DNA of 64,000 bases, from assembly GCF_016722785.1 (NCBI RefSeq), contig NZ_JAEQNE010000005.1:310001-374000 (forward strand). The letters run 5' to 3'. A model generated the notes under the pieces. That model made no database searches. It was not told the origin of the DNA and saw only the letters and a program-made list of their open reading frames with translations. Source of the stretch: Ramlibacter monticola. Lineage in GTDB: Bacteria; Pseudomonadota; Gammaproteobacteria; Burkholderiales; Burkholderiaceae_C. The number at the start of each line of letters is the position of its first letter. Positions within the stretch are counted from its first letter, which is position 1. Both the position numbers and the translations under genes were made by a program. This document shows positions 1-64,000 of the stretch, in pieces.

Positions 1-390
1 GTCACGCAGTGCCAGGGCGCGGACCTGAAGCGGATCATGCGCACGGGCACGGTGGCCAGCACCGACAACCGCAACTGGGAGCTGCTCCCGGGCAACGAGC
101 CGCAGCGCCGCTTCTCGCAGAGCCGCGCGGTGGCGCTGGACATGGAAAGCGCCACCATCGCCGCCAACGGTTTCCGCTTCCGCGTGCCCTACGGGACCCT
201 GCTGTGCGTGAGCGACAAGCCGCTGCACGGCGAGATCAAGCTGCCCGGCATGGCCAACCACTTCTACCGCGAGCGGGTGGACCAGCACCTGCGCATCGGC
301 ATGCGCGCCATCGAGATCCTGCGCCAGGGCGGCCCGCAGCGGCTGCACAGCCGCAAGCTGCGGGCGTTCGACGAGGTGGGGTTCCAGTAG
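1..390 (+). CDS. amn: AMP nucleosidase, C-terminal part (5' end outside window)
   Basis: The reading frame is open from the first base and stops at 390, so about 129 C-terminal residues are visible. The segment with TVASTDNRNWEL, SRAVALDMESATIAANG and RVPYGTLLCVSDKPLHGEIK has the character of the nucleoside-phosphorylase-like catalytic domain of AMP nucleosidase, including the ME-S ribose-binding turn (DMES). The enzyme hydrolyses AMP to adenine and ribose 5-phosphate in the cytoplasm and adjusts the adenylate pool. The N-terminal regulatory domain lies outside the window. The convergent psd gene begins 53 bases downstream. Confidence 0.88.
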   Translation, partial: VTQCQGADLKRIMRTGTVASTDNRNWELLPGNEPQRRFSQSRAVALDMESATIAANGFRFRVPYGTLLCVSDKPLHGEIKLPGMANHFYRERVDQHLRIGMRAIEILRQGGPQRLHSRKLRAFDEVGFQ

Positions 391-443
391 GCGGGGGTGG
401 GCGCCGCAGGCCGAACCCGGCGCCGGGTTCGCGCTGGCGCGGC

Positions 444-1316
444 CTACATGGCCGCTTCGGTCTCGATCACCGTCGCCATCGCCTCGCCGAGGCGCACCGG
501 CCTGGTCGCTGACCAGTCCGGCGTGAAGGTGAGGACGTTCGCCGGGAACAGCATGATGACGGTGGACCCGAGCAGGAAGCGGCCCATCTCCTCGCCCTTG
601 CGCAGCACGACCTGCTGGTCGTCGTAGCGCCATTCGCGCACCCGCCCCGGGCGCGGCGGGTTCACCACGCCGTGCCACACGGTCGCCATGCTGCCGACGA
701 TGGTGGCGCCCACCAGCACCATCACCATGGGGCCGTGCGCGCAGTCGAACTCGCACACGACGCGCTCGTTGCGCGCGAACAGGCTCGGCACGTGGCGCGC
801 GGTGAGCGGGTTGACCGAGAACAGGTCGCCCGGCACATGGATCATCCGCTTCAGCCGGCCTTCGCAGGGCATGTGGATGCGGTGGTAGTCCTTGGGCGCG
901 AGGTACAGGGTGGCGAAGTGGCCATGATCGAAGCCGTGCGCCAGCGCCTGGTCGCCCCCGACCAGCGCGCGGGTGGAGTAGCTGTGGCCCTTGGCCTGGA
1001 ACAGCTGGTCGTGCTCGATCGGGCCGAACTGGCTGATCGCCGCGTCGACCGGGCAGATGAAGGGCGCGGCCGCGATCGGGCGGGCATCGGGCCGCAGCGG
1101 CCGCGTGAAGAATTCGTTGAAGCTCGCGTAGCTCTCGACCCGCGGATCGGCCGCTTCCGCCATGTTCACCTTGTACTTGGCGATGAAGCGTCGGATGGTC
1201 CAGTGCGTGAGCCCGCCGAGGCGTGCCGAGGCGAACTTGCCCGCCAGCACCGTGAGCAGTTTCTTCGGCAGCAGGTACTGCTGGGTGATGGGCAGCGGCG
1301 GCAGGAGGGGGAACAA
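444..1316 (-). CDS. psd: Phosphatidylserine decarboxylase proenzyme
   Basis: A 290-residue protein, the usual length for the Proteobacterial enzyme, which makes phosphatidylethanolamine from phosphatidylserine at the inner membrane. The self-cleavage site LGST is at residues 249-252; Ser251 would become the pyruvoyl group of the alpha subunit. The family catalytic Asp and His are in CPVDAAIS (Asp91) and YHRIHMP (His148). It is convergent with amn, and its start is 78 bases from the divergent ABC ATPase start. The short gap leaves room only for compact promoters. Confidence 0.95.
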   Translation of the reverse strand: MFPLLPPLPITQQYLLPKKLLTVLAGKFASARLGGLTHWTIRRFIAKYKVNMAEAADPRVESYASFNEFFTRPLRPDARPIAAAPFICPVDAAISQFGPIEHDQLFQAKGHSYSTRALVGGDQALAHGFDHGHFATLYLAPKDYHRIHMPCEGRLKRMIHVPGDLFSVNPLTARHVPSLFARNERVVCEFDCAHGPMVMVLVGATIVGSMATVWHGVVNPPRPGRVREWRYDDQQVVLRKGEEMGRFLLGSTVIMLFPANVLTFTPDWSATRPVRLGEAMATVIETEAAM

Positions 1317-1394
1317 GCGGGGGACCTCTCAGGCAAAGACGAAAATTCTACGGCTGCGATGGGCGCGCCGGGCGGCGGCACAATAGCCGCCGTC

Positions 1395-2321
1395 ATGACC
1401 GAGCCGCTCCTCGACGCCCGCGCCCTGACCAAGCGGTACGGCGACAGCACGGTCGTCGACGCGCTGTCCTTCCGGATCGAGCCCGGCGAATGCCTGGGCG
1501 TGATCGGCCCCAACGGCGCCGGCAAGACCACGACCATCCGGATGTGCCTGGGGCTCACCGAGCCCGACAGCGGCGAGATCGCCGCCCTGGGCCTGCGCAT
1601 GCCGCGCGACGCGCTGGCAATCAAGGCGCAGCTCGGCGTGGTGAGCCAGTTCGATTCGCTCGACCCGGACTTCAGCTGCGCCGAGAACCTGCTGGTGTAC
1701 GGGCGCTACTTCGGGCTGCCGGAGCAACACATCCGCGGACGTATCCCGCAGCTGCTGGAATTCGCCGCGCTGTCGCACAAGGCGGATGCGCGGCCGGTCC
1801 AGCTGTCGGGCGGCATGCGGCGGCGATTGTCGCTGGCACGGGCGCTGGTCAACGATCCGCGCCTGTTGATGCTCGACGAGCCGACGACCGGCCTCGACCC
1901 GCAGGCGCGCCACCTGATGTGGGAGCGACTGCAGGTGCTGCTGCAGCAGGGCAAGGCTATCCTGCTGACCACGCACTTCATGGACGAAGCCGAGCGCCTG
2001 TGCCACCGCCTGCTGGTCCTGGACCACGGGCGCAAGATCGCCGAGGGCCGTCCGCGCGACCTGATCGCGCAGCACCTGGAGCCGGACGTGGTGGAGGCCT
2101 ACGGCAACGGCGCGCTCTCGCTGGCGGAGTCGCCGCTGCGCACGCTGGCCGGCCGCACCGAGGTGAGCGGCGAGACGGTGTTCTTCTACACGCAGGACGC
2201 GCGGCCGCTGCTGGCCGCGCTTGGGCGCGACCACCCGAAGCTGCGCACGCTGCACCGGCCCGCAAACCTGGAAGACCTGTTCCTCAAGCTCACGGGCCGC
2301 CAGATCCGGGAGGACGGATGA
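1395..2321 (+). CDS. nodI: NodI-type ABC exporter ATP-binding protein
   Basis: A 308-residue ABC ATPase. Walker A is GPNGAGKTT (38-46), the signature LSGGM is at 137-141 and Walker B is LLMLDE (157-162), followed by a C-terminal extension typical of the NodI/DrrA subgroup. The ATG at 1395 was chosen because the domain begins directly after it, although the frame is open much further upstream. The permease partner follows after a 163-base repeat-filled spacer. NodI/NodJ pairs export lipochitooligosaccharides in rhizobia, but in non-nodulating Burkholderiales the substrate is unknown, so the name marks family only. Confidence 0.88.
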   Translation: MTEPLLDARALTKRYGDSTVVDALSFRIEPGECLGVIGPNGAGKTTTIRMCLGLTEPDSGEIAALGLRMPRDALAIKAQLGVVSQFDSLDPDFSCAENLLVYGRYFGLPEQHIRGRIPQLLEFAALSHKADARPVQLSGGMRRRLSLARALVNDPRLLMLDEPTTGLDPQARHLMWERLQVLLQQGKAILLTTHFMDEAERLCHRLLVLDHGRKIAEGRPRDLIAQHLEPDVVEAYGNGALSLAESPLRTLAGRTEVSGETVFFYTQDARPLLAALGRDHPKLRTLHRPANLEDLFLKLTGRQIREDG

Positions 2322-2454
2322 AAACAAACCAGACAGCCGAACGCAGAGGGCGCAGAGGATCCGCAGAAGACGCAGAAGGAAGAACCCTTTTGGTGCATTC
2401 TTCTGCGCCCTCTGCGGAATCTCTGCGTCCTCTGCGTTCGGCTGTCTGGTTTTC
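2322..2454. repeat. Long inverted repeat (MITE/REP-like) between transporter ATPase and permease genes
   Basis: Two arms of about 60 bases face each other around a short loop near 2384-2398. The left arm begins CCAGACAGCCGAACGCAGAG and the right arm ends with its near-exact reverse complement, CTCTGCGTTCGGCTGTCTGG. Both arms carry tandem GCAGAG-type hexamers with a few differences (GGGCGCAGAGG against GGACGCAGAG). The structure fills most of the nodI-nodJ gap, starting one base after the nodI stop. Such GCAGAG-rich elements are dispersed in many beta- and gammaproteobacterial genomes, which is from memory and was not tested here. In RNA it would fold into a very stable hairpin. Confidence 0.85.
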
Positions 2455-2484
2455 GCCGGCCTCCGCCTTCGCGCAAGGTCCGCG

Positions 2485-3276
2485 ATGAGCCACTGGCGTC
2501 CCCCCGCGCTGTCGATGCGCTTCTGGCCCGTGTTCCGCCGCAACCTGCTGGTGTGGCGCAAGCTCGCGGTGCCCAGCCTGATCGGCAACATCGCCGAGCC
2601 GCTGATCTGGCTGGTGGCCTTCGGCTACGGGATGGGCATGCTGGTGGGCCGCGTCCGCGTGGGCGACACCGAGGTGCCCTACATCCTGTTCCTCGCGAGC
2701 GGCTCGATCTGCATGAGCGCGATGAACGCCGCCAGCTTCGAGGCCCTGTACTCCGCCTTCTCGCGCATGCACGTGCAGAAGACCTGGGACGGCATCATGA
2801 ACGCCCCGGTGAGCCTGGACGACATCGTGATGGCCGAGACGCTGTGGGCGGCCTTCAAGGCGATCTTCACCTCCACCGCGATCCTGGCGGTGATGCTCGC
2901 CCTGGACATCAGCCACAGCCCCAAGCTGCTGGCCGCCTGGCTGGTGCTGGCGGCGGTGGGTGTCACCTTCTCGTGCATCGCGCTGATCTTCAACGCGCTG
3001 GCGAAGAACTACGACTTCTTCACCTACTACTTCACCCTGTTCCTCACGCCCATGATGTTCCTCTCCGGCGTGTTCTTCCCGCGCGAGCAGCTGCCCGAGG
3101 TGGTGCGCACGGTGTCGGACTGGCTGCCGCTCACCAACGCGGTGGAACTGGTGCGCCCCATGTTCATGGACCGCTGGCCGCAGGACGTCCTGCGCCACCT
3201 CGTGGTGCTCGCGGCCTACGCGGCGACGGCGTTCTGGGCGGCGCTGGCGCTGACGCGCAAGCGCTTCGCGGCCTGA
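2485..3276 (+). CDS. nodJ: NodJ-type ABC exporter permease (ABC-2 family)
   Basis: A 263-residue ABC-2 membrane protein with about six hydrophobic spans. It has the NodJ-like segments RRNLLVWRKL near the N-terminus and YYFTLFLTPMMFLSGVFFPR in the last third. The start at ATG 2485 lies 30 bases past the right arm of the inverted repeat; the frame stays open through the repeat but that part is not protein-like. It should form the membrane channel for the upstream ATPase. Its last 61 bases overlap the 3' end of the convergent GMC oxidoreductase gene. Confidence 0.88.
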   Translation: MSHWRPPALSMRFWPVFRRNLLVWRKLAVPSLIGNIAEPLIWLVAFGYGMGMLVGRVRVGDTEVPYILFLASGSICMSAMNAASFEALYSAFSRMHVQKTWDGIMNAPVSLDDIVMAETLWAAFKAIFTSTAILAVMLALDISHSPKLLAAWLVLAAVGVTFSCIALIFNALAKNYDFFTYYFTLFLTPMMFLSGVFFPREQLPEVVRTVSDWLPLTNAVELVRPMFMDRWPQDVLRHLVVLAAYAATAFWAALALTRKRFAA

Positions 3277-4874
3277 CCCAGCAGGTCGGCGGCCTTCTCG
3301 CCGATCATGATCGCCGGCGCGTTGGTGTTGCCCCCGACGATGCGGGGCATGATGGACGCGTCCGCCACCCGCAGCCCCTCGATCCCGTGCACGCGCAGCT
3401 GCGCATCGACCACGTCCAGCGAGCCGCTGCCCATGCGGCAGGTGCCCACCGGATGGTAGATCGTGTCCGCATGGCCGCGGATGAAGGCGGCGATGGCGGC
3501 GTCGTCGCGCGCGGCGGCGGACGCAGCGAGCTCGCGGCCGCGGTAACCCGCCAGCGCGGGCTGCTCCAGGATGCGCCGCATCGCCCGGAAGCCGAGCACC
3601 AGCCGGCGCAGGTCGTCCGGGTCGCCGAGGAAGTCGGGGTCGATGCGCGGCGGCGCGAAGGGGTCGGCGCTGGCGAGCGTCAGCGCGCCGCGGCTCCTGG
3701 GGCGCAGCAGGCACACGTGGCAGGAGTAGCCGTGCCCCGGCACGATGCGGCGGCCGTGGTTCACCAGCTTGCCGATCACGAAGTGCAGCTGCAGGTCGGG
3801 CAGGGCTTCCTCGGGCGAGCTGCGGATGAAGCCGCCGGCCTCGGCGAAGTTGGTGGTGAGCAAGCCGCGGCGCTCCCGCCGCCACTCCAGGATGCCCTTG
3901 ACCGCGTTGGCGACGCCGGCCATCGACACTCCCAGCAGGTCGGTCAGGTGCGGCGCGTCCACGACCTGCACCACGTCGACGTGGTCGTGCAGGTTGCGCC
4001 CGACGCCCGGCAGGTCGTGCAGCACGGGGATGCCGTGTTCGCGCAGGTGCCCGCCGGGGCCGATGCCGGAGAGCATCAGCAGCTGCGGCGACAGCAGCGC
4101 GCCGGCGCTCAGGACCACCTCGCGGCGGGCGCGCACCTCCTGGTCCTGCCCGTCCTGGCGATAGCGCACGCCCACCGCGCGGCGGCCTTCCAGCAGCACG
4201 CGCGTGGCCTGCGCCCCCGTGAGGATGTGCAGGTTGGGGCGCTGGAGGTTGGGCGTGAGGTAGGCCTTGGCGGCGCTGCAGCGCTCGCCGTTCCTGTGCG
4301 TGACCTGGTACAGGCCCACGCCGTCCGGCGTCGCGCCGTTGAAGTCGCGCGTTTGCGGGTAGCCGGCCTGCTTCGCCGCCTCGACGAACACCGGCCCGAA
4401 GCGGTGCGGGCTGCGCAGGTCCATCACGTTGAGCGGCCCGCCCGTGCCGTGGAAGGCGTCGGCGCCGCGCTCGTTGTGCTCGGCGCGCTTGAAGAAGGGC
4501 AGCACGTCCTCCCAGCCCCAGCCGGCGTTGCCCTCGGCGGCCCAGGCGTCGTAGTCTGCCGGGTGGCCGCGGGTGTAGATCATCGCGTTGATCGAGCTGG
4601 ACCCGCCCAGCACCTTGCCGCGGGGCACGTAGCCGCGCCGGCCGTCCAGCCCCCGCTGCGGCACGGTCTCGAACTTCCAGTTCGCCTGGCCGGTGAGGGC
4701 CAGCACGGCGAGCCCCGCGGGGCAGTGCAGCAGCACGTTGCGGTCCGCCGGGCCGGCCTCCAGCAGTGCGACCTGCACGGCGGGGTCCTCGCTGAGGCGG
4801 GCGGCGAGCACGCAGCCGGCGGAGCCGCCGCCGACGATCACGTAATCCATGGACAGGGCGTCGCTGGGAGCCAT
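3216..4874 (-). CDS. GMC family FAD-dependent oxidoreductase (choline/alcohol dehydrogenase type)
   Basis: A 552-residue flavoprotein. The N-terminal dinucleotide fold is [20 protein letters not shown] (residues 10-29), followed by the GMC signature [19 protein letters not shown] near residue 86 and a second signature around [18 protein letters not shown]. The C-terminal catalytic region has HPVGTCRMG and [19 protein letters not shown]. The family oxidises alcohols such as choline, benzyl alcohol or polyethylene glycol; nothing here fixes the substrate. Met9 (MDYVIVGG) is an alternative start that matches the usual family N-terminus better. The gene stands alone, convergent with nodJ. Confidence 0.9.
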
Positions 4875-5043
4875 CGTTTTCGTCCTCCTGCGCCAGTCTA
4901 GGGAATCGGCGGCCGGCGCGACCGGGAGGCCGCTCTAATCGCGCCACGGCCGGGCACGACGAAGCTGCGGTTCCCCCGGGGGCATCGTTCCGCGCCCATA
5001 ATCCAGCCCCCGCTTCGCCCCGAAGCATGCACAAGGAGGAACC

Positions 5044-5463
<420 letters not shown>

Positions 5464-5476
5464 AGGCGCGCCCACT

Positions 5477-5509
5477 GCGAGAAAGGCCGGCCCGTCCGGC
5501 CTTTCTCGC
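5477..5509. terminator. Rho-independent terminator hairpin after ohr
   Basis: A perfect 14-bp stem GCGAGAAAGGCCGG / CCGGCCTTTCTCGC encloses a 5-base loop, with T-rich sequence in the 3' arm. It lies 13 bases after the ohr stop and 28 bases before srkA, so it should isolate the two. Confidence 0.8.
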
Positions 5510-5537
5510 TTCCGCGGCTGCGCGGCGACAATGCCCC

Positions 5538-6545
5538 ATGAACGACCCCACCCGCCACCCTTACGAGGCGCTCACGCCCGACGTGGTGCTCGACGCGCTG
5601 CTGCCGCTCGGCCTGTACGGCGACGGCCGGCTGCTCGCGCTGAGCTCCTACGAGAACCGGGTCTACCAGGTGCACCTGGAGGAGCCCTTCCACGGCTCCG
5701 ACGTGGTGGTCGCCAAGTTCTACCGCCCCGGCCGCTGGAGCGATGCGGCGATCCTGGAAGAGCACGCCTTCGCCGCCGAGTTGCAGCGCGCCGAAGTGCC
5801 GGCCGTGGCGCCGCTCGCGCCCGGCGGGCGGACGCTGCACCAGCACGCGGGCTTTGCCTTCAGCGTCTCGCCGCGCCGGGGCGGCCGTCCGCCCGAGCTC
5901 GACGACCAGGAGGTGCTGGAGTGGATCGGGCGCTACCTCGCCCGCCTGCACACCGTGGGCGCGCAGCATGTGTTCCGCGAGCGGCCCGCCCTCGACGTGC
6001 AGACCTTCGGCGAGGAGCCGCGCGACTGGCTGCTGACGCACGAAGCGATCCCGCTGGACGTGCAGGGCGAGTGGGCGCGGCTGTGCGCGCGGGCCCTGGT
6101 CGCGATCCAGGCGGCGTTCGAGCGCGCGCGGGAAGCGGGCGTGGGAAAGCTGCGGGTGCACGGGGACTGCCACCCCGGCAACATCCTCTGGACGCCCGAT
6201 GCGGGGCCGCATTTCGTCGACCTCGACGACGCGCGCACCGGGCCGGCGGTGCAGGACCTGTGGATGCTGATGTCGGGTGAACGGGCGCAGCGCCAGCGCC
6301 AGCTCGGCGCGCTGCTCGATGGCTACGAGCAGCTGCGCGACTTCGACCGCGCGGAACTCGCGCTGGTGGAGCCGCTGCGCACGCTGCGGCTGGTCCACTA
6401 CAGCGCCTGGCTGGCGCGACGCTGGGACGACCCGGCGTTCCCGCTCGCCTTCCCGTGGTTCGGCACCAGCGACTACTGGCGCGGGCAGGTGCAGATGCTG
6501 GAGGAGCAGCTCGAGGCGATGGAGGAGCCACCCCTCGTGGCGTGA
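5538..6545 (+). CDS. srkA: Stress-response Ser/Thr protein kinase SrkA (YihE/RdoA family)
   Basis: A 335-residue member of the SrkA/RdoA branch of the aminoglycoside-phosphotransferase fold. Near the N-terminus are LSSYENRVYQVHLE (nucleotide loop) and VVAKFYRPGRWS (ATP lysine). The catalytic loop is VHGDCHPGNILW and the metal site is FVDLDDARTGPAVQDLWML. In E. coli the kinase limits stress-induced toxin-dependent death and acts in the Cpx response; the role here is taken from the family. The length matches the E. coli protein (about 328 aa). It appears to be a single-gene unit. Confidence 0.9.
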   Translation: MNDPTRHPYEALTPDVVLDALLPLGLYGDGRLLALSSYENRVYQVHLEEPFHGSDVVVAKFYRPGRWSDAAILEEHAFAAELQRAEVPAVAPLAPGGRTLHQHAGFAFSVSPRRGGRPPELDDQEVLEWIGRYLARLHTVGAQHVFRERPALDVQTFGEEPRDWLLTHEAIPLDVQGEWARLCARALVAIQAAFERAREAGVGKLRVHGDCHPGNILWTPDAGPHFVDLDDARTGPAVQDLWMLMSGERAQRQRQLGALLDGYEQLRDFDRAELALVEPLRTLRLVHYSAWLARRWDDPAFPLAFPWFGTSDYWRGQVQMLEEQLEAMEEPPLVA

Positions 6546-6552
6546 ACGAACT

Positions 6553-6572
6553 CCCTCCCCTTCCGGGGAGGG
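6553..6572. terminator. Hairpin between convergent srkA and FAH-family gene
   Basis: The stem CCCTCCCC / GGGGAGGG with a TTCC loop fills the 32-base gap between two convergent genes and could terminate both. It resembles the short CCTCCCC-type hairpins often scattered in such genomes. There is no clear T-run. Confidence 0.5.
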
Positions 6573-6577
6573 CGGTG

Positions 6578-7453
6578 CTAGCGCAGCTTGTTCTCCAGCA
6601 CGCCGATCCCGTCGATCTCCAGCCGCACCACGTCGCCCGGCTGCAGGTACTTCGGCGGCTTGAAGCCGATGCCCACGCCCACCGGCGTGCCCGTGGCGAT
6701 CACGTCGCCCGGGTAGATGGTGATGCCGCCCGACAGGGTCTCGATCATCTTCGGGATATCGAAGATGAAGTCCTTGGTATTGGCTTCCTGGCGCTTCTCG
6801 CCGTTGACCCACAGGCGGATGTTGGTGTCCCGGCCATCGAGCTCGTCGGCCGTCACGATCCACGGCCCCATGGGGCAGAAGGTGTCGAATGACTTGCCCA
6901 GCATCCACTGCTGGTGGCGGCTCTGCCAGTCGCGCGCGGTCACGTCGTTGATGATCGTGTAACCCCACACGTGGTTCATGGCGTCGGCACGCTTGATGCC
7001 CTTGCCGCCCTTGCCGATGATCACGCCGAGCTCGCACTCGTAGTCGATCGCGCCGGAGACTTCACCGGGATGGAGGATGTCCGCGCCGTGGCCGATCACG
7101 GACTCGGGGACCTTGGTGAAGAAGATCGGCTCGGCGGGGATGTCGCCGTGCGACTTGGCGCTCGAATCGAAACCGCTGCCCGCGAATTCCTTCGCGTGCG
7201 CGTGGTAGTTCTTGCCCACGCAGAAGATGTTGCGGCGCGGCTGGGGAATGGGCGCGAGCAGCTGGACCTGATCCAGCGCAATGGGCGCGCCGGTGGCCGG
7301 CAGCGCACGGCCCGCGACCTGGGCCTCGACGATGGGCAGCGCGCCGCGCGCGGCCTGCTCGGGCGAAAGCTGGAAGGGTTCGACCTGCTTGCCGTCGGCG
7401 GTGATGCGGCCGACGCCGGGCTGGCCCTGGTGACGGTAGGCGGCGATTTTCAT
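6578..7453 (-). CDS. Fumarylacetoacetate hydrolase family protein
   Basis: A 291-residue FAH-fold enzyme. FCVGKNYHAHAKEF begins the catalytic domain, the metal ligands are in DYECELGVIIGK, and INDVTARDWQ and GDVIATGTPVGVGIGFKPPKYLQPGD complete the core. Family members hydrolyse or decarboxylate beta-diketo and 2-oxo acids (fumarylpyruvate, acylpyruvates, oxaloacetate) in aromatic-acid catabolism, and this one has the small-family length. It is divergent from two Bug-type solute receptors, suggesting a catabolic unit for an imported carboxylate. The exact substrate is unknown. Confidence 0.88.
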   Translation of the reverse strand: MKIAAYRHQGQPGVGRITADGKQVEPFQLSPEQAARGALPIVEAQVAGRALPATGAPIALDQVQLLAPIPQPRRNIFCVGKNYHAHAKEFAGSGFDSSAKSHGDIPAEPIFFTKVPESVIGHGADILHPGEVSGAIDYECELGVIIGKGGKGIKRADAMNHVWGYTIINDVTARDWQSRHQQWMLGKSFDTFCPMGPWIVTADELDGRDTNIRLWVNGEKRQEANTKDFIFDIPKMIETLSGGITIYPGDVIATGTPVGVGIGFKPPKYLQPGDVVRLEIDGIGVLENKLR

Positions 7454-7521
7454 GGGGCAAACTCTCTATCGCGCCACAATTGGCGCTCTGTAGCATGCTA
7501 ACAAAACAAGGAGTTCCCCCG

Positions 7522-8487
7522 ATGTTGCGTCGTTTCCTTTGTGCCGCGGGCCTCGCCGCCGCGGCCGGGCTGGCGGCAGCGCAGGCCGCGTTCCCCAGCA
7601 AGCCCATCACGATGATCGTGCCCTTCCCGCCGGGCGGGCTGGCCGATACCGTCGGCCGTCCGGTCGCGGAAGCGATGAGCAAGGACCTGCACCAGCCCGT
7701 GATCATCGAGAACAAGGGCGGCGCCGGCGGTGGCATCGGCATGGCCCAGGCCGCCAAGGCGCCCGCCGACGGCTACACGATCCTGATGGCACTTTCGTCG
7801 TACAGCGTGCTGCCCGAAGCCGACAAGATCCTCGGCCGCCAGCAGATGTACGCGTACGGCTCGCTGCGCCCCATCGCCCGCTTCACCGCCGACCCGACCG
7901 TGCTCGCCGTGCGTGCCGATGCGCCGTGGAAGTCCGTGAAGGACTTCGTCGAGGACGCGCGCAAGCGCCCGGGCCAGCTGAACTTCGGTTCGTCCGGCAA
8001 CTACGGCACCATGCACGTGCCGATGGAGATCCTCAAGCAGGTCGCCAACGTGCACATCACGCACATCCCGTACACCGGCGCCGGCCCGGCGGTGGTGGCG
8101 CTGCTCGGCGGCCAGGTCGATGCCCTGTCCACGGGGCCGGCGACCGTGCTGCAGCACGTCAAGGCCGGCAAGATCCGCGTGCTGGGCCACTGGGGCGCCG
8201 GCCGCCTGCAGACCCTGCCCGACGTGCCTTCGCTGAAGGAGGCCGGCTACAACGCCGAGTACGCGCAGTGGTCGGGCCTGTTCGTGCCGGCCAGCACGCC
8301 CGAGCCGGTAGTGCAGCGCCTGCGCCAGGCCGCGCGCGCCGCCGCCAACGACGCCAAGGTCAAGGACGTGATCCTCAATGCCGGCAGCCCCGTGCTGTAC
8401 CAGGACGCGCCCGAGTTCGAGAAGTACGTGCAGAACGACGTGCGCCGCATGGGCGACGTCGTGAAGAAGATCGGCAAGGTCGAATAA
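7522..8487 (+). CDS. Bug-family (TctC-like) periplasmic solute receptor 1
   Basis: A 321-residue receptor with a Sec signal (MLRRFLCAAGLAAAAGLAAAQA) followed by the Bug hallmark FPSKPITMIVPFPPGGLADTVGRPVA. Internal landmarks are NKGGAGGGIGMAQAAKAPADGY and HIPYTGAGPAVVALLGGQVD. These receptors bind carboxylates for tripartite tricarboxylate transporters, but no TctAB membrane genes are present here, as is common for Bug paralogues. The start at 7522 rather than 7480 is set by the AAGGAG at 7508-7513 and by the signal peptide beginning there. Confidence 0.9.
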   Translation: MLRRFLCAAGLAAAAGLAAAQAAFPSKPITMIVPFPPGGLADTVGRPVAEAMSKDLHQPVIIENKGGAGGGIGMAQAAKAPADGYTILMALSSYSVLPEADKILGRQQMYAYGSLRPIARFTADPTVLAVRADAPWKSVKDFVEDARKRPGQLNFGSSGNYGTMHVPMEILKQVANVHITHIPYTGAGPAVVALLGGQVDALSTGPATVLQHVKAGKIRVLGHWGAGRLQTLPDVPSLKEAGYNAEYAQWSGLFVPASTPEPVVQRLRQAARAAANDAKVKDVILNAGSPVLYQDAPEFEKYVQNDVRRMGDVVKKIGKVE

Positions 8488-8508
8488 GCCCCACCCACCG
8501 GAGGCCCG

Positions 8509-9492
8509 ATGAAGCGTCACCTGTTCGTCCGTTCGCTGCTGGCCGCCGTCTGCGCCGCCGGCTTCCTGCAGGCGCTGCCCGCGGCGGCGCAGACGTACCC
8601 CAGCCATCCGGTGAAGATCATCGTGCCGTTCGCGGTCGGCGGTCCGGCGGACGTGTTCGCCCGCGCGCTGGCGCAGCGCCTGCCCGACCTCCTCGGGGGC
8701 CAGGCCTTCGTGGTCGAGAACAAGCCGGGCGCCGGCGCCGTCATCGGCACCGACCAGGTGGCGAAGTCGCCGCCCGACGGCTACACGCTGCTGCTGATGT
8801 CGAACACCCACACGGTGAACGAGACGCTGGTGGCGAGCAAGCCCTACGACCTGCTGCGCGACTTCGTGCCGGTGGCGCCGATCAACTATTCGGACCTGGT
8901 GCTGGTGGCGCACCCCTCCGTCCCGATGAACAACGTGCGCGAGCTGGTGAAGGCCGCGAAGGCGCAGCCCGGCAAGCTGACCTATGCCTCTTCGGGGACC
9001 GGTACGCCGTACCACATGGCCGGCGAGCTGTTCAAGAGCATGACGGGAACGCGCATCCTGCACATCCCGTACAAGGGCAGTTCCGGCGCGCGCACCGACG
9101 TCCTGGGCGGCCAGGTGAACCTGATGTTCGATGCCGTCACGACGATGACGGAGCAGATCAAGGCCGGCAAGGTGAAGGCCATCGCCACCACGGGCAAGAA
9201 GCGTTCTTCGGTGCTGCCCGAGGTGCCGACGGTCGACGAATCCGGCGTGCCCGGCTACGAGGCGACGATCTGGCTGGGGCTGATGGCGCCCAAGGGCACC
9301 CCCGCCGACGTGGTGAACCGCCTCAATGCGGCGGTGAGCAAGATCGTCGGGCAGCCCGAGCTGCAGCAGGCGTGGGCCAGGCAGGGCGCGGTGCCCCTGG
9401 TGATGGACCCGAAGGCCTTCGACAAGTACGTGCAGGACGACATCCAGAAGTGGGCCAAGGTGATCCACGCCGCCAATATCAAGGCCGATTGA
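8509..9492 (+). CDS. Bug-family (TctC-like) periplasmic solute receptor 2
   Basis: A 327-residue paralogue 21 bases downstream of receptor 1. It has a signal peptide ending near AAAQTYPSHPVKIIVPFAVGGPADV, then the family markers NKPGAGAVIGTDQVAKSPPDGY and HIPYKGSSGARTDVLGGQVN. A GGAGG ribosome site precedes the ATG. Two different Bug receptors in tandem suggest related ligands for the same pathway. Its TGA overlaps the ATG of the next gene, so the three genes probably form one transcript. Confidence 0.9.
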   Translation: MKRHLFVRSLLAAVCAAGFLQALPAAAQTYPSHPVKIIVPFAVGGPADVFARALAQRLPDLLGGQAFVVENKPGAGAVIGTDQVAKSPPDGYTLLLMSNTHTVNETLVASKPYDLLRDFVPVAPINYSDLVLVAHPSVPMNNVRELVKAAKAQPGKLTYASSGTGTPYHMAGELFKSMTGTRILHIPYKGSSGARTDVLGGQVNLMFDAVTTMTEQIKAGKVKAIATTGKKRSSVLPEVPTVDESGVPGYEATIWLGLMAPKGTPADVVNRLNAAVSKIVGQPELQQAWARQGAVPLVMDPKAFDKYVQDDIQKWAKVIHAANIKAD

Positions 9493-10187
9493 TGACGAAG
9501 ACGCTCCACATCCTGAGCGGCGGTGCCGCGCAGGGACTGGTCTCCCGCCTGCAGGCGGAATTCGAGGCAAGGCACGATTGCAGGCTCGCCGGCACCTTCG
9601 GGGCGGTCGGCGCGATGAAGGACAAGCTGCTCGCGGGCGCCCCCTGCGACCTGCTGATCCTCACCCAGGCCCTGGTCCAGGACCTCGGTGCCCAGGGCCA
9701 TGCCGACGCCTCGTCGGCCCGGCCCCTGGGGCTGGTGAAGACCGGGGTGGCACTCAAGGCGGGCCGCGAACCCGTCGCCATCCGCACGGCGAACGACCTG
9801 AAGGCGCTTCTCGCATCCGCGCCCGCGATCTACTTCCCCGACCCGGCCAAGGCCACGGCGGGGATCCACTTCATGAAGGTGCTGCAGGCGCTGGGCCTGG
9901 CGGACGACCCGCGCAGGCTGCGCACCTTCCCGAACGGCGCGACGGCGATGGCCGAACTGGCGAGGGCCCCCGAGCCCGAGGCGGTGGGCTGCACGCAGGT
10001 GACGGAGATCCTGATCACCCAGGGCGTGCACCTCACCGGGCTGCTGCCCTCGCCCCACGAACTGGCCACCACGTACACCGCGGCGGTCGCCGCCGGGGCG
10101 AAGGAGCCTGACCTGGCGCGCGCCCTGGTCGCGGCGCTGACCGCACCGGATGCGGCTCAGGTGCGCAAGGAGTGCGGGTTCGAGTAA
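9492..10187 (+). CDS. Type-2 periplasmic-binding-fold protein without signal peptide (ModA-like)
   Basis: A 231-residue protein with the molybdate-binding-protein-like fold: TLHILSGGAAQGLVSRLQAEFE at the start, GAVGAMKDKLLAGAPCDLLIL, and the later YFPDPAKATAGIHFMKVLQALG and CTQVTEI segments. Unlike true ModA it starts directly with the first beta strand and has no secretion signal, so it is predicted to stay in the cytoplasm. It is translationally coupled to the Bug receptor by a TGATG overlap. Possible roles are a cytoplasmic ligand sensor or a remnant binding protein; the function is unknown. Confidence 0.75.
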   Translation: MTKTLHILSGGAAQGLVSRLQAEFEARHDCRLAGTFGAVGAMKDKLLAGAPCDLLILTQALVQDLGAQGHADASSARPLGLVKTGVALKAGREPVAIRTANDLKALLASAPAIYFPDPAKATAGIHFMKVLQALGLADDPRRLRTFPNGATAMAELARAPEPEAVGCTQVTEILITQGVHLTGLLPSPHELATTYTAAVAAGAKEPDLARALVAALTAPDAAQVRKECGFE

Positions 10188-10211
10188 GCCCGGACCCGCA
10201 ACCGCGCGCGC

Positions 10212-12125
10212 TTACGACAGTAGCGCGTTCACCCGCTTCACGTACGCCGCCGGATCCTCCGGCAGGCCGCCCTCGGCCAGCAGCGCCTGGTCGAACAGGA
10301 TGTGCGCCAGGTCGTGGAAGTCGGGCGAGCCCTCCAGCTTCTTCACCAGCGGGTGCGCGGCATTGACCTCCAGCACGGGCTTCGCCTCCGGCGCCTTCTG
10401 TCCCGCCTGCTTCAGCAGGCGCGCCAGCTGCAGGCTCATGCCGCCCTCGTTCACCACCAGGCAGGCCGGCGAATCGACCAGGCGCGTGGTGACGCGCACG
10501 TCCTGCGCCTTGTCCTTCAGCGCCTCCTTCAGCTTCGCCAGCACCGGCTTGAAGGACTCGGCGGCTTCCTCGGCGGCCTTCTTCTCCGCCTCGTCCTGCA
10601 GCTTGCCCAGTTCCACCTGGCCCTTGGCCACCGACTGCAGCGGCGTGCCGTCGAATTCGTTCAGGTACGACATGGCCCACTCGTCGACGCGGTCGGTCAT
10701 GTACAGCACCTCGATGCCCTTCTTGCGGAAGACCTCGAGCTGCGGGCTGTTCGCGGCGGCCGCCTGCGTGTCGGCGGTGATGTAGTAGATCGCCTCCTGG
10801 CCCTCCTTCATGCGCGCCTTGTAGTCGGCCAGCGAGACGCCCACCGCATCGCTCTGCGTGGAGGCGAAGCGCAGCAGCTTGGCCAGCCGCTCGCGGTTGC
10901 CGAAGTCCTCGCCCAGGCCTTCCTTCAGCACCGCGCCGAACTCGGCCCAGAATTTCGCGAACTTCGCCTTGTCCTCGGCGCTGGCGGCTTCGTCCTTCTC
11001 CGCCTTGGCCATGTCTTCCAGCATGGACAGCACGCGGCGCGTGTTGCCCTCGCGGATCGCCTTCACGTCGCGGCTTTCCTGCAGCAGCTCGCGGCTGACG
11101 TTCAGCGGCAGGTCGGCCGAATCGACCACGCCCTTGACGAAGCGCAGGTACGCGGGCAGCAGCGCCTCGGCCTCGTCCATGATGAACACGCGCTTGACGT
11201 ACAGCTTCACCCCCGCGGCCTTGTCGCGGTTCCACAGGTCGAAGGGCGCGCGCGCGGGCAGGTACAGCAGCTGCGTGTACTCGGTGCTGCCTTCCACCCG
11301 GTTGTGGCTCCAGGCGAGCGGGTCCTCGTAGTCGTGGCTGATCGCCTTGTAGAACTCCCGGTACTGCTCCGGCGTGACGTCCTTCTTGGGGCGCGACCAC
11401 AGCGCGGTGGCCTGGTTGACGGTTTCCCACTCGTCGGTCGCGACGTGCTCGCCGCCCTGGCCTTCCTCCCCGCCTTCCTTCCACTCCTCCTTGCGCATCA
11501 GGATGGGCAGCGAGATGTGGTCGGAGTACTTGCCGATGATCGACTTCAGCCGCCAGGTGGAGAGGTAGTCGAGCGCGTCCTCGCGCAGGTGCAGCGTGAC
11601 GCTGGTGCCGCGCTGCGCGCGCGTGACCGTCTCGACCTCGAAGTCGCCGGCGCCGCCGCTGGCCCAGCGCACGCCCTCTTCGGGCTTCAGCCCGGCGCGG
11701 CGCGATTCGACCGTGATGCGGTCGGCGACGATGAAACCGGAATAGAAGCCTACGCCGAACTGGCCGATGAGCTGCGAGTCGGCCTTCTGGTCGCCGGAGA
11801 GGTGGCTCACGAACTCGCGCGTGCCGCTCTTGGCGATGGTGCCGAGGTTCTCGATCGCCTCCTGCTGCGACATGCCGATGCCGTTGTCGGCGATCGTGAG
11901 GGTGCGCGCCTCCTTGTCGAAGCCCACGCGCACCTCGAGATTGGGCATGTCCTCGTACAGCTCGGGCCGGTGCAGGGCCTCGAAGCGCAGCTTGTCGCAG
12001 GCGTCGGAGGCGTTGGAGATCAGCTCCCGCAGGAAGATCTCCTTGTTGGAATACAGCGAATGGGTGACGAGGTGCAGCAACTGCGCGACCTCGGCCTGGA
12101 AGGACAGGGTTTGTTTCTGGCTCAT
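10212..12125 (-). CDS. htpG: Molecular chaperone HtpG (Hsp90)
   Basis: A 637-residue Hsp90. The GHKL ATPase motifs are all present: [16 protein letters not shown], the ATP-binding [22 protein letters not shown] region, and [12 protein letters not shown]. The start at 12125 ([13 protein letters not shown]) was preferred over an in-frame upstream ATG because the family N-terminus begins here and a heat-shock promoter lies inside the upstream extension. The chaperone folds client proteins in the cytosol together with DnaK. It is convergent with the Bug operon, with a 24-base gap. Confidence 0.95.
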
Positions 12126-12166
12126 GTCTGGATGCTGTTGTTCTGAAGGGACGAACGGCGCCGGGG

Positions 12167-12195
12167 ATCTGAGGGCGGGTCGTGAAGTTTTCAAG
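12167..12195 (-). promoter_or_regulatory. Sigma-32 (RpoH) type heat-shock promoter of htpG
   Basis: On the minus strand CTTGAAA (12195-12189) is followed after 13 bases by CCCTCAGAT (12175-12167). This is close to the RpoH consensus CTTGAAA - 11 to 16 - CCCCATnT. The -10 element ends 42 bases before the htpG ATG. It agrees with known heat induction of htpG and supports the downstream start codon. Confidence 0.75.
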
Positions 12196-12301
12196 CCTTC
12201 CCGGGGTGGCGGAAGGCCAATGTGAACTTTTCGACGATTCCTGCCGGGTATCGGCGACGCGCGGCATGGTGGTAGAGCAACGGCTGGTTACAGTGGGAAT
12301 C

Positions 12302-12490
12302 ATGAGGATCGAGCTCCCCCTCCCGTCCTGGGCCGAGACAGCCCCGCGTGTCGACGACGACGCGCAAACGCTCACCGTGGCTCAGACGACCATGGAGTGG
12401 GCGCCCTGGCAATGGGGCAGCGATCCCACCCCGACGCTGCGCACGCACGTCGAAGCCGCGGCGCCCGCGGCGATCACCCTGACCTTCTGA
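12302..12490 (+). CDS. Small hypothetical protein (62 aa)
   Basis: A possible 62-residue ORF in the 390-base region between htpG and the iron operon. It starts at ATG 12302 behind a weak GTGGGA. It contains MRIELPLPSWAETAPRV, the tryptophan-rich stretch MEWAPWQWGSDP and ends AAITLTF. There is no signal peptide or membrane span. The frame is also open upstream to 12182 but that part crosses the htpG promoter. I do not recognise a family; conservation in related genomes would decide whether it is real. Confidence 0.35.
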   Translation: MRIELPLPSWAETAPRVDDDAQTLTVAQTTMEWAPWQWGSDPTPTLRTHVEAAAPAAITLTF

Positions 12491-12515
12491 AGGGGCGCGC
12501 GCCCCTTCCCTTCCC

Positions 12516-13268
12516 TCAGAACTCGTATTCGGCCTGCATCCGCAACTGGTTGCGCGGTGAACCGTTGGTGAGGCCGAACAGGACTGCCGCGTTCCACTTG
12601 AGGCTGGTGCGCTGGCTGACCTTCACCGCGCCGAACAGCGCCGGACCCCAGCGGTGCGACTGCTCCGTGGTCGGCTTCCAGTGGTCCCAGGGCCCGAACT
12701 CGCCGAAACCCTGGAGGCCCACTTCGAGCTCGGGGCGCCAGCGGTAGCGCGCCTGCACCTGGTAACCCAGCTCCGCCGGCTCGGGTTCCTCGGTGCGGAT
12801 GTGCTTTTCGATCAGCAGGTTGAGGTTGGTCGTCCAGCTCGTGCCGATGTCGGCCTGGAACAGCGGCCCCCAGCGGTATTCGTAGCCTTCGGCGCGGTCG
12901 TGCGGCCGTTCGATCTCCAGCAGGAACCCGACGTCGACCGGGTAGCGGCCGGTCTCGGTGAACTGGAAACGGTTCTCCCATTCCCAGGCGTCGAAGTCGT
13001 GGTGTTCGGCTGGCTCCTTGTGCCACTTGGCGGAGAGCTCGGTGAACCACCAGCGGTTGACGCCGATCCCGAAGCCGATCATGTATTCGCTCTCGCGGCT
13101 GCCGTCGCGCAGCTTGCGGGTGCCTGCCTTCAGCTCGATCTCCTTCTCCCCTTCTTCGACGATGGCGGGGAAGACGTATTCGGCAGGGCCCGCAAGGGCC
13201 GGCGCCGCCGGCGCCAGGGAAAGGGAGGCGAGCGCGCACAGCGCTGCCGCATGCACAGCATTTTTCAT
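12516..13268 (-). CDS. Hypothetical outer-membrane-like protein of the iron operon
   Basis: A 250-residue protein with a clear Sec signal (MKNAVHAAALCALASLSLAPAAPALAG), then alternating polar and aromatic strands such as GFGIGVNRWWFTELSAKWHKEP and QVQARYRWRPELEVGLQGFGEF. It ends in ...QAEYEF; a terminal Phe with beta-strand character is typical of outer-membrane barrels. It is the third gene of a unit with a cupredoxin and an FTR1 iron permease, 40 bases after the permease. I know of no named family. An outer-membrane or periplasmic role in metal uptake is an inference from position. Confidence 0.75.
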   Translation of the reverse strand: MKNAVHAAALCALASLSLAPAAPALAGPAEYVFPAIVEEGEKEIELKAGTRKLRDGSRESEYMIGFGIGVNRWWFTELSAKWHKEPAEHHDFDAWEWENRFQFTETGRYPVDVGFLLEIERPHDRAEGYEYRWGPLFQADIGTSWTTNLNLLIEKHIRTEEPEPAELGYQVQARYRWRPELEVGLQGFGEFGPWDHWKPTTEQSHRWGPALFGAVKVSQRTSLKWNAAVLFGLTNGSPRNQLRMQAEYEF

Positions 13269-13308
13269 TGGTGTCTTTCTGCGGTGGTTGAGGAAAACGG
13301 AGCGGGCG

Positions 13309-14127
13309 TCAGGTCGCGTGGAGCGAGCGGCGCATCCAGCGGGTGCCGGCGTAGATCAGCAGGAGCACGCCGACGTACGAGGCGAGCTGGGCCGCCGAGG
13401 GCTGCGCGTCGTAGCCCATGAGGGCGTGCAGCAGGGTGCCCAGGGCGGAGTCCGGCGCCAGCGCCGCCGACGTGTCCCACAGCGGCGTCGTGCCACGCTC
13501 CAGGAAGCCCGCCTGCGCCAGCGCCTTCACCAGCTGGCTGGCGATCGAGCCGGCGAGGATCGCGATCAGCGCATTGGTGGTGGCGAACACGTGCCGCGTG
13601 GGCAGCCGCGCGAGCCCGCCGTAGATCACCACACCCGCGCCGACGCCGCACAGCACGCCGAGCAGGCAGGACATCACCACCTCCACGGGGCGCACCGCGC
13701 CTTGCCCGGTGAGCGCGCCGCCGACGAACAGCACCGTTTCCGCGCCTTCGCGCAGCACTGCCAGCGCCACCGCGATGCCCAGGGCCCAAGGCGTGCGCTG
13801 CCCCTGCTGGACCGACGTCCCGAGCTGGCGCGCTTCCATCGCCATCTCGCGCGAATGCGTGCTGACCCAGATGCAGTGCCAGAGCAGCATCGCGAGCGCC
13901 ACCGAGAGCACCGCGATGTTCACGAGGTCCTGTCCCGTGCCTTCGAACTGGGCGCTGATCTGCTGTGCCCCGAGTGCCAGCAGGATGGCGCCGAGGACGC
14001 CGGCGCCGATTCCACCGGCGAGCCAGCGGCCGCGGCCCGCGAGCTGGCGCGTCGCGGCGGCCACGATGCCCACGAACAGGGCGGCTTCAAGGGACTCGCG
14101 GAAGACGATGAGGGCGGTGGCGAACAT
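13309..14127 (-). CDS. FTR1-family iron permease (EfeU-like)
   Basis: A 272-residue membrane protein with about seven hydrophobic spans. The two iron-binding REXXE motifs of the Ftr1/EfeU family are RESLE (10-14) and REGAE (126-130). The family moves iron across the inner membrane, usually after oxidation by a partner. Here the partner is the small cupredoxin encoded 8 bases upstream rather than a full EfeO/EfeB pair. The Fur-like promoter upstream of the cupredoxin should control the whole unit. Confidence 0.9.
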   Translation of the reverse strand: MFATALIVFRESLEAALFVGIVAAATRQLAGRGRWLAGGIGAGVLGAILLALGAQQISAQFEGTGQDLVNIAVLSVALAMLLWHCIWVSTHSREMAMEARQLGTSVQQGQRTPWALGIAVALAVLREGAETVLFVGGALTGQGAVRPVEVVMSCLLGVLCGVGAGVVIYGGLARLPTRHVFATTNALIAILAGSIASQLVKALAQAGFLERGTTPLWDTSAALAPDSALGTLLHALMGYDAQPSAAQLASYVGVLLLIYAGTRWMRRSLHAT

Positions 14128-14135
14128 GGCGCGCC

Positions 14136-14465
14136 CTATTCGGCGACGACCGCACCCTTGGCGGTCGCTTCGTTGAACTCGCCGAAGAAGGTGTAGCGCC
14201 CGGGCTTCAGCGGCCCGATGAAGATCGTGGCCTTGGCGCCGCCGGGGATCACCTTCTCGCGATTGAGGCTGTGGCTCTCGAATTCCTCGGGGGTGCTGTC
14301 CTGGTTGTGGACGACCAGCTTCACGCGCTGGCCGGCGGGCACTTTCAGTTCCGTCGGCTCGAAGCGGTGGTTCTTGATCAGCAGCGTGAACTCGGGCTCC
14401 GCGGCCGCGGCCGTGGTGAGCGCGAGGGTGAAGGCGAGGCAGGCGGCGATGGGGAGCAGGCGCAT
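14136..14465 (-). CDS. Periplasmic cupredoxin-domain protein (EfeO N-domain-like)
   Basis: A 109-residue secreted protein with signal MRLLPIAACLAFTLALTTAAAA and a single cupredoxin-like domain (FTLLIKNHRFEPTELKVPAGQ, then PEEFESHSLNREKVIPGG and PGRYTFFGEF). It resembles the stand-alone cupredoxin found next to FTR1 permeases. The blue-copper Cys is absent; acidic residues and His65 are the likely metal ligands, as in EfeO cupredoxin domains. It probably hands iron to the FTR1 permease. It is the first gene of the Fur-controlled unit. Confidence 0.85.
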   Translation of the reverse strand: MRLLPIAACLAFTLALTTAAAAEPEFTLLIKNHRFEPTELKVPAGQRVKLVVHNQDSTPEEFESHSLNREKVIPGGAKATIFIGPLKPGRYTFFGEFNEATAKGAVVAE

Positions 14466-14492
14466 TGAGTGCTTTCTTCTTCAGCTGCCCAC

Positions 14493-14522
14493 ATCCTAAT
14501 GCAAATCACTCTCATTTGTAAA
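14493..14522 (-). promoter_or_regulatory. Promoter with overlapping Fur-like box for the cupredoxin-FTR1 operon
   Basis: On the minus strand TTTACA (14522-14517) and TAGGAT (14498-14493) are separated by 18 bases. The spacer is filled by a Fur-like palindrome, AATGAGAGTGATTTGCATT (14516-14498). Its outer AATG/CATT arms and central alternation match the AATGAGAATCATTCTCATT-type box used in betaproteobacteria at about two thirds of positions. The -10 lies 28 bases before the ATG. Fur-Fe(II) bound here would block polymerase, so iron starvation should induce the operon. Confidence 0.7.
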
Positions 14523-14647
14523 TGTGGATACGCCCGGGTGGGTGAGTGGACCGCGATGCCAGGTCTCCAACGTCCAGTTGCCGCAGTGGGTGGGACCTCT
14601 ACCGATGGATACACGTTCGAAGGGCCCGCCTCCGTGTTTACCCCCGG

Positions 14648-14661
14648 TTGACGGGCATCAA
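14648..14661 (+). promoter_or_regulatory. FNR/ANR-type binding site upstream of frdABCD
   Basis: TTGAC-GGGC-ATCAA differs from the FNR consensus TTGAT-N4-ATCAA by one base. It lies 56 bases upstream of the frdA start. With the centre at -41.5, transcription would start near 14696, although only a weak -10 (around GAAAGT) is visible. Activation under oxygen limitation is the expected outcome. Confidence 0.7.
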
Positions 14662-14716
14662 GACGCGCCACCCGGAAGCTCGCGAAAGTAGACCCACACA
14701 AAAGAGCGAGGGTCCC

Positions 14717-16546
14717 TTGAGCTCCATAGCTATCCATCAGTGCGACGTGGTCATCGTGGGGGGAGGGGGCGCCGGCTTGCGCGCTGCCATCGCGGTGGCG
14801 GAGAAGGATCCGGCGCTGCGAATCGCGCTGGTCTCCAAGGTGTACCCGATGCGCAGCCACACGGTGGCGGCGGAGGGGGGCTCTGCCGCCGTCGTGCGCC
14901 CCGACGACAGCCTCGAGCACCACTTCAACGACACCGTGCACGGCGGCGACTGGTTGTGCGACCAGGACGCGGTGGAGTACTTCGTGGCCCACTGCACCGA
15001 GGAGATGGTGCAGCTGGAGCACTGGGGCTGCCCCTGGAGCCGCAAGGAAGACGGCCACATCAACACCCGCGCCTTCGGCGGCATGAAGATCGAGCGCACG
15101 TGGTTCGCCGCCGACATGACCGGCTTCCACATGCTGCACACGCTGTTCCAGACTTCGCTGAAGTACCCGGGCATCCGGCGCTTCGACGAGCATTTCTGCT
15201 GCGACCTGCTGGTCGAGGACGGCCGAGCCCAGGGCGTGCTGGCCGTGGAGATCGCCACCGGCGACTTCCAGCTGATCGAGGCGCGCGCGGTGGTGGTCGC
15301 CACCGGCGGCGCCGGCCGCGTGTTCCGCCAGAACACCAATGGCGGCATCGTCACCGGCGACGGCATGGCGCTCGCCTACCGCCACGGCGTGCCGCTGCGC
15401 GACATGGAATTCGTGCAGTACCACCCGACCTGCATGCCGGGCACGGGCCTGCTGTTCACGGAAGGCTGCCGCGGCGAAGGCGGCATCCTGACCAACAAGG
15501 ACGGCTACCGCTACCTGCAGGACTACGGACTCGGCCCCGCCGACCCGTGGCCGCGCAAGAAGGCGATGGAACTCGGCCCGCGCGACCGCCTCTCGCAGGC
15601 CTTCTGGCACGAGGAGCGCAAGGGCCGCACGCTGGAAGGCCCGCACGGCACCTACGTCAACCTCGACCTGCGCCAGCTGGGCAAGGCCAAGCTGCGCGAG
15701 CGCCTGCCGCAGATCTGCGAGCTGGCCGAGGAGTTCATGGGCCTGGACCCAGCGGACAGCCCGATCCCGGTGCGTCCCGCGGTGCACTACACGATGGGCG
15801 GCATCCCGACGACCGTCGCGGCCGCCGCGCCCCTGCCCGGGCTGTTCGCCGCCGGCGAGTGCGCCTCCAGCGGCATCCACGGGGCCAACCGGCTCGGCTC
15901 CAATTCGCTCGCGGAACTGTGCGTGTTCGGCAAGCTGGCTGGCGAATCGGCCGCGGCCTTCGCCAAGGGCCATTCCTTCGGCCACGCGGCCAACCTGCGC
16001 GGCCAGGCCGAAGACGCGCGCGAGCGCGCCACCGCGCCGCTGCGGCGCAAGCACGGCACCGAGAAACTGGGGGACCTGCGCAACGCCATGGCCAAGGCCA
16101 TGGAGCAAGGCTGCGGCATCTACCGTACCGGCCCCGAGATGGAACAGGCCCGCAACGAGATCGCCGTGCTGAAACAGCGCGCGCAGCACCTGCAGTTGCA
16201 GGACCGCGCCGAAGCCTGGAACACCGAGTGGCTCGGCGTCCTGGAGCTGCAATACCAGCTGGACGTGGCGCAGGCGATGGTGCATTCGGCCGTCGCCCGC
16301 CAGGAATCGCGTGGCGCGCACCAGCGGCTCGACGCCGACTGCACCGAGCGCAACGACCAGCGCTTCCTGAAGCACACGCTGGCCACCATCGGCCCCGACG
16401 GGGCGCCGGTCATCTCGTACAGCGACGTGGTGATCACGAAGTCGCAGCCCGGCACCCGCGCCTACGGCGCCGCCGGCGAGGCCGCCGAGACGGCGGACAA
16501 GGCCCAACAACAGTCCAAGGAGAAGCAGGGTGTCGTCGTTGCCTGA
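14717..16546 (+). CDS. frdA: Fumarate reductase flavoprotein subunit
   Basis: A 609-residue flavoprotein, close to E. coli FrdA (602 aa). The FAD fold is CDVVIVGGGGAGLRAAIAVA (9-28), the covalent-FAD histidine is His48 in RSHTVAAEGGSAAV, and the active-site stretch is EFVQYHPTCMPGTGLLFTEG. HYTMGGIPT and FAAGECASSGIHGANRLGSNSL follow. TTG 14717 is taken as the start because GAGGG sits 4 bases upstream and the domain begins there; the frame is open further but carries the FNR site. It reduces fumarate with electrons from FrdB. Confidence 0.93.
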   Translation: MSSIAIHQCDVVIVGGGGAGLRAAIAVAEKDPALRIALVSKVYPMRSHTVAAEGGSAAVVRPDDSLEHHFNDTVHGGDWLCDQDAVEYFVAHCTEEMVQLEHWGCPWSRKEDGHINTRAFGGMKIERTWFAADMTGFHMLHTLFQTSLKYPGIRRFDEHFCCDLLVEDGRAQGVLAVEIATGDFQLIEARAVVVATGGAGRVFRQNTNGGIVTGDGMALAYRHGVPLRDMEFVQYHPTCMPGTGLLFTEGCRGEGGILTNKDGYRYLQDYGLGPADPWPRKKAMELGPRDRLSQAFWHEERKGRTLEGPHGTYVNLDLRQLGKAKLRERLPQICELAEEFMGLDPADSPIPVRPAVHYTMGGIPTTVAAAAPLPGLFAAGECASSGIHGANRLGSNSLAELCVFGKLAGESAAAFAKGHSFGHAANLRGQAEDARERATAPLRRKHGTEKLGDLRNAMAKAMEQGCGIYRTGPEMEQARNEIAVLKQRAQHLQLQDRAEAWNTEWLGVLELQYQLDVAQAMVHSAVARQESRGAHQRLDADCTERNDQRFLKHTLATIGPDGAPVISYSDVVITKSQPGTRAYGAAGEAAETADKAQQQSKEKQGVVVA

Positions 16547-17285
16547 GACCCGCACCATCGTCGTCGAGGTGCTGCGCTACCAGCCTGACAAGGCGGAGGC
16601 GCCCTACGTGGAGAAGTTCGAGGTCCCGTTCACCGACGACATGTCCGTGCTGCAGGGGCTGCAGTACATCAAGGACAACTTCGACGGCACACTGACCTTC
16701 CGCTGGTCCTGCCGCATGGCGATCTGCGGCAGCTGCGGCGTGATGATCGACGGCGTTCCCAGCCTCGGCTGCAAGACCTTCATGCGGGATTACTACCCGA
16801 AGGGCTTCCGCGTCGAGGCGCTGGCGCACTTCCCGATCGAACGCGACCTGGTGGTCGACGCCAGCGACTTCATCGACAAGCTGCCGCGCATCGAGCCCTG
16901 GATCGAGCCGCAGCGCGAGAAGCCGCTGGAACAGGGCGAGTACCTGCAGACGCCGGCGCAGCTGGAGCAGTTCGAGTCCTTCAGCCACTGCATCAACTGC
17001 ATGCTGTGCTACGCGGCCTGTCCGCAGTATGGGCTGGACCAGAAGTTCCTGGGCCCCGGCCTCACGGCGCTGGCGCACCGCTACAACGCGGACTCGCGCG
17101 ACGGCCACCACGCGGCCCGCGACGAACTGATCCACTCCACCGAAGGCGTGTGGAACTGCACCGCGGTGGGCTACTGCTCGGAGGTGTGTCCCAAGCACGT
17201 GGACCCCGCCAACGCGGTGAACCAGAACAAGACGGCGAGCGCGCTCGGCTGGTTCGCGCGCGTGATTCCCGGAGGGAGGCGCTGA
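16530..17285 (+). CDS. frdB: Fumarate reductase iron-sulfur subunit
   Basis: A 251-residue electron-transfer subunit. The [2Fe-2S] cysteines are in SCRMAICGSCGVMIDG and LGCKTF; the [4Fe-4S] and [3Fe-4S] ligands are in CINCMLCYAACPQYG and CTAVGYCSEVCPKHVDP. It starts at GTG 16530, inside the end of frdA (17-base overlap), behind AAGGAGA. It passes electrons from the membrane quinol to FrdA. Confidence 0.94.
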   Translation: MSSLPETRTIVVEVLRYQPDKAEAPYVEKFEVPFTDDMSVLQGLQYIKDNFDGTLTFRWSCRMAICGSCGVMIDGVPSLGCKTFMRDYYPKGFRVEALAHFPIERDLVVDASDFIDKLPRIEPWIEPQREKPLEQGEYLQTPAQLEQFESFSHCINCMLCYAACPQYGLDQKFLGPGLTALAHRYNADSRDGHHAARDELIHSTEGVWNCTAVGYCSEVCPKHVDPANAVNQNKTASALGWFARVIPGGRR

Positions 17286-17286
17286 G

Positions 17287-17685
17287 ATGGCAGCAAGACG
17301 ACCTTATGTGCGCAGCATGGAAGGGTGGTGGAACCGCGTCCCGTTCTTCCAGCGCTACATGGCCCGCGAGGTGACGGCGTTCTTCGTCGCCGTCTACGGG
17401 CTCGTGATGCTGGCCGGCCTGGTGCGCCTGGCGCAGGGCGAGGCGGCCTTCAACGGCTGGCTCGAGCAGTTGCGCAGCGGCTGGTCGATCGCGCTGCACG
17501 TGGTGCTGCTGCTGGTGTTCATCTACCACACGTACAGCTGGTTCGAGATCATGCCCAAGACCATGCCCCCGGTGGTGGTCGGCGGCAAGAAGCTGGCGCC
17601 GGCCACCGTCACGGCCCTGGGCCTGGCGGCGGCGATCGCGGCCTCGACCTTCGTCCTCGTCACGGCATGGGTGCTCGCACGATGA
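17287..17685 (+). CDS. frdC: Fumarate reductase membrane anchor subunit C
   Basis: A 132-residue protein with three hydrophobic spans (near residues 28-48, 66-84 and 107-130), the same size as E. coli FrdC. The N-terminus ARRPYVRSMEGWWNRVPFFQ and the loop HTYSWFEIMPKTMPP are typical. It anchors FrdAB and forms part of the quinol site. It begins one base after the frdB stop. Confidence 0.9.
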   Translation: MAARRPYVRSMEGWWNRVPFFQRYMAREVTAFFVAVYGLVMLAGLVRLAQGEAAFNGWLEQLRSGWSIALHVVLLLVFIYHTYSWFEIMPKTMPPVVVGGKKLAPATVTALGLAAAIAASTFVLVTAWVLAR

Positions 17686-18032
17686 AACACTCCAACCAAG
17701 CTCCCTTCTGGCTGCTGTTCGGCGCGGGCGGCATGGTGTCGGCCCTGATCGGTGCGGCGCTGGTGTTCCTGACCGGGCTGGCCGGCCCGCTGGGCCTGCT
17801 CGGCGCGGCCAACCCCATCACCTACGAGCACCTGGTCGCGTTCGCCCGCAACCCGCTGGGCGGCCTGTTCATCTTCTTCGTGATCGCCCTCTTCCTGTGG
17901 CATGCGGCGCACCGGATCTACCACACGCTGCATGACTTCGGCATCCACCTGAACGCGTTCTGGTGGCTGTGCTGCTACGGCGTGGCGGCGCTGGGTAGTC
18001 TCGTAGCCATGGTCTCCCTGCTGAAGATCTAG
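17682..18032 (+). CDS. frdD: Fumarate reductase membrane anchor subunit D
   Basis: A 116-residue, three-span anchor, close to E. coli FrdD in size. Landmarks are NQAPFWLLFGAGGMVSALIG at the start and FLWHAAHRIYHTLHDFGIH in the middle. The ATG overlaps the frdC stop by 4 bases (ATGA). With FrdC it makes the heme-free, two-peptide anchor of the E. coli-type quinol:fumarate reductase. It is convergent with fliA, with a 32-base gap that shows no clear terminator. Confidence 0.9.
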   Translation: MKHSNQAPFWLLFGAGGMVSALIGAALVFLTGLAGPLGLLGAANPITYEHLVAFARNPLGGLFIFFVIALFLWHAAHRIYHTLHDFGIHLNAFWWLCCYGVAALGSLVAMVSLLKI

Positions 18033-18064
18033 GCGCTCCTGCGGCGTCCGCCACGCTCGCCTGG

Positions 18065-18829
18065 TCAGAACAGGGCGCTCCAGTCGCCCTGGTCGGCCAG
18101 CAGCCCGCGCAGGCGCAGCAGCGCCCGCCGGTGCACCTGCGAGATGCGGCCGCGCGTGAGCTGCAGGCTGGCGGCGATCTGCTCGAAGGGAATTTCCTGC
18201 AGGTAGTGGTTGCGGATCACGGTCCTCTCCTGCACTGGCAGGCCTTCCACGGCCTGCAACAGCCGCGCGCGCAACTGCCGCAGCTCCGCGCTGCGGTAGA
18301 AGGGTTGCGATGGGGCTTCGGCACCGTCGTCGACCATGCCGCTGCCTTCCAGCAGCCAGCACAGGGCGAGCCCGATACCCGTCTCGGAAACGAAGGCCAG
18401 CAGTTGCTTCGCGTCCCGCGGGGGCAGCGCACCGGAACCACTGCGCTCGCCGGCGAGCGCCTTCAGGTCCTGCATGCGCTCGGCCCTCAGGCGCCGGCGC
18501 GCGGCGATCTGCTGCTGCTTCTCGGTGAAGCGCTCCAGGCCGTTGAGGATGGCGCCGTGCATGCGCCGCGCCGCGAAGGTGCGGAATTGCACGCCGCGCG
18601 CCGGATCGAATCGCTCCAAGGCTTCCAGCAGGCCGATGGAGGCGTACTGCAGGTAGTCGGCAAACTCGATCTCGTCGTGGTAGCGGCGCGAATAATACGA
18701 AGCCGCTACCACGCGCGCGTAGCCCTGATGAAAGGCCAGAAGGCGCTCGCGCGCCCGCGCGTCGCCCTCCACCCGGAGTTGCCGCCACAAGAGGGCTTCC
18801 TCGTCCACTGCCGCCGCGACCGCCTGCAT
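18065..18829 (-). CDS. fliA: RNA polymerase sigma factor for flagellar operons (FliA, sigma-28)
   Basis: A 254-residue sigma-28-type factor. Region 2 is DYLQYASIGLLEALERFDPARGVQFRTFAARRMHGAI and region 4 is QERTVIRNHYLQEIPFEQIAASLQL with the recognition helix TRGRISQVHRRAL. It would direct late flagellar genes, yet none lies nearby and no anti-sigma flgM is present. It is the last gene of the long flagellar unit, 7 bases after fliP. No TAAA/GCCGATAA-type promoter was recognised in the window. Confidence 0.88.
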   Translation of the reverse strand: MQAVAAAVDEEALLWRQLRVEGDARARERLLAFHQGYARVVAASYYSRRYHDEIEFADYLQYASIGLLEALERFDPARGVQFRTFAARRMHGAILNGLERFTEKQQQIAARRRLRAERMQDLKALAGERSGSGALPPRDAKQLLAFVSETGIGLALCWLLEGSGMVDDGAEAPSQPFYRSAELRQLRARLLQAVEGLPVQERTVIRNHYLQEIPFEQIAASLQLTRGRISQVHRRALLRLRGLLADQGDWSALF

Positions 18830-18836
18830 GGCCGCC

Positions 18837-19595
18837 TCAGTGGAAGGACCCGACGAGGGCCTTGAGGATCAGGGCCCACCCGTCCACCAGCACGAACATG
18901 AGCACCTTGAGCGGTAACGCGATCGTGGTGGGCGGCAGCATCATCATCCCGAGCGTCATCAGGACCGACGACACGACGAGATCGATCAGGAGGAAGGGAA
19001 GAAAAATCAGAAAGCCGATCTGAAACGCGGCCCGCAGCTCCGACAGCATGAAGGCGGGAATCAGCTGTACGTTCCCGACGTCCTCGATGCCTTGCGGGAC
19101 CCGGGCGCTGGAGAGCTCGATCATGAGGGCCAGGTCCTGTTCGCGGGTCTGCCGCACCATGAACTCGCGCAGGGGCGCCGTTCCTTTCGCATAGGCGGCT
19201 TCCATGCCGAGCGTGCCGTTCATGAAGGGCTGGAACGCCTGCTCGTCGAGGGACTGCAGCACCGGCGCCATCGTGAACAGCGTGAAGAACAGGGCGAGCC
19301 CGATCAGCACCGGGTTCGGCGGCGTCTCCGGCATGCCGATCGCTTGCCGAAGCATCGAAAGCACGATGATGATCCTCAGGAAGGAGGTGACGCAGACCAG
19401 CAGCGCGGGCAGCACTGCGAGCACGCTCAGGCCGAGGACGACGCGCAGGGCCTGCGCCGTGTCGTTCGGCGCCGCGGCCAGGGTGCGCTCGACGACCGGC
19501 GCCGCCTGGGCCGCTGCGCCAGCATCGCTGGCCGGTCCCAGCGCCAGCAGGACGGCCACGGCGAGCGCAGTACTGCCGCGAATCAGCGGATTCAT
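18837..19595 (-). CDS. fliP: Flagellar export gate protein FliP
   Basis: A 252-residue membrane protein with a cleavable signal (MNPLIRGSTALAVAVLLALGPASDAGA), then VTSFLRIIIVLSMLRQAIGMPETPPNPVLIGLALF and the C-terminal block IPAFMLSELRAAFQIGFLIFLPFLLIDLVVSSVLMTLGMMM-type segment that defines the family. FliP pentamers with FliQ and FliR form the export gate inside the MS ring. The ATG at 19595 overlaps the fliO stop by 4 bases. Confidence 0.94.
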   Translation of the reverse strand: MNPLIRGSTALAVAVLLALGPASDAGAAAQAAPVVERTLAAAPNDTAQALRVVLGLSVLAVLPALLVCVTSFLRIIIVLSMLRQAIGMPETPPNPVLIGLALFFTLFTMAPVLQSLDEQAFQPFMNGTLGMEAAYAKGTAPLREFMVRQTREQDLALMIELSSARVPQGIEDVGNVQLIPAFMLSELRAAFQIGFLIFLPFLLIDLVVSSVLMTLGMMMLPPTTIALPLKVLMFVLVDGWALILKALVGSFH

Positions 19596-20002
19596 GGGGA
19601 TCCTTCCTCGGGCGACGGGAGCGATCGACGTGCCAGCAGGGTCACCTGCTGCGTGGTGCACGCGAGAAGGAACTCCTCGCCGTTCCACTGCACCGCATGC
19701 ACGCTCGCGTGCGGCGTCAGCGCCTGGCTGGACAGCCGGGTCACGGCGGCATCGGTCCGCCTGGCACCGGAGTGCGGCTGCGCACCCGCGCCGCGGCGCC
19801 ACCAGGCATAGCCACCGGCAGCCAGCCCCAGCCCCAGCAGGAGCACCGTGGGGATCCAGAGTCCGCCGTCGGAAAGAGGTTCAGGATCGCGGCGCAGGGG
19901 CAGGCTGCCGGGGAGCGCGTCGGCCCACGCGAGCCCCGTCCCCACGATGGACGCACAGGCGAGCAGGCCCGCGACCATGCGATGCAGGAGGGCGCTTCGC
20001 AT
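19592..20002 (-). CDS. fliO: Flagellar biosynthesis protein FliO
   Basis: A 136-residue protein with a signal-like N-terminus, one membrane span (LWIPTVLLLGLGLAAGGYAWW, near 49-69) and a cytoplasmic tail with ...VTRLSSQALTPHASVHAVQWNGEEFLLACTTQQVTLL, the usual FliO C-domain pattern. FliO helps assemble the FliP ring. It sits between fliN and fliP, the classical position, with a 2-base gap after fliN. Confidence 0.85.
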   Translation of the reverse strand: MRSALLHRMVAGLLACASIVGTGLAWADALPGSLPLRRDPEPLSDGGLWIPTVLLLGLGLAAGGYAWWRRGAGAQPHSGARRTDAAVTRLSSQALTPHASVHAVQWNGEEFLLACTTQQVTLLARRSLPSPEEGSP

Positions 20003-20004
20003 GC

Positions 20005-20349
20005 TCAGAGCTTCAGCGGCAGCGGCAGCTCGGTGATGCGGACGGCGAAGCATCCGTCCACCGCGACCAGTTGCCCCCGGGCGACGACTTTGCCTTCCAG
20101 CAGGAGGTCCACCGGCTGGTCGAGGCCGCGCTGCAGCACGAGGACCTCGCTTTCGCGCGCGCCCAGCAATTCGCCGATGCTCATGTCGGCTTCCCCCACG
20201 CAAACCTGCAGCCTGACCTTCACCGCATGCAGGGGATTTCCTTCCCGCAGCAGCGCCGCGGCCGCGCCCGCTTCCGCGCCGGGCTCTTCCAGCGCGATCG
20301 CCTGCGCGTGCACGCCGGCCTGCAGGAAGGATTCGAACATCTGGCTCAT
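20005..20349 (-). CDS. fliN: Flagellar motor switch protein FliN
   Basis: A 114-residue C-ring protein. The SpoA domain fills the C-terminal 75 residues: VKVRLQVCVGEADMSIGELLG, VDLLLEGKVVARGQLVAVDG and FAVRITELPLPL. FliN tetramers form the base of the C ring and bind FliH. The ATG at 20349 overlaps the fliM stop by 4 bases. Confidence 0.9.
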   Translation of the reverse strand: MSQMFESFLQAGVHAQAIALEEPGAEAGAAAALLREGNPLHAVKVRLQVCVGEADMSIGELLGARESEVLVLQRGLDQPVDLLLEGKVVARGQLVAVDGCFAVRITELPLPLKL

Positions 20350-21170
20350 GACGCGACCTTTCCGGAAGACGGGGCGGCGCAGACGCCCGGGGTGGCCAGT
20401 TCCAGGGCCTTGCGCTGCCCCCGACGCGCGAGGTACCCGGCCAGCACAGCCTGCCCCTGCGCGTCGCAGACCCGCAGCGGGGTGTCCAGCCGATGCGGCA
20501 CCGGGACGATGTCGCCGATGCGCAGGTCCTGCAGGCTGGCGAGATCCAGTTCGCAATCGGCCAGCCGTGCCCGCAGCGGCAGCCGCGTGCCGCCGACGGC
20601 GGTCGTGAGCGGAGTGAGTGCCGGGAGCGCGGTCGCAGGCCGCATCTCGCCGGCCAGTTCCGGCGCGGCGCCGCGCAGCAAGTGGTCCATGGCCGGCGCA
20701 TCCAGCAACAGGAACACGCCGGTGCCCATTGCCGCCACGACCTGCCCGGACCAAGCGCATGACGAAGGCACCCGTTCCCCGCCCGCCTCGAGGCAGAGAG
20801 CCGCACGCAGGCGCGCTGCGAAATCGGCACGGCACGCGGTCAGAACGCCGAGCGCGATCGGTCCCGCGATGCCGTCGCAGCCCCACAGGAGTTGCGCCAG
20901 TTCCGTGTCGAAGGAAGCCGGCAGGGAGAGCCATGCCGCCCCGGCGGTGCCGCCTGCAACGCACTGCCATGGGCGTAGGAGATCCTGCGGCGTCGGATGG
21001 GTGCAAGTCACGCCTCCCGCTCTGGACGGCATTCCCCAGGCCTCTCTCCATGCCTGTGGCGCGGGGGCCAGCGCATACGCGGCGGCGGCGAGCTGCGCTG
21101 CACGCCAGGCGACCAGCGGCCGTGCGCCTTCGATGCGACGCCAGGTCGCAGGACTGCTGGCGGCACTCAC
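20346..21170 (-). CDS. fliM: Flagellar motor switch protein FliM, short divergent form
   Basis: A 274-residue protein in the fliM position with a C-terminal SpoA-like domain (RLPLRARLADCELDLASLQDLRIGDIVPVPHRL...QAVLAGYLARRGQRKALEL). FliM is usually 320-335 residues and opens with an EIDALL-type CheY-binding peptide; this protein starts SAASSPATWRRIEGARPLVA and has no such motif. The middle CheC-like domain is hard to recognise. The start is GTG 21170, overlapping the flgE stop (GTGA). Position and C-domain support the call; the remainder is divergent. Confidence 0.75.
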   Translation of the reverse strand: MSAASSPATWRRIEGARPLVAWRAAQLAAAAYALAPAPQAWREAWGMPSRAGGVTCTHPTPQDLLRPWQCVAGGTAGAAWLSLPASFDTELAQLLWGCDGIAGPIALGVLTACRADFAARLRAALCLEAGGERVPSSCAWSGQVVAAMGTGVFLLLDAPAMDHLLRGAAPELAGEMRPATALPALTPLTTAVGGTRLPLRARLADCELDLASLQDLRIGDIVPVPHRLDTPLRVCDAQGQAVLAGYLARRGQRKALELATPGVCAAPSSGKVAS

Positions 21171-22336
21171 TTGTTCTTCATCCCGAAGAGTTCCTGCAAC
21201 ATGTCGTTCGCGGTGGCGACGATCTGCGAGGACGCCTGGTAGCCGCGCTGCAGGATCACCAGATCGCTGAACTCGCGCGAAAGGTCCACGTTGGAGGTCT
21301 CGAGCGCGCCGGCCCGCACGCCCGCGAAGCCCGCCTCGCCGGCCACCCCAAGCTGCCAGGCCCCGGCGCCGGCCTCGGCGAACAGGCCGCCGCCCAGGTC
21401 GCGGAGGGCGCCGGACGCGTTGAAGCGCCCCAGCGCCAGTTGCGCTCCTTTCCGGGTCTGGCCGTTGGTGTACGTGGCGACGAGCCTGCCGCTCGCATCG
21501 AAGGCGAGCTTGGTCAGCGCGCCGGGCCCGAAGCCATCCTGCGAGCTCATCGCCAGTGTCGACAGGTTGCCGGAGGCGAAGGAGGTGACGTCCGCCGAGA
21601 AGTCGAGTTCGAGCGCTTGCGCGGTTCCTCCCGCGGGCGCGTAGGTGAAGGAAAGGCGGCTCGTTGCGGGCGTGGGTTGTCCGTCGTCGAACGCGATCTC
21701 CGAAGTGCCTACCAAAGCGGCCCCGTCCAGCAGTTCGAGCTTCCATCGTCCGGCGTTGTCCGGCGCAAGGCTGGTGAGGCGAACCTCGAGCTCGTGTTCC
21801 GCGCCGGCGGCGTCGAAGACCTTCACCGAGCCGACCGTCTGCTCCGCCACCGTGCTGGACAGGTTTCCCGTGAAGCGGACGGTCCTCGTGGCCTCGCCAG
21901 CGCTCGTGCGCAAGCCCGCGACGGAGATTTCGCCAAGTGCGCCGTCGGCCGCGCGCCCCATCACCTTGCTGGCGTCGACGCGGTTGACCAGCACGCCGTC
22001 GGTGCCCAACTGGAATTGCCCGGCCCGGGTGTACCGCGTCTGGCCCTGCGCGTCGCGCAGCACGAAGAGCCCCTCGCCCTCCAGTGCCAGGTCGAACTCG
22101 TTGCCGGTCTCGCGGAAATCGCCCTGACGCCAGTCCAGGTGCGCGGAAGTCGCGTCCACGCCTTGGCCGAGGGTCGCCTCGCCTGACGGAGAGCCGGTTC
22201 CGACCATTTCGGAGAACTGCAGCGTGGACGCCTTGAAGCCCGGCGTGTTCAGGTTGGTGGTGTTGTTCGCGATCACGCGCAGCCCCTGCTGGAAAGCCTG
22301 CAGGCCGGTCAGGCCGACGTGGATGGAATCGAGCAT
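21167..22336 (-). CDS. flgE: Flagellar hook protein FlgE
   Basis: A 389-residue hook protein. The rod/hook N-terminal motif is LTGLQAFQQGLRVIANNTTNLNTPGFKAS, the central domain has TNGQTRKGAQLALGRFN, and the C-terminal motif is LETSNVDLSREFSDLVILQRGYQASSQIV. It polymerises into the hook beyond the L ring. It follows flgD by 12 bases. This is the most distal structural part encoded in the cluster. Confidence 0.93.
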   Translation of the reverse strand: MLDSIHVGLTGLQAFQQGLRVIANNTTNLNTPGFKASTLQFSEMVGTGSPSGEATLGQGVDATSAHLDWRQGDFRETGNEFDLALEGEGLFVLRDAQGQTRYTRAGQFQLGTDGVLVNRVDASKVMGRAADGALGEISVAGLRTSAGEATRTVRFTGNLSSTVAEQTVGSVKVFDAAGAEHELEVRLTSLAPDNAGRWKLELLDGAALVGTSEIAFDDGQPTPATSRLSFTYAPAGGTAQALELDFSADVTSFASGNLSTLAMSSQDGFGPGALTKLAFDASGRLVATYTNGQTRKGAQLALGRFNASGALRDLGGGLFAEAGAGAWQLGVAGEAGFAGVRAGALETSNVDLSREFSDLVILQRGYQASSQIVATANDMLQELFGMKNK

Positions 22337-22348
22337 GAGCGGCTCCCT

Positions 22349-22750
22349 TCAGCGGACGGCGAGCAGTTGCGAAAGCGGGATGTCCGCCACGACGGCACCG
22401 CCGGCGAGCGACACGGTGAGCAGCGGCGCGTCTCCCTGCAGCGCCATGGCAGTCACCTTTCCGGTGCTGCGGCCCCCCTCGACAATCACGTCGACGCTGC
22501 GTCCGAGCAGCCCGATCGACTGCAGCGCGGCCTGGTTCTCGATCAGTTGCTGCATGCGGTCGTTGAGCTGCTGGGACTGTTCCAGCGCGCTGAACTGCGC
22601 CATCTGCGCCATGAAGGCCTGGTTGTCCATGGGCTTGAGCGGGTCCTGGAACGTGAGCTGCGTCAGCAGGACGTTCATGAACTCGCGCAGCCCCAGCGCG
22701 CTGGAGGCTGCCCCGGCGCCCGCGGGGGCCGCTACCGATCCGATGGCCAT
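22349..22750 (-). CDS. flgD: Flagellar hook assembly scaffold FlgD, short form
   Basis: A 133-residue FlgD. The conserved N-terminal motif FMNVLLTQLTFQDPLKPMDNQAFMAQMAQFSALEQ is clear (about residues 24-58). The C-terminal part is only about 60 residues, compared with about 230 in total for E. coli FlgD, so most of the Tudor/FnIII region is missing. It caps the growing hook. The ATG at 22750 lies inside the end of the previous gene (19-base overlap). Confidence 0.9.
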   Translation of the reverse strand: MAIGSVAAPAGAGAASSALGLREFMNVLLTQLTFQDPLKPMDNQAFMAQMAQFSALEQSQQLNDRMQQLIENQAALQSIGLLGRSVDVIVEGGRSTGKVTAMALQGDAPLLTVSLAGGAVVADIPLSQLLAVR

Positions 22751-23274
22751 GGTGCTTCCTTCAGGAGAGAGGAATCGAGGGAGGCGCGCGGGTACACCGG
22801 CACGCCGTTGCAGATCACGGAGACGACGCGCGCGCCGGCAGGCTGCTGCAGGCTGCGACACAGGTCCGCCACGGCAACGCCGGCGCGTTGGGCGACCAGC
22901 GCGGCGTCGCCATCGATGCCCAGCCAGACCTTGAGGCCTTCGGCTGCGTCGGCCTGGACGTGCACCCGCAGGGACGGCCTCTGCTCCACCGGCCCGGGGC
23001 CGGGCAGTGGCGGCGCGGATTCCCCGGCGGCAACATGCGAGACTGGCGGCGCCGCGACGCGCACCGGCGCGGCTTCGGCCGGAGCCAGCGGGATCCCGCA
23101 GGATTCGAGTTGTGTCTCCGCACTTTCGGGTGCGGCGCGTTCCGGTGCTTCGTTGTCGCTCCCGGCGCGCTGCAGCTGCGCGATCCAGCCGGGAAAGTCC
23201 TGCGCATGCGGCACCGTCGGCACCGTCGGCGGGAATGGAGCGGCGAGACGCAGGTCGACCAGCCCGAGATTCAT
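22732..23274 (-). CDS. FliK-position protein, putative hook-length control
   Basis: A 180-residue protein between fliJ and flgD, where fliK is usually found. The N-terminal half is Pro/Ala-rich and low in complexity; the C-terminal half (VQRPSLRVHVQADAAEGLKVWLGIDGDAALVAQRAG onward) has a weak resemblance to the FliK C-domain. True FliK proteins are about 375-450 residues. The ATG at 23274 overlaps the fliJ stop. The call rests on position and composition. Confidence 0.55.
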   Translation of the reverse strand: MNLGLVDLRLAAPFPPTVPTVPHAQDFPGWIAQLQRAGSDNEAPERAAPESAETQLESCGIPLAPAEAAPVRVAAPPVSHVAAGESAPPLPGPGPVEQRPSLRVHVQADAAEGLKVWLGIDGDAALVAQRAGVAVADLCRSLQQPAGARVVSVICNGVPVYPRASLDSSLLKEAPWPSDR

Positions 23275-23774
23275 GATGCGTCCGTCCTCTCGCGGGTCTC
23301 CGCGGCGCGGCGCCTTTGCATCAGCGCCAGCCAGGCCGCGTCCGCCTCGCTCCATTCGCGGCGCAGTTGTTGCTGCGCGTGCTGCCGCTGCGCGGCGTGC
23401 CGTAGCGCCTCCACGGATTCGAGCTGCCGCTGCCGCTCCGCGCAAGCCGCCCGGGCGGCGACGACGCGCTGCTCCAGTCCGACGCGGGACGCCTCGGCGG
23501 CGAGCCGGGCCTCTTCCAGGCTGGCCAGGTAGCGCACGGCCCGCGCTCTGGCGTGGAGGTCGTCGGGGGCGCTGCGCGCGGCCCGTCGCTCCTGCTCGCG
23601 CTGGTGCGCCGAGCGGCGCTGCGCCGCCTCGTCAAGTAAGTGCAGGTGACGCTGCAGCGCGCCGAGCTCCAGCCGCGCACTCTCCACCGCGCCATCCAGG
23701 TGTCGCTGCAGCGGTTCGAGGTGCCAGCGAAACGCCCGCAGGTCGACCCGGGGAACGGCTTTGAGATCGTTCAT
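23271..23774 (-). CDS. fliJ: Flagellar export chaperone-escort protein FliJ
   Basis: A 167-residue, strongly charged protein predicted to be almost entirely coiled coil, rich in Arg, Glu, Gln and Ala with no membrane span. Size, composition and position directly after fliI fit FliJ, the central stalk-like partner of the FliI ATPase. The ATG at 23774 overlaps the fliI stop by 4 bases. Confidence 0.82.
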   Translation of the reverse strand: MNDLKAVPRVDLRAFRWHLEPLQRHLDGAVESARLELGALQRHLHLLDEAAQRRSAHQREQERRAARSAPDDLHARARAVRYLASLEEARLAAEASRVGLEQRVVAARAACAERQRQLESVEALRHAAQRQHAQQQLRREWSEADAAWLALMQRRRAAETRERTDAS

Positions 23775-25099
23775 GCACCGCTCCGTCGTGCCAGCACCCG
23801 CGCAAGCTGCCCCAGGGCCTCCGCCCGGTCGACGCCGCCATGCTCCTGCCGCAGCCACGCAAAGAGCGAGGCTTCCAGGGCGAGGGCGGCATCGAGTGCG
23901 GGATGGCTGCCCTTGGTGTAGGCACCGAGTTCGACCAGCTGGCGGTTGCGCTCCAGCACGGAGAGGTGGCGCACGGCCTCGCGCACCAGCTGCCGGTCTT
24001 CCTGCGGAACCAGGTCGCGCAGCAGGCGGCTGGCGCTGCGAAGCAGGTCGATAGCCGGGAAATGCGCCTGCTGCGCCAGTTCACGCGAAAGCACGATGTG
24101 CCCGTCCAAGATCGAACGCATGCTGTCGGCGACCGGTTCGTTGAGGTCGTCGCCTTCCACCAGCACCGTCAGCAGCGCCGTGACCGAGCCGCCCGAGGCC
24201 AGGGTGCCGCAACGCTCGCAGATCTGCGGCAGCTCCGCGAACACCGAAGGCGTGTAGCCGCGCGCCGTCGCCGGTTCGCCGGCCGCCAGCCCGACCTCCC
24301 TGCGGGCCATGGCCAGCCGCGTGATCGAGTCCATCGTCAGCAGCACGGAGCGGTCCTGCTGCGCGAAATGACGCGCCACGGCCACCGCGGCATGTGCGGC
24401 ACGGATCCGTGCCAGGGCCGGCTGCTCGGAACTGGCGGCGATGACGACCGAGCGGCGCAGCCCCTCCTCGCCGAGCTGCTCCTCGACGAATTCGCGCACC
24501 TCGCGGCCACGCTCCCCGATCAGCGCCACCACATTGAGATCCGCGCGGGCATGGCGGACGATCATCCCGAGCAGGCTGCTCTTGCCGACGCCGCTGCCGG
24601 CGAAGATGCCCATGCGCTGGCCTTCTCCCAGGGTGAGGAAGACGTCGATGGCGCGCACGCCGGTCTCCAGCACCCGTGCGATCCGCGGCCGCTGCAGGGG
24701 GTTCGTCGGCGCTGCGTGAAGGCACGCCCACTCCGACAGCACCGGCGGCGCACGTCCGTCCAGCGGTTCACCGAAGCCGTCGATGACCCGGCCCAGCAGC
24801 TGCGGCCCCACCGCGATGCGCGACGCGTGCCCCAGGGCGACCACGCGTGCCCCGGCTCCGATGCCGCGCAAGACGCCGTACGGCAGCAACACCACGCGCC
24901 CCGGCTCGAGGCCGACGACTTCGGCGAGCACGGGTCGTGCGGACCCGGACTCGTGCGGCAGCACGCTGCACATCTCACCGAGCTCCGCGCGCGGCCCGTC
25001 CGCCTCGATCGCGAGCCCCTGCAGCCGCCGCACCCAGCCGATGCGCTGGGCGAGTTCGGCGGAGCGCAAGGCTTCGCGATAGCCGGCGATCACGCTCAC
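23771..25099 (-). CDS. fliI: Flagellum-specific ATPase FliI
   Basis: A 442-residue F1-type ATPase. The Walker A region is GIFAGSGVGKSSLLGMI, followed by NVVALIGERGREVREFVEEQLG, the Walker B region SVLLTMDSITRLAMARREVGLAAGEPATARGY-type segment and VFAELPQICERCG. It powers or regulates export of rod and hook subunits with FliH and FliJ. The start is GTG 25099 (SVIAGYREALRSAE), overlapping the fliH stop by 4 bases. Confidence 0.95.
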   Translation of the reverse strand: MSVIAGYREALRSAELAQRIGWVRRLQGLAIEADGPRAELGEMCSVLPHESGSARPVLAEVVGLEPGRVVLLPYGVLRGIGAGARVVALGHASRIAVGPQLLGRVIDGFGEPLDGRAPPVLSEWACLHAAPTNPLQRPRIARVLETGVRAIDVFLTLGEGQRMGIFAGSGVGKSSLLGMIVRHARADLNVVALIGERGREVREFVEEQLGEEGLRRSVVIAASSEQPALARIRAAHAAVAVARHFAQQDRSVLLTMDSITRLAMARREVGLAAGEPATARGYTPSVFAELPQICERCGTLASGGSVTALLTVLVEGDDLNEPVADSMRSILDGHIVLSRELAQQAHFPAIDLLRSASRLLRDLVPQEDRQLVREAVRHLSVLERNRQLVELGAYTKGSHPALDAALALEASLFAWLRQEHGGVDRAEALGQLARVLARRSGA

Positions 25100-25806
25100 G
25101 AGCCCTCCCCCGCGAGCGGCCCTTGCGATCGCCGGGCGCGCGCTTCCAGCAGGGTGGCCTTGCAGGCGGAGAGCATCGTTTCCAGCCGCGCATCGAGCGC
25201 GCCCCGGGAGGATTTCAGGATGCATCCGCCGAGTCCCACCTCGATGTCTGCGACCCACGTGAACGCGCCGGCGGGACCGCGTGCCAGCAGCTCCGCATCC
25301 TGCGGGTGCACGTGCAGAACGAGGTCCGTCCCGCCATGCAGCGCGGCCAGCCGCGCGAGCTGCGCACGGACGGCCCCCGGGCCCCCGGCGCTCGCGCCGA
25401 TCAGGCGGCAGAGCGTTTCGTAGCACAGCGCCACCATGTCGTCCTCGGCTGCGGCGAGCAGCGTAGCCATCGATTCCTGCGCGCCCTGTGCCATCTTCTG
25501 CAGGCGTTCGTGTTGGGCCTGCAAGGGAAGCACGGCTTCGTCCACGGCGCGCTGCACGGCCTGGCGGACCTCGTCCGCTGCCTGCGCACGGCCTTCCCGC
25601 AGCCCCTCCGCGCGACCTGCGCGCAGGCCCTCCTCGCGCGCTTCCTCCCGGGCGAGCGCGAGCGCCTCGCGCAGCGCCTGCTCGCGGGCTGCGTCTTCGG
25701 CTGCCGCCGGTGCAACCGCGGCTCGGGCGCGGCCCAGCCGCAGGGGCGTCGCCTCGACTGGGACGCCGCGCAACACCTCGCGGCCGATGGCGGGGAGGGC
25801 GCTCAT
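25096..25806 (-). CDS. fliH: Flagellar export ATPase regulator FliH
   Basis: A 236-residue protein with a long Ala/Glu/Arg helical central region containing glycine-spaced repeats (REEGLRAGRAEGLREGRAQA), a FliH hallmark, and a C-terminal domain with HVHPQDAELL and VGLGGCILKSSRGALDARLE. It links FliI to the C ring protein FliN. The ATG at 25806 overlaps the fliG stop. Confidence 0.9.
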   Translation of the reverse strand: MSALPAIGREVLRGVPVEATPLRLGRARAAVAPAAAEDAAREQALREALALAREEAREEGLRAGRAEGLREGRAQAADEVRQAVQRAVDEAVLPLQAQHERLQKMAQGAQESMATLLAAAEDDMVALCYETLCRLIGASAGGPGAVRAQLARLAALHGGTDLVLHVHPQDAELLARGPAGAFTWVADIEVGLGGCILKSSRGALDARLETMLSACKATLLEARARRSQGPLAGEGS

Positions 25807-26345
25807 CGCCCTCTCCCCAGCGCGAGCAGCCGGCGCCGCAGCAATTGCCAGCGCGAGACCGGCTTTGGCTCCGCTCGCTCGCCCGCGACCCGGAGCGCCG
25901 TCTCTGCGACGACGGCGGCTTGCAGCGCAACCGCGGGACTTGCGGACCGTGCCAGCGATTCCACCTCCTGCGCCATCGCCTGCGGCAATCCGGCGAGAAG
26001 TTGCCCGCCCCACGGCCAGGAGCCGGCGGCGAGCAGAGCAGCGGCGAGGCGGGGCGGCTCCGCAGCGAGCAGGTTCGCCAGCCTGCGCACGCCCGGATCG
26101 TCCAGTGCCTGCAATGCATCGGATGCGGGGATCGCTGCCTCGCTGCCTGTTCCGGCGAGTCCACGGAGCAGGTCCGCCTCCCTGGGAATTCCGAGCTCGT
26201 CGAGCTCACCCAACAGCGGCTTCAGCACGGACCGCTGCTGACTGCTCAAGGCCTCCAGGACCCATGCGCGGTCGTCGCCGGACAAGGCATGGAGCGTCAG
26301 GGCCGCGCGGTGGGCCGGCGAAGGACTTGGAAGCTGGAGTGTCAT
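25803..26345 (-). CDS. fliG: FliG-like motor switch protein lacking the torque domain
   Basis: A 180-residue protein in the fliG position between fliF and fliH. Residues 10-65 (RAALTLHALSGDDRAWVLEAL, LLGELDELGIP) look like a FliG N-domain. Residues 78-125 (LQALDDPGVRRLANLLAAEPPRLAAALLAAG, LLAGLPQAMAQEV) match the middle domain, with EPPR in place of the EHPQ motif. The protein then ends in a basic tail, WQLLRRRLLALGRGR. Normal FliG is about 330 residues; the C-terminal charged domain that meets MotA is absent, with no frameshifted remainder before fliH. Confidence 0.65.
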   Translation of the reverse strand: MTLQLPSPSPAHRAALTLHALSGDDRAWVLEALSSQQRSVLKPLLGELDELGIPREADLLRGLAGTGSEAAIPASDALQALDDPGVRRLANLLAAEPPRLAAALLAAGSWPWGGQLLAGLPQAMAQEVESLARSASPAVALQAAVVAETALRVAGERAEPKPVSRWQLLRRRLLALGRGR

Positions 26346-27793
26346 GGTGTCGCTCCCCGGGTCGGCGTCGCCGCAGGCCTGGGTGTGGTTTCGCTCGCCT
26401 GCAGCATCCAGCCGCGCACCTGCTGCAACGCTGCCTCGCGCTGCGCCTGCGTCAGGCGCGGCGCTTGCAACAAAGGCCGCAGGCGCGCCCGCCGGCGCAA
26501 CCACAGCAGCGTTCCCAGGAACAGAGCACAGGCCGCGCCCAGCACCGGCCACCAGTACGCCTGCGGAACCGCGGCCCCGGCGCTCACCCGTGGCGCGACC
26601 GGCGTGGACTCGCTTACAGGCTCGGCGGCCACGGGTTGCGGCGCCGCTTGCAGCGCCTGCACGACGACCGTGTCGCCGCGTTCCGGCGCGGCGCCCACGG
26701 CCGCCGCCACCAGCTTCTGCACCTGTTCTCGCTGTTCGGGAGCAAGCGCTTGCCGGACCACCGCCACCACCTGGATTCGCCGCACCGCCCCCGGCTGGCT
26801 CACCACTTGCTCGACGCGACGCCCGGCCTGGTAATCGACATCGCGCTGCATGCTGCCGCCACGCGCCACGCGCGGCTCGGGGTTGCGCGGATCCGGCGAC
26901 GTGGCGCCGTCGCGAACCGACTCGCGCTCGCGCACCAGCACCCCCATGGCCGGCCCGCCACGCGGATCGGGCGCGGACAGCACGTCTTCCGTCGTGACCC
27001 GCACCTGGTCCATGTCGAGCGTGAGGTCCACGCTGGCGAGCGCCTGCCCCGCACCGAAGGCCTGGTCCAGCACGGCCGCGGCTTTGCGGGCGAGATAGTT
27101 CTCCATCTCGCGCTTCAGCTCCAGGCGGGCCGCGCCCCCTGGGCCTTCGTCCGCTTCCGCCACGCGGGTGAGCGCGACCCCGCGCTGGTCCACGAGCGTC
27201 ACCTCCTGCGCCTGCAGGCCCGGGACGGCGGCCGCCACCAGCCGCTGGATGCCGCTGACCTGCTCGGGCCGCAGCGACTCCCCCGCCCTCAGGGTCAGCG
27301 TGATGGCCGCCTTCGGCCGCGTGGTGTTCTGCCGGAATAGACCCTGCTCCGCCAGCGCGAGGTGTACCCGGGCGTCGCGCACCTCGGGGAACGCGAGGAT
27401 CGTGCGCGTCAGCTCGCCCTGGAGCGCGCGCTGGTAATTGACCTTCTGGGCAAACTCCGTCATGCCGAAGTCGCTGGTGTTGAACAACTCGAAGCCGACC
27501 GAACCATGCAGCGGCAGCTCGCGCCCCATCAGCTTCATGCGGGCCGAGTGCACCTGGGAACGGTCCACCAGCAGCGTGCTGCCATGGTCCGCGACGGTGT
27601 AGGGGATCTTCAGCTTGTCCAGTTCGCCCGCAAGAGTGGCGGCGTCCTGCTCGCGCAAGTCCGAGAACAGGACCGCAGGCTCGCCCCGCAGCAGCCACCA
27701 GCCGCCGCTGCCGCACAGCAGCAGCACGAGCACGCCTCCCGCGAGCAGGGCCCGCCGCACGCGCGGCGCCATCGTGTCCCACCAGGTCTTCAT
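26342..27793 (-). CDS. fliF: Flagellar MS-ring protein FliF
   Basis: A 483-residue MS-ring protein (about 550 in E. coli). It has one membrane span near residues 15-36, the ring-building motifs VLFSDLREQDAATLAGELDKLKIPY, GFELFNTSDFGMTEFAQKVNYQRALQGELTRTI and RVHLALAEQGLF, and a second span WWPVLGAACALFLGTLLWL. The cytoplasmic tail after it is only about 55 residues and keeps a possible FliG-binding helix (REAALQQVRGWMLQ). It overlaps the start of fliG by 4 bases. Confidence 0.93.
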   Translation of the reverse strand: MKTWWDTMAPRVRRALLAGGVLVLLLCGSGGWWLLRGEPAVLFSDLREQDAATLAGELDKLKIPYTVADHGSTLLVDRSQVHSARMKLMGRELPLHGSVGFELFNTSDFGMTEFAQKVNYQRALQGELTRTILAFPEVRDARVHLALAEQGLFRQNTTRPKAAITLTLRAGESLRPEQVSGIQRLVAAAVPGLQAQEVTLVDQRGVALTRVAEADEGPGGAARLELKREMENYLARKAAAVLDQAFGAGQALASVDLTLDMDQVRVTTEDVLSAPDPRGGPAMGVLVRERESVRDGATSPDPRNPEPRVARGGSMQRDVDYQAGRRVEQVVSQPGAVRRIQVVAVVRQALAPEQREQVQKLVAAAVGAAPERGDTVVVQALQAAPQPVAAEPVSESTPVAPRVSAGAAVPQAYWWPVLGAACALFLGTLLWLRRRARLRPLLQAPRLTQAQREAALQQVRGWMLQASETTPRPAATPTRGATP

Positions 27794-27817
27794 GCGGAAT
27801 CCCCCGGCATCGACTTG

Positions 27818-28120
27818 CTAGATCTGCATGCGCATGAGGTCCTGGTAGGCCTCCAGGGCGCGGTTGCGCACCTGCAGCGCGAGCTGCAGCGCGATCCGGC
27901 CCTCCTCCAGGCGTACCATCACCTCGTGCAGGTTCGCGGTCTCGCCGGCGGCCATCCGCTGCAGGTCCACCTGGCTGGCGAGCAGTTGCTGGTTCAGCTC
28001 CTGCAGGCCCTGCGCCACCTGCGCGCCGAAGTCCGTCGTCCCTGCGGCAGGCGCCAGCGGCCGCAACGCGCCCGGCACTTCATCGTGCAGGCCCAGGGCC
28101 TGGATGGCTTCGAGGTTCAA
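27818..28120 (-). CDS. fliE: Flagellar hook-basal body complex protein FliE
   Basis: A 100-residue protein with the conserved C-terminal FliE pattern GETANLHEVMVRLEEGRIALQLALQVRNRALEAYQDLMRMQI. It joins the MS ring to the rod. The start is TTG 28120, chosen because GGAGGGG stands directly upstream, it gives the family length, and it overlaps the flgC stop (TTGA). Confidence 0.9.
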   Translation of the reverse strand: MNLEAIQALGLHDEVPGALRPLAPAAGTTDFGAQVAQGLQELNQQLLASQVDLQRMAAGETANLHEVMVRLEEGRIALQLALQVRNRALEAYQDLMRMQI

Positions 28121-28545
28121 GTGCCCCTCCCGATCTCGAGCGTCTTCAGTGCCAGCGCACGCGCGGTGTTGAGGGCCGCGACGTTTGCTTCGTAGGAACG
28201 CATGGCTTCCATCAGCGTGACCATTTCGGTCGCAGGATCGACGCCGGGATGGCGCACGAAGCCGCGCGCGTCCGCCAGGGGATGGCCCGGGTCGTGCACC
28301 ATCCGCGGCGAGCTCGCCGCCGGCTCGACGCTGGCGGTCGGGAGCGCCCCCGCATGCAAGCCGGCCGCCACCAGCGCGTCGAAGGGCAGAGAAGGGTTCA
28401 CCACGACGCGCTGCGGCTGGTAGCCGGGCGTGCCGGGGGCCTGCACGGTGTGGGCGTTCGCGAGGTTCAGGGCGGCCACCTCGACGCGCATCCGCTGCAC
28501 GGACATGCCGGCGGCGCCAATGGCAAAGACCTGGGCGAAATCCAT
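28117..28545 (-). CDS. flgC: Flagellar proximal rod protein FlgC
   Basis: A 142-residue rod protein. The N-terminal motif is FAIGAAGMSVQRMRVEVAALNLANAHT and the C-terminal motif is HPGVDPATEMVTLMEAMRSYEANVAALNTARALALKTLEIG. AAGGAGA precedes the ATG at 28545. It follows flgB by 2 bases. Confidence 0.93.
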   Translation of the reverse strand: MDFAQVFAIGAAGMSVQRMRVEVAALNLANAHTVQAPGTPGYQPQRVVVNPSLPFDALVAAGLHAGALPTASVEPAASSPRMVHDPGHPLADARGFVRHPGVDPATEMVTLMEAMRSYEANVAALNTARALALKTLEIGRGT

Positions 28546-28547
28546 CG

Positions 28548-28937
28548 CTATCTCCTTCCGTCCGAAGCGGCCAGCGCGAGCAGCGCGAGATGCCGGGACA
28601 GCCCCTGCAGCAGCGCCTGGTACTCCACCGAGTTGCGGGCGAGTTCCGCCATCTCCACGTCCAGTTGCACCGCCGCCGGCTGGCCCCCGGAGTCGGGCGC
28701 GGGCTCCATCTCCGCGCGCAGGCTTTCGGCCGCGGCCCGGTCCAGCCCCCCCCTTTCCCGCAGCGCGGTGCGCGCCTCGGCCAGGTGGCCATCGAAGGAG
28801 AGTCGCAGCGGCACGTAGCCAGGGGTGCTGGCGTTGGCGACGTTGGCCGCCACGGCCGCCTGCCTCCGGCTGGCTGTGTCCAGCGCAGCCGACAGGGCCA
28901 CCGTGGTGACCGACTCGAGGGATGCGGGCATGGGCAT
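28548..28937 (-). CDS. flgB: Flagellar proximal rod protein FlgB
   Basis: A 129-residue rod protein with the motif RRQAAVAANVANASTPGYVPLRLSF and a C-terminal helix VEMAELARNSVEYQALLQGLSRHLALL. It could also start at Met3. It is the first rod subunit above FliE. It begins 6 bases after the flgI stop. Confidence 0.88.
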   Translation of the reverse strand: MPMPASLESVTTVALSAALDTASRRQAAVAANVANASTPGYVPLRLSFDGHLAEARTALRERGGLDRAAAESLRAEMEPAPDSGGQPAAVQLDVEMAELARNSVEYQALLQGLSRHLALLALAASDGRR

Positions 28938-28943
28938 CGCTCC

Positions 28944-30062
28944 TCATTGCACGACGAGCTCGCCGTGCAGGGCCCCGGCCGCCTTGACGGCGCGGAGGAT
29001 GGAAATGATGTCGCGCGTACTGGTCTTCAGGCGCGCGAGCGACTGCACGAGATCTGACACGGTGCCGGCGCCGGCCAGGAAGCCGACCCCGTCCGGCTCC
29101 TCCACGTCGACCTGCGTGTTGGTGACCAGCGCGCTGACCACGCCGGGACCGGTGCGGCCGATGAACGCGGGCTGCGAGACGCTGTTCTGGCTGGCGATGA
29201 AGATCTTGAGGTCGCCGTGCGAGACCGCGATCCGGGAGATCCGCACGTCGCCTCCGGCGACCACGGTGCCCGTCCGCTCGTTGATCACCACCCGGGCGCG
29301 GCGATCCGGCTCCACGGCCACGTTCTCGATCCGGGCGAGGAACTCCACGAGCTCGTTGCGCAGGGCCGGCGGGATCTCGATCTCCACGCCCGAGGCATCC
29401 CGGGCGCGCGCGAGGCCGGGCCCGACCTGCGCGTCGATGGCGGCCGCCACCCGGCTCGCCGTGGTGTAGTCCGGCTCCGCGAGGACGAAGGTGACCTGGC
29501 TGAGCGGCGCCGTGCGGCCGGCCATGCCCACTTCGACGGTGGCCCCGTTGGGAATGGAGCCCGCGGTGGGATGGTTCTTCTGCACCACGTTGCCGTTGGC
29601 GTCATAGCGATGGCCCCCGACGGAGAGCGGACCCTGGGCGAGGGCGTAGATGCGGCCGTCCGGTCCGCGCAGCGCGGTCAGCAGCAGGTTGCCCCCGAGC
29701 AGGCTGCGCGCATCGCCACTGGAACTCACCGTCACGTCGAGGCCATCGCCTTCGCGCGCGAAGGCCGGCAGGGAGGCGCTCACCATCACGACGGCAACGT
29801 TGCGGCTGTTCACCTGCTCCGGCGCCACCGTGAGATTGAACTGGGACAGCACGTTGGACAGCGCCTGCCGCGTCGCGCGGTTGGCGGGCGAATCGCCCGT
29901 CCCGGCGAGCCCCGTCACGATGCCGGTTCCGACCAGCACGTTGTCGCGCCAGCCCTGCATCTTTCCGAGGTCCTTGACCCGCAAGGGCGCATCCTTCGCG
30001 GCGCAGGCGGACGCGAGCAGCCAGGCGAGGACCAGCAGGAGCGGACGAAGCATGCGCCGCAT
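28944..30062 (-). CDS. flgI: Flagellar P-ring protein FlgI
   Basis: A 372-residue P-ring precursor. After the signal (MRRMLRPLLLVLAWLLASACA) come RVKDLGKMQGWRDNVLVGTGIVTGLAGTGDS, the central SLLGGNLLLTALRGPDG and the C-terminal VSDLVQSLARLKTSTRDIISILRAVKAAGALHGELVVQ-type segment. It assembles in the peptidoglycan layer with help from FlgA. The neighbouring ATG at 30053 is an alternative start. Confidence 0.95.
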   Translation of the reverse strand: MRRMLRPLLLVLAWLLASACAAKDAPLRVKDLGKMQGWRDNVLVGTGIVTGLAGTGDSPANRATRQALSNVLSQFNLTVAPEQVNSRNVAVVMVSASLPAFAREGDGLDVTVSSSGDARSLLGGNLLLTALRGPDGRIYALAQGPLSVGGHRYDANGNVVQKNHPTAGSIPNGATVEVGMAGRTAPLSQVTFVLAEPDYTTASRVAAAIDAQVGPGLARARDASGVEIEIPPALRNELVEFLARIENVAVEPDRRARVVINERTGTVVAGGDVRISRIAVSHGDLKIFIASQNSVSQPAFIGRTGPGVVSALVTNTQVDVEEPDGVGFLAGAGTVSDLVQSLARLKTSTRDIISILRAVKAAGALHGELVVQ

Positions 30063-30064
30063 GG

Positions 30065-30643
30065 CTACAACCCCAGGGCGTCGAGCACCACGCGCCACCA
30101 GGCGCGCCGGCTCCGCTCCGTCAGGTCGCCCTCCCCGACGTAGGTGATGCGGGCCTGCGCGATGCGGGTGGAGTGCACGACGTTGCCCTCGCTGATGTCG
30201 GCCGGGCGCACCATGCCCTCCAGGGTGACCCGCTGCGCTTCCTCGTTCACGGTCACGGACTGCGTGCCGGCGATGCGCAGCTGGCCCCCGGGCAGCACTT
30301 CCTGCACGCTGACCGTCACCGTGGTGAGCAGCCGGCTGGTACGTTGCGTGCGGCCGCCGCCGTCGAACTCGCCCGCGGCAGCGAGGGCCGCCTGTCCTGC
30401 CTTGGTGCTCCCATGCGCCAGCTCCGCCTGCAGGCGGTTGCTGCGCCGGGTCCCGGTTTCGGCGCTGCTCGAGGCACTGGAGTTTTCGAAGACCTGCACC
30501 GTGAGCACGTCGCCGGGCCGGTAGGCCTTGTTGTCGGCGGTGAAACCGCGCCAGGCTTCTTCGCGGAACAGGCTCTGCGCATCCGCGCCGAGAGCGAGGA
30601 CGCAAACGCCGGTGACGAACGCCGCATGGCAGAAGCGGCTCAT
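30065..30643 (-). CDS. flgH: Flagellar L-ring protein FlgH, without lipobox
   Basis: A 192-residue L-ring protein. The motif NKAYRPGDVLTVQVFENSSASSSAETGTRR, then RLLTTVTVSVQEVLPGGQLRIAG and NVVHSTRIAQARITYVGEGDL, defines the family. FlgH is normally a lipoprotein of about 230 residues. Here the signal ends in GADAQSLFREE with no lipobox cysteine, and the mature protein starts directly at the SLF segment. It is probably a soluble, shortened L-ring subunit. It overlaps flgA by 4 bases. Confidence 0.92.
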   Translation of the reverse strand: MSRFCHAAFVTGVCVLALGADAQSLFREEAWRGFTADNKAYRPGDVLTVQVFENSSASSSAETGTRRSNRLQAELAHGSTKAGQAALAAAGEFDGGGRTQRTSRLLTTVTVSVQEVLPGGQLRIAGTQSVTVNEEAQRVTLEGMVRPADISEGNVVHSTRIAQARITYVGEGDLTERSRRAWWRVVLDALGL

Positions 30644-31485
30644 GGCGCCAACTCCAGTTGCCCGGGCCCTGTCACGCGCGCGAAGACGATGGCGCCTCCA
30701 CCCGGCGCCCGCACCCGCACTTGGTCGCCCACCCGGCCGTCCTGCAGCACGGCGACCTTGCTCTCCAGCGAGACGACGCCGTCACTGCTGCGCAGGGTCG
30801 CCCAGCCGCCGCGCTCCACCGACAGTGGCGAAGAGCGTGTCGGTCCGCGACGGGTGGCCACGGCGGAGACGCCGGAATCCATCGCGCCGGGAGAAACCGC
30901 CGCCTCCACCTCCACAGGCACCGGGACCGTCCCAAGAAAGGCGCCCTCGCTCCAGATGTCCACCCACACCAGCATGCGTTGGCGCAGGGCGGCGTCTTCC
31001 AGGGACCGCGCCCGCAACTGGACTTCGCCAGCCGGGATCGGGAGATCACGTGGCCAGCGCGCCGCGCGCACCTGGCCGGCGATGCCGCGCAGCGCCATGT
31101 AGTCACGCAGGGCCTGCGTCGCGACGACCGCGAGCTCGGCGCCCTTCAGCTGGCGCGTGGCGCGCGTGACACGGGCGGACTCGCTGCCGAGCCACACGAC
31201 ATCCGCCTCGAGGAGTCCCGTCGCGCGCCGCAACCACCCGGCCAGCAACTCCCGCCGCACGTACGCCGGCTGGCCGTCGCCGGGCACGCGCCCGATCGGC
31301 AGGTCGACCAGCTGGCGCATGAGTGCGAGTTCAGGGGAGTGCAGGCGCGCCACCTGGCCCAGCGAGACGGCGTCGCTACTCACTTCCGCCTCCGGCAGCA
31401 GCTCGATGCTGGCGCGTGGCGCAGCGAGCGCGCAACTGAAGCCCAGCGCGACGACGGCGGCGGCGAAGGAGGACCGGATCTTCAT
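30640..31485 (-). CDS. flgA: Flagellar P-ring assembly chaperone FlgA
   Basis: A 281-residue periplasmic protein with signal MKIRSSFAAAVVALGFSCALA, a variable N-domain and a C-terminal SAF-like domain (VERGGWATLRSSDGVVSLESKVAVLQDGRVGDQVRVR) typical of FlgA. It assists FlgI polymerisation. Its place between flgG and flgH is unusual: flgA is normally divergent from flgB. It overlaps flgG by 4 bases. Confidence 0.85.
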   Translation of the reverse strand: MKIRSSFAAAVVALGFSCALAAPRASIELLPEAEVSSDAVSLGQVARLHSPELALMRQLVDLPIGRVPGDGQPAYVRRELLAGWLRRATGLLEADVVWLGSESARVTRATRQLKGAELAVVATQALRDYMALRGIAGQVRAARWPRDLPIPAGEVQLRARSLEDAALRQRMLVWVDIWSEGAFLGTVPVPVEVEAAVSPGAMDSGVSAVATRRGPTRSSPLSVERGGWATLRSSDGVVSLESKVAVLQDGRVGDQVRVRAPGGGAIVFARVTGPGQLELAP

Positions 31486-32264
31486 CGCCGCAGCCCGTTG
31501 ATCATGCCGAGCATTTCGTCGGAGGCCTGCACCACCTTCACGCTCGCTTCATAGGCGCGCTGGGCGACCATGAGGTTCACCATCTCCTCGACCAACTTCA
31601 CGTTGGAGCTCTCGAGCGCGCCCTGCACGAGCGTGCCCATGCCGTCCTCGCCGGGACGGCCGCCGATCGGCTCTCCGGACGCTTCCGTGGCGCGGTAGAC
31701 GTTCGCGCCCTGCGCCAGCAGCCCTTGCGGCGAGGCGAAGCGTGCAAGTTCCAGCTGCCCCACGTCCACGGGGGTGGACTGCCCCGGCAGGCGAGCCTGC
31801 ACGCGACCGGTAGCGGAGATCGTGATGGCTTCGGCGTTCTCCGGAATGGCCACTCCCGGCTTCAACGGCACGCCCGCCTGGGTCACCAGCTGGCCCTCGG
31901 CGCTGAGCTTCAGCGAGCCGCCGCGCGCGTAGGCGCGGGTGCCGTCCGGCATCGCCAGTTCGAGGAAGCCATCCCCCACGATGGCGAGGTCTAGCGGCGC
32001 CTCGGTCCTTCTCAGTTCGCCTGGGTCGAACACCTTGGCCGCGGCTGCGAGCTGGACGCCCGCGCCCACGCCGGCCGTCGCGAACACACCCGCGCCCGCC
32101 ACATCGCGCCCGGGCTGCACGGCAGAGACCACCAGCTCGGAGAAACTGGTGCGGTTCTTCTTGAAACCGGCCGTGTTGACGTTCGCCAGATTGTTGGCGA
32201 TGGCTTCGACGTGCGCCTGTTGCGCCTGCATGCCGGTGGCACCGATGGCGAGCGCATCAAACAT
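31482..32264 (-). CDS. flgG: Flagellar distal rod protein FlgG
   Basis: A 260-residue distal rod protein, the typical length. Landmarks are LAIGATGMQAQQAHVEAIANNLANVNTAGFKKNRTSFSELV at the start and ESSNVKLVEEMVNLMVAQRAYEASVKVVQASDEMLGMINGL at the end. It follows flgF after a 33-base gap, one of the few visible spacers in the unit. Confidence 0.95.
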   Translation of the reverse strand: MFDALAIGATGMQAQQAHVEAIANNLANVNTAGFKKNRTSFSELVVSAVQPGRDVAGAGVFATAGVGAGVQLAAAAKVFDPGELRRTEAPLDLAIVGDGFLELAMPDGTRAYARGGSLKLSAEGQLVTQAGVPLKPGVAIPENAEAITISATGRVQARLPGQSTPVDVGQLELARFASPQGLLAQGANVYRATEASGEPIGGRPGEDGMGTLVQGALESSNVKLVEEMVNLMVAQRAYEASVKVVQASDEMLGMINGLRR

Positions 32265-32297
32265 GGACGACCTCCGCGTGGACCCAAGACTCCGGGC

Positions 32298-33053
32298 TCA
32301 TGACGGCTCCCCCAGGCGACGGATGCTGGTGCCCAGCATCTCGTCGTAGCCCATGGCCACCTTCTGCATGGTTTCGAGGTGGCGCACCGACTGCAGCAGC
32401 TGCACCATTTCATGCATCGGCGCGACGTTCGAGTTCTCCAGGAAGCCCTGTTCCACCCGCGTACTGCCCTCGGGCGCTGCGGCTGCCTCGCCGTGCAGCA
32501 GGAGCAGTCCGTCGCCGAGCCTCTCGACGCGCACGGAAGGCTCGAACTGCACGATGCGCAGTTGCCCGACCGGCTGCGCGCCCGGCCCGGCGTCGCCCTC
32601 GAAGACGCGTCCGCTAGCATCGATCACAGGCTTGCCCTGCACCAGCTGGATCTCGCCGCCGGCACCCATCACCGGATGGCCCTGGGGCGTCACGATGCGG
32701 CCGCGCGCGTCGAGCCGGAAATTGCCCTGGCGGGTGTAGGCCGCGCCGGATTCCGTCCGCACCTCGAACCAGCCCGGGCCCGCCAGCGCGAGGTCCAGCG
32801 CCTGCCCCGTGGACTTCAGCGTTCCCGGGCGGGCGTCCACGTGCAGCGCACGCAAGGATTCCGGTGCGACGCCGTCCCCAGCCAGGAGCCCTTGCTGCAC
32901 GCCGCGGTCCACGCGCGCGGCGAACGGCAGGGTCAGGCCGACCTCACGCTTGAAGCCGGGGGTCTGCACGTTGGCCAGGTTCATGGCCACGTGGTCCAGC
33001 CGCGCAAGATCGGCATGCATGCTGCCCAGGACCAGGGAGAGGATTTCGTTCAT
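32298..33053 (-). CDS. flgF: Flagellar proximal rod protein FlgF
   Basis: A 251-residue rod protein with LDHVAMNLANVQTPGFKREVGL, the GPGWFEVRTESGAAYTRQGNFRLDARGRIVTPQGHPVMG core and LENSNVAPMHEMVQLLQSVRHLETMQKV at the C-terminus. FlgF and FlgG are paralogues; the first of the pair is taken as FlgF from gene order and lower similarity to FlgG. The ATG at 33053 overlaps the flhA stop. Confidence 0.85.
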   Translation of the reverse strand: MNEILSLVLGSMHADLARLDHVAMNLANVQTPGFKREVGLTLPFAARVDRGVQQGLLAGDGVAPESLRALHVDARPGTLKSTGQALDLALAGPGWFEVRTESGAAYTRQGNFRLDARGRIVTPQGHPVMGAGGEIQLVQGKPVIDASGRVFEGDAGPGAQPVGQLRIVQFEPSVRVERLGDGLLLLHGEAAAAPEGSTRVEQGFLENSNVAPMHEMVQLLQSVRHLETMQKVAMGYDEMLGTSIRRLGEPS

Positions 33054-35113
33054 GCACTGCCTCCCTCGCGCACGGTCACGGTGCCCCACGACTTCAGCTC
33101 GATGGCGTGCGGAATCTCCGCCATCGAGAGCACGCGAAGGTGGGGCAGGCCGCGCTCGGACAGGGAGCGCAGGTAGCGCCGCAACTCCGGCGCGCACAGC
33201 AGCACCGGCAGCAGGTTGCTCTTCATCATTCGTTCGGCCTGCTGCACCAGCTGCAGCAGGAGTTTTTCGAGCAGCTTCGGCTCGATCAGCGGCGCACCGG
33301 AGGCCGCGCCCTCGCGCCGCGCCGCCTGCACGCCCTGCAGCAGGCGGCCTTCGATGACGGGGTCGAGCGTCAGCACGTGCAAGGCGCCGGCGCCGCCCGC
33401 CAGGCCCTGGCAGATGCTGTGCCCCAGGCGCTGGCGCACGCATTCGGTGAGTTGCGCGGCATCCTTGGTGCCGCGGCCGGCATCCGCCAGCGTCTCCAGG
33501 ATGGCCTCCAGGTTGCGGATGGAGACCTTCTCGCGCAACAGGTTCTGCAGGACCTTCTGCACGTCGCCAACGGACAGCACGGTCGGCACAAGCTCCTCCA
33601 CCAGCGAGGGCTGCGACTGCCGCACGCGGGCCAGCAGGCGGTCTGTTTCGGCACGCGTGAGCAGCGTGGCCGCCTCGCGCCGCAGCAACTCCGTGAGGTG
33701 GGTCATGAACACCGTGGGCCCGTCGACCAGCGTGTAGCGGGCGGCCGCGGCCTGGTCGCGACGCGACGGATCGATCCAGACGGCGGGCAGGCCGTAAGTG
33801 GGATCGCGGGTCGCCTCCCCGACGACGGCGCCCTGGTCACCGGCCGGATGGATCGCAAGCAACTGGCCGGGGCGCACCTCGCCGCGCCCGGCCAGCACGC
33901 CATCCACGGACACCTCGTAGGCATCGGGATGGAGCTGGGCGCCGGCACGGAAGCGGATCGGCGGGATCACCAGCCCCAGTTCCTGCGCATGCTGGCTGCG
34001 CAGGGCCGCGATGCGCTCCTGGAACAGCGCCCCGCTCTCCCCGACCTGCAGTGCCCAGCGGCTACCGACCCGCACTTCCACGGCCTCGACGGCCATCTGC
34101 GCGTAGGGGTCGATGCTCGTGGTTGGCACGGCACCGGGCTGCTCTTCCTGCGCCCCGCCTTGCGCCCGCCGGGCCCACCACGCCACCAGCACGGCCGCCC
34201 CGAACAGCGCGGACGCAGGCAGCAGCGGGATTCCCGGCAGGAACAGCAGCGCCGCGAGTGCGCAGGCCACCAGCACCAGCGTCTTGGGGAAGGCCGTCAC
34301 CTGGCGCAGCGCCTGCTGGCCCAGGTTGCCGTCGGAGGCCGAACGGGTCACGATGATCCCGGTGCCCACCGCGATCACCAGCGCCGGGACCTGCGTGACG
34401 ATGCCGTCCCCGATGGTCAGCAGCGTATAGACCTGAAGGGCCTGCGCCCAGGGCATCTTGTGCTGCAGCACGCCGATGACGAGGCCCCCGACGATGTTGA
34501 TCAGGAGCACCAGGATCCCGGCGATGGCATCGCCCTTGACGAATTTGCTCGCCCCGTCCATTGCGCCGTAAAAACCCGCTTCCTTTTCCAACTGGCGGCG
34601 GCGCCGCTGGGCCTCGGCCTGATTGATGAAGCCCATGTTCAGGTCGGCGTCGATGCTCATTTGCTGGCCCGGCATGCTGTCCAGCGTGAAGCGCGCCGCC
34701 ACCTCGGAGACCCGCTGGGCGCCGCTGGAGACCACCACGAACTGCACCACGACCAGGATGAAGAAAACGATCAGGCCCACGACGAAGTTGCCCGCCACCA
34801 CGTGCGAACCGATCGCCGCGATCACGCGGCCGGCGTCGCCTTCCGCCAGGATCAGGCGGGTGGCGGCCACGTTCAGGGACAGGCGGAACAGCGTCGCCAG
34901 CAGCAGCAGCGACGGGAAGGTAGAGAAATCCACCGGCCGCGCCATCGAGAAGGTGAGCAGCAGAAGCAGGAAGGCGAAGCTGAAGTTGGCAAGGATCAGG
35001 AAGTCCAGCAGGCCGCGCGGGATCGGCAGGAACAGCACCAGCAGCACACCCAGCAGCGCGAGCACCATAGCCACGTCGGTGTGGCGGGCGAGAAAGCGGC
35101 GGATCGCGCTCAT
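33050..35113 (-). CDS. flhA: Flagellar export gate protein FlhA
   Basis: A 687-residue export protein. About eight N-terminal membrane spans are followed by the FHIPEP-type loop RFTLDSMPGQQMSIDADLNMG and a large cytoplasmic domain with QVGESGALFQERIAALR, the KVLQNLLREKVSIRNLEAILETLAD helix pair and LRRYLRSLSERGLPHLRVLSMAEIP. It couples proton flow to export. The start at 35113 (MSAIRRFLARHTD) overlaps the flhB stop by 4 bases. Confidence 0.96.
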   Translation of the reverse strand: MSAIRRFLARHTDVAMVLALLGVLLVLFLPIPRGLLDFLILANFSFAFLLLLLTFSMARPVDFSTFPSLLLLATLFRLSLNVAATRLILAEGDAGRVIAAIGSHVVAGNFVVGLIVFFILVVVQFVVVSSGAQRVSEVAARFTLDSMPGQQMSIDADLNMGFINQAEAQRRRRQLEKEAGFYGAMDGASKFVKGDAIAGILVLLINIVGGLVIGVLQHKMPWAQALQVYTLLTIGDGIVTQVPALVIAVGTGIIVTRSASDGNLGQQALRQVTAFPKTLVLVACALAALLFLPGIPLLPASALFGAAVLVAWWARRAQGGAQEEQPGAVPTTSIDPYAQMAVEAVEVRVGSRWALQVGESGALFQERIAALRSQHAQELGLVIPPIRFRAGAQLHPDAYEVSVDGVLAGRGEVRPGQLLAIHPAGDQGAVVGEATRDPTYGLPAVWIDPSRRDQAAAARYTLVDGPTVFMTHLTELLRREAATLLTRAETDRLLARVRQSQPSLVEELVPTVLSVGDVQKVLQNLLREKVSIRNLEAILETLADAGRGTKDAAQLTECVRQRLGHSICQGLAGGAGALHVLTLDPVIEGRLLQGVQAARREGAASGAPLIEPKLLEKLLLQLVQQAERMMKSNLLPVLLCAPELRRYLRSLSERGLPHLRVLSMAEIPHAIELKSWGTVTVREGGSA

Positions 35114-36189
35114 CCGGCTTCCCTCCCGGCCTGCTGCCGCCGCATCGCCAGCACCCACACGATGATCCGCGCGACTTCGGCGTGGAAGTCGGCCGGGAGG
35201 TAGTCGTCCAGCGTCGCTTCGCGGAACAGGCGGCGGGCCAGCGGCGGGTTCTGGACGACGACGACCCGGTGGCGGGCGGCAATCTCACGCATCGCCGCGG
35301 CCAGTTGCCCGGCCCCTTTCGCAACCACGCGCGGCGCGGGCATCTCGCCGTGCGCGTAGCGCAGCGCCACGGCGTAGTGCGTCGGGTTCGTGAGCACCAC
35401 GTCGGCATCGCGGGTGTTCTTCAGCGCGCGGCTACGCCGCAGCATCTCGCGCCGCAGTTCGCGCAGCCGGGCACGGATGCGGGGATCGCCCTCGCGGTTG
35501 CGGAATTCCTCCTTCAGCTCGCGGCGGCTCATGCGCATGCGCCCCGCGAATTCCCGGCGCGTGAAGGCGAGGTCAGCCGCGGCGACCAGCGCCAGGGCCA
35601 GGGCCAGCTTCCAGCCCAGTCCCGCAGCATCGACCAGCAGCACACGCACGAATTCCGCCGGCGGCAGCGCGGCGAGGCCGGCGAACTCGGGCAACAGGCT
35701 GCGCAGCGCGAGCCAGGCAACGACCGTGAGCAGCACCAGCTTGACCACGGCCCGTGCCGCTTCGAACAGCGTGCGCAAGGAGAAGATGCGGCGCAAGCCC
35801 TGCCCGGGATGCAGGCGAGTGAAGTCGGGGCGCAGCGGCTCGAACGAGAGCACCATGCCCGACTGGGCGATGGAGGCGACGACGGCTGCCAGTCCCGCGG
35901 CCAGGAACAGGGGCCACAGCACGGAGGCTGCGCCGGCCGCGACCTCCGCCGCCAACGCCCAGGCCGACGTCGCATCCGTCGCCTGAGCGAGGCGAGTGAA
36001 AGGCAGCCGCGCGATGCGCAGCAGCGCCTGCCAGGCGCCCAGGCCCAGTGCCGCCAGCCAGCCCACGGCCGCGAGAAAGACGGCGCAGGCCACCACCTCG
36101 GCGCTGCGCGGCGTCCGCCCCTGCTCGCGCGCCTTCTGCAGCTTGAAGGGCGTCGCGGCTTCGCTGCGATCGAGGTCCTGCTCCGCCAT
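35110..36189 (-). CDS. flhB: Flagellar export switch protein FlhB
   Basis: A 359-residue protein with the N-terminal EAATPFKLQKAREQGRTPRSAEV, four membrane spans, a basic cytoplasmic linker (SRRELKEEFRNREGDPRIRARLRELRREM) and the self-cleaving NPTH at residues 268-271 in VVLTNPTHYAVALRY. Cleavage there switches export from rod/hook to filament substrates, so the specificity switch is conserved even though no filament gene is nearby. The ATG overlaps the fliR stop by one base. Confidence 0.96.
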   Translation of the reverse strand: MAEQDLDRSEAATPFKLQKAREQGRTPRSAEVVACAVFLAAVGWLAALGLGAWQALLRIARLPFTRLAQATDATSAWALAAEVAAGAASVLWPLFLAAGLAAVVASIAQSGMVLSFEPLRPDFTRLHPGQGLRRIFSLRTLFEAARAVVKLVLLTVVAWLALRSLLPEFAGLAALPPAEFVRVLLVDAAGLGWKLALALALVAAADLAFTRREFAGRMRMSRRELKEEFRNREGDPRIRARLRELRREMLRRSRALKNTRDADVVLTNPTHYAVALRYAHGEMPAPRVVAKGAGQLAAAMREIAARHRVVVVQNPPLARRLFREATLDDYLPADFHAEVARIIVWVLAMRRQQAGREAG

Positions 36190-36977
36190 CAGCGTGCTCC
36201 CGCCGCCAGCCAGGCCGTCCAGGTGCGGTAGATGCCTGCGTACAGGCGCCCCGCCGGGGCGCCGAACGCGCCGGCCCAGGCCCAGAGGGCCAGCAGGCCC
36301 GCCACGATCTTGACCGGCACCCCCAGCACCAGCATGTTCAGCTGCGGCAGGTTGCGCGCGATCACGCCGAGGGCGAAGTCCACCAGCAGCAGCCCGAGCA
36401 CGATCGGCGCGGCCAGCGCGAAGCCCAGGGTGAACAGGGCCGCGGCCTCACGGGCGATCGCCTCGGCCGCTCCCGCGAGCGACGGGGACTGCCCCACCGG
36501 GAAGCGCTCCACGCTGTAGGCAATGCCGCGCAGCAGCGCGTGATGGCCGTTGACGAGGAAGAAGAACACGGCCGCGAACAGCGCGAAGATCGACGACAGC
36601 ACCGGCATGCGGCTGCGCGTGAGGGGGTCGAAGACCTGGGCGATGCCGAAGCCCACCTGCACGTCCACCAGCCGCCCCGCCAGCCCGAAGCCGGCGAAGG
36701 CCATGAGCACCCCGAGGCCCAATGTGGCGCCCACGGTCACCTCGCGCAGCAGGGCCTGCAGCAGGGGGCCGGGCTCCTGCGGCACGGTGGCCGGGCTGCC
36801 GGCAAACGGCAGGGCGATCACGCAGGAGAAACCCAGGGTCACCAGCACCCGCACCAGCAGCGGCATGGACGCCGCGTACAGCAGCGGCGTCATCAACAGC
36901 AGCGCCGCGATGCGCGCCGACAGCAGCAGCATGGTCACGATCCAGTCGGGGCCCAGGAGCGACACGATGGCGTTCAT
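36189..36977 (-). CDS. fliR: Flagellar export gate protein FliR
   Basis: A 262-residue membrane protein with about six spans. The FliR pattern includes GFGIAQVFDPLTRSRMPVLSSIFALFA and LLVDFALGVIARNLPQLNMLVLGVPVKIVAGLLAL. It completes the FliPQR gate. It lies 11 bases after fliQ, with GGAGCGG in front of the ATG. Confidence 0.94.
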   Translation of the reverse strand: MNAIVSLLGPDWIVTMLLLSARIAALLLMTPLLYAASMPLLVRVLVTLGFSCVIALPFAGSPATVPQEPGPLLQALLREVTVGATLGLGVLMAFAGFGLAGRLVDVQVGFGIAQVFDPLTRSRMPVLSSIFALFAAVFFFLVNGHHALLRGIAYSVERFPVGQSPSLAGAAEAIAREAAALFTLGFALAAPIVLGLLLVDFALGVIARNLPQLNMLVLGVPVKIVAGLLALWAWAGAFGAPAGRLYAGIYRTWTAWLAAGAR

Positions 36978-36988
36978 GCGCCGCTCCT

Positions 36989-37255
36989 TCACGTCAGCGC
37001 GGGGATCTGCGTCCAGAGCAACAGCGCGAAGCCGCACAGCTTGCGCAGCATCCAGGGCCCGAAGGCGATCACGGCGACGGCCGCGGCGAACAGCTTCGGC
37101 ACGAAACTCAGGGACATTTCCTGAATCTGGGTGACGACCTGCGCGATGCTCACGAGAAGGCCCACCAGCAGCGTGATGCCCAGCACCGGAAGGCACACCA
37201 CCAGCCCGGTCCAGAACAGGTCCGCCGTCATCCGCATAGCGAGATCACCGTGCAT
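36989..37255 (-). CDS. fliQ: Flagellar export gate protein FliQ
   Basis: An 88-residue, two-span protein, as in E. coli (89 aa). VGLLVSIAQVVTQIQEMSLSFVPKLFAAAVAVIAFGPWMLRKL is the family core. The start at 37255 was chosen for length; Met7 and Met9 of the same frame are alternatives. It is the first gene of the long flagellar unit, so the promoter should lie between 37256 and 37397. Confidence 0.93.
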   Translation of the reverse strand: MHGDLAMRMTADLFWTGLVVCLPVLGITLLVGLLVSIAQVVTQIQEMSLSFVPKLFAAAVAVIAFGPWMLRKLCGFALLLWTQIPALT

Positions 37256-37333
37256 CGCATTCCCCCTGGCATCGTCGTGAAGGGGCACTTTGCGCGCCGC
37301 GCGCAAGCTCGTTGAGTGAGCGAATTCACAGGA

Positions 37334-37349
37334 GCCGATCACAATCGGC
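37334..37349. promoter_or_regulatory. Palindrome upstream of the flagellar unit
   Basis: GCCGAT-CACA-ATCGGC is a perfect 6-bp inverted repeat, 79 bases upstream of fliQ and 48 bases downstream of the receiver gene stop. It could be an operator for the flagellar unit or a weak terminator for the receiver gene; there is no T-run. No sigma-70, sigma-54 or full sigma-28 promoter is obvious around it. Confidence 0.35.
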
Positions 37350-37397
37350 CCCGCGCAGTTGAAGGAGGCGGACGGGGGCCGCGCGGGCCCGGATGCG

Positions 37398-37808
37398 CTA
37401 TGCGGGAGACAGCAGGAGCAGCAGGGCGCTCAGCATCACCGGCTTCACCAGGAAGTGATCGAAGCCGGCGAGCTCCGCCGCCTCGCGGTCCAGGGCGTTG
37501 TCCGAGCCGGTCAGCGCGACCAGCTTCATGTCACGCCGGTCCACCTGCTGGCGGACGCGCGTGCAGGCGAGCACCCCGCCCATGCGGGGCATGTGCAGGT
37601 CGAGGATCACGCAAGGCGGCCGCTCCCGCAGCGCGACGGCCACGCCTTCGTCGCCGTCGTAGGCCACCAGCGTGCGGTAGCCCGCCAGCTGCAGCAGCTC
37701 GCAGAGGGTGTCCGCGGTGCCGCGGTCGTCGTCGACGACGAGCACCGTGCGGGCTCGCGCGGGATCGGCTGGCGCGTCGGACTGCATGGCGCTCGTGCGG
37801 AGAGACAT
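37398..37808 (-). CDS. Single-domain response regulator (CheY-like receiver)
   Basis: A 136-residue receiver domain. The acidic pair is in VLVVDDDRG (Asp26-28), the phosphorylation site is Asp70 in CVILDLHMPRMGG, and Thr100 and Lys122 complete the active site. There is no output domain, and the protein ends in a hydrophobic run (MLSALLLLLSPA). Being in the same orientation and 142 bases upstream of fliQ, it may belong to the flagellar locus. However, the FliM encoded here lacks the usual CheY-binding peptide, so its partner is uncertain. Confidence 0.85.
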   Translation of the reverse strand: MSLRTSAMQSDAPADPARARTVLVVDDDRGTADTLCELLQLAGYRTLVAYDGDEGVAVALRERPPCVILDLHMPRMGGVLACTRVRQQVDRRDMKLVALTGSDNALDREAAELAGFDHFLVKPVMLSALLLLLSPA

Positions 37809-37916
37809 GGGGGGCGCGGCGAGGAACTCCCTGCATTGTGTGCTGCGCGCCGATTTCCGTGGGCCGGCACGGGTCGCCCCGTCGCTGCTTTAATGCCGGC
37901 AGGGAAAAAGGAGCCT

Positions 37917-39032
37917 ATGACCCACCTGTTCGACCCGCTGCAGCTCGGCAAGCTGCGCCTGGCCAACCGTATCGTCATCGCGCCGATGTGCCAGTACTCC
38001 GCCGACGAGGGCAGCGCGACGGATTGGCACATGGTCCACCTGGGCCACCTCGCGCTCTCCGGCGCCGGCCTGCTGGTCATCGAAGCCACCGCCGTCTCCG
38101 CCACCGGCCGCATCTCGCCGGAGGACCTCGGGCTCTATTCCGATGCGAACGAAGCCGCGCTGCAACGCGTGCTGGCCGCCGTGCGGCGGCATTCCCCCAT
38201 GCCCGTGGCCATCCAGCTCGCGCATGCGGGCCGCAAGGCCTCCAGCCGCGCCCCCTGGGAAGGCGGCTCGCAGATCCGCCCCGACGCGCCGCGCGGCTGG
38301 GTCGCCGAAGCGCCTTCGGCCGTGCCGCACTCGCCGGACGAAGTGCCGCCGGTGGCGCTGGACCGCACCGGGCTCGCGCGCGTGCGCGACGCCTTCGCGC
38401 ACGCCGCGGCGCGCGCCGGCCGCCTGGGCCTGGAGGGCATCGAGCTGCATGCCGCGCACGGCTATCTGCTGCACCAGTTCCTCTCGCCGCTGGCGAACCA
38501 GCGCGAGGACGAATACGGCGGCAGCCTGGTGAACCGCATGCGCTTCCCGCTCGAGGTGTTCGATGCGGTGCGCGCGGCCTTCCCCGCCGACAGGCCGGTG
38601 TGGACCCGCGTGTCGGCCGCCGACTGGGTGCCGGGCGGCTGGGACGTGGACGACACGATCGCCTTCGCGCAGGCATTGAAGGCGCGTGGCTGCGCGGCCG
38701 ACCACGTGTCCAGCGGCGGCGTGTCGCCGGCGCAGAAGATCGCCCTGGGCCCCGGCTACCAGGTGCCGTTCGCGCAGCGGATCAAGGAGGCCGTGGGCCT
38801 GCCCACCATCGCGGTGGGCCTGATCACGGACGCAGCGCAGGCCGACCGGATCGTCCGCGACGGCCAGGCCGACGCCATCGCGCTGGCCCGCGCCATGCTG
38901 TACGACCCGCGCTGGCCCTGGCACGCAGCGGCGCAGCTCGGCGCGCAGGTGGCCGCGCCGAAACAGTACTGGCGCAGCCAGCCCCGCGAGCACAAGGACC
39001 TGTTCGCCGGCGCCCATTTCGGCCAGCGCTGA
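37917..39032 (+). CDS. Old-yellow-enzyme family NAD(P)H:flavin oxidoreductase (YqjM/xenobiotic reductase type)
   Basis: A 371-residue TIM-barrel flavoprotein. The N-terminus LFDPLQLGKLRLANRIVIAPMCQYSADEG carries Cys25, the redox-tuning cysteine of the YqjM class. The substrate-binding HAAHGYLLHQFLSPLANQREDEYGGS segment and IALARAMLYDPRWPWHAA follow. It reduces activated C=C bonds such as enones with NADPH. AAAAAGGAG stands before the ATG at 37917. It appears to be a single gene; a small GCCTGGG/CCCAGGC hairpin follows the stop. Confidence 0.92.
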   Translation: MTHLFDPLQLGKLRLANRIVIAPMCQYSADEGSATDWHMVHLGHLALSGAGLLVIEATAVSATGRISPEDLGLYSDANEAALQRVLAAVRRHSPMPVAIQLAHAGRKASSRAPWEGGSQIRPDAPRGWVAEAPSAVPHSPDEVPPVALDRTGLARVRDAFAHAAARAGRLGLEGIELHAAHGYLLHQFLSPLANQREDEYGGSLVNRMRFPLEVFDAVRAAFPADRPVWTRVSAADWVPGGWDVDDTIAFAQALKARGCAADHVSSGGVSPAQKIALGPGYQVPFAQRIKEAVGLPTIAVGLITDAAQADRIVRDGQADAIALARAMLYDPRWPWHAAAQLGAQVAAPKQYWRSQPREHKDLFAGAHFGQR

Positions 39033-39229
39033 CCCGCCTGGGAACCCAGGCTCCTTAGCACAGGCCCGGCAGGCGCCTTCTCACAGCTTTCGTGGAGAAC
39101 GTTGTGGACAACCGTGTGGAAGGTGCCGCGAGGCCGCGCCGGCATTGGCTTCCGACGCGGTGATGCATCCGTAGGCAGTTGCTGTCCGAAGCTGACTGCA
39201 TCCTCCGGCGCGAGCGCGGCAGTGGCGCC

Positions 39230-40771
39230 TCAGGGTCGAAGGCGCCGCAGCAGGCCGGCCGTGGAGGCGTCGAGCCCCTCGGTGGCGCCCGCTTGCAGGC
39301 GCCCGGCCAGGTCGGTCGCGAGCACCTTGCCCAGTTCCACGCCCCACTGGTCGAAGCTGTCGATGCCCCACACGCTGCCGCTGGTGAACACGCGGTGCTC
39401 GTACAGGGCGATCAGCGCCCCCAGCGACTCGGGCGTGAGCGCATCCAGCACGAAGAAGGTGCTGGGCCGGTTGCCCGTGAAGTTGCGGTGGCCGCCCGGG
39501 TCCACCCGCCCCTGCATCAGCGCCTGCGCCTGCGCGAGCGCGTTGGCCAGCAGCAGTTCGTGGTGGCCGGGGATCCGGTGCGCCGGCTCGCGCACCGCGA
39601 AGAACTCGACCGGCACGCGCTCGGTGCCCTGGTGCAGCATCTGGAAGTAGGCGTGCTGGCCATTGGTGCCGGCCTCGCCCCACAGCACCGGCGAGGTGTC
39701 GAAGGGCAACGGCTGGCCCTGCGCGTCGACACCCTTGCCGTTGCTCTCCATCTCCAGCTGCTGCAGGTAGGCCGGGAAGCGGCGCAGCGCACTGTGGTAG
39801 GGCGCGATGCTGCGGCTGCCGAAGCGGTGGAAGTCGCGGTACCACACGTCGAGCAGGCCCAGGCGCGCCGGCAGGTTGCGCTCCAGCGGCTCGGTGCGGA
39901 AGTGCTGGTCCATCGCGTGGGCGCCCGCCAGGAAGGCCTGGAAGCGCCCGGCGCCGATGGCGATCGCCAGCGGCAGGCCGATGGCCGACCACAGCGAATA
40001 GCGCCCGCCCACCCAGTCCCAGAAGCCGAAGGTGGTGGCGATGCCGAACTGGCGCGCCGCCTCCACGTTGGTGGTGAGGGCGGCAAAGTGGCGCGCAACG
40101 TCCGACCCGCCCTGCTGCTGGAACCAGACGCGGGCGCTGCGCGCGTTGGTCATCGTCTCCAGCGTCGTGAAGGTCTTGGAGGCGATCAGGAACAGCGTGC
40201 GCTCCGGCCGCAGCGGCTGCAGCACCGCGTCCAGCTCGTGGGCGTCGATGTTGGAGACGAAGTGGAAGCGCTTGCCGCGGATGCGGAAGGCGTCGAGGGC
40301 GGCCACCGCCATCTGCGGCCCCAGGTCGGAGCCGCCGATGCCGATGTTGACCACGTCGGTGATGTCGGCGTCGGCCCGCACGTGCTCGGCGTACGCGAGC
40401 ATCGCCTCCAGCGTCTCGTGCACGGCCACCGAGTCCGGGGCCTGCGCGTCGCGCGGCGCCCGCAGCAGCCAGTGCTTGACGGCGCGGTTCTCGGTGTTGT
40501 TGATGCGCTCGCCGGCGAACATCGCGGCCCGGTGCGCCTCCAGGCCGGAATCGCGCCCCAGCGCCAGCAGCAGCTGCTCGGTGCCCGCGTCGACCAGGTT
40601 CTTCGACAGGTCCGCGAACACGTGCGGCGCCTGCAGGCTGAAGCGGGTGAAGCGATCCGGGTCCTGCGCGAACGCGTCGCGCAGGTCGAAGGACGAACCC
40701 GCGGTGCGGAAGCGCTCCTGCAGCTGCCCCCAGGCGGCCGTGCGGTCGCAGCGCGTGCGTGCGGCGCTCAT
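39230..40771 (-). CDS. pgi: Glucose-6-phosphate isomerase
   Basis: A 513-residue isomerase converting glucose 6-phosphate and fructose 6-phosphate. VVNIGIGGSDLGPQMA, LFLIASKTFTTLETMTNA, the active-site Glu region LWGEAGTNGQHAYFQMLHQG and the C-terminal GSVWGIDSFDQWGVELGK are all present. It is the last gene of the minus-strand operon that begins with the binding-protein gene at 46030, 4 bases after tal. The E. coli enzyme is 549 aa; the size is normal for betaproteobacteria. Confidence 0.95.
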   Translation of the reverse strand: MSAARTRCDRTAAWGQLQERFRTAGSSFDLRDAFAQDPDRFTRFSLQAPHVFADLSKNLVDAGTEQLLLALGRDSGLEAHRAAMFAGERINNTENRAVKHWLLRAPRDAQAPDSVAVHETLEAMLAYAEHVRADADITDVVNIGIGGSDLGPQMAVAALDAFRIRGKRFHFVSNIDAHELDAVLQPLRPERTLFLIASKTFTTLETMTNARSARVWFQQQGGSDVARHFAALTTNVEAARQFGIATTFGFWDWVGGRYSLWSAIGLPLAIAIGAGRFQAFLAGAHAMDQHFRTEPLERNLPARLGLLDVWYRDFHRFGSRSIAPYHSALRRFPAYLQQLEMESNGKGVDAQGQPLPFDTSPVLWGEAGTNGQHAYFQMLHQGTERVPVEFFAVREPAHRIPGHHELLLANALAQAQALMQGRVDPGGHRNFTGNRPSTFFVLDALTPESLGALIALYEHRVFTSGSVWGIDSFDQWGVELGKVLATDLAGRLQAGATEGLDASTAGLLRRLRP

Positions 40772-40775
40772 GGCG

Positions 40776-41723
40776 TCAGGCGGCCCGGATCAGCTTTTCC
40801 AGCTTCACCGCGTCGACGGCGAAGGTGCGGATGCCTTCGGCCAGCTTCTCGCTGGCCATCACGTCCTCGTTGAGCGCCCAGCGGAAGCCCTTCTCGTCGT
40901 ACTGCACGCGTTCGATGTCGGCGCCCAGGGCTTCGTCGCGGTCCAGCGAGCGCAACACCGGCAGGTCCGAGGCGGCAAGCTGCGCCAGCAGCTCGGGGCT
41001 GATGGTCAGCAGGTCGCAGCCGGCCAGCGCCAGGATCTGGCCCACGTTGCGGAAGCTCGCGCCCATCACCTCGGTGGCGATGCCGTAGCGCTTGTAGTAG
41101 GTCCAGATCTGGCGCACGGAGCGCACGCCCGGGTCCGACGCGCCGGAATTGGCGACCTCGTTCCAGGCCTCGCCGGCCGCCTTCCTGTACCAGTCGTAGA
41201 TGCGGCCCACGAAGGGCGAGATCAGCTTCACCTTCGCCTGCCCGCAGGCCACGGCCTGGCAGAACGAGAACAGCAGGGTCAGGTTGCAGTTGATGCCCTC
41301 CTGCTGCAGCTGCGCCGCCGCCTGGATACCTTCCCAGGTGGAAGCCACCTTGATCAGGACGCGTTCGGCGGGAATGCCCGCCGCGCGGTACAGCTCGATG
41401 ATGCGCCGGCCGCGGGCGACGCTGCCGGCGGCGTCGAAGCTCAGTCGGGCATCGACTTCGGTCGACACGCGGCCCGGGATGTGCTGCAGGATCTCGGTGC
41501 CGAAGCGCACCAGCAGCCGGTCCATGATCTCGTCGAGGGGCTCCTGGCGGTGCTGGTGCACCGTCTCCTGGAGCAGGTGCGCGTACTCCGCCTTCTGCAC
41601 CGCCTTGAGGATCAGCGAGGGATTGGTCGTCGCGTCCTGCGGGTGGTATTGCGCAAGCTGGCGGAAGTCGCCGGTGTCCGCCACGACCGTGGTGTACTGC
41701 TTCAGGGCTTCGAGCTGGTTCAT
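40776..41723 (-). CDS. tal: Transaldolase
   Basis: A 315-residue class I transaldolase. The Schiff-base lysine is Lys125 in [13 protein letters not shown], with [12 protein letters not shown] (30-41) and the C-terminal [25 protein letters not shown]. It exchanges three-carbon units between sedoheptulose 7-phosphate, erythrose 4-phosphate and fructose 6-phosphate. The start at 41723 ([10 protein letters not shown]) fits the family; an in-frame upstream ATG lies inside the transporter ATPase gene. It starts 7 bases after that gene, so transport and pentose-phosphate genes share a transcript. Confidence 0.95.
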
Positions 41724-41730
41724 GGCCCGA

Positions 41731-42794
<1,064 letters not shown>

Positions 42795-42798
<4 letters not shown>

Positions 42799-45020
42799 GC
42801 CGCCGCTCCCGCCACGGGCCGCGGCAGCGCCGCCGCGCGTCGCCCGAGACGCCGCTCCCCGACCAGCCACTGGATCGCCGCGGTGGCGAGCGACATCATC
42901 ACGATCAGCACCGTGCAGTAGGCCAGCGCCACGCCATAGTCGCCGTTGCCCACGCGCCCGAGGATGTAGGTGGTCGCCAGTTCGTTTTCCGCCGTGACGA
43001 GGAAGATCACGGCCGACACGGTGGTGATCGCGCGCACGAAGCTGTAGACCAGCGCGGCGACCAGCGCCGGCTTCAGCAGCGGCAGCACGACGTGGCGCAG
43101 GGTCTGCAGCGTGGAGGCGCGCAGCATCAGCGAAGCTTCGTCCAGCGAGGCGTCGATCTGGTGCAGGGCCGCCGTGCCGGCGCGCACGCCGACCGGCAGG
43201 TTGCGGAACACGAAGCACAGCATGATGATCAGGGCCGTGCCGGTCAGCTCGAAGGGCGGCACGTTGAAGGCGAGGATATAGCTCACCCCCAGCACCGTGC
43301 CCGGGATCGCGAAGGCGAGCAGGGCGGAAAACTCGAACAGCCCCTGGCCGCGGAAGCTCGTGCGCGCGAGCAGCCACGCGACCAGCAGGCCGAGCGCCGC
43401 CGTCACGGGCGCCGACAGGGCGGCCAGCTTCAGGGTGGTGAAGAAGGAGTTCCAGGCCGTGCCGGCCCACACGAACCCGAACGCGCCCCACTCCAGCGCG
43501 AAGGCGGTGCGGAAGTGCGCCAGCGTCGGCGTGTAATCGCGGCCCCAGGTCTGCACGAAGCCGCCGGCGAAGGCGAATGCGTACAGCAGGCAGGTGAAGG
43601 CGAGCCACGGCAGCGCGACGGCGTTCACCAGCCGGCGCACGTGGGCCGGCAAGGGCATGGGCACGCCGGCGTCGCCCTTGCCCGCCACCGTGGTGTAGCG
43701 GCGCCGGCCCAGGGCCTGCCGCTGCAAGGCGAAGGCGCCCAGCGCGAACAGCGTCAGCAGCCACGCCAACGAAGCGGCGCGGCCCTGGTCGTACTGCGCC
43801 CCGACGATCGCGAAGAAGATCTCGGTCGAGAGCACGGAGAACTGCCCGCCCACCACGATGGGATTGCCGAAATCCGCCATGCTCTCGATGAAGCCGACCA
43901 GGAAGGCATTGGCGAGCCCGGGCCGCAGCAGCGGCAGCGTGATCGTCGCGAAGGTGCGGCGCGCGTCGGCGTGCAGCGTCTGCGCCGCCTCCTCCAGGCT
44001 GGGCGAGACGCCTTGCACCACGCCGCGCATGGTCAGGAAGGCGATCGGCGTGAAGGCGAAGGTCTGCGCGACCCACACGCCCAGCCCGCCGTAGAACCAG
44101 CGCGAGGGCGGCACGCCGAAGGCGGCCTCCAGCAGCTGGTTGACGAGGCCGGCGCGCCCGAACAGCAGGATCAGCCCCAGCCCCACCACGAAGGGCGGCG
44201 TGATGATCGGCAGCAGCGCCAGTACGTTCAGCGGCTTCGCGTAGCGCCGCGCGCCGCGCTCCGCCAGCAGGGCCATCAGGGTTCCCAGCAGCGTGGTGCT
44301 GGTCGCGGTGAGCAGCCCGAGGAACAGCGTGTTCCAGGCGACGCCGCAGCGCACCCCGCCCCACAGGCACTGCAGGCCCCAGTTGCGCTCGCTTGCGATG
44401 CGGACGGCGAACGCGGCCAGCGCGAGCCGCCCGTCCTCGTCGACGAAGGCGCCCGCCAGCGCCTTCAGCACCGGGAACACGATGAACAGCCCCAGCAGGG
44501 CTGCGCAGGTGACGACAGCGGCCGCGACGAACAGGTCGCCGCGGAACAGCCCGCGGCGCGCGAGTCCGAAGGCGCCGAGCACGACCAGCGCCAGCAACGC
44601 CAGCACGGCGCCCCAGCCCATGCCGAACTGCTGCAGCGCGAGCTCGCCGAACCAGGCCTGGAGCACGGCGAAGTTCCAGCCCTTCGCGCCGACGGCGAAG
44701 CCGCCGGCCAGCAGGGCCAGCGCGCCGCCGAATCCGCCGGCAACGAGCAGCAGGCCCTGCCGCCGGCCCGGCGGCAGCAGCGCGGCCGCGCCGCAGAGGA
44801 GCAGCCCCGCCAGTCCCGCCAGCAGCCACGGGCGGCCGAACACGGTCGCCTGCAGGATGCCGTTGGCCGCATCCTGCGCGCCCCAGCTTCGCGTGACGGC
44901 CAGCAGGCCGTTCGCGTCCTGCAGCGCGTACCAGGGAAAGAGCAGGTAGCCGGCCAGGCCGGCGGCGAGCCAGGCCCACAGGGGCGCACCGGGCTGGCGC
45001 AGGAGGGCCGGAGGCGTCAC
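42795..45020 (-). CDS. ABC importer permease, fused two-domain (Fbp/Afu family)
   Basis: A 741-residue membrane protein. Two BPD_transp_1 domains are fused in one chain, with EAA-type loops near EEAAQTLHADARRTFATITLPLLRPG and DEASLMLRASTLQTLRHVVLPLLKPA. Extra hydrophobic spans at the N-terminus (about residues 1-185) make it longer than a typical FbpB. It forms the channel for the ATPase and binding protein on either side, and overlaps both neighbours by 4 bases. Confidence 0.88.
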
Positions 45021-46030
45021 CGCGGCTGCGAATTGACTTCCTTCTCCCAGCGCGCGATCAGGCGCCGGCGCTCTGCGCTGGCGCCGTACTTCGCGTAGTC
45101 GTAGTCGACGAAGCGGATCTTGCGGAAGTCCGGCACCCGCTCATCCACCTTCGCGGACTTGTTGCTCGGGAGCTGGAAGGACTTGGCCGCCGCCGCCATC
45201 TCCTGCGCGGCGGGGCTCAACGCCCACTCGTAGAACTTCTTCGCGGCCTCGAGGTTGCGCGCGCCCTTCACGAGGCTCATGGAGCCGATCTCGGCGCCGG
45301 TGCCGTCGGCGGGCGTGACTGTTTCGACCGGGAAGCCCTGCATCTTCTCGCCCGGGCCGTCGTGCACGAAGCTGATCGAAAGCGCCGTCTCGCCGCGCGC
45401 CACCGCCTTGATCGGCGCCGTGCCGGAACGCGGATAGCTGCCGACGTTGCGGTGCAGGCCCTTGAGGTAGTCGAAGGCCTTCTCCTCGCCCATCAGCTGC
45501 ACCAGCGTGGCGATCATGGTGTAGGCCGTGCCGCTGGAGGCGGGGTTGGCCACCTGCACCTCGCCCTTGTATTCGGGCTTGAGCAGGTCGGCCCACGTCC
45601 TGGGCACCGGCAGCTTCTTCTTCGCGAGCAGTTCGGGGTTGTAGCCGAAGCCGAGCGGGCCCGAGTAGATGCCCACCGTGCGCCAGTTCGACTGCTTCGC
45701 CTGCTGCTGCGCCCACGCGTGCAGCTGCGGCAGCGTCGGCGACCTGTATTCGAGGGTGAGGCCCTGCTCCGCCGCCTGCAGATGCGGGTCGCCGGTGCCG
45801 CCGAACCAGACGTCCGTCTTCGGATTCTCCTTTTCCGCGATCAGCTGCGCGAGCGCCTCGCCCGAGCCCTTCATGGTGACGTTCACCCGCGTGCCCGTGG
45901 TGCGCGCATAGACGGTGGAGATCATGTTGCACCACTCCGCCTGCACCGAGCAGATCACGTTGACCTGGCCCTGCGCCGCGGCCGCGGCTGCCGACACGGC
46001 CAGTCCCAGGCCGAAACACCACTTGCGCAT
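45017..46030 (-). CDS. Periplasmic binding protein of Fbp/Afu type, candidate sugar-phosphate receptor
   Basis: A 337-residue binding protein with signal MRKWCFGLGLAVSAAAAAAQG. The family features are NVICSVQAEWCNMISTVYARTTG, TDVWFGGTGDPHLQAAEQG and SGTAYTMIATLVQLMG. It lacks the paired tyrosines that chelate iron in FbpA. His223-Asp224 (SISFVHDGPGE) and Glu247 (GTGAEIGSM) keep the spacing that I recall for the sugar-hydroxyl ligands of Actinobacillus AfuA, a glucose-6-phosphate receptor. It is first in the operon, behind AGGAGGGG, and divergent from zwf. The cargo is inferred. Confidence 0.8.
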   Translation of the reverse strand: MRKWCFGLGLAVSAAAAAAQGQVNVICSVQAEWCNMISTVYARTTGTRVNVTMKGSGEALAQLIAEKENPKTDVWFGGTGDPHLQAAEQGLTLEYRSPTLPQLHAWAQQQAKQSNWRTVGIYSGPLGFGYNPELLAKKKLPVPRTWADLLKPEYKGEVQVANPASSGTAYTMIATLVQLMGEEKAFDYLKGLHRNVGSYPRSGTAPIKAVARGETALSISFVHDGPGEKMQGFPVETVTPADGTGAEIGSMSLVKGARNLEAAKKFYEWALSPAAQEMAAAAKSFQLPSNKSAKVDERVPDFRKIRFVDYDYAKYGASAERRRLIARWEKEVNSQPR

Positions 46031-46040
46031 CGCCCCTCCT

Positions 46041-46055
46041 CGTAACGGAATTACA
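46041..46055. promoter_or_regulatory. HexR-like palindrome 1 in the divergent importer/zwf promoter
   Basis: CGTAACGGAATTACA matches the HexR consensus TGTARTTWWATYACA at about 11 of 15 positions. It lies 11-25 bases upstream of the binding-protein gene start, where a bound repressor would block the importer-tal-pgi transcript. Confidence 0.5.
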
Positions 46056-46074
46056 CCCAAGTCTGCCGAATGCG

Positions 46075-46089
46075 AGAAACTAAGTTACA
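46075..46089. promoter_or_regulatory. HexR-like palindrome 2 in the divergent importer/zwf promoter
   Basis: AGAAACTAAGTTACA matches the HexR consensus at about 11 of 15 positions. It lies 31-45 bases upstream of the zwf ATG. A hexR gene follows zwf, so autoregulated control by 2-keto-3-deoxy-6-phosphogluconate, as in Pseudomonas and Shewanella, is plausible. Confidence 0.5.
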
Positions 46090-46119
46090 GTCCCCGCAAC
46101 CCCCACCAAGAACAAATCA

Positions 46120-47574
46120 ATGAGCTTCGATCTCGTACTTTTCGGCGGCACCGGCGACCTCGCATGGCGCAAGATCATGCCGGCCCTGTTCCAGGCCTTC
46201 CGCCACGGCACGCTGCCCGAGGGCGGCCGGATCATCGGCATCGCCCGCGACGACCTCAGCGACGACCAGTACCGCGAGCTGATCCGATCCCGCTTCGTCG
46301 ACGTCGACCTCTCCAAGCGGCCCAGCCCGGAGGAGTTCCAGCGTTTTGCCGGGTTGCTGCACTTCCTGCGGCTCGACCTGTCGCAGCCGCAGGACTACCG
46401 CCGGCTCGCGGACATGTTACGCGAGCGGCATGCCGAAGTGGTCGTGATGTACCTGGCCACGGCGCCCGACCTGTTCGCCACCGTGGTGAAGCAGCTCGCG
46501 GCGGCCGGCCTCAACCGGCCCAACACGCGGCTGGTGCTGGAGAAGCCGCTGGGCCACGACCTCGCCTCCAACCGGGAGATCAACGACACGGTGCGCAGCG
46601 TGCTGGACGAGCGCCAGATCTTCCGCATCGACCACTACCTCGGCAAGCCCGCCGTGCAGAACCTCTTCGCGATGCGCTTCGGCAACGCGCTGTTCGAGCC
46701 GGTGTGGCGGCGCGAGCACGTGTCGCACGTGCAGATCACCATCGCCGAAGACCTTGGCGTGGAGAAGCGCGGCGCCTTCTACGACAAGACCGGCGCCCTG
46801 CGCGACATGGTGCAGAACCACGCGCTGCAGCTGCTGTGCGCGCTGGCCATGGAGCCGCCGATCAGCGCGCATGCCGATGCGATCCGCGACGAGAAACTGA
46901 AGGTGCTGCGTTCGCTCAAGCGCTGGACGCCCGAGACCCTGGACCAGCACGTGGTGCGCGGCCAGTACGGCCCCGGCACGGTGGGCGGCCAGCCCGTGAA
47001 GGGCTACCGCGAGGAAGCGGGCGTCGCTCCCGACAGCAGGACGGAGACCTTCGTCGCCCTGCGGGCGGAGATCGCGAGCTGGCGCTGGGCGGGCGTGCCC
47101 TTCTACATCCGGACCGGCAAGCGCCTGGCCGGGCGCGAAGCCGAGATCGTGGTGAGCTACCGCGAGGCGCCGCACGCGATCTTCACCGCGCCGCCGGGCA
47201 GCGCCAACCGGCTGGTGATCAACCTGCAGCCGCGCGACGGCCTGGAACTGCACCTGCTGGCGCAGGGCCAGGAGAACCGGCGCAACGGCCAGGTGCTGGC
47301 GCCGGTGCACCTGGACCTCGACTTCGACAAGCGCTTCGGCTCCGAGCGGGTGGGCGCCTACGAGCGTCTGCTGCTCGACGTGATCGCCGGCCGCCTCAAC
47401 CTGTTCGTGCGCAGCGACGAACAGGAGGCGGCGTGGCGCTGGGTGGAACCGATCATCGAGCACTGGCGCAACGACGACCGCGGCCCGCGGCCCTACGCGG
47501 CGGGCACCTGGGGCCCGAGCGCCGCCAGCGCCATGATCGCCCGCGACGGCTTCTGCTGGAGCGAGGAATGTTAG
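46120..47574 (+). CDS. zwf: Glucose-6-phosphate 1-dehydrogenase
   Basis: A 484-residue dehydrogenase. The cofactor site is LVLFGGTGDLAWRKIMPAL (residues 5-23) and the substrate/active-site motif is RIDHYLGK (169-176), followed by NHALQLLCALAMEPP. It oxidises glucose 6-phosphate to 6-phosphogluconolactone with NADP or NAD, feeding the pentose-phosphate and Entner-Doudoroff routes. It is divergent from the importer-tal-pgi operon across 89 bases and is followed by the regulator gene hexR. Confidence 0.95.
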   Translation: MSFDLVLFGGTGDLAWRKIMPALFQAFRHGTLPEGGRIIGIARDDLSDDQYRELIRSRFVDVDLSKRPSPEEFQRFAGLLHFLRLDLSQPQDYRRLADMLRERHAEVVVMYLATAPDLFATVVKQLAAAGLNRPNTRLVLEKPLGHDLASNREINDTVRSVLDERQIFRIDHYLGKPAVQNLFAMRFGNALFEPVWRREHVSHVQITIAEDLGVEKRGAFYDKTGALRDMVQNHALQLLCALAMEPPISAHADAIRDEKLKVLRSLKRWTPETLDQHVVRGQYGPGTVGGQPVKGYREEAGVAPDSRTETFVALRAEIASWRWAGVPFYIRTGKRLAGREAEIVVSYREAPHAIFTAPPGSANRLVINLQPRDGLELHLLAQGQENRRNGQVLAPVHLDLDFDKRFGSERVGAYERLLLDVIAGRLNLFVRSDEQEAAWRWVEPIIEHWRNDDRGPRPYAAGTWGPSAASAMIARDGFCWSEEC

Positions 47575-47632
47575 CCCCCACGCTTGTAACTTCGTGTCCT
47601 GCGCTGGCCTTGCAGGCCGCGGCGAGGCTCAC

Positions 47633-48477
47633 GTGTTAGATCGCATCCGCGCATCCATGCCCTCTCTGGCCCCGGCGGAGCAGCGCGTGGCGCGCCTCGT
47701 GCTGGGCGACCCGCGCTCCTTCGCCAACCTGCCGGTGAGCGAGCTGGCGGACCGCGCGCACGTGAGCAAGCCCACCGTCGTGCGCTTCTGCCGCAGCATG
47801 GGCTACGACGGGCTGTCGGACTTCAAGCTGAAGCTGGCCGGCAGCGTCAGCGAGGGCGTGCCCTTCATCCACCGCAGCGTCGACCCGGACGACAAAACCG
47901 GCGACGTGATGGTCAAGGTGATCGACAACGCCGTCGCCGCCTTCCTCAAGTACCGCAACGACGCCTCGACCTTCGCCATCGAGAAGGCGGCGGAGGCGCT
48001 GACGGCCACCCATCGCACCCGCGGCCGCATCGAGTTCTACGGGGTGGGCAACTCCGGCGTGGTGGCGCTCGACGCGCAGCACAAGTTCTTCCGCCTCGGC
48101 GTCAACACCATCTCGTACAGCGACGGCCACATGCAGGTCATGAGCGCGACACTGCTGGGAGCGGGAGACTGCGTGGTGGTGATCTCGAACTCGGGCCGCA
48201 CCCGCGACCTGATGGACGCCTGCGACATCGCGCGGCGCAACGGCGCGACGGCGATCGTCATCACCGCGACCGGCTCGCCGCTGGCGGCGGCGGGGCAGAT
48301 CCACCTGGCGGCGGACCACCCGGAGGGCTACGACCGCTACAGCCCGATGGTGTCGCGGCTGCTGCACCTGATGATCATCGACGTGCTGGCGACGACGGTG
48401 GCGCTGAGGATCGGCGGGGGGAGGCTGCAGCCCTTGTTGCGGGAGATGAAGAACAACCTGCGGAACAAGCGGTACGC

Positions 48478-48481
<4 letters not shown>
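47633..48481 (+). CDS. hexR: HexR-type transcriptional regulator (RpiR family, HTH + SIS)
   Basis: A 282-residue RpiR-family regulator. The HTH is [24 protein letters not shown], and a SIS sugar-phosphate-binding domain runs from about 115 to 265 ([44 protein letters not shown]). HexR represses zwf and Entner-Doudoroff genes until a sugar-acid phosphate binds. The start is taken as GTG 47633 ([22 protein letters not shown]) with GCGAGG upstream; an in-frame ATG at 47594 gives an unlikely N-terminus. Its end overlaps the convergent peptide-transport operon by 4 bases. Confidence 0.88.
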
Positions 48482-49541
<1,060 letters not shown>

Positions 49542-49545
<4 letters not shown>

Positions 49546-50522
49546 CCCGGCACCTCCGCGTGGGCGTCGTGCAGCCAGCAGGCCGCCCGCGTGGCGCCGG
49601 CATTCAGCAGTTCGGGCCGCTCGTGCGTGCAGCGCTCGAAGGCGCGCGGGCAGCGCGGGTTGTAGGCGCAGCCGGACGGGATCGCGTTCAGGCGCGGCAT
49701 GGCGCCGTCGATCTGGTTCAGGCGCTCGCGCTCGCCCTCCATGTCGGGGATCGAGGCCATCAGGCCCATCGTGTAGGGGTGCGCCGGCTGGTGGATCACC
49801 TCGTGCACCGGGCCGATCTCCGCCAGGCGCCCCGCGTACATCACGGCCACGCGGTCGCAGGTCTCCGCGATCACGCCCATGTCGTGCGTGATCAGCATGA
49901 CCGCCGCGCCGCGCTCGCGGCAGATGCGCTTGAGCAGCTGGATGATCTGGGCCTGGATCGACACGTCCAGCGCGGTGGTCGGTTCGTCGGCGACCACCAG
50001 TTGCGGCTCCGCCGCCAGCGCGAGCGCGATCACCACGCGCTGCCGCATGCCGCCGGAAAACTGGTGCGGATAGTGGTCGATGCGCTCGTCGGCGGCCGCG
50101 ATCCCGGTCTCCTCCAGCAGCGCGATGGCGCGCCGGCGCGCCTCGGCGCGTTCCACCGGAAGGTGCGCCCGGATCGTCTCCTCGAGCTGGCGGCCGATGG
50201 TGTAGAGGGGATTGAGCGAGGTGAGCGGGTCCTGGAAGATCGCGCCTATCCTGCGGCCGCGGATGTGCCGCATGCGCTCGAAGGGCAGGTTGTCGATGCG
50301 CTCGCCTTCCAGCAGCACCTGCCCCGAGGCGATGCGCCCCGGCGGCTCCAGCAGGCCGATGATGGCCGCGCCGGTGAGCGACTTGCCGGCACCCGACTCG
50401 CCGACCACGCCCAGGATCTCGCCCGGCGCGATGTCGAAGGAGATGCGGTCCAGCGCCCGCAGCGTCCCGCGCCGCGTCGGGAACTCCACCACCAGATCCT
50501 GGACTTGAAGGAGCGGGTTCAT
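49542..50522 (-). CDS. Peptide-type ABC importer ATP-binding protein (DppD/OppD-like)
   Basis: A 326-residue ATPase. Walker A is [11 protein letters not shown], the signature is [15 protein letters not shown], Walker B is [12 protein letters not shown], and the C-terminal cysteine motif [14 protein letters not shown] is present. The start at 50522 ([14 protein letters not shown]) overlaps the permease stop by 4 bases. It pairs with the DppF-like ATPase downstream. Confidence 0.92.
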
Positions 50523-51430
50523 CGCAGCCGCGGGTTCAGCGCATCGCGCAGCCAGTCGCCCAGGAGGTTCACCGACAGCGCGATCAGGATCAACATGACC
50601 GCCGGGAACACCGTGATCCACCACTCGCCCGAGAACAGGTAGTTGTTGCCGACCTGGATCAACGTGCCCAGCGAGGGCGAGGTGGGCGGCACGCCCACGC
50701 CCAGGAAGGACAGCGTCGCCTCGGTGATGATGGCCGTGGCGATGTGGATGGTGGCCAGCACCAGCACCGGCCCCAGCACATTGGGCAGCACGTGGCGCAG
50801 CATGATGCGCAGCGGCGCCACGCCCGTCACGCGCGCCGCCTGCACGTATTCCTTGCTGCGCTCCACCAGCGTGGAACCGCGCACGGTGCGCGCGTACTGC
50901 ACCCAGCCGGCCAGCGTGATCGCGAGGATCAGCACGCCGAAGGCGACGGTGTTCGGCGCGTTGGGGAACAGCGCGCGCCCCACGCCGGCGATCAGCAGCG
51001 CCACCAGGATCGCCGGGAAACTGAGCATCACGTCGCACAGGCGCATCAGGAAGGCGTCGACCCAGCCGCCGCGGAAGCCGGCCAGCAGTCCGAGCGACAC
51101 GCCGATCACCATCGACAGCAGCACGGAGACCACGCCCACGACCAGCGAGATGCGGGCGCCGTACATCAGGGCCGACAGGATGTCACGGCCCTGGTCGTCG
51201 GTGCCCAGCAGGTACTTGCGGCTGCCCTCCGCCAGCCACGCCGGCGGACGGCGCGCGTCGCCCAGCTCCAGCGTGGTGAGGTCGAAGGGATTGTGCGGCG
51301 CCACCCAGCCGGCGAAGACCGCACAGAACAGGCACACGATGGCGATGGCCGCCGCCAGCATCGCCACCGGGGACGTGCGGAAGCTGTAGCCGACGTCGCC
51401 GTCAAGCCAGCGCGCGAGCAGCTGCCTCAT
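50519..51430 (-). CDS. Peptide-type ABC importer permease (DppC-like)
   Basis: A 303-residue permease with about six spans. The OppC N-terminal segment precedes [19 protein letters not shown] and the loop [23 protein letters not shown]; the EAA loop is [27 protein letters not shown]. It forms the channel with the DppB-like protein encoded three genes upstream. It is 4 bases after the binding-protein gene. Confidence 0.92.
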
Positions 51431-51434
51431 CGCG

Positions 51435-53009
51435 TCAGGCGCCCGACTTCACCTTGATCCACTTGAAGGAGATGTTGTTGTCGGGGCGCTGGACCAACTC
51501 CACGCGCTTGCTCACGCCCCAGGCCAGCGCCTGCTGGTGCAGCGGGATGTGGCCGATGTCGTCCTGGTGGATCTTGAAGGCCTCGTGGATCATCGCGTTG
51601 CGCTTCGTCTTGTCGGTCTCCGCCTGCACCTTGCGGGCGAGCTCGTCGACCTTCGGGTTGCAGTAGGCGCCGAGGTTGAACTGGCCGGCGCCCTTGTCGT
51701 CCACGCAGGACATGATCGCGTTCAGCGGGTCGTGGGCGTCCACGGTGCTGGGCGTCCACCCGAGCAGGTAGAAGCTGGTGTCGCGGCGCAGGATCTTCGG
51801 GAAGTAGGTGCCCTTGGTCTCGGCCGCCAGGTTGATCTTGACGCCGATGCGCGAGAGGTTGGCCGCCACCGCCTGGCAGATCCGCGAGTCGTTGACGTAG
51901 CGGTCGTTCGGGCAGTTCATCGTGACCTCGAAGCCGTTCGGGTAGCCGGCCTCGGTCAGCAGCTTCTTCGCGCCCTCCGGGTCGTAGGGCAGGCGCTTGT
52001 TCAGGTCGGGCTGGAAGCCGTTGATGCCGTTGCCGACCATCTCCCCGGTGGGCGAGGAAGCGCCGCGCATCACCGTCTTCCTGATGCCCTCGATGTCGAT
52101 CGCCTGGTAGAAGGCCTGGCGCACGCGCTTGTCCTTGAACGGGTTCTTGCCCTTGATGTTCGAGTACAGCAGCTCGTCGCGCTTCTGGTCCATGCCCAGG
52201 AAGATGGTGCGCAGTTCGGGGCCGGTGAGCGCCCGCGCGTTGGGCGAGGCGTTGACACGGTCCACGTCCTGCAGCGGCACCGGTTCCATCACGTCGATCT
52301 CGCCGGAGAGCAGCGCGGCCACGCGGGTGGCGTCGTTGCCGATGGGCGTGAAGACCACCTCCTGCACGTTGCCCTCGACCTTGCCCCAGTAGTTGCCGTT
52401 GCGCACGAAGGTCGTGCGCACGCCGGGCTGGCGCTCGCGCAGGCGATACGGGCCGGTGCCGTTGGCGCGGAAGGAGGCGGCGTTCTCGATGCCCTTGCGG
52501 CGGTCCACCGGGCGGGTGGCCTGGTTGTCCTCGCACCACTTCTTGGACATGATCATCACGCGCGACATCATGTCCGGCAGGATGGGGAAGGGCTTGTTGG
52601 TCTCGATCTCCACGGTGTGGCTGTCGACCTTGCGCACCGCCTTGAAGTCGTTGGTGTAGCTCTTCATGTCGGAGCCGTCGGCCTGCGTGCGCGCCATCGA
52701 GAACAGCACGTCGTCGGCCGTGAAGGGCGTGCCGTCGTGGAACTGCACGTTCTTGCGCAGGTCGAAGCGCCACACCGTCGGCGAGGTCTGCTTCCAGGCG
52801 GTCGCCAGCCCGGGCATCAGGCTCAGGTCCTTGTCGCGCAGCACCAGCGCGTCGTAGATGTTGCCCAGCACGTCCAGCTGCAGCGACTCGTTCAGGGAAT
52901 GCGGGTCCATCGACAGTGCATCGCCCTGGTTGGCGATGCGCACGGCCTGCGCCTGCACGCCCAGTGCGGCGCACAGCAGACCCACGGCGAGAACGCTCTT
53001 GATTCGCAT
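51435..53009 (-). CDS. Peptide-type ABC importer substrate-binding protein (DppA-like, SBP_bac_5)
   Basis: A 524-residue periplasmic receptor with signal MRIKSVLAVGLLCAALGVQA. The family segments are ANQGDALSMDPHSLNESLQLDVLGNIYDALV, VWRFDLRKNVQFHDGTPFTADDVLFSM and NPFKDKRVRQAFYQAIDIEGI. Cluster-C receptors bind peptides, nickel, glutathione or opines. An amidohydrolase gene in the same operon suggests an N-acylated or peptide-like ligand. GGAGTTCC lies before the ATG. Confidence 0.92.
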   Translation of the reverse strand: MRIKSVLAVGLLCAALGVQAQAVRIANQGDALSMDPHSLNESLQLDVLGNIYDALVLRDKDLSLMPGLATAWKQTSPTVWRFDLRKNVQFHDGTPFTADDVLFSMARTQADGSDMKSYTNDFKAVRKVDSHTVEIETNKPFPILPDMMSRVMIMSKKWCEDNQATRPVDRRKGIENAASFRANGTGPYRLRERQPGVRTTFVRNGNYWGKVEGNVQEVVFTPIGNDATRVAALLSGEIDVMEPVPLQDVDRVNASPNARALTGPELRTIFLGMDQKRDELLYSNIKGKNPFKDKRVRQAFYQAIDIEGIRKTVMRGASSPTGEMVGNGINGFQPDLNKRLPYDPEGAKKLLTEAGYPNGFEVTMNCPNDRYVNDSRICQAVAANLSRIGVKINLAAETKGTYFPKILRRDTSFYLLGWTPSTVDAHDPLNAIMSCVDDKGAGQFNLGAYCNPKVDELARKVQAETDKTKRNAMIHEAFKIHQDDIGHIPLHQQALAWGVSKRVELVQRPDNNISFKWIKVKSGA

Positions 53010-53061
53010 GATGGAACTCCTTGTTGGAAGTGATGCCCTCGGATGAAAGCGTGCCTGCGGC

Positions 53062-54276
53062 TCAGGTCGCGAGCGGCAGGCCCTGCTCCACCAGGCTCGC
53101 GTGCAGCGCGGAGCCGAGCGGAAGGATCTCGTCGTTGAAGTCGTAGCGCGTCATGTGCAGCATGCAGCTGCCTTCGCCGCCCTGGCCGATGCGGAGGTAG
53201 GCGCCGGGGCGGACCTGCAGCATGAAGGAGAAGTCCTCGGCGCCCATGCTGGGTTCCATGTCGCGCACCACGTTCTCGGGGCCCACCAGGGACTCCGCCA
53301 CGTCACCCGCGAATTCGGTCTCGCGGGCGGTGTTGATGGTCGCCGGGTAGATGCGCTCGTACTGCACCGTGGCCGAGGCGCCGAAGCCCAGCGCCACCGC
53401 GCTGCACAGCTCCTTCAGCCGCCTTTCCACCATGTCCTGCACTTCCGGGCGGAAGGTGCGCACCGTGCCCACCAGCGTCGCCTTGCCGGGGATCACGCTC
53501 ATCGCGTGCAGGTCGCCCGCCTGCATCGCGCACAGGCTGATCACCGCGCCGTCAACCGGCTTCACGTTGCGCGAGACGATGCTCTGGACGGCGGTGATGA
53601 TGTGGCCGGCGACCAGCACGGGGTCGACCGCAAGGTAGGCGTGCGCGCCGTGGCCGCCCTTGCCGGTGATCTCGATGGTGACGCGGTCGGCCGAGGCCAT
53701 CATCGCGTGGTGGCGGATGCCGAAGCAGCCGGGCTTGAGGCCGGGCCAGTTGTGCATCGCATAGACCGACTCCACCGGCCAGCGCTGGAACAGGCCGTCC
53801 TCGATCATGGCCTTGGCGCCGGCGAAGCCTTCCTCGCCGGGCTGGAAGATCAGCACCGCGGTCCCGTCGAAGTTGCGCGTCTCCGCGAGGTAGCGCGCCG
53901 CGCCGATCAGCATCGTGACGTGGCCGTCGTGGCCACAGCCGTGCATCATCCCGTTGCGGGTGGACTTCCAGGGGAAGTCGTTGCTCTCGGCCATGGTGAG
54001 GGCGTCCATGTCGGCGCGCAGGCCGATCATGCGGTTCGAGGTGTTGGCGCGGCCGCGGACGAGGCCCACGACGCCAGTCTTGCCGATGCCGGTGTGGATC
54101 TCGTCCACCCCGCACAGGCGCAGGGCTTCCTGCACGCGGGCGGCGGTGTAGACCTCCTCGAAGCCCAGTTCCGGGTGCGCGTGCAGGTCGCGCCGGAAGG
54201 CGGTGAGTTCGGGATGGAACTGCGCGATGTGCGCGAAGGGGCGCGCGTGCGCCAGTCGGGCGGCCGGGGCCAGCAT
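53062..54276 (-). CDS. M20 family amidohydrolase (hippurate hydrolase/IAA-amino-acid hydrolase type)
   Basis: A 404-residue metallopeptidase-like amidohydrolase. The landmarks are RRDLHAHPELGFEE, GLRADMDALTM, the metal-ligand motif MMHGCGHDGHVTML, FQPGEEGFAGAKAMIEDG and the C-terminal PSMGAEDFSFMLQVRPGAYL. Enzymes of this class cleave N-acyl amino acids such as hippurate. Its position between the DppB-like permease (5 bases away) and the binding protein implies that it processes the imported compound in the cytoplasm. There is no signal peptide. Confidence 0.92.
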   Translation of the reverse strand: MLAPAARLAHARPFAHIAQFHPELTAFRRDLHAHPELGFEEVYTAARVQEALRLCGVDEIHTGIGKTGVVGLVRGRANTSNRMIGLRADMDALTMAESNDFPWKSTRNGMMHGCGHDGHVTMLIGAARYLAETRNFDGTAVLIFQPGEEGFAGAKAMIEDGLFQRWPVESVYAMHNWPGLKPGCFGIRHHAMMASADRVTIEITGKGGHGAHAYLAVDPVLVAGHIITAVQSIVSRNVKPVDGAVISLCAMQAGDLHAMSVIPGKATLVGTVRTFRPEVQDMVERRLKELCSAVALGFGASATVQYERIYPATINTARETEFAGDVAESLVGPENVVRDMEPSMGAEDFSFMLQVRPGAYLRIGQGGEGSCMLHMTRYDFNDEILPLGSALHASLVEQGLPLAT

Positions 54277-54281
54277 ACGGG

Positions 54282-55262
54282 TCAATGTCCTCCCGCCGCC
54301 GCCACGCGCAGGCGCGGATCGACGACGAAGTAAAGCAGGTCGACGACCAGGTTGATCGCGACGAAGATCAGGGCGATCAGGCAGAGGTAGCACGCCATCA
54401 CGGGGATGTCGGCGAAGGTCACCGCCTGGATGAAGAGAAGACCCATGCCGGGCCACTGGAACACGGTCTCGGTGATGATCGCGAAGGCGATCAGCTGGCC
54501 GAGCTGCAGGCCCGTGATGGTCATCACGGGCACCATGGTGTTCTTCAGCGCGTGGCCGAAGTGGATCGCGCGGTTCGACAGGCCACGGGCGCGCGCGAAC
54601 TTGATGTAGTCGGTGCGCAGCACCTCCAGCATCTCCGCGCGCACCAGGCGCATGATCAGCGTCAGCTGGAAGATCGCCAGCGTGATCGACGGCAGCACGA
54701 TGTGGTGCCAGCCGTCGCGCGTCGCCAGGCCGGTGCCCCACCAGCCGACCTGCACCGTCTGGCCGCGGCCGAAGCTGGGGAACCAGCCGAGCGTGACGGA
54801 GAAGACCAGGATCAGCAGGATGCCGATCAGGAACGTCGGCAGCGACACGCCCAGCAGCGACAGCGTCATGAACAACTGGCTGCCGAAGCTGCCGCGCCGC
54901 AGGGCCGCGTACACGCCCATGGGCACGCCCACCAGCAGCGCGAGCAGCGCCGCGATCAGCGCCAGTTCCAGCGTGGCGGGGAAGCGTTCCGCGATCAGGC
55001 GCGAGACCTTGGCGCCCTGGCGCAGGCTGAGGCCGAACTCGCCCTGCACCGCGTTGCCCAGGAAGTGCCAGAACTGCACGAAAAAGGGCTGGTCGAGCCC
55101 CAGCGCGGAGCGCAGCTCGCGGATCTGCTCCGGCCTCGCGTCCTGCCCGAGCAGGAACACCACCGGGTCCCCGACGTACTGGAACAGCAGGAAGGCGATG
55201 AAGGCGACCGTGACCATGACCACGACGGCCTGGAGCATGCGGCGCAGGATGAAGGCGAGCAT
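54282..55262 (-). CDS. Peptide-type ABC importer permease (DppB-like)
   Basis: A 326-residue permease with about six spans. The OppB N-terminus is MLAFILRRMLQAVVVMVTVAF and the EAA loop is VLRTDYIKFARARGLSNRAIHFGHALKNTMVPV. It is the first gene of the operon, separated from the rest by the amidohydrolase gene, an unusual order for dpp-type systems. An in-frame ATG at 55295 is an alternative start; neither has a clear ribosome site. Confidence 0.9.
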   Translation of the reverse strand: MLAFILRRMLQAVVVMVTVAFIAFLLFQYVGDPVVFLLGQDARPEQIRELRSALGLDQPFFVQFWHFLGNAVQGEFGLSLRQGAKVSRLIAERFPATLELALIAALLALLVGVPMGVYAALRRGSFGSQLFMTLSLLGVSLPTFLIGILLILVFSVTLGWFPSFGRGQTVQVGWWGTGLATRDGWHHIVLPSITLAIFQLTLIMRLVRAEMLEVLRTDYIKFARARGLSNRAIHFGHALKNTMVPVMTITGLQLGQLIAFAIITETVFQWPGMGLLFIQAVTFADIPVMACYLCLIALIFVAINLVVDLLYFVVDPRLRVAAAGGH

Positions 55263-55342
55263 CGGGTCCGAGCGTTGGGCTGCCGAGGCTAGCATGGCAA
55301 TTCCCGTGCCGGAACGCGGGGAAACTCTGAACGTTCCCCGGC

Positions 55343-56122
55343 TCAGTGCGCCCGTTGCGCGGGCACCAGGCGCACCGGTCCGTACCAGGCCTGCGTGTGC
55401 GAATGCGTGTTGTCGCTGTCGGTCATGATCGCGATGCCGACCAGCGCACCGGGCTCCTCGCCGAACACGCGCAGGTAATCGGCGCGGATGTCGCGCTCGT
55501 AATCCAGCCAGCGGTTCAGCCGCTGCGGGCCCGATTCGACCACCAGCTTGCGGATGCGGTCGGTGCGCGGGCTGCGGATGACGCTGCCGGGTTCGCGATG
55601 GTTGCACCACACGTACATCAGCGTGGCGTACGGCATCTCCTCGCCGGTGAGCGCGCGGGCCAGTTCGGAAAGGGCGGCGTCGCGCGCCGAGAAGCGCGAG
55701 CGGTCGCCCTCGAAGGCGAGCACGATGCGCACCGGGGCGTCGTCGCGGTCGCGCAGCGCCAGGTCGGCCTGCTCGATCAGGCCGGGCACCTTCCAGGAGA
55801 AGCGCACGCGGCCCAGGTCGGCCGGCGCGATGCGGACCTGCTGGCGCAGCATGCTCGCCGAGCTCTCGGCCTGCACCGACATCGCATCGCGGCCGTCGAG
55901 GCGCGCATATTGGAAATGGGTGGCGGTCTTGCCGGGGAAGGTCTTGTGCACCCAGGGAGCGTCGGCCGCATCGGCGTGCAGCCCGGATTGCCCGGCCCAG
56001 GGCGAGCTCGCAGGGTCGGCGGCCTGCTGCGCGGGCGGCGACGCGCAGCCGGCCAGCAGGGCGGCGGCGCACAGGAGGGTGGCGCAGCGGCGGCGACGTC
56101 CGGAAAACAGCGGGGTGTCCAT
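55343..56122 (-). CDS. DUF3047-type lipoprotein
   Basis: A 259-residue protein with a lipobox, LLAGC (Cys near residue 26), after a basic start (MDTPLFSGRRRRC). The mature part matches the DUF3047 pattern from memory: WVHKTFPGKTATHFQYARLDGR, VRFSWKVPGLIEQADLALRDRDDAPVRIVLAFEGD, LMYVWCNHREPGSVI and IAIMTDSDNTHSHTQAWYG. It should be a periplasm-facing lipoprotein of unknown function. It lies after the porin 1 terminator and so needs its own promoter or read-through. Confidence 0.82.
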   Translation of the reverse strand: MDTPLFSGRRRRCATLLCAAALLAGCASPPAQQAADPASSPWAGQSGLHADAADAPWVHKTFPGKTATHFQYARLDGRDAMSVQAESSASMLRQQVRIAPADLGRVRFSWKVPGLIEQADLALRDRDDAPVRIVLAFEGDRSRFSARDAALSELARALTGEEMPYATLMYVWCNHREPGSVIRSPRTDRIRKLVVESGPQRLNRWLDYERDIRADYLRVFGEEPGALVGIAIMTDSDNTHSHTQAWYGPVRLVPAQRAH

Positions 56123-56132
56123 TGAGTGGAGG

Positions 56133-56157
56133 AAAAAAGCCGCCCGAGGGCGGCTTT
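56133..56157 (-). terminator. Rho-independent terminator of porin 1
   Basis: On the minus strand the stem GCCGCCC / GGGCGGC with a short loop is followed by TTTTTT (56138-56133). It lies 45 bases after the porin stop. The same design follows the other two porins. Confidence 0.85.
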
Positions 56158-56201
56158 CAAGTTTCTTTTCTTCTGCAGCGGCCTCGCGGCCGCTTCGAAG
56201 A

Positions 56202-57362
56202 TTAGAAGCTGTGGCGGATGCCCAGGTCGAAGCCAGTGGAGTTGTTGTTGGCAACAGCGCTGGAACCGTTCAGGGCGAAGGCCGAGCCGCCTTCGTTCTT
56301 CACGCGGGCCACGGTCGTGTAGATCGCGGTGCGCTTGGACAGGTTGTGCACGTAGCCCAGGGCCAGTTGCTTGGCTTCCGGCTCGGCGCCGCCGGCCAGC
56401 TCGATCTTGTAGGTCGAGTAGGCGATGCGGATTTCGCCGGCGCCGACCGGCACCAGGGCGCCGATCAGCCAGCCCTTGCCGTCGACTTCAGCGCTGGTGG
56501 CGCTGGTGTCACGGTTTTCCTGGCTGTAGTGGCCCATCAGCTTGGCCATGCCGAAGTCCCACTGGCCGCCGATGTTCCAGGTCGTGAAGTCGCCCGACGG
56601 GCCACCGGCCGCGCCGTTGACCGGCGTGGCGTCGTAGCGGGTCTTGGCATAGGAGATCGCCACGTTGAACGGGCCGGCGCCGTAGCCGATGCGACCGCCC
56701 CAGCCGGTGCCGTCCTTCTCGTTGGCGGCGTTGTTCTGGACGTTCTCACCCATCCAGTAGTTGACCTGGCCGTAGATGCCGCCCAGGTTGGCCGGCAGGA
56801 AGTAGCCGATGTCGTTGGAAGCGCGGACGATCACGCCACGGGTGCCGACCGGCACCAGCGCGTTGGCGGCCGTGCCCAGGCCGCCGGCAGGCGCCACCAG
56901 GGTCAGGGTCGTGCCCACGCCGTTCGTGCCGAACGGATCGAAAATCGTCAGGTTCCAGAAGGTCGGGGTGTAGTCGCGACCCAGGCGCACTTCGCCCCAG
57001 TTGCCGGACAGGCTGACCGTCGAACGGCGGTTGAACACCAGGCCGGCGCCGTCGTTGGGGGCCTGCAGGCCGTTCTGGTTGCCCACCGGGATGCGCTGGC
57101 CAGCGGTGCCGTCGTCGTTACCCAGGGAACCTTCCAGCCAGAAGGAAGCGGCCAGACCGCCACCCAGGTCTTCCGTGCCACGGAAGCCGATGCGCGAGCT
57201 GTTGTAGCCGGAGTTGGTCAGCTGCGTCTTGCTGGAGGCGCCGTCGGTGCCCTTGCCGTAGGCGATCGTCGCGTCGACGATACCGAACAGGGTGACCGAC
57301 GACTGTGCGGAGGCCGCACCTGCAGCGGCCATCACAGCCAGCGCAATCAGGGACTTTTTCAT
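56202..57362 (-). CDS. Gram-negative general porin 1
   Basis: A 386-residue trimeric-porin-type protein (Porin_4/OmpC-like) with signal MKKSLIALAVMAAAGAASAQ, start of barrel SSVTLFGIVDATIAYGKG, the conserved GFRGTEDLGGGLAASFWLEGSLG and RRSTVSLSGNWGEVRLGRDYTP, and the terminal GFDLGIRHSF ending in Phe. It forms a diffusion channel in the outer membrane. It differs from porins 2 and 3 mainly in exposed-loop segments such as MGENVQNNAANEKDGTGWG and SQENRDTSATSAEVDGKG. It has its own leader and terminator. Confidence 0.95.
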   Translation of the reverse strand: MKKSLIALAVMAAAGAASAQSSVTLFGIVDATIAYGKGTDGASSKTQLTNSGYNSSRIGFRGTEDLGGGLAASFWLEGSLGNDDGTAGQRIPVGNQNGLQAPNDGAGLVFNRRSTVSLSGNWGEVRLGRDYTPTFWNLTIFDPFGTNGVGTTLTLVAPAGGLGTAANALVPVGTRGVIVRASNDIGYFLPANLGGIYGQVNYWMGENVQNNAANEKDGTGWGGRIGYGAGPFNVAISYAKTRYDATPVNGAAGGPSGDFTTWNIGGQWDFGMAKLMGHYSQENRDTSATSAEVDGKGWLIGALVPVGAGEIRIAYSTYKIELAGGAEPEAKQLALGYVHNLSKRTAIYTTVARVKNEGGSAFALNGSSAVANNNSTGFDLGIRHSF

Positions 57363-57474
57363 TCAAGTTTCTCCAAGGTTAAACATGGGGCCCGGTTACG
57401 CATGAGGCGCGCATGCAGGTGCACGCCGCACTCCTACCGAACCCCGGCCAACCTCCACTTTGGGAGGTTGTTCT

Positions 57475-57502
57475 ATCCCGACAGAGCGCTCTTGCGGCGC
57501 AG
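57475..57502 (-). promoter_or_regulatory. Candidate promoter of porin 1 (conserved AGAGCGCTC core)
   Basis: The block that aligns with the porin 2 and 3 promoters: CTGCGC (57502-57497), a 16-base spacer containing AGAGCGCTCT, and CGGGAT (57480-57475) as a weak -10. It leaves a leader of about 105 bases containing the AACCTCC / GGAGGTT hairpin (57450-57470). Confidence 0.45.
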
Positions 57503-57510
57503 AGTTGGGC

Positions 57511-57538
57511 AAAAAAAGCCGCCACATGGGCGGCTTTT
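57511..57538 (-). terminator. Rho-independent terminator of porin 2
   Basis: On the minus strand GCCGCC-CATGT-GGCGGC is followed by seven T (57517-57511). It lies 45 bases after the porin 2 stop and directly upstream of the porin 1 promoter block. Confidence 0.85.
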
Positions 57539-57582
57539 CAAGTTTCTTGTTTTCTGCAGCGGCCTTGCGGCCGCTTCGAAAA

Positions 57583-58743
57583 TCAGAAGCTGTGGCGGAT
57601 GCCCAGGTCGAAGCCGGTGGAGGTGTTGTTCACGACCGCGGTGGAGCCGTTCAGGGCGAAGGCCGCGCCACCTTCGTTCTTCGCGCGGGCAATGGTCGTG
57701 TAGAGCGCAGTGCGCTTGGACAGGTTGTGCACGTAGCCCAGGGCAAACTGCTTGGCTTCCGGCTCGGCGCCGCCGACCAGCTCGATCTTGTAGGTCGAGT
57801 AGGAAGCACGGATTTCGCCGGCGCCGACCGGCACCAGGGCGCCGATCAGCCAGCCCTTGCCCTTGGCCTCGGCACTGGTGACGCTGGCATCACGCTTTTC
57901 GGCGGAGTAGTGGCCCATCAGCTTGGCCATGCCGAAGTCCCACTGGCCGCCGATGTTCCAGGTCGTGAAGTCACCCGACGGGCCACCGGCCGCGCCGTTG
58001 ACCGGGGTGGCGTCGTACTTGGTCTGGGCGTAAGCGGCAGCCACGTTGAACGGGCCGGCGCCGTAGCCGATGCGACCACCCCAGCCACTGCCGTCCTTTT
58101 CGTTGGCGGCGTTGTTCTGGACGTTCTCGCCCATCCAGTAGTTGATCTGGCCGTAGATGCCGCCCAGGTTGGCCGGCAGGAAGTAGCCGATGTCGTTGGA
58201 AGCGCGGACGATCACGCCACGGGTGCCCACCGGCACCAGCGCGTTGGCCGCAACGCCCAGACCGCCCGCGGGGGCAACCAGGGTCAGGGTGGTGCCGACG
58301 CCGTTCGTGCCGAACGGATCGAAAATCGTCAGGTTCCAGAAGGTCGGGGTGTAGTCACGACCCAGGCGCACTTCGCCCCAGTTGCCGGACAGGCTGACCG
58401 TGGAACGGCGGTTGAACACCAGGCCGGCGCCGTCGTTGGGGGCCTGCAGGCCGTTCTGGTTGCCCACCGGGATGCGCTGGCCAGCGGTGCCGTCGTCGTT
58501 ACCCAGGGAACCTTCCAGCCAGAAGGAAGCGGCCAGGCCGCCACCCAGGTCTTCCGTGCCACGGAAGCCGAGGCGCGAGCTGTTGTAGCCGGAGTTGGTC
58601 AGCTGCGTCTTGCTGGAGGCGCCGTCGGTGCCCTTGCCGTAGGCGATCGTCGCGTCAACGATGCCGAACACGGTGACCGACGACTGGGCGGAGGCCGCAC
58701 CCGCAGCGGCCATCACGGCCAGCGCAATCAGGGACTTTTTCAT
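57583..58743 (-). CDS. Gram-negative general porin 2
   Basis: A 386-residue porin almost identical to porin 1 through most of its length, with the same signal peptide and the same C-terminal GFDLGIRHSF. Differences cluster in loop segments such as YAQTKYDATPVNG, SAEKRDASVTSAEAKGKG and FALGYVHNLSKRTALYTTIARAKNEGG. The start at 58743 is the ATG of MKKSLIAL; an in-frame ATG five codons upstream is unlikely. Recent tandem duplication or gene conversion would explain the similarity. Confidence 0.95.
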   Translation of the reverse strand: MKKSLIALAVMAAAGAASAQSSVTVFGIVDATIAYGKGTDGASSKTQLTNSGYNSSRLGFRGTEDLGGGLAASFWLEGSLGNDDGTAGQRIPVGNQNGLQAPNDGAGLVFNRRSTVSLSGNWGEVRLGRDYTPTFWNLTIFDPFGTNGVGTTLTLVAPAGGLGVAANALVPVGTRGVIVRASNDIGYFLPANLGGIYGQINYWMGENVQNNAANEKDGSGWGGRIGYGAGPFNVAAAYAQTKYDATPVNGAAGGPSGDFTTWNIGGQWDFGMAKLMGHYSAEKRDASVTSAEAKGKGWLIGALVPVGAGEIRASYSTYKIELVGGAEPEAKQFALGYVHNLSKRTALYTTIARAKNEGGAAFALNGSTAVVNNTSTGFDLGIRHSF

Positions 58744-58857
58744 TGCAAGTTTCTCCAAGGTTAAACGAGGGCTCCGGTACGTATGGGGCGCTCATCCAAG
58801 CACGTGGCGCATTCCCACCGGATCCCCGGGCCAACCTCCTTTTGGGAAGTTGCTGCT

Positions 58858-58886
58858 ATTCCACCAGAGCGCTTTTTGCCGCGCAA
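58858..58886 (-). promoter_or_regulatory. Candidate promoter of porin 2
   Basis: TTGCGC (58886-58881), a 17-base spacer with AAAAAGCGCTCTGG, and TGGAAT (58863-58858). The block is nearly identical to the one upstream of porin 3. The predicted leader is about 108 bases. Confidence 0.55.
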
Positions 58887-59108
58887 AGTAATTCGCCCTG
58901 CGGACGAGGTTTCGTTGCAGTCCGACAACAGGATTGCCATGGTCGAGTGGACCGTACACAACAATTTTGTGGTTTTTCCGCATCGCAGATGCTGGCGCGC
59001 CGTGAAATCTTCGGGGGCCCCCACGCCAGTGGGGGGCACATCCCGGCAGATGGCCCGCCGCATCCTCGGCGCCACAACCAGGGGATCGATGACCATGCGG
59101 CGCAACGG
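58887..59108. other. Non-coding stretch between porin 3 terminator and porin 2 promoter
   Basis: Together with the porin 2 leader this makes a gene-free stretch of 437 bases (58744-59180). I see no protein-like frame. A GC-rich inverted repeat, GCCCCC / GGGGGGC (about 59017-59038), is the only notable structure. The rest is unassigned upstream DNA that may carry regulatory sites. Confidence 0.5.
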
Positions 59109-59137
59109 AAAAAAGGGCCGCCCTTCGGCGGCCCTTT
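59109..59137 (-). terminator. Rho-independent terminator of porin 3
   Basis: On the minus strand GGGCCGCC-GAAG-GGCGGCCC is followed by TTTTTT (59114-59109). It lies 44 bases after the porin 3 stop. Confidence 0.85.
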
Positions 59138-59180
59138 CAAGTTTCTTTTCTTCCGTGGCGGCCTTCGGGCCGCTTCGAAA

Positions 59181-60353
59181 TCAGAAGCTGTGGCGGATGC
59201 CCAGGTCGAAGCCGGTCGAGTTGTTGTTGACGACAGCTTGGGCGCCGTTCAGGGCGAAGGCCGAGCCGCCCTCGTTCTTCACGCGGGCCACGGTCGTGTA
59301 GAGCGCGGTGCGCTTGGACAGGTTGTGCACGTAACCCAGGGCGAGCTGCTGGGCCTTCGGCTCGGCACCGCTGGCCAACTCGATCTTGTACTCCGAGAAG
59401 GCGGCGCGGATCTCGCCGGCGCCCACCGGCACCAGGGCACCGAGCAGCCAGCCCTTGCCGTCGGTGTCGCCGTTGAATGCGCTGTTGCCGCGCTTGTCGG
59501 CGGTGTAGTGGCCCATCACCTTGGCCATGCCGAAGTCCCACTGGCCGCCGATGTTCCAGGTCGTGAAGTCACCCGTCGGGCCGCCGAACACACCGTTCAC
59601 GGCCGTCACGTCGTACTTGGTCTTCGCCCAGGCAGCAGCCACGTTGAACGGACCGGCGCCGTAGCCGACGCGAACGCCACCGCCGGTGCCGTCGTTCTTG
59701 CTGGAGACTCCGCTGACGTTGGCGTTCCTGAGGTTCTCACCCATCCAGTAGTTGATCTGGCCGTAGATGCCGCCCAGGTTGGCCGGCAGGAAGTAGCCGA
59801 TGTCGTTGGAAGCGCGGACGATCACGCCACGGGTGCCCACCGGCACCAGCGCGTTGGCGGCAACGCCCAGGCCGCCGGCCGGAGCGACCAGGGTCAGGGT
59901 CGTGCCCGTGCCATTCGTGCCGAACGGATCGAAGATGGTCAGGTTCCAGAAGGTCGGGGTGTAGTCGCGACCCATGCGAATTTCGCCCCAGTTGCCGGAC
60001 AGGCTGACCGTCGAACGGCGGTTGAACACCAGACCGGCGCCGTCGTTGGGGGCCTGCAGGCCGTTCTGGTTGCCCACCGGGATGCGCTGGCCAGCGGTGC
60101 CGTCGTCGTTGCCCAGGGAGCCTTCCAGCCAGAAGGAAGCGGCCAGTCCGCCACCGAGGTCTTCCGTGCCACGGAAGCCGATGCGCGAACTGTTGTAGCC
60201 GGAGTTGGTCAGTTGCGTCTTGCTGGCAGCGCCGTCGCTGCCCTTGCCGTAGGCGATCGTCGCGTCGACGATGCCGAACAGGGTGACCGAGGACTGTGCG
60301 GAGGCCGCACCTGCGGCAGCCATCACGGCCAGCGCAATCAGTGACTTTTTCAT
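59181..60353 (-). CDS. Gram-negative general porin 3
   Basis: A 390-residue paralogue of porins 1 and 2. The first 190 residues are nearly the same; the central loops differ most (MGENLRNANVSGVSSKNDG, WAKTKYDVTAVNGVFGGPTG, TADKRGNSAFNGDTDGKG) and the protein is four residues longer. The start at 60353 is the ATG of MKKSLIAL. It is the most divergent of the three and may have a different solute preference. Confidence 0.95.
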   Translation of the reverse strand: MKKSLIALAVMAAAGAASAQSSVTLFGIVDATIAYGKGSDGAASKTQLTNSGYNSSRIGFRGTEDLGGGLAASFWLEGSLGNDDGTAGQRIPVGNQNGLQAPNDGAGLVFNRRSTVSLSGNWGEIRMGRDYTPTFWNLTIFDPFGTNGTGTTLTLVAPAGGLGVAANALVPVGTRGVIVRASNDIGYFLPANLGGIYGQINYWMGENLRNANVSGVSSKNDGTGGGVRVGYGAGPFNVAAAWAKTKYDVTAVNGVFGGPTGDFTTWNIGGQWDFGMAKVMGHYTADKRGNSAFNGDTDGKGWLLGALVPVGAGEIRAAFSEYKIELASGAEPKAQQLALGYVHNLSKRTALYTTVARVKNEGGSAFALNGAQAVVNNNSTGFDLGIRHSF

Positions 60354-60456
60354 GCAAGTTTCTCCAAGGTTAAGAAAGGGCTGCGTTACGCATGAAGCAC
60401 GCTCCCAGGCACGTCGCGCACTCCACCGGTCCCCTCCTCTTGGGACTTTTTTTGCC

Positions 60457-60485
60457 ATTCCACCAGAGCGCTTTTTGCACCGCAA
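60457..60485 (-). promoter_or_regulatory. Candidate promoter of porin 3
   Basis: TTGCGG (60485-60480), a 17-base spacer containing AAAAAGCGCTCTGG, and TGGAAT (60462-60457). The predicted leader is about 97 bases. The remaining 60486-60660, up to coq7, holds no other gene that I can support; it must carry the coq7 promoter. Confidence 0.55.
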
Positions 60486-60660
60486 AGCAATTTGCGGCAC
60501 AAGCCACGTTCCGTTGCAGACTGGCAACGCGACCGGTTCGGTCGAGTGGGATCGGCGCAACGAATTTGTCGTTTCGCCGCACTTCGGAGCGGGTCCGCCG
60601 GGGCATTTCCATGGGTGCAAAGGCCTCGCCACGAGGCCGGTGGCCGCCTAAACTCCAGCC

Positions 60661-61281
60661 ATGATCGATCGCATCCTCGGCGCCGCCGACCAGGCGCTGC
60701 GCACCCTCTTTGCCACGCCGCGCAGCACGCGGCCGTGCCCCGTCGTGCCCGCAGAAGCCACCCACCTCGGCGCCCAGGAAAAGCAGCACGCGGCCGCCCT
60801 GATGCGCGTGAACCACGTCGGCGAGATCTGCGCCCAGGCGCTCTACACCGCGCAGGCGCTGGCCACGCGCAACGAGGGGCTGCGCGTGCAACTGGAACAG
60901 GCCGCCCGGGAGGAGACGGACCATCTGGCATGGACGAAAGCGCGCCTCGACGAACTCGGCGCGCGCCCGTCGGTCCTCAACCCCTTCTGGTACGCGGGCG
61001 CCTTCACGTTCGGGCTCGTCGCCGCGCGCATGGGCGACCCGGTGAGCCTGGGGTTCGTGGTCGAGACGGAAAGGCAGGTCGAGGCGCACCTGCAGGGCCA
61101 CCTCGATCGACTGCCCGCGGCCGACCACGCCTCGCGCGCCATCGTGGCGCAGATGAAGGACGACGAGGCCGCCCATGCGAACCTCGCGCTGCACGCCGGC
61201 GGCGTGGAACTGCCGGCGCCGGTGAAGATGGCCATGCGGGCGGCGGCGCGCGTCATGACCACCACCGCGCACTACATCTAG
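60661..61281 (+). CDS. coq7: Demethoxyubiquinone hydroxylase Coq7 (di-iron type)
   Basis: A 206-residue di-iron monooxygenase for a late hydroxylation in ubiquinone synthesis, used by many betaproteobacteria instead of UbiF. The iron ligands are in [43 protein letters not shown] and [14 protein letters not shown], giving the paired E/EXXH pattern. It ends in a helix near [17 protein letters not shown]. It overlaps the convergent OsmC gene by 4 bases. Confidence 0.94.
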
Positions 61282-61745
61282 CCCGCGGCGCCCTCCCCGT
61301 CTTCGAGGAGGTCGAAGCTGGTCGTCATTTCCGCCGTCTTCGCGAGCATCGCGCTCGCGGAGCAGTACTTCTCGTGGCTCATCGCGATCGCCCGCTCCAC
61401 GGCGGCGGCAGGCAGCTTGCGCCCGCGCACGGTGAAGTGCATGTGGATCTTCGTGAACACCTTCGGGTCGGTGGCGGCGCGCTCCGCGCTCAGCTTCACC
61501 GAGCAGCCGCGCACGTCGTGGCGTCCGCGCTTGAGGATCAAGACCACGTCGTAGGCGGTGCAGCCGCCGGTGCCGGCAAGCACCGTCTCCATCGGCCGCG
61601 GAGCGAGGTTGAGCCCGCCGTTCTCCGGCCGCGCCTCGTCCGGCGCGCCGTCCATCACCAGCACGTGGCCGGTGCCGGTCTCGGCCAGAAAACCCATCCC
61701 CGAACGTGCGCCGGCGGCCCCGGTCCACGTCACTGTGCATTCCAT
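61278..61745 (-). CDS. OsmC-family protein
   Basis: A 155-residue OsmC/YhfA-type protein. The features are [38 protein letters not shown] (first cysteine near residue 64) and [19 protein letters not shown] (second cysteine). Members of this subgroup are thiol-dependent peroxidases or of unknown role. The start at 61745 (MECTVTWTG) fits the fold. It differs clearly from the Ohr encoded at 5044. Confidence 0.9.
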
Positions 61746-61838
61746 CGCTGATTCCTTGCTCTGATGCGGCCCTGTTGGGCGCAGGCTACGTAGTGGTGCG
61801 TAAGGCGGCGTTCTTGTGCATTGCAGCAATCAACCCGC

Positions 61839-61844
61839 TATACT
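61839..61844 (+). promoter_or_regulatory. -10 element of the leader/small RNA upstream of ilvA
   Basis: TATACT is a good -10. A TTGTGC at 61814-61819 could be the -35, but with a long 19-base spacer. Transcription would start near 61851. Confidence 0.5.
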
Positions 61845-61850
61845 GCGTCC

Positions 61851-61972
61851 AGAGCATAGCGATTCCGCTAAGCACCGCCGAACGGGCCCAGCCCGGTGGC
61901 GCAACGGTTGTCTCCTCCACCTCCTCCTTTGGTGGATTTAGCCCCCGGATCGCAAGGTCCAGGGGCTTTTTT
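61851..61972 (+). ncRNA. Candidate small RNA or terminated leader with CCUCC loop
   Basis: About 122 bases run from a TATACT promoter to a strong terminator, in the 276-base gap before ilvA. Predicted hairpins are CGGGC/GCCCG (61883-61895), TCCACC/GGTGGA with loop TCCTCCTTT (61916-61936), and the terminator at 61940. The exposed CCTCC resembles the anti-Shine-Dalgarno loops of several trans-acting RNAs. No start codon opens a plausible leader peptide. It could be an independent sRNA or a premature-termination leader of ilvA. Confidence 0.5.
61940..61972 (+). terminator. Strong Rho-independent terminator or attenuator upstream of ilvA
   Basis: An 11-bp stem with one mismatch (AGCCCC-C-GGATC against GGTCC-A-GGGGCT), a GCAA tetraloop and six T (61967-61972). 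It lies 49 bases before the ilvA ATG on the same strand. Confidence 0.85.
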
Positions 61973-62021
61973 CTGTTCCTTGTGCGGTGGCTCGGCCGTG
62001 GGCCGCCTATCATTCGCCGCC

Positions 62022-63593
<1,572 letters not shown>

Positions 63594-63602
63594 CATCGGT
63601 GG

Positions 63603-64000
63603 ATGCGCGGCCTGCGTGGCACCCTGAACGACTTCGTGCGCCAGTTCGCGCTGGCGCTGCAGCGCGCCACCCGGTTGCAGGCCGCCTCGGCCCCCGCCGG
63701 CCCGGAGGACGACCCCATGCGCACCAGCGCGCGCCACCTCCCCGGGGCCGGCGCGGTGGTGGGCCTGCTGTCGGCCTTCGTCTTCGCGGTGGTGGCCCTG
63801 CTGCTGCAGGCCAATCCCGCCGGGCCCGCGGTCGCCGCGCTGGCGAGCCTCCTGGCCGTGCTGGTGCTCACCGGGGCCGCCCAGGAGAGCGAGGTGTTCC
63901 GGCTGGCCGAACGAATGGCGCAAGGCGCCGCGGAAGGCGGCGGCACCGGCCTGGGCACGATCGCTCTGGTCCTGCTGCTGGCCGGGCGCATCGTCACCGT
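63603..64000 (+). CDS. CobS-like membrane protein, N-terminal part (cut by window edge)
   Basis: The frame from ATG 63603 runs to the window edge (132 residues). The layout resembles adenosylcobinamide-GDP ribazoletransferase: a short N-terminus with LNDFVRQFALALQRATRL, then TSARHLPGAGAVVGLLSAFVFAVVALLL and a second span ending LVLTGAAQESEVFRLAERM. In functional CobS the place after the second span holds the acidic HEDGLAD motif; here it reads QESEVFRLAE. It may be a divergent or repurposed CobS-like protein. It begins 9 bases after ilvA. Confidence 0.5.
   Translation, partial: MRGLRGTLNDFVRQFALALQRATRLQAASAPAGPEDDPMRTSARHLPGAGAVVGLLSAFVFAVVALLLQANPAGPAVAALASLLAVLVLTGAAQESEVFRLAERMAQGAAEGGGTGLGTIALVLLLAGRIVT

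What the first reader, a model, noticed from the sequence alone, without database searches (positions are those of the whole stretch)
18065..37255. A complete but filament-less flagellar operon in one transcript
25 flagellar genes from fliQ to fliA run on one strand without interruption. They cover export gate, ATPase complex, MS and C rings, rod, P and L rings and hook. The unit is bounded on both sides by unrelated genes (frdABCD; receiver and OYE genes), and fliC, fliD, flgKL, motAB, flgM, flgN, flgJ, fliL and fliS are all absent. The order (fliQ-fliR-flhB-flhA-flgF-flgG-flgA-flgH-flgI-flgB-flgC-fliE-fliF...) differs from the usual multi-operon Burkholderiales layout. It could be a compact secondary flagellum, or a basal-body and hook structure kept for secretion or another non-swimming role.
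Basis: partly seen in the sequence, partly recalled or inferred. Interest (0 to 1): 0.75.

Follow-up and report, generated by a model that had tools for sequence, protein, structure and literature searches.

The report
Motorless flagellum likely exporting giant toxins
A soil bacterium carries the genes for a flagellum's base, rod and hook but none found for its filament or motor, and relatives that keep this stripped-down machine usually also carry a giant toxin gene, so the machine probably exports toxins instead of making the cell swim.

Summary
In detail: 25 flagellar genes lie on the minus strand (37255 to 18065). The genome, a Ramlibacter relative, shows no flagellin, MotA, FliG_C or FlgK-type domain. 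It is not a decaying flagellum: FlhA belongs to its own clade (86 rows, support 100), all 25 genes are under purifying selection, and fliG is short in 54 of 54 other loci measured. The unforeseen part is a partner: a giant (about 4,000-5,500 aa) RHS/YD-repeat protein with a variable C-terminus (nuclease-toxin domains in several) and immunity-type genes downstream. In an order-wide sample without the own genome, 11 of 14 genomes with this FlhA carry it, against 3 of 384 without. TPR and small helper genes accompany it. Giant and TPR genes share a promoter motif with sigma-28 spacing; the own genome has just two such sites, before its giant and before its TPR gene on another contig. Best reading: a filament-less, motor-less flagellar type III apparatus whose FliA regulon exports giant polymorphic toxins instead of flagellin. 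Export is inferred, not shown. Ten full-text searches found no description.

The parts
36989..37255 (-). fliQ, export gate
   Evidence: PF01313 3.3e-24
36189..36941 (-). fliR, export gate (start approximate)
   Evidence: PF01311 6.5e-52
35110..36189 (-). flhB, export switch, NPTH motif present
   Evidence: PF01312 3e-102; NPTH
33050..35113 (-). flhA, export gate; marks the clade
   Evidence: PF00771 1.1e-235; tree
31482..33050 (-). flgF and flgG, rod
   Evidence: PF22692, PF06429, PF00460
28944..31485 (-). flgA, flgH, flgI: P- and L-ring genes
   Evidence: PF13144, PF02107, PF02119
27818..28937 (-). flgB, flgC, fliE: proximal rod
   Evidence: PF00460, PF06429, PF02049
26342..27793 (-). fliF, MS ring
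   Evidence: PF01514 1.8e-58
25806..26345 (-). Short fliG (179 aa): N domain plus one ARM-like module
   Evidence: FliG_M 20.4 bits, under cut-off; AlphaFold2 mean pLDDT 86.6; 18 best structure matches all FliG; short in 54 of 54 other loci
23771..25806 (-). fliH and fliI, ATPase complex; P-loop AGSGVGKS
   Evidence: PF02108, PF00006 5.4e-82; P-loop
22732..23774 (-). fliJ and fliK positions, named by order only
   Evidence: no convincing family match; fliK dN/dS 0.64, the highest of 25
21167..22729 (-). flgD (hook cap, start approximate) and flgE (hook)
   Evidence: PF03963 4e-19; PF06429; TIGR03506 6.2e-72
20005..21170 (-). fliM (274 aa, only the C-terminal domain recognised) and fliN
   Evidence: PF01052
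18837..19840 (-). fliO and fliP, export gate (starts approximate)
   Evidence: PF04347 6e-5, PF00813 1.4e-73
18065..18829 (-). fliA-like sigma factor (regions 2 and 4)
   Evidence: PF04542, PF04545; FliA_WhiG 88.7 bits, under its cut-off 189.6

Best explanation
The operon builds a filament-less, motor-less flagellar apparatus (export gate, ATPase, MS ring, reduced C ring, rod, P and L rings, hook) that works as a type III export machine, not a propeller. Its FliA-like sigma factor switches on a separate late regulon in which a giant (about 4,000-5,500 aa) RHS/YD-repeat polymorphic toxin with TPR and small helper proteins stands where flagellin stands in a swimming flagellum. TPR proteins probably act as export chaperones; the rod-hook tube carries the unfolded giant out; its variable C-terminal nuclease poisons neighbouring bacteria; an adjacent immunity gene protects the producer. 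Shown by sequence: operon content, the tested absences, clade, short fliG, purifying selection, co-occurrence, linkage, shared promoter motif, toxin and immunity domains. Inferred: that FliA reads the motif, that the apparatus exports the giant, that TPR proteins are its chaperones, and that the targets are bacteria.
For: (1) No flagellin, MotA, FliG_C or FlgK-type domain and one FlhA in the own genome. (2) FlhA clade of 86 rows, support 100, apart from 30 primary, 4 lateral and 8 injectisome rows. (3) Same order of the genes detected in the 9 other genus genomes whose operon was read end to end. (4) fliG 158-256 aa in 54 of 54 other loci; the AlphaFold2 model matches FliG. (5) dN/dS 0.06-0.64 in all 25 genes. 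(6) Co-occurrence with the giant, own genome left out: order sample 11 both, 3 FlhA only, 3 giant only, 381 neither; genus 16, 3, 3, 37. (7) Giant and FlhA on one contig within about 25 kb in 6 of the 11 order genomes with both. (8) TPRb, small gene and TPRa lie between fliA and fliQ in L250, and in that order just upstream of fliQ in 8 further loci. (9) Motif STAAAC-N16-SGAYSTAYTG upstream of 11 giants: 8 exact, 2 with one mismatch, 1 (G047) with two; in 24 genus genomes at up to one mismatch, 32 hits (16 exact) in 11 with the operon or its remnant, reversed control 7; 5 hits (0 exact) in 13 without, control 8. Own genome: 2 hits, before the giant and before TPRb on another contig. (10) Nuclease-toxin domains over cut-off in 3 of 9 giant C-terminal parts; immunity-type families over cut-off in 3 of 7 genes directly downstream.
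Against: No secretion, expression or killing experiment. A protein of 4,000-5,500 aa is very large for a type III substrate. Giant without intact operon: G003, G053 and G021 (operon remnant) in the genus; G335, G384 and weak G353 in the order. Operon without giant: G001, G022, G058 (fragmented) and G112, G161, G423. In 57 of 95 locus entries none of the partner families is seen, though most show one flank only. TPRa was not seen in the own-genome stretches read. A scan for stricter sigma-28 patterns upstream of giants found none: the -10 box differs from the textbook one. At two mismatches the motif is no commoner than in the reversed control (9 against 25). No such motif was seen upstream of fliQ in the window. 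Two exact sites have no assigned partner gene (G046:C5:132954, G024:C9:1804662). Of 11 distant-genus giants tried, 6 had a recognisable start and 3 of these show the spacing. Co-occurrence tests are not corrected for phylogeny, and the genus test is partly circular, as the giant profile was built from genus giants (9 from operon genomes, 2 not).
Confidence: 0.68

Rival explanations
1. Co-regulated but not cargo: the apparatus is a hook-tipped surface structure or a conduit for other substrates, and the giant leaves by another route under the same regulon.
For: The giant is unlinked to the operon in the own genome and several others; some genomes have one without the other; very large size.
Against: No other secretion genes were seen to recur beside giants in the flanks listed (both outputs were cut, so this is partial). 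Helper genes sit inside the flagellar operon in one lineage. The giants share a conserved N-terminal stretch, with no evident Sec signal by eye.
Confidence: 0.17
2. Flagellar parts recruited to regulate or power another machine such as the type IV pilus, as reported for Lysobacter enzymogenes.
For: Lysobacter FT3SS-like genes affect twitching and can export foreign flagellin (PMC7277350).
Against: Here a 25-gene unit with rod, rings and hook is conserved with its own regulon; the Lysobacter genes do not form an operon.
Confidence: 0.05
3. A decaying remnant of a conventional flagellum.
For: Filament, stator and FliG_C are missing; G021 carries a clear remnant.
Against: All 25 frames open with dN/dS 0.06-0.64; short fliG across the clade; G025 and G046 keep it beside a flagellin- and MotA-bearing set.
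Confidence: 0.03
4. An ordinary or lateral swimming flagellum whose filament and stator genes lie elsewhere.
For: Hook-basal-body genes are present.
Against: Genome-wide searches find no flagellin, MotA or FliG_C; FlhA is apart from lateral systems that carry fliC.
Confidence: 0.02

Closest known systems
Lysobacter enzymogenes flagellar type III-like system (PMC7277350 abstract and sections 10, 13, 20 read; PMC9927559 passages)
   Same: Non-flagellated bacterium that keeps a flagellar export apparatus without flagellin, flgKL, fliD or motAB; shown there to export foreign flagellin.
   Different: Genes not in one operon; reported to lack flgB, fliE, fliG and fliM; native cargo unknown; tied to twitching. 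Whether its FlhA belongs to this clade was not tested.
Myxococcus xanthus T3SS*, needle-less predation system (PMC10433427, passages)
   Same: Reduced type III apparatus with several LcrH chaperone homologues, used in killing other bacteria.
   Different: Sct-type (non-flagellar) components; no outer-membrane part or needle; effectors unknown.
RHS polymorphic toxins (PMC3482391 passages; T6SS examples PMC8636562, PMC8765631 seen as listing only)
   Same: RHS repeats, variable C-terminal toxin domain, adjacent immunity gene.
   Different: About 4,000-5,500 aa against roughly 1,500-1,800 aa frames in many relatives; no PAAR match in the own giant; tied to a flagellar apparatus.
Lateral or secondary flagella
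   Same: A second flagellar gene set in related bacteria.
   Different: Those read here (G066, G082, G114, G142b) carry fliC and a fliG of 340-353 aa and group apart in the FlhA tree.

Membership tests
Swimming bacterial flagellum | Hook-basal-body and export genes | tested here: met
Swimming bacterial flagellum | Flagellin gene in the genome | tested here: not met
   Flagellin_N 0 in G000; controls ring in 4 flagellated genomes
Swimming bacterial flagellum | Stator (MotA) and FliG torque domain | tested here: not met
   MotA_N 0 and FliG_C 0 in G000. Short FliG has one ARM-like module; by fold alone it fits the C-terminal domain as well as the middle one
Injectisome (non-flagellar type III) | Export gate groups with injectisome proteins; no FlgB, FlgC, FliE | tested here: not met
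   Apart from 8 injectisome rows; NCBIfam FlhA 755 bits (just under cut-off 772.1) against SctV 555; flgB, flgC, fliE present
Injectisome (non-flagellar type III) | Secretin and needle genes | not tested
   Not searched genome-wide
RHS polymorphic toxin (the giant) | RHS repeats with a variable C-terminus | tested here: met
   34 RHS stretches in the first 2914 aa of the own giant; identity 35-73% over most of the length (one window each of 47-48 and below near the ends), 12-34% in the last filled window of 6 pairs
RHS polymorphic toxin (the giant) | Toxin domain and adjacent immunity gene | tested here: met
   AHH (own), GH-E, Tox-HNH-HHH over cut-off: 3 of 9. Imm39, Imm26, SUFU over cut-off: 3 of 7; own gene Imm11 below cut-off
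FliA (sigma-28) regulon | TAAA and CGAT boxes at sigma-28 spacing before late genes | tested here: met
   consensus recalled. The textbook -10 box itself is not matched
FliA (sigma-28) regulon | Transcription by this operon's FliA | not testable with these tools
   Needs expression data

The most novel reading that the evidence does not exclude
A new class of antibacterial delivery machine: a rod-ring-hook flagellar body stripped of filament and motor, spread through Burkholderiales, that uses a flagellar-style late sigma switch to export giant RHS nuclease toxins in place of flagellin.
Probability: 0.55. Interest if true: 0.95.

Novelty: new variant of a known kind. Interest (0 to 1): 0.86.

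Why it matters
It would be a flagellum turned into a toxin exporter while keeping rod, rings and hook, a living intermediate of the kind invoked between flagellum and injectisome. It names concrete cargo, helper genes and a promoter for a question left open in Lysobacter, and may explain why non-motile Burkholderiales keep genes that annotation calls a flagellum. It also makes delivery of very large RHS toxins by a flagellar route testable.

Tried and rejected
Compact swimming flagellum: rejected. Decay: rejected on selection and conservation. Injectisome: rejected on FlhA tree and rod genes. Flanking metabolic genes as partners: no recurrence beyond close relatives among the clusters listed. 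A receiver gene beside fliQ was seen close by only in the window and G025.

Rows dropped: of the 80 loci, 54 had fliF and fliG detected and were measured; 3 of the 55 (with window) were left out of alignment A2; 4 of 13 FliM candidates judged off-frame were left out of A3. G042 (54 bits) was counted as lacking the giant. In one search, 5 loci were read twice under two names (36 of 90 distinct loci show a partner). fliK was detected in only 2 of the 9 genus operons, fliJ not in G024, fliO not in G012. The phylum search (398 genomes, E<=1e-200) rang only within the order, 4 genomes with own; weaker homologues elsewhere are not excluded. The ten paper searches cover open-licence PMC papers only; hits were seen as listings unless named in the report.
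Full report
OBSERVATION. The window lies in a 6.14 Mb, 19-contig genome (contig C15). The nearest named FlhA is from Ramlibacter alkalitolerans (87% identity). On the minus strand from 37255 to 18065 I find the 25 genes in the order given; 22 are recognised by Pfam, fliG only below cut-off, fliJ and fliK by position. Third-codon GC of the operon is mostly lower than that of its neighbours.

ABSENCES. In the whole genome: no Flagellin_N, no MotA_N, no FliG_C, only the four Flg_bbr_C matches inside the operon, one FHIPEP protein. Across 60 genus genomes flagellin, MotA and FliG_C ring in the same 12. Of 20 genus genomes with this operon, 2 (G025, G046) are among those 12.

A DISTINCT FAMILY. In a FastTree tree of 128 FlhA rows (127 different), 86 rows of this type form one clade with support 100, apart from 30 primary, 4 lateral and 8 injectisome rows; some long branches are flagged. 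In a 399-genome order sample scores split: 15 genomes at 712 bits or more, the others at 565 or less. In 9 other genus genomes whose operon was read end to end the detected genes have the same order (G007, G011, G012, G024, G025, G027, G029, G046, G050); fliK was detected in 2 of them, fliJ in 8, fliO in 8. dN/dS against R. alkalitolerans is 0.06-0.64 for all 25 genes. At E<=1e-200 no member was seen outside the order in 398 phylum genomes.

THE PARTNER. Recurrent neighbours include a giant RHS/YD-repeat protein near the operon in 9 loci of several families, two TPR families (TPRa about 380 aa, TPRb about 190 aa) and a small family of about 130 aa. RHS searches in the genus showed frames of 4,000-5,500 aa mostly in operon genomes. 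The own giant is at G000:C14:289257-302600, 4,447 aa, on another contig than the window. TPRb and the small gene are at C12:1037407-1037964 and 1037967-1038347.

CO-OCCURRENCE. A profile of 11 giant N-termini was searched in the same 399-genome sample. Own genome left out: 11 both, 3 only this FlhA (G112, G161, G423), 3 only the giant (G335, G384, G353 at a weak 42 bits), 381 neither; Fisher p 1.5e-16. The 11 lie in 8 families other than the window's. In the genus, own left out: 16 both, 3 operon only (G001, G022, G058, fragmented), 3 giant only (G003, G053, G021), 37 neither; p 7e-9. G021 keeps a remnant: fliQ, fliR, a flhA fragment and fliA. The genus test is partly circular, as the profile rows come from genus giants; the order test is not, the own genome being left out. 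Neither is corrected for phylogeny. Giants occur in 3 of the 12 flagellin-bearing genus genomes. In 6 of the 11 order genomes giant and FlhA share a contig within about 25 kb (G142, G164, G263, G341, G473, G475). In L250 (G142) TPRb, the small gene and TPRa lie between fliA and fliQ, and 8 more loci show the three in that order just before fliQ. Of 95 locus entries with this FlhA, 38 show at least one partner family (36 of 90 distinct), usually with one flank held.

A SHARED PROMOTER. Upstream of the 11 giants lies STAAAC-N16-SGAYSTAYTG: 8 exact, 2 with one mismatch, 1 with two. TAAA-N17-CGAT is the spacing of the sigma-28 consensus TAAAGTTT-N11-GCCGATAA (recalled); the -10 box differs, and stricter sigma-28 patterns were not found. 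In 2.75 Mb of loci: exact 14 against 0 in reversed sequence, one mismatch 8 against 1, two mismatches 9 against 25. In 24 genus genomes at up to one mismatch, 11 with operon or remnant gave 32 hits (16 exact, in 9 genomes) against 7 for the control; 13 without gave 5 (0 exact) against 8. As the motif came from giants, the independent sites matter most: before TPRb in G007, G011, G024, G025, G027, G029, G046 and the own genome, and before the small gene in G011 and G021. The own genome has exactly two sites: 52 nt before the giant's start and 15 nt before TPRb's start, on different contigs. Two exact sites have no assigned partner. In distant genera 3 of 6 giants with a recognisable start keep the spacing.

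A POLYMORPHIC TOXIN. Giants are mostly 35-73% identical along their length and fall to 12-34% in the last filled window of the six pairs compared, G000/G025 being the mildest. Over cut-off: AHH in the own giant, GH-E in G027, Tox-HNH-HHH in G029 (3 of 9 parts); below: Tox-URI2 in G007, T5orf172 in G025; LysM in 9 of 9. In 7 of 10 the next gene is co-directional within -4 to +7 nt; of these 7, Imm39, Imm26 and SUFU are over cut-off, Imm11 (own) and DUF6392 below, two have none. TPR proteins match LcrH/SycD and SctY chaperone models only below cut-off, with other TPR models scoring higher.

INTERPRETATION AND LITERATURE. The parts fit a flagellar late-gene logic with flagellin replaced by a toxin. 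Nearest published cases: the Lysobacter FT3SS (PMC7277350: abstract, sections 10, 13, 20; PMC9927559: passages), which exports foreign flagellin and whose authors propose unknown native cargo, and the Myxococcus needle-less T3SS* with LcrH homologues (PMC10433427: passages). Abby and Rocha (PMC3459982: passages) sort systems by flagellum-specific genes, which by my reading would file this one as a flagellum. [quoted passage not shown] Zhang et al. (PMC3482391: passages) list toxin trafficking routes; the passages seen do not describe flagellar delivery of RHS giants. Export itself remains untested.

Noticed in passing
L204 (G021:C1:840000-856000), about 9595-13248: Operon remnant: fliQ, fliR, a 235-aa flhA fragment and fliA survive, while giant, TPRa and TPRb remain elsewhere in the genome.
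   Followed up: partly
L218 (G024:C9:1804662): An exact copy of the promoter motif lies before an open frame of at least 478 aa that matches none of the partner families; another regulon member is possible.
   Followed up: no
G335:C1:1093263 and G365:C337:92718: Giant-type open frames of 7,719 and 7,112 aa; G335 shows no FlhA of this clade.
   Followed up: no
window 37398-37808 (-): A stand-alone receiver protein just upstream of fliQ on the same strand; a receiver gene also lies beside fliQ in G025. Possible regulator.
   Followed up: partly
L123-L124 (G012), L137-L138 (G050), L141-L142 (G077), L151-L152 (G039), L154-L155 (G119): FlhA homologues that group as injectisome-type; in G012 and G050 they occur beside the filament-less operon.
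   Followed up: partly
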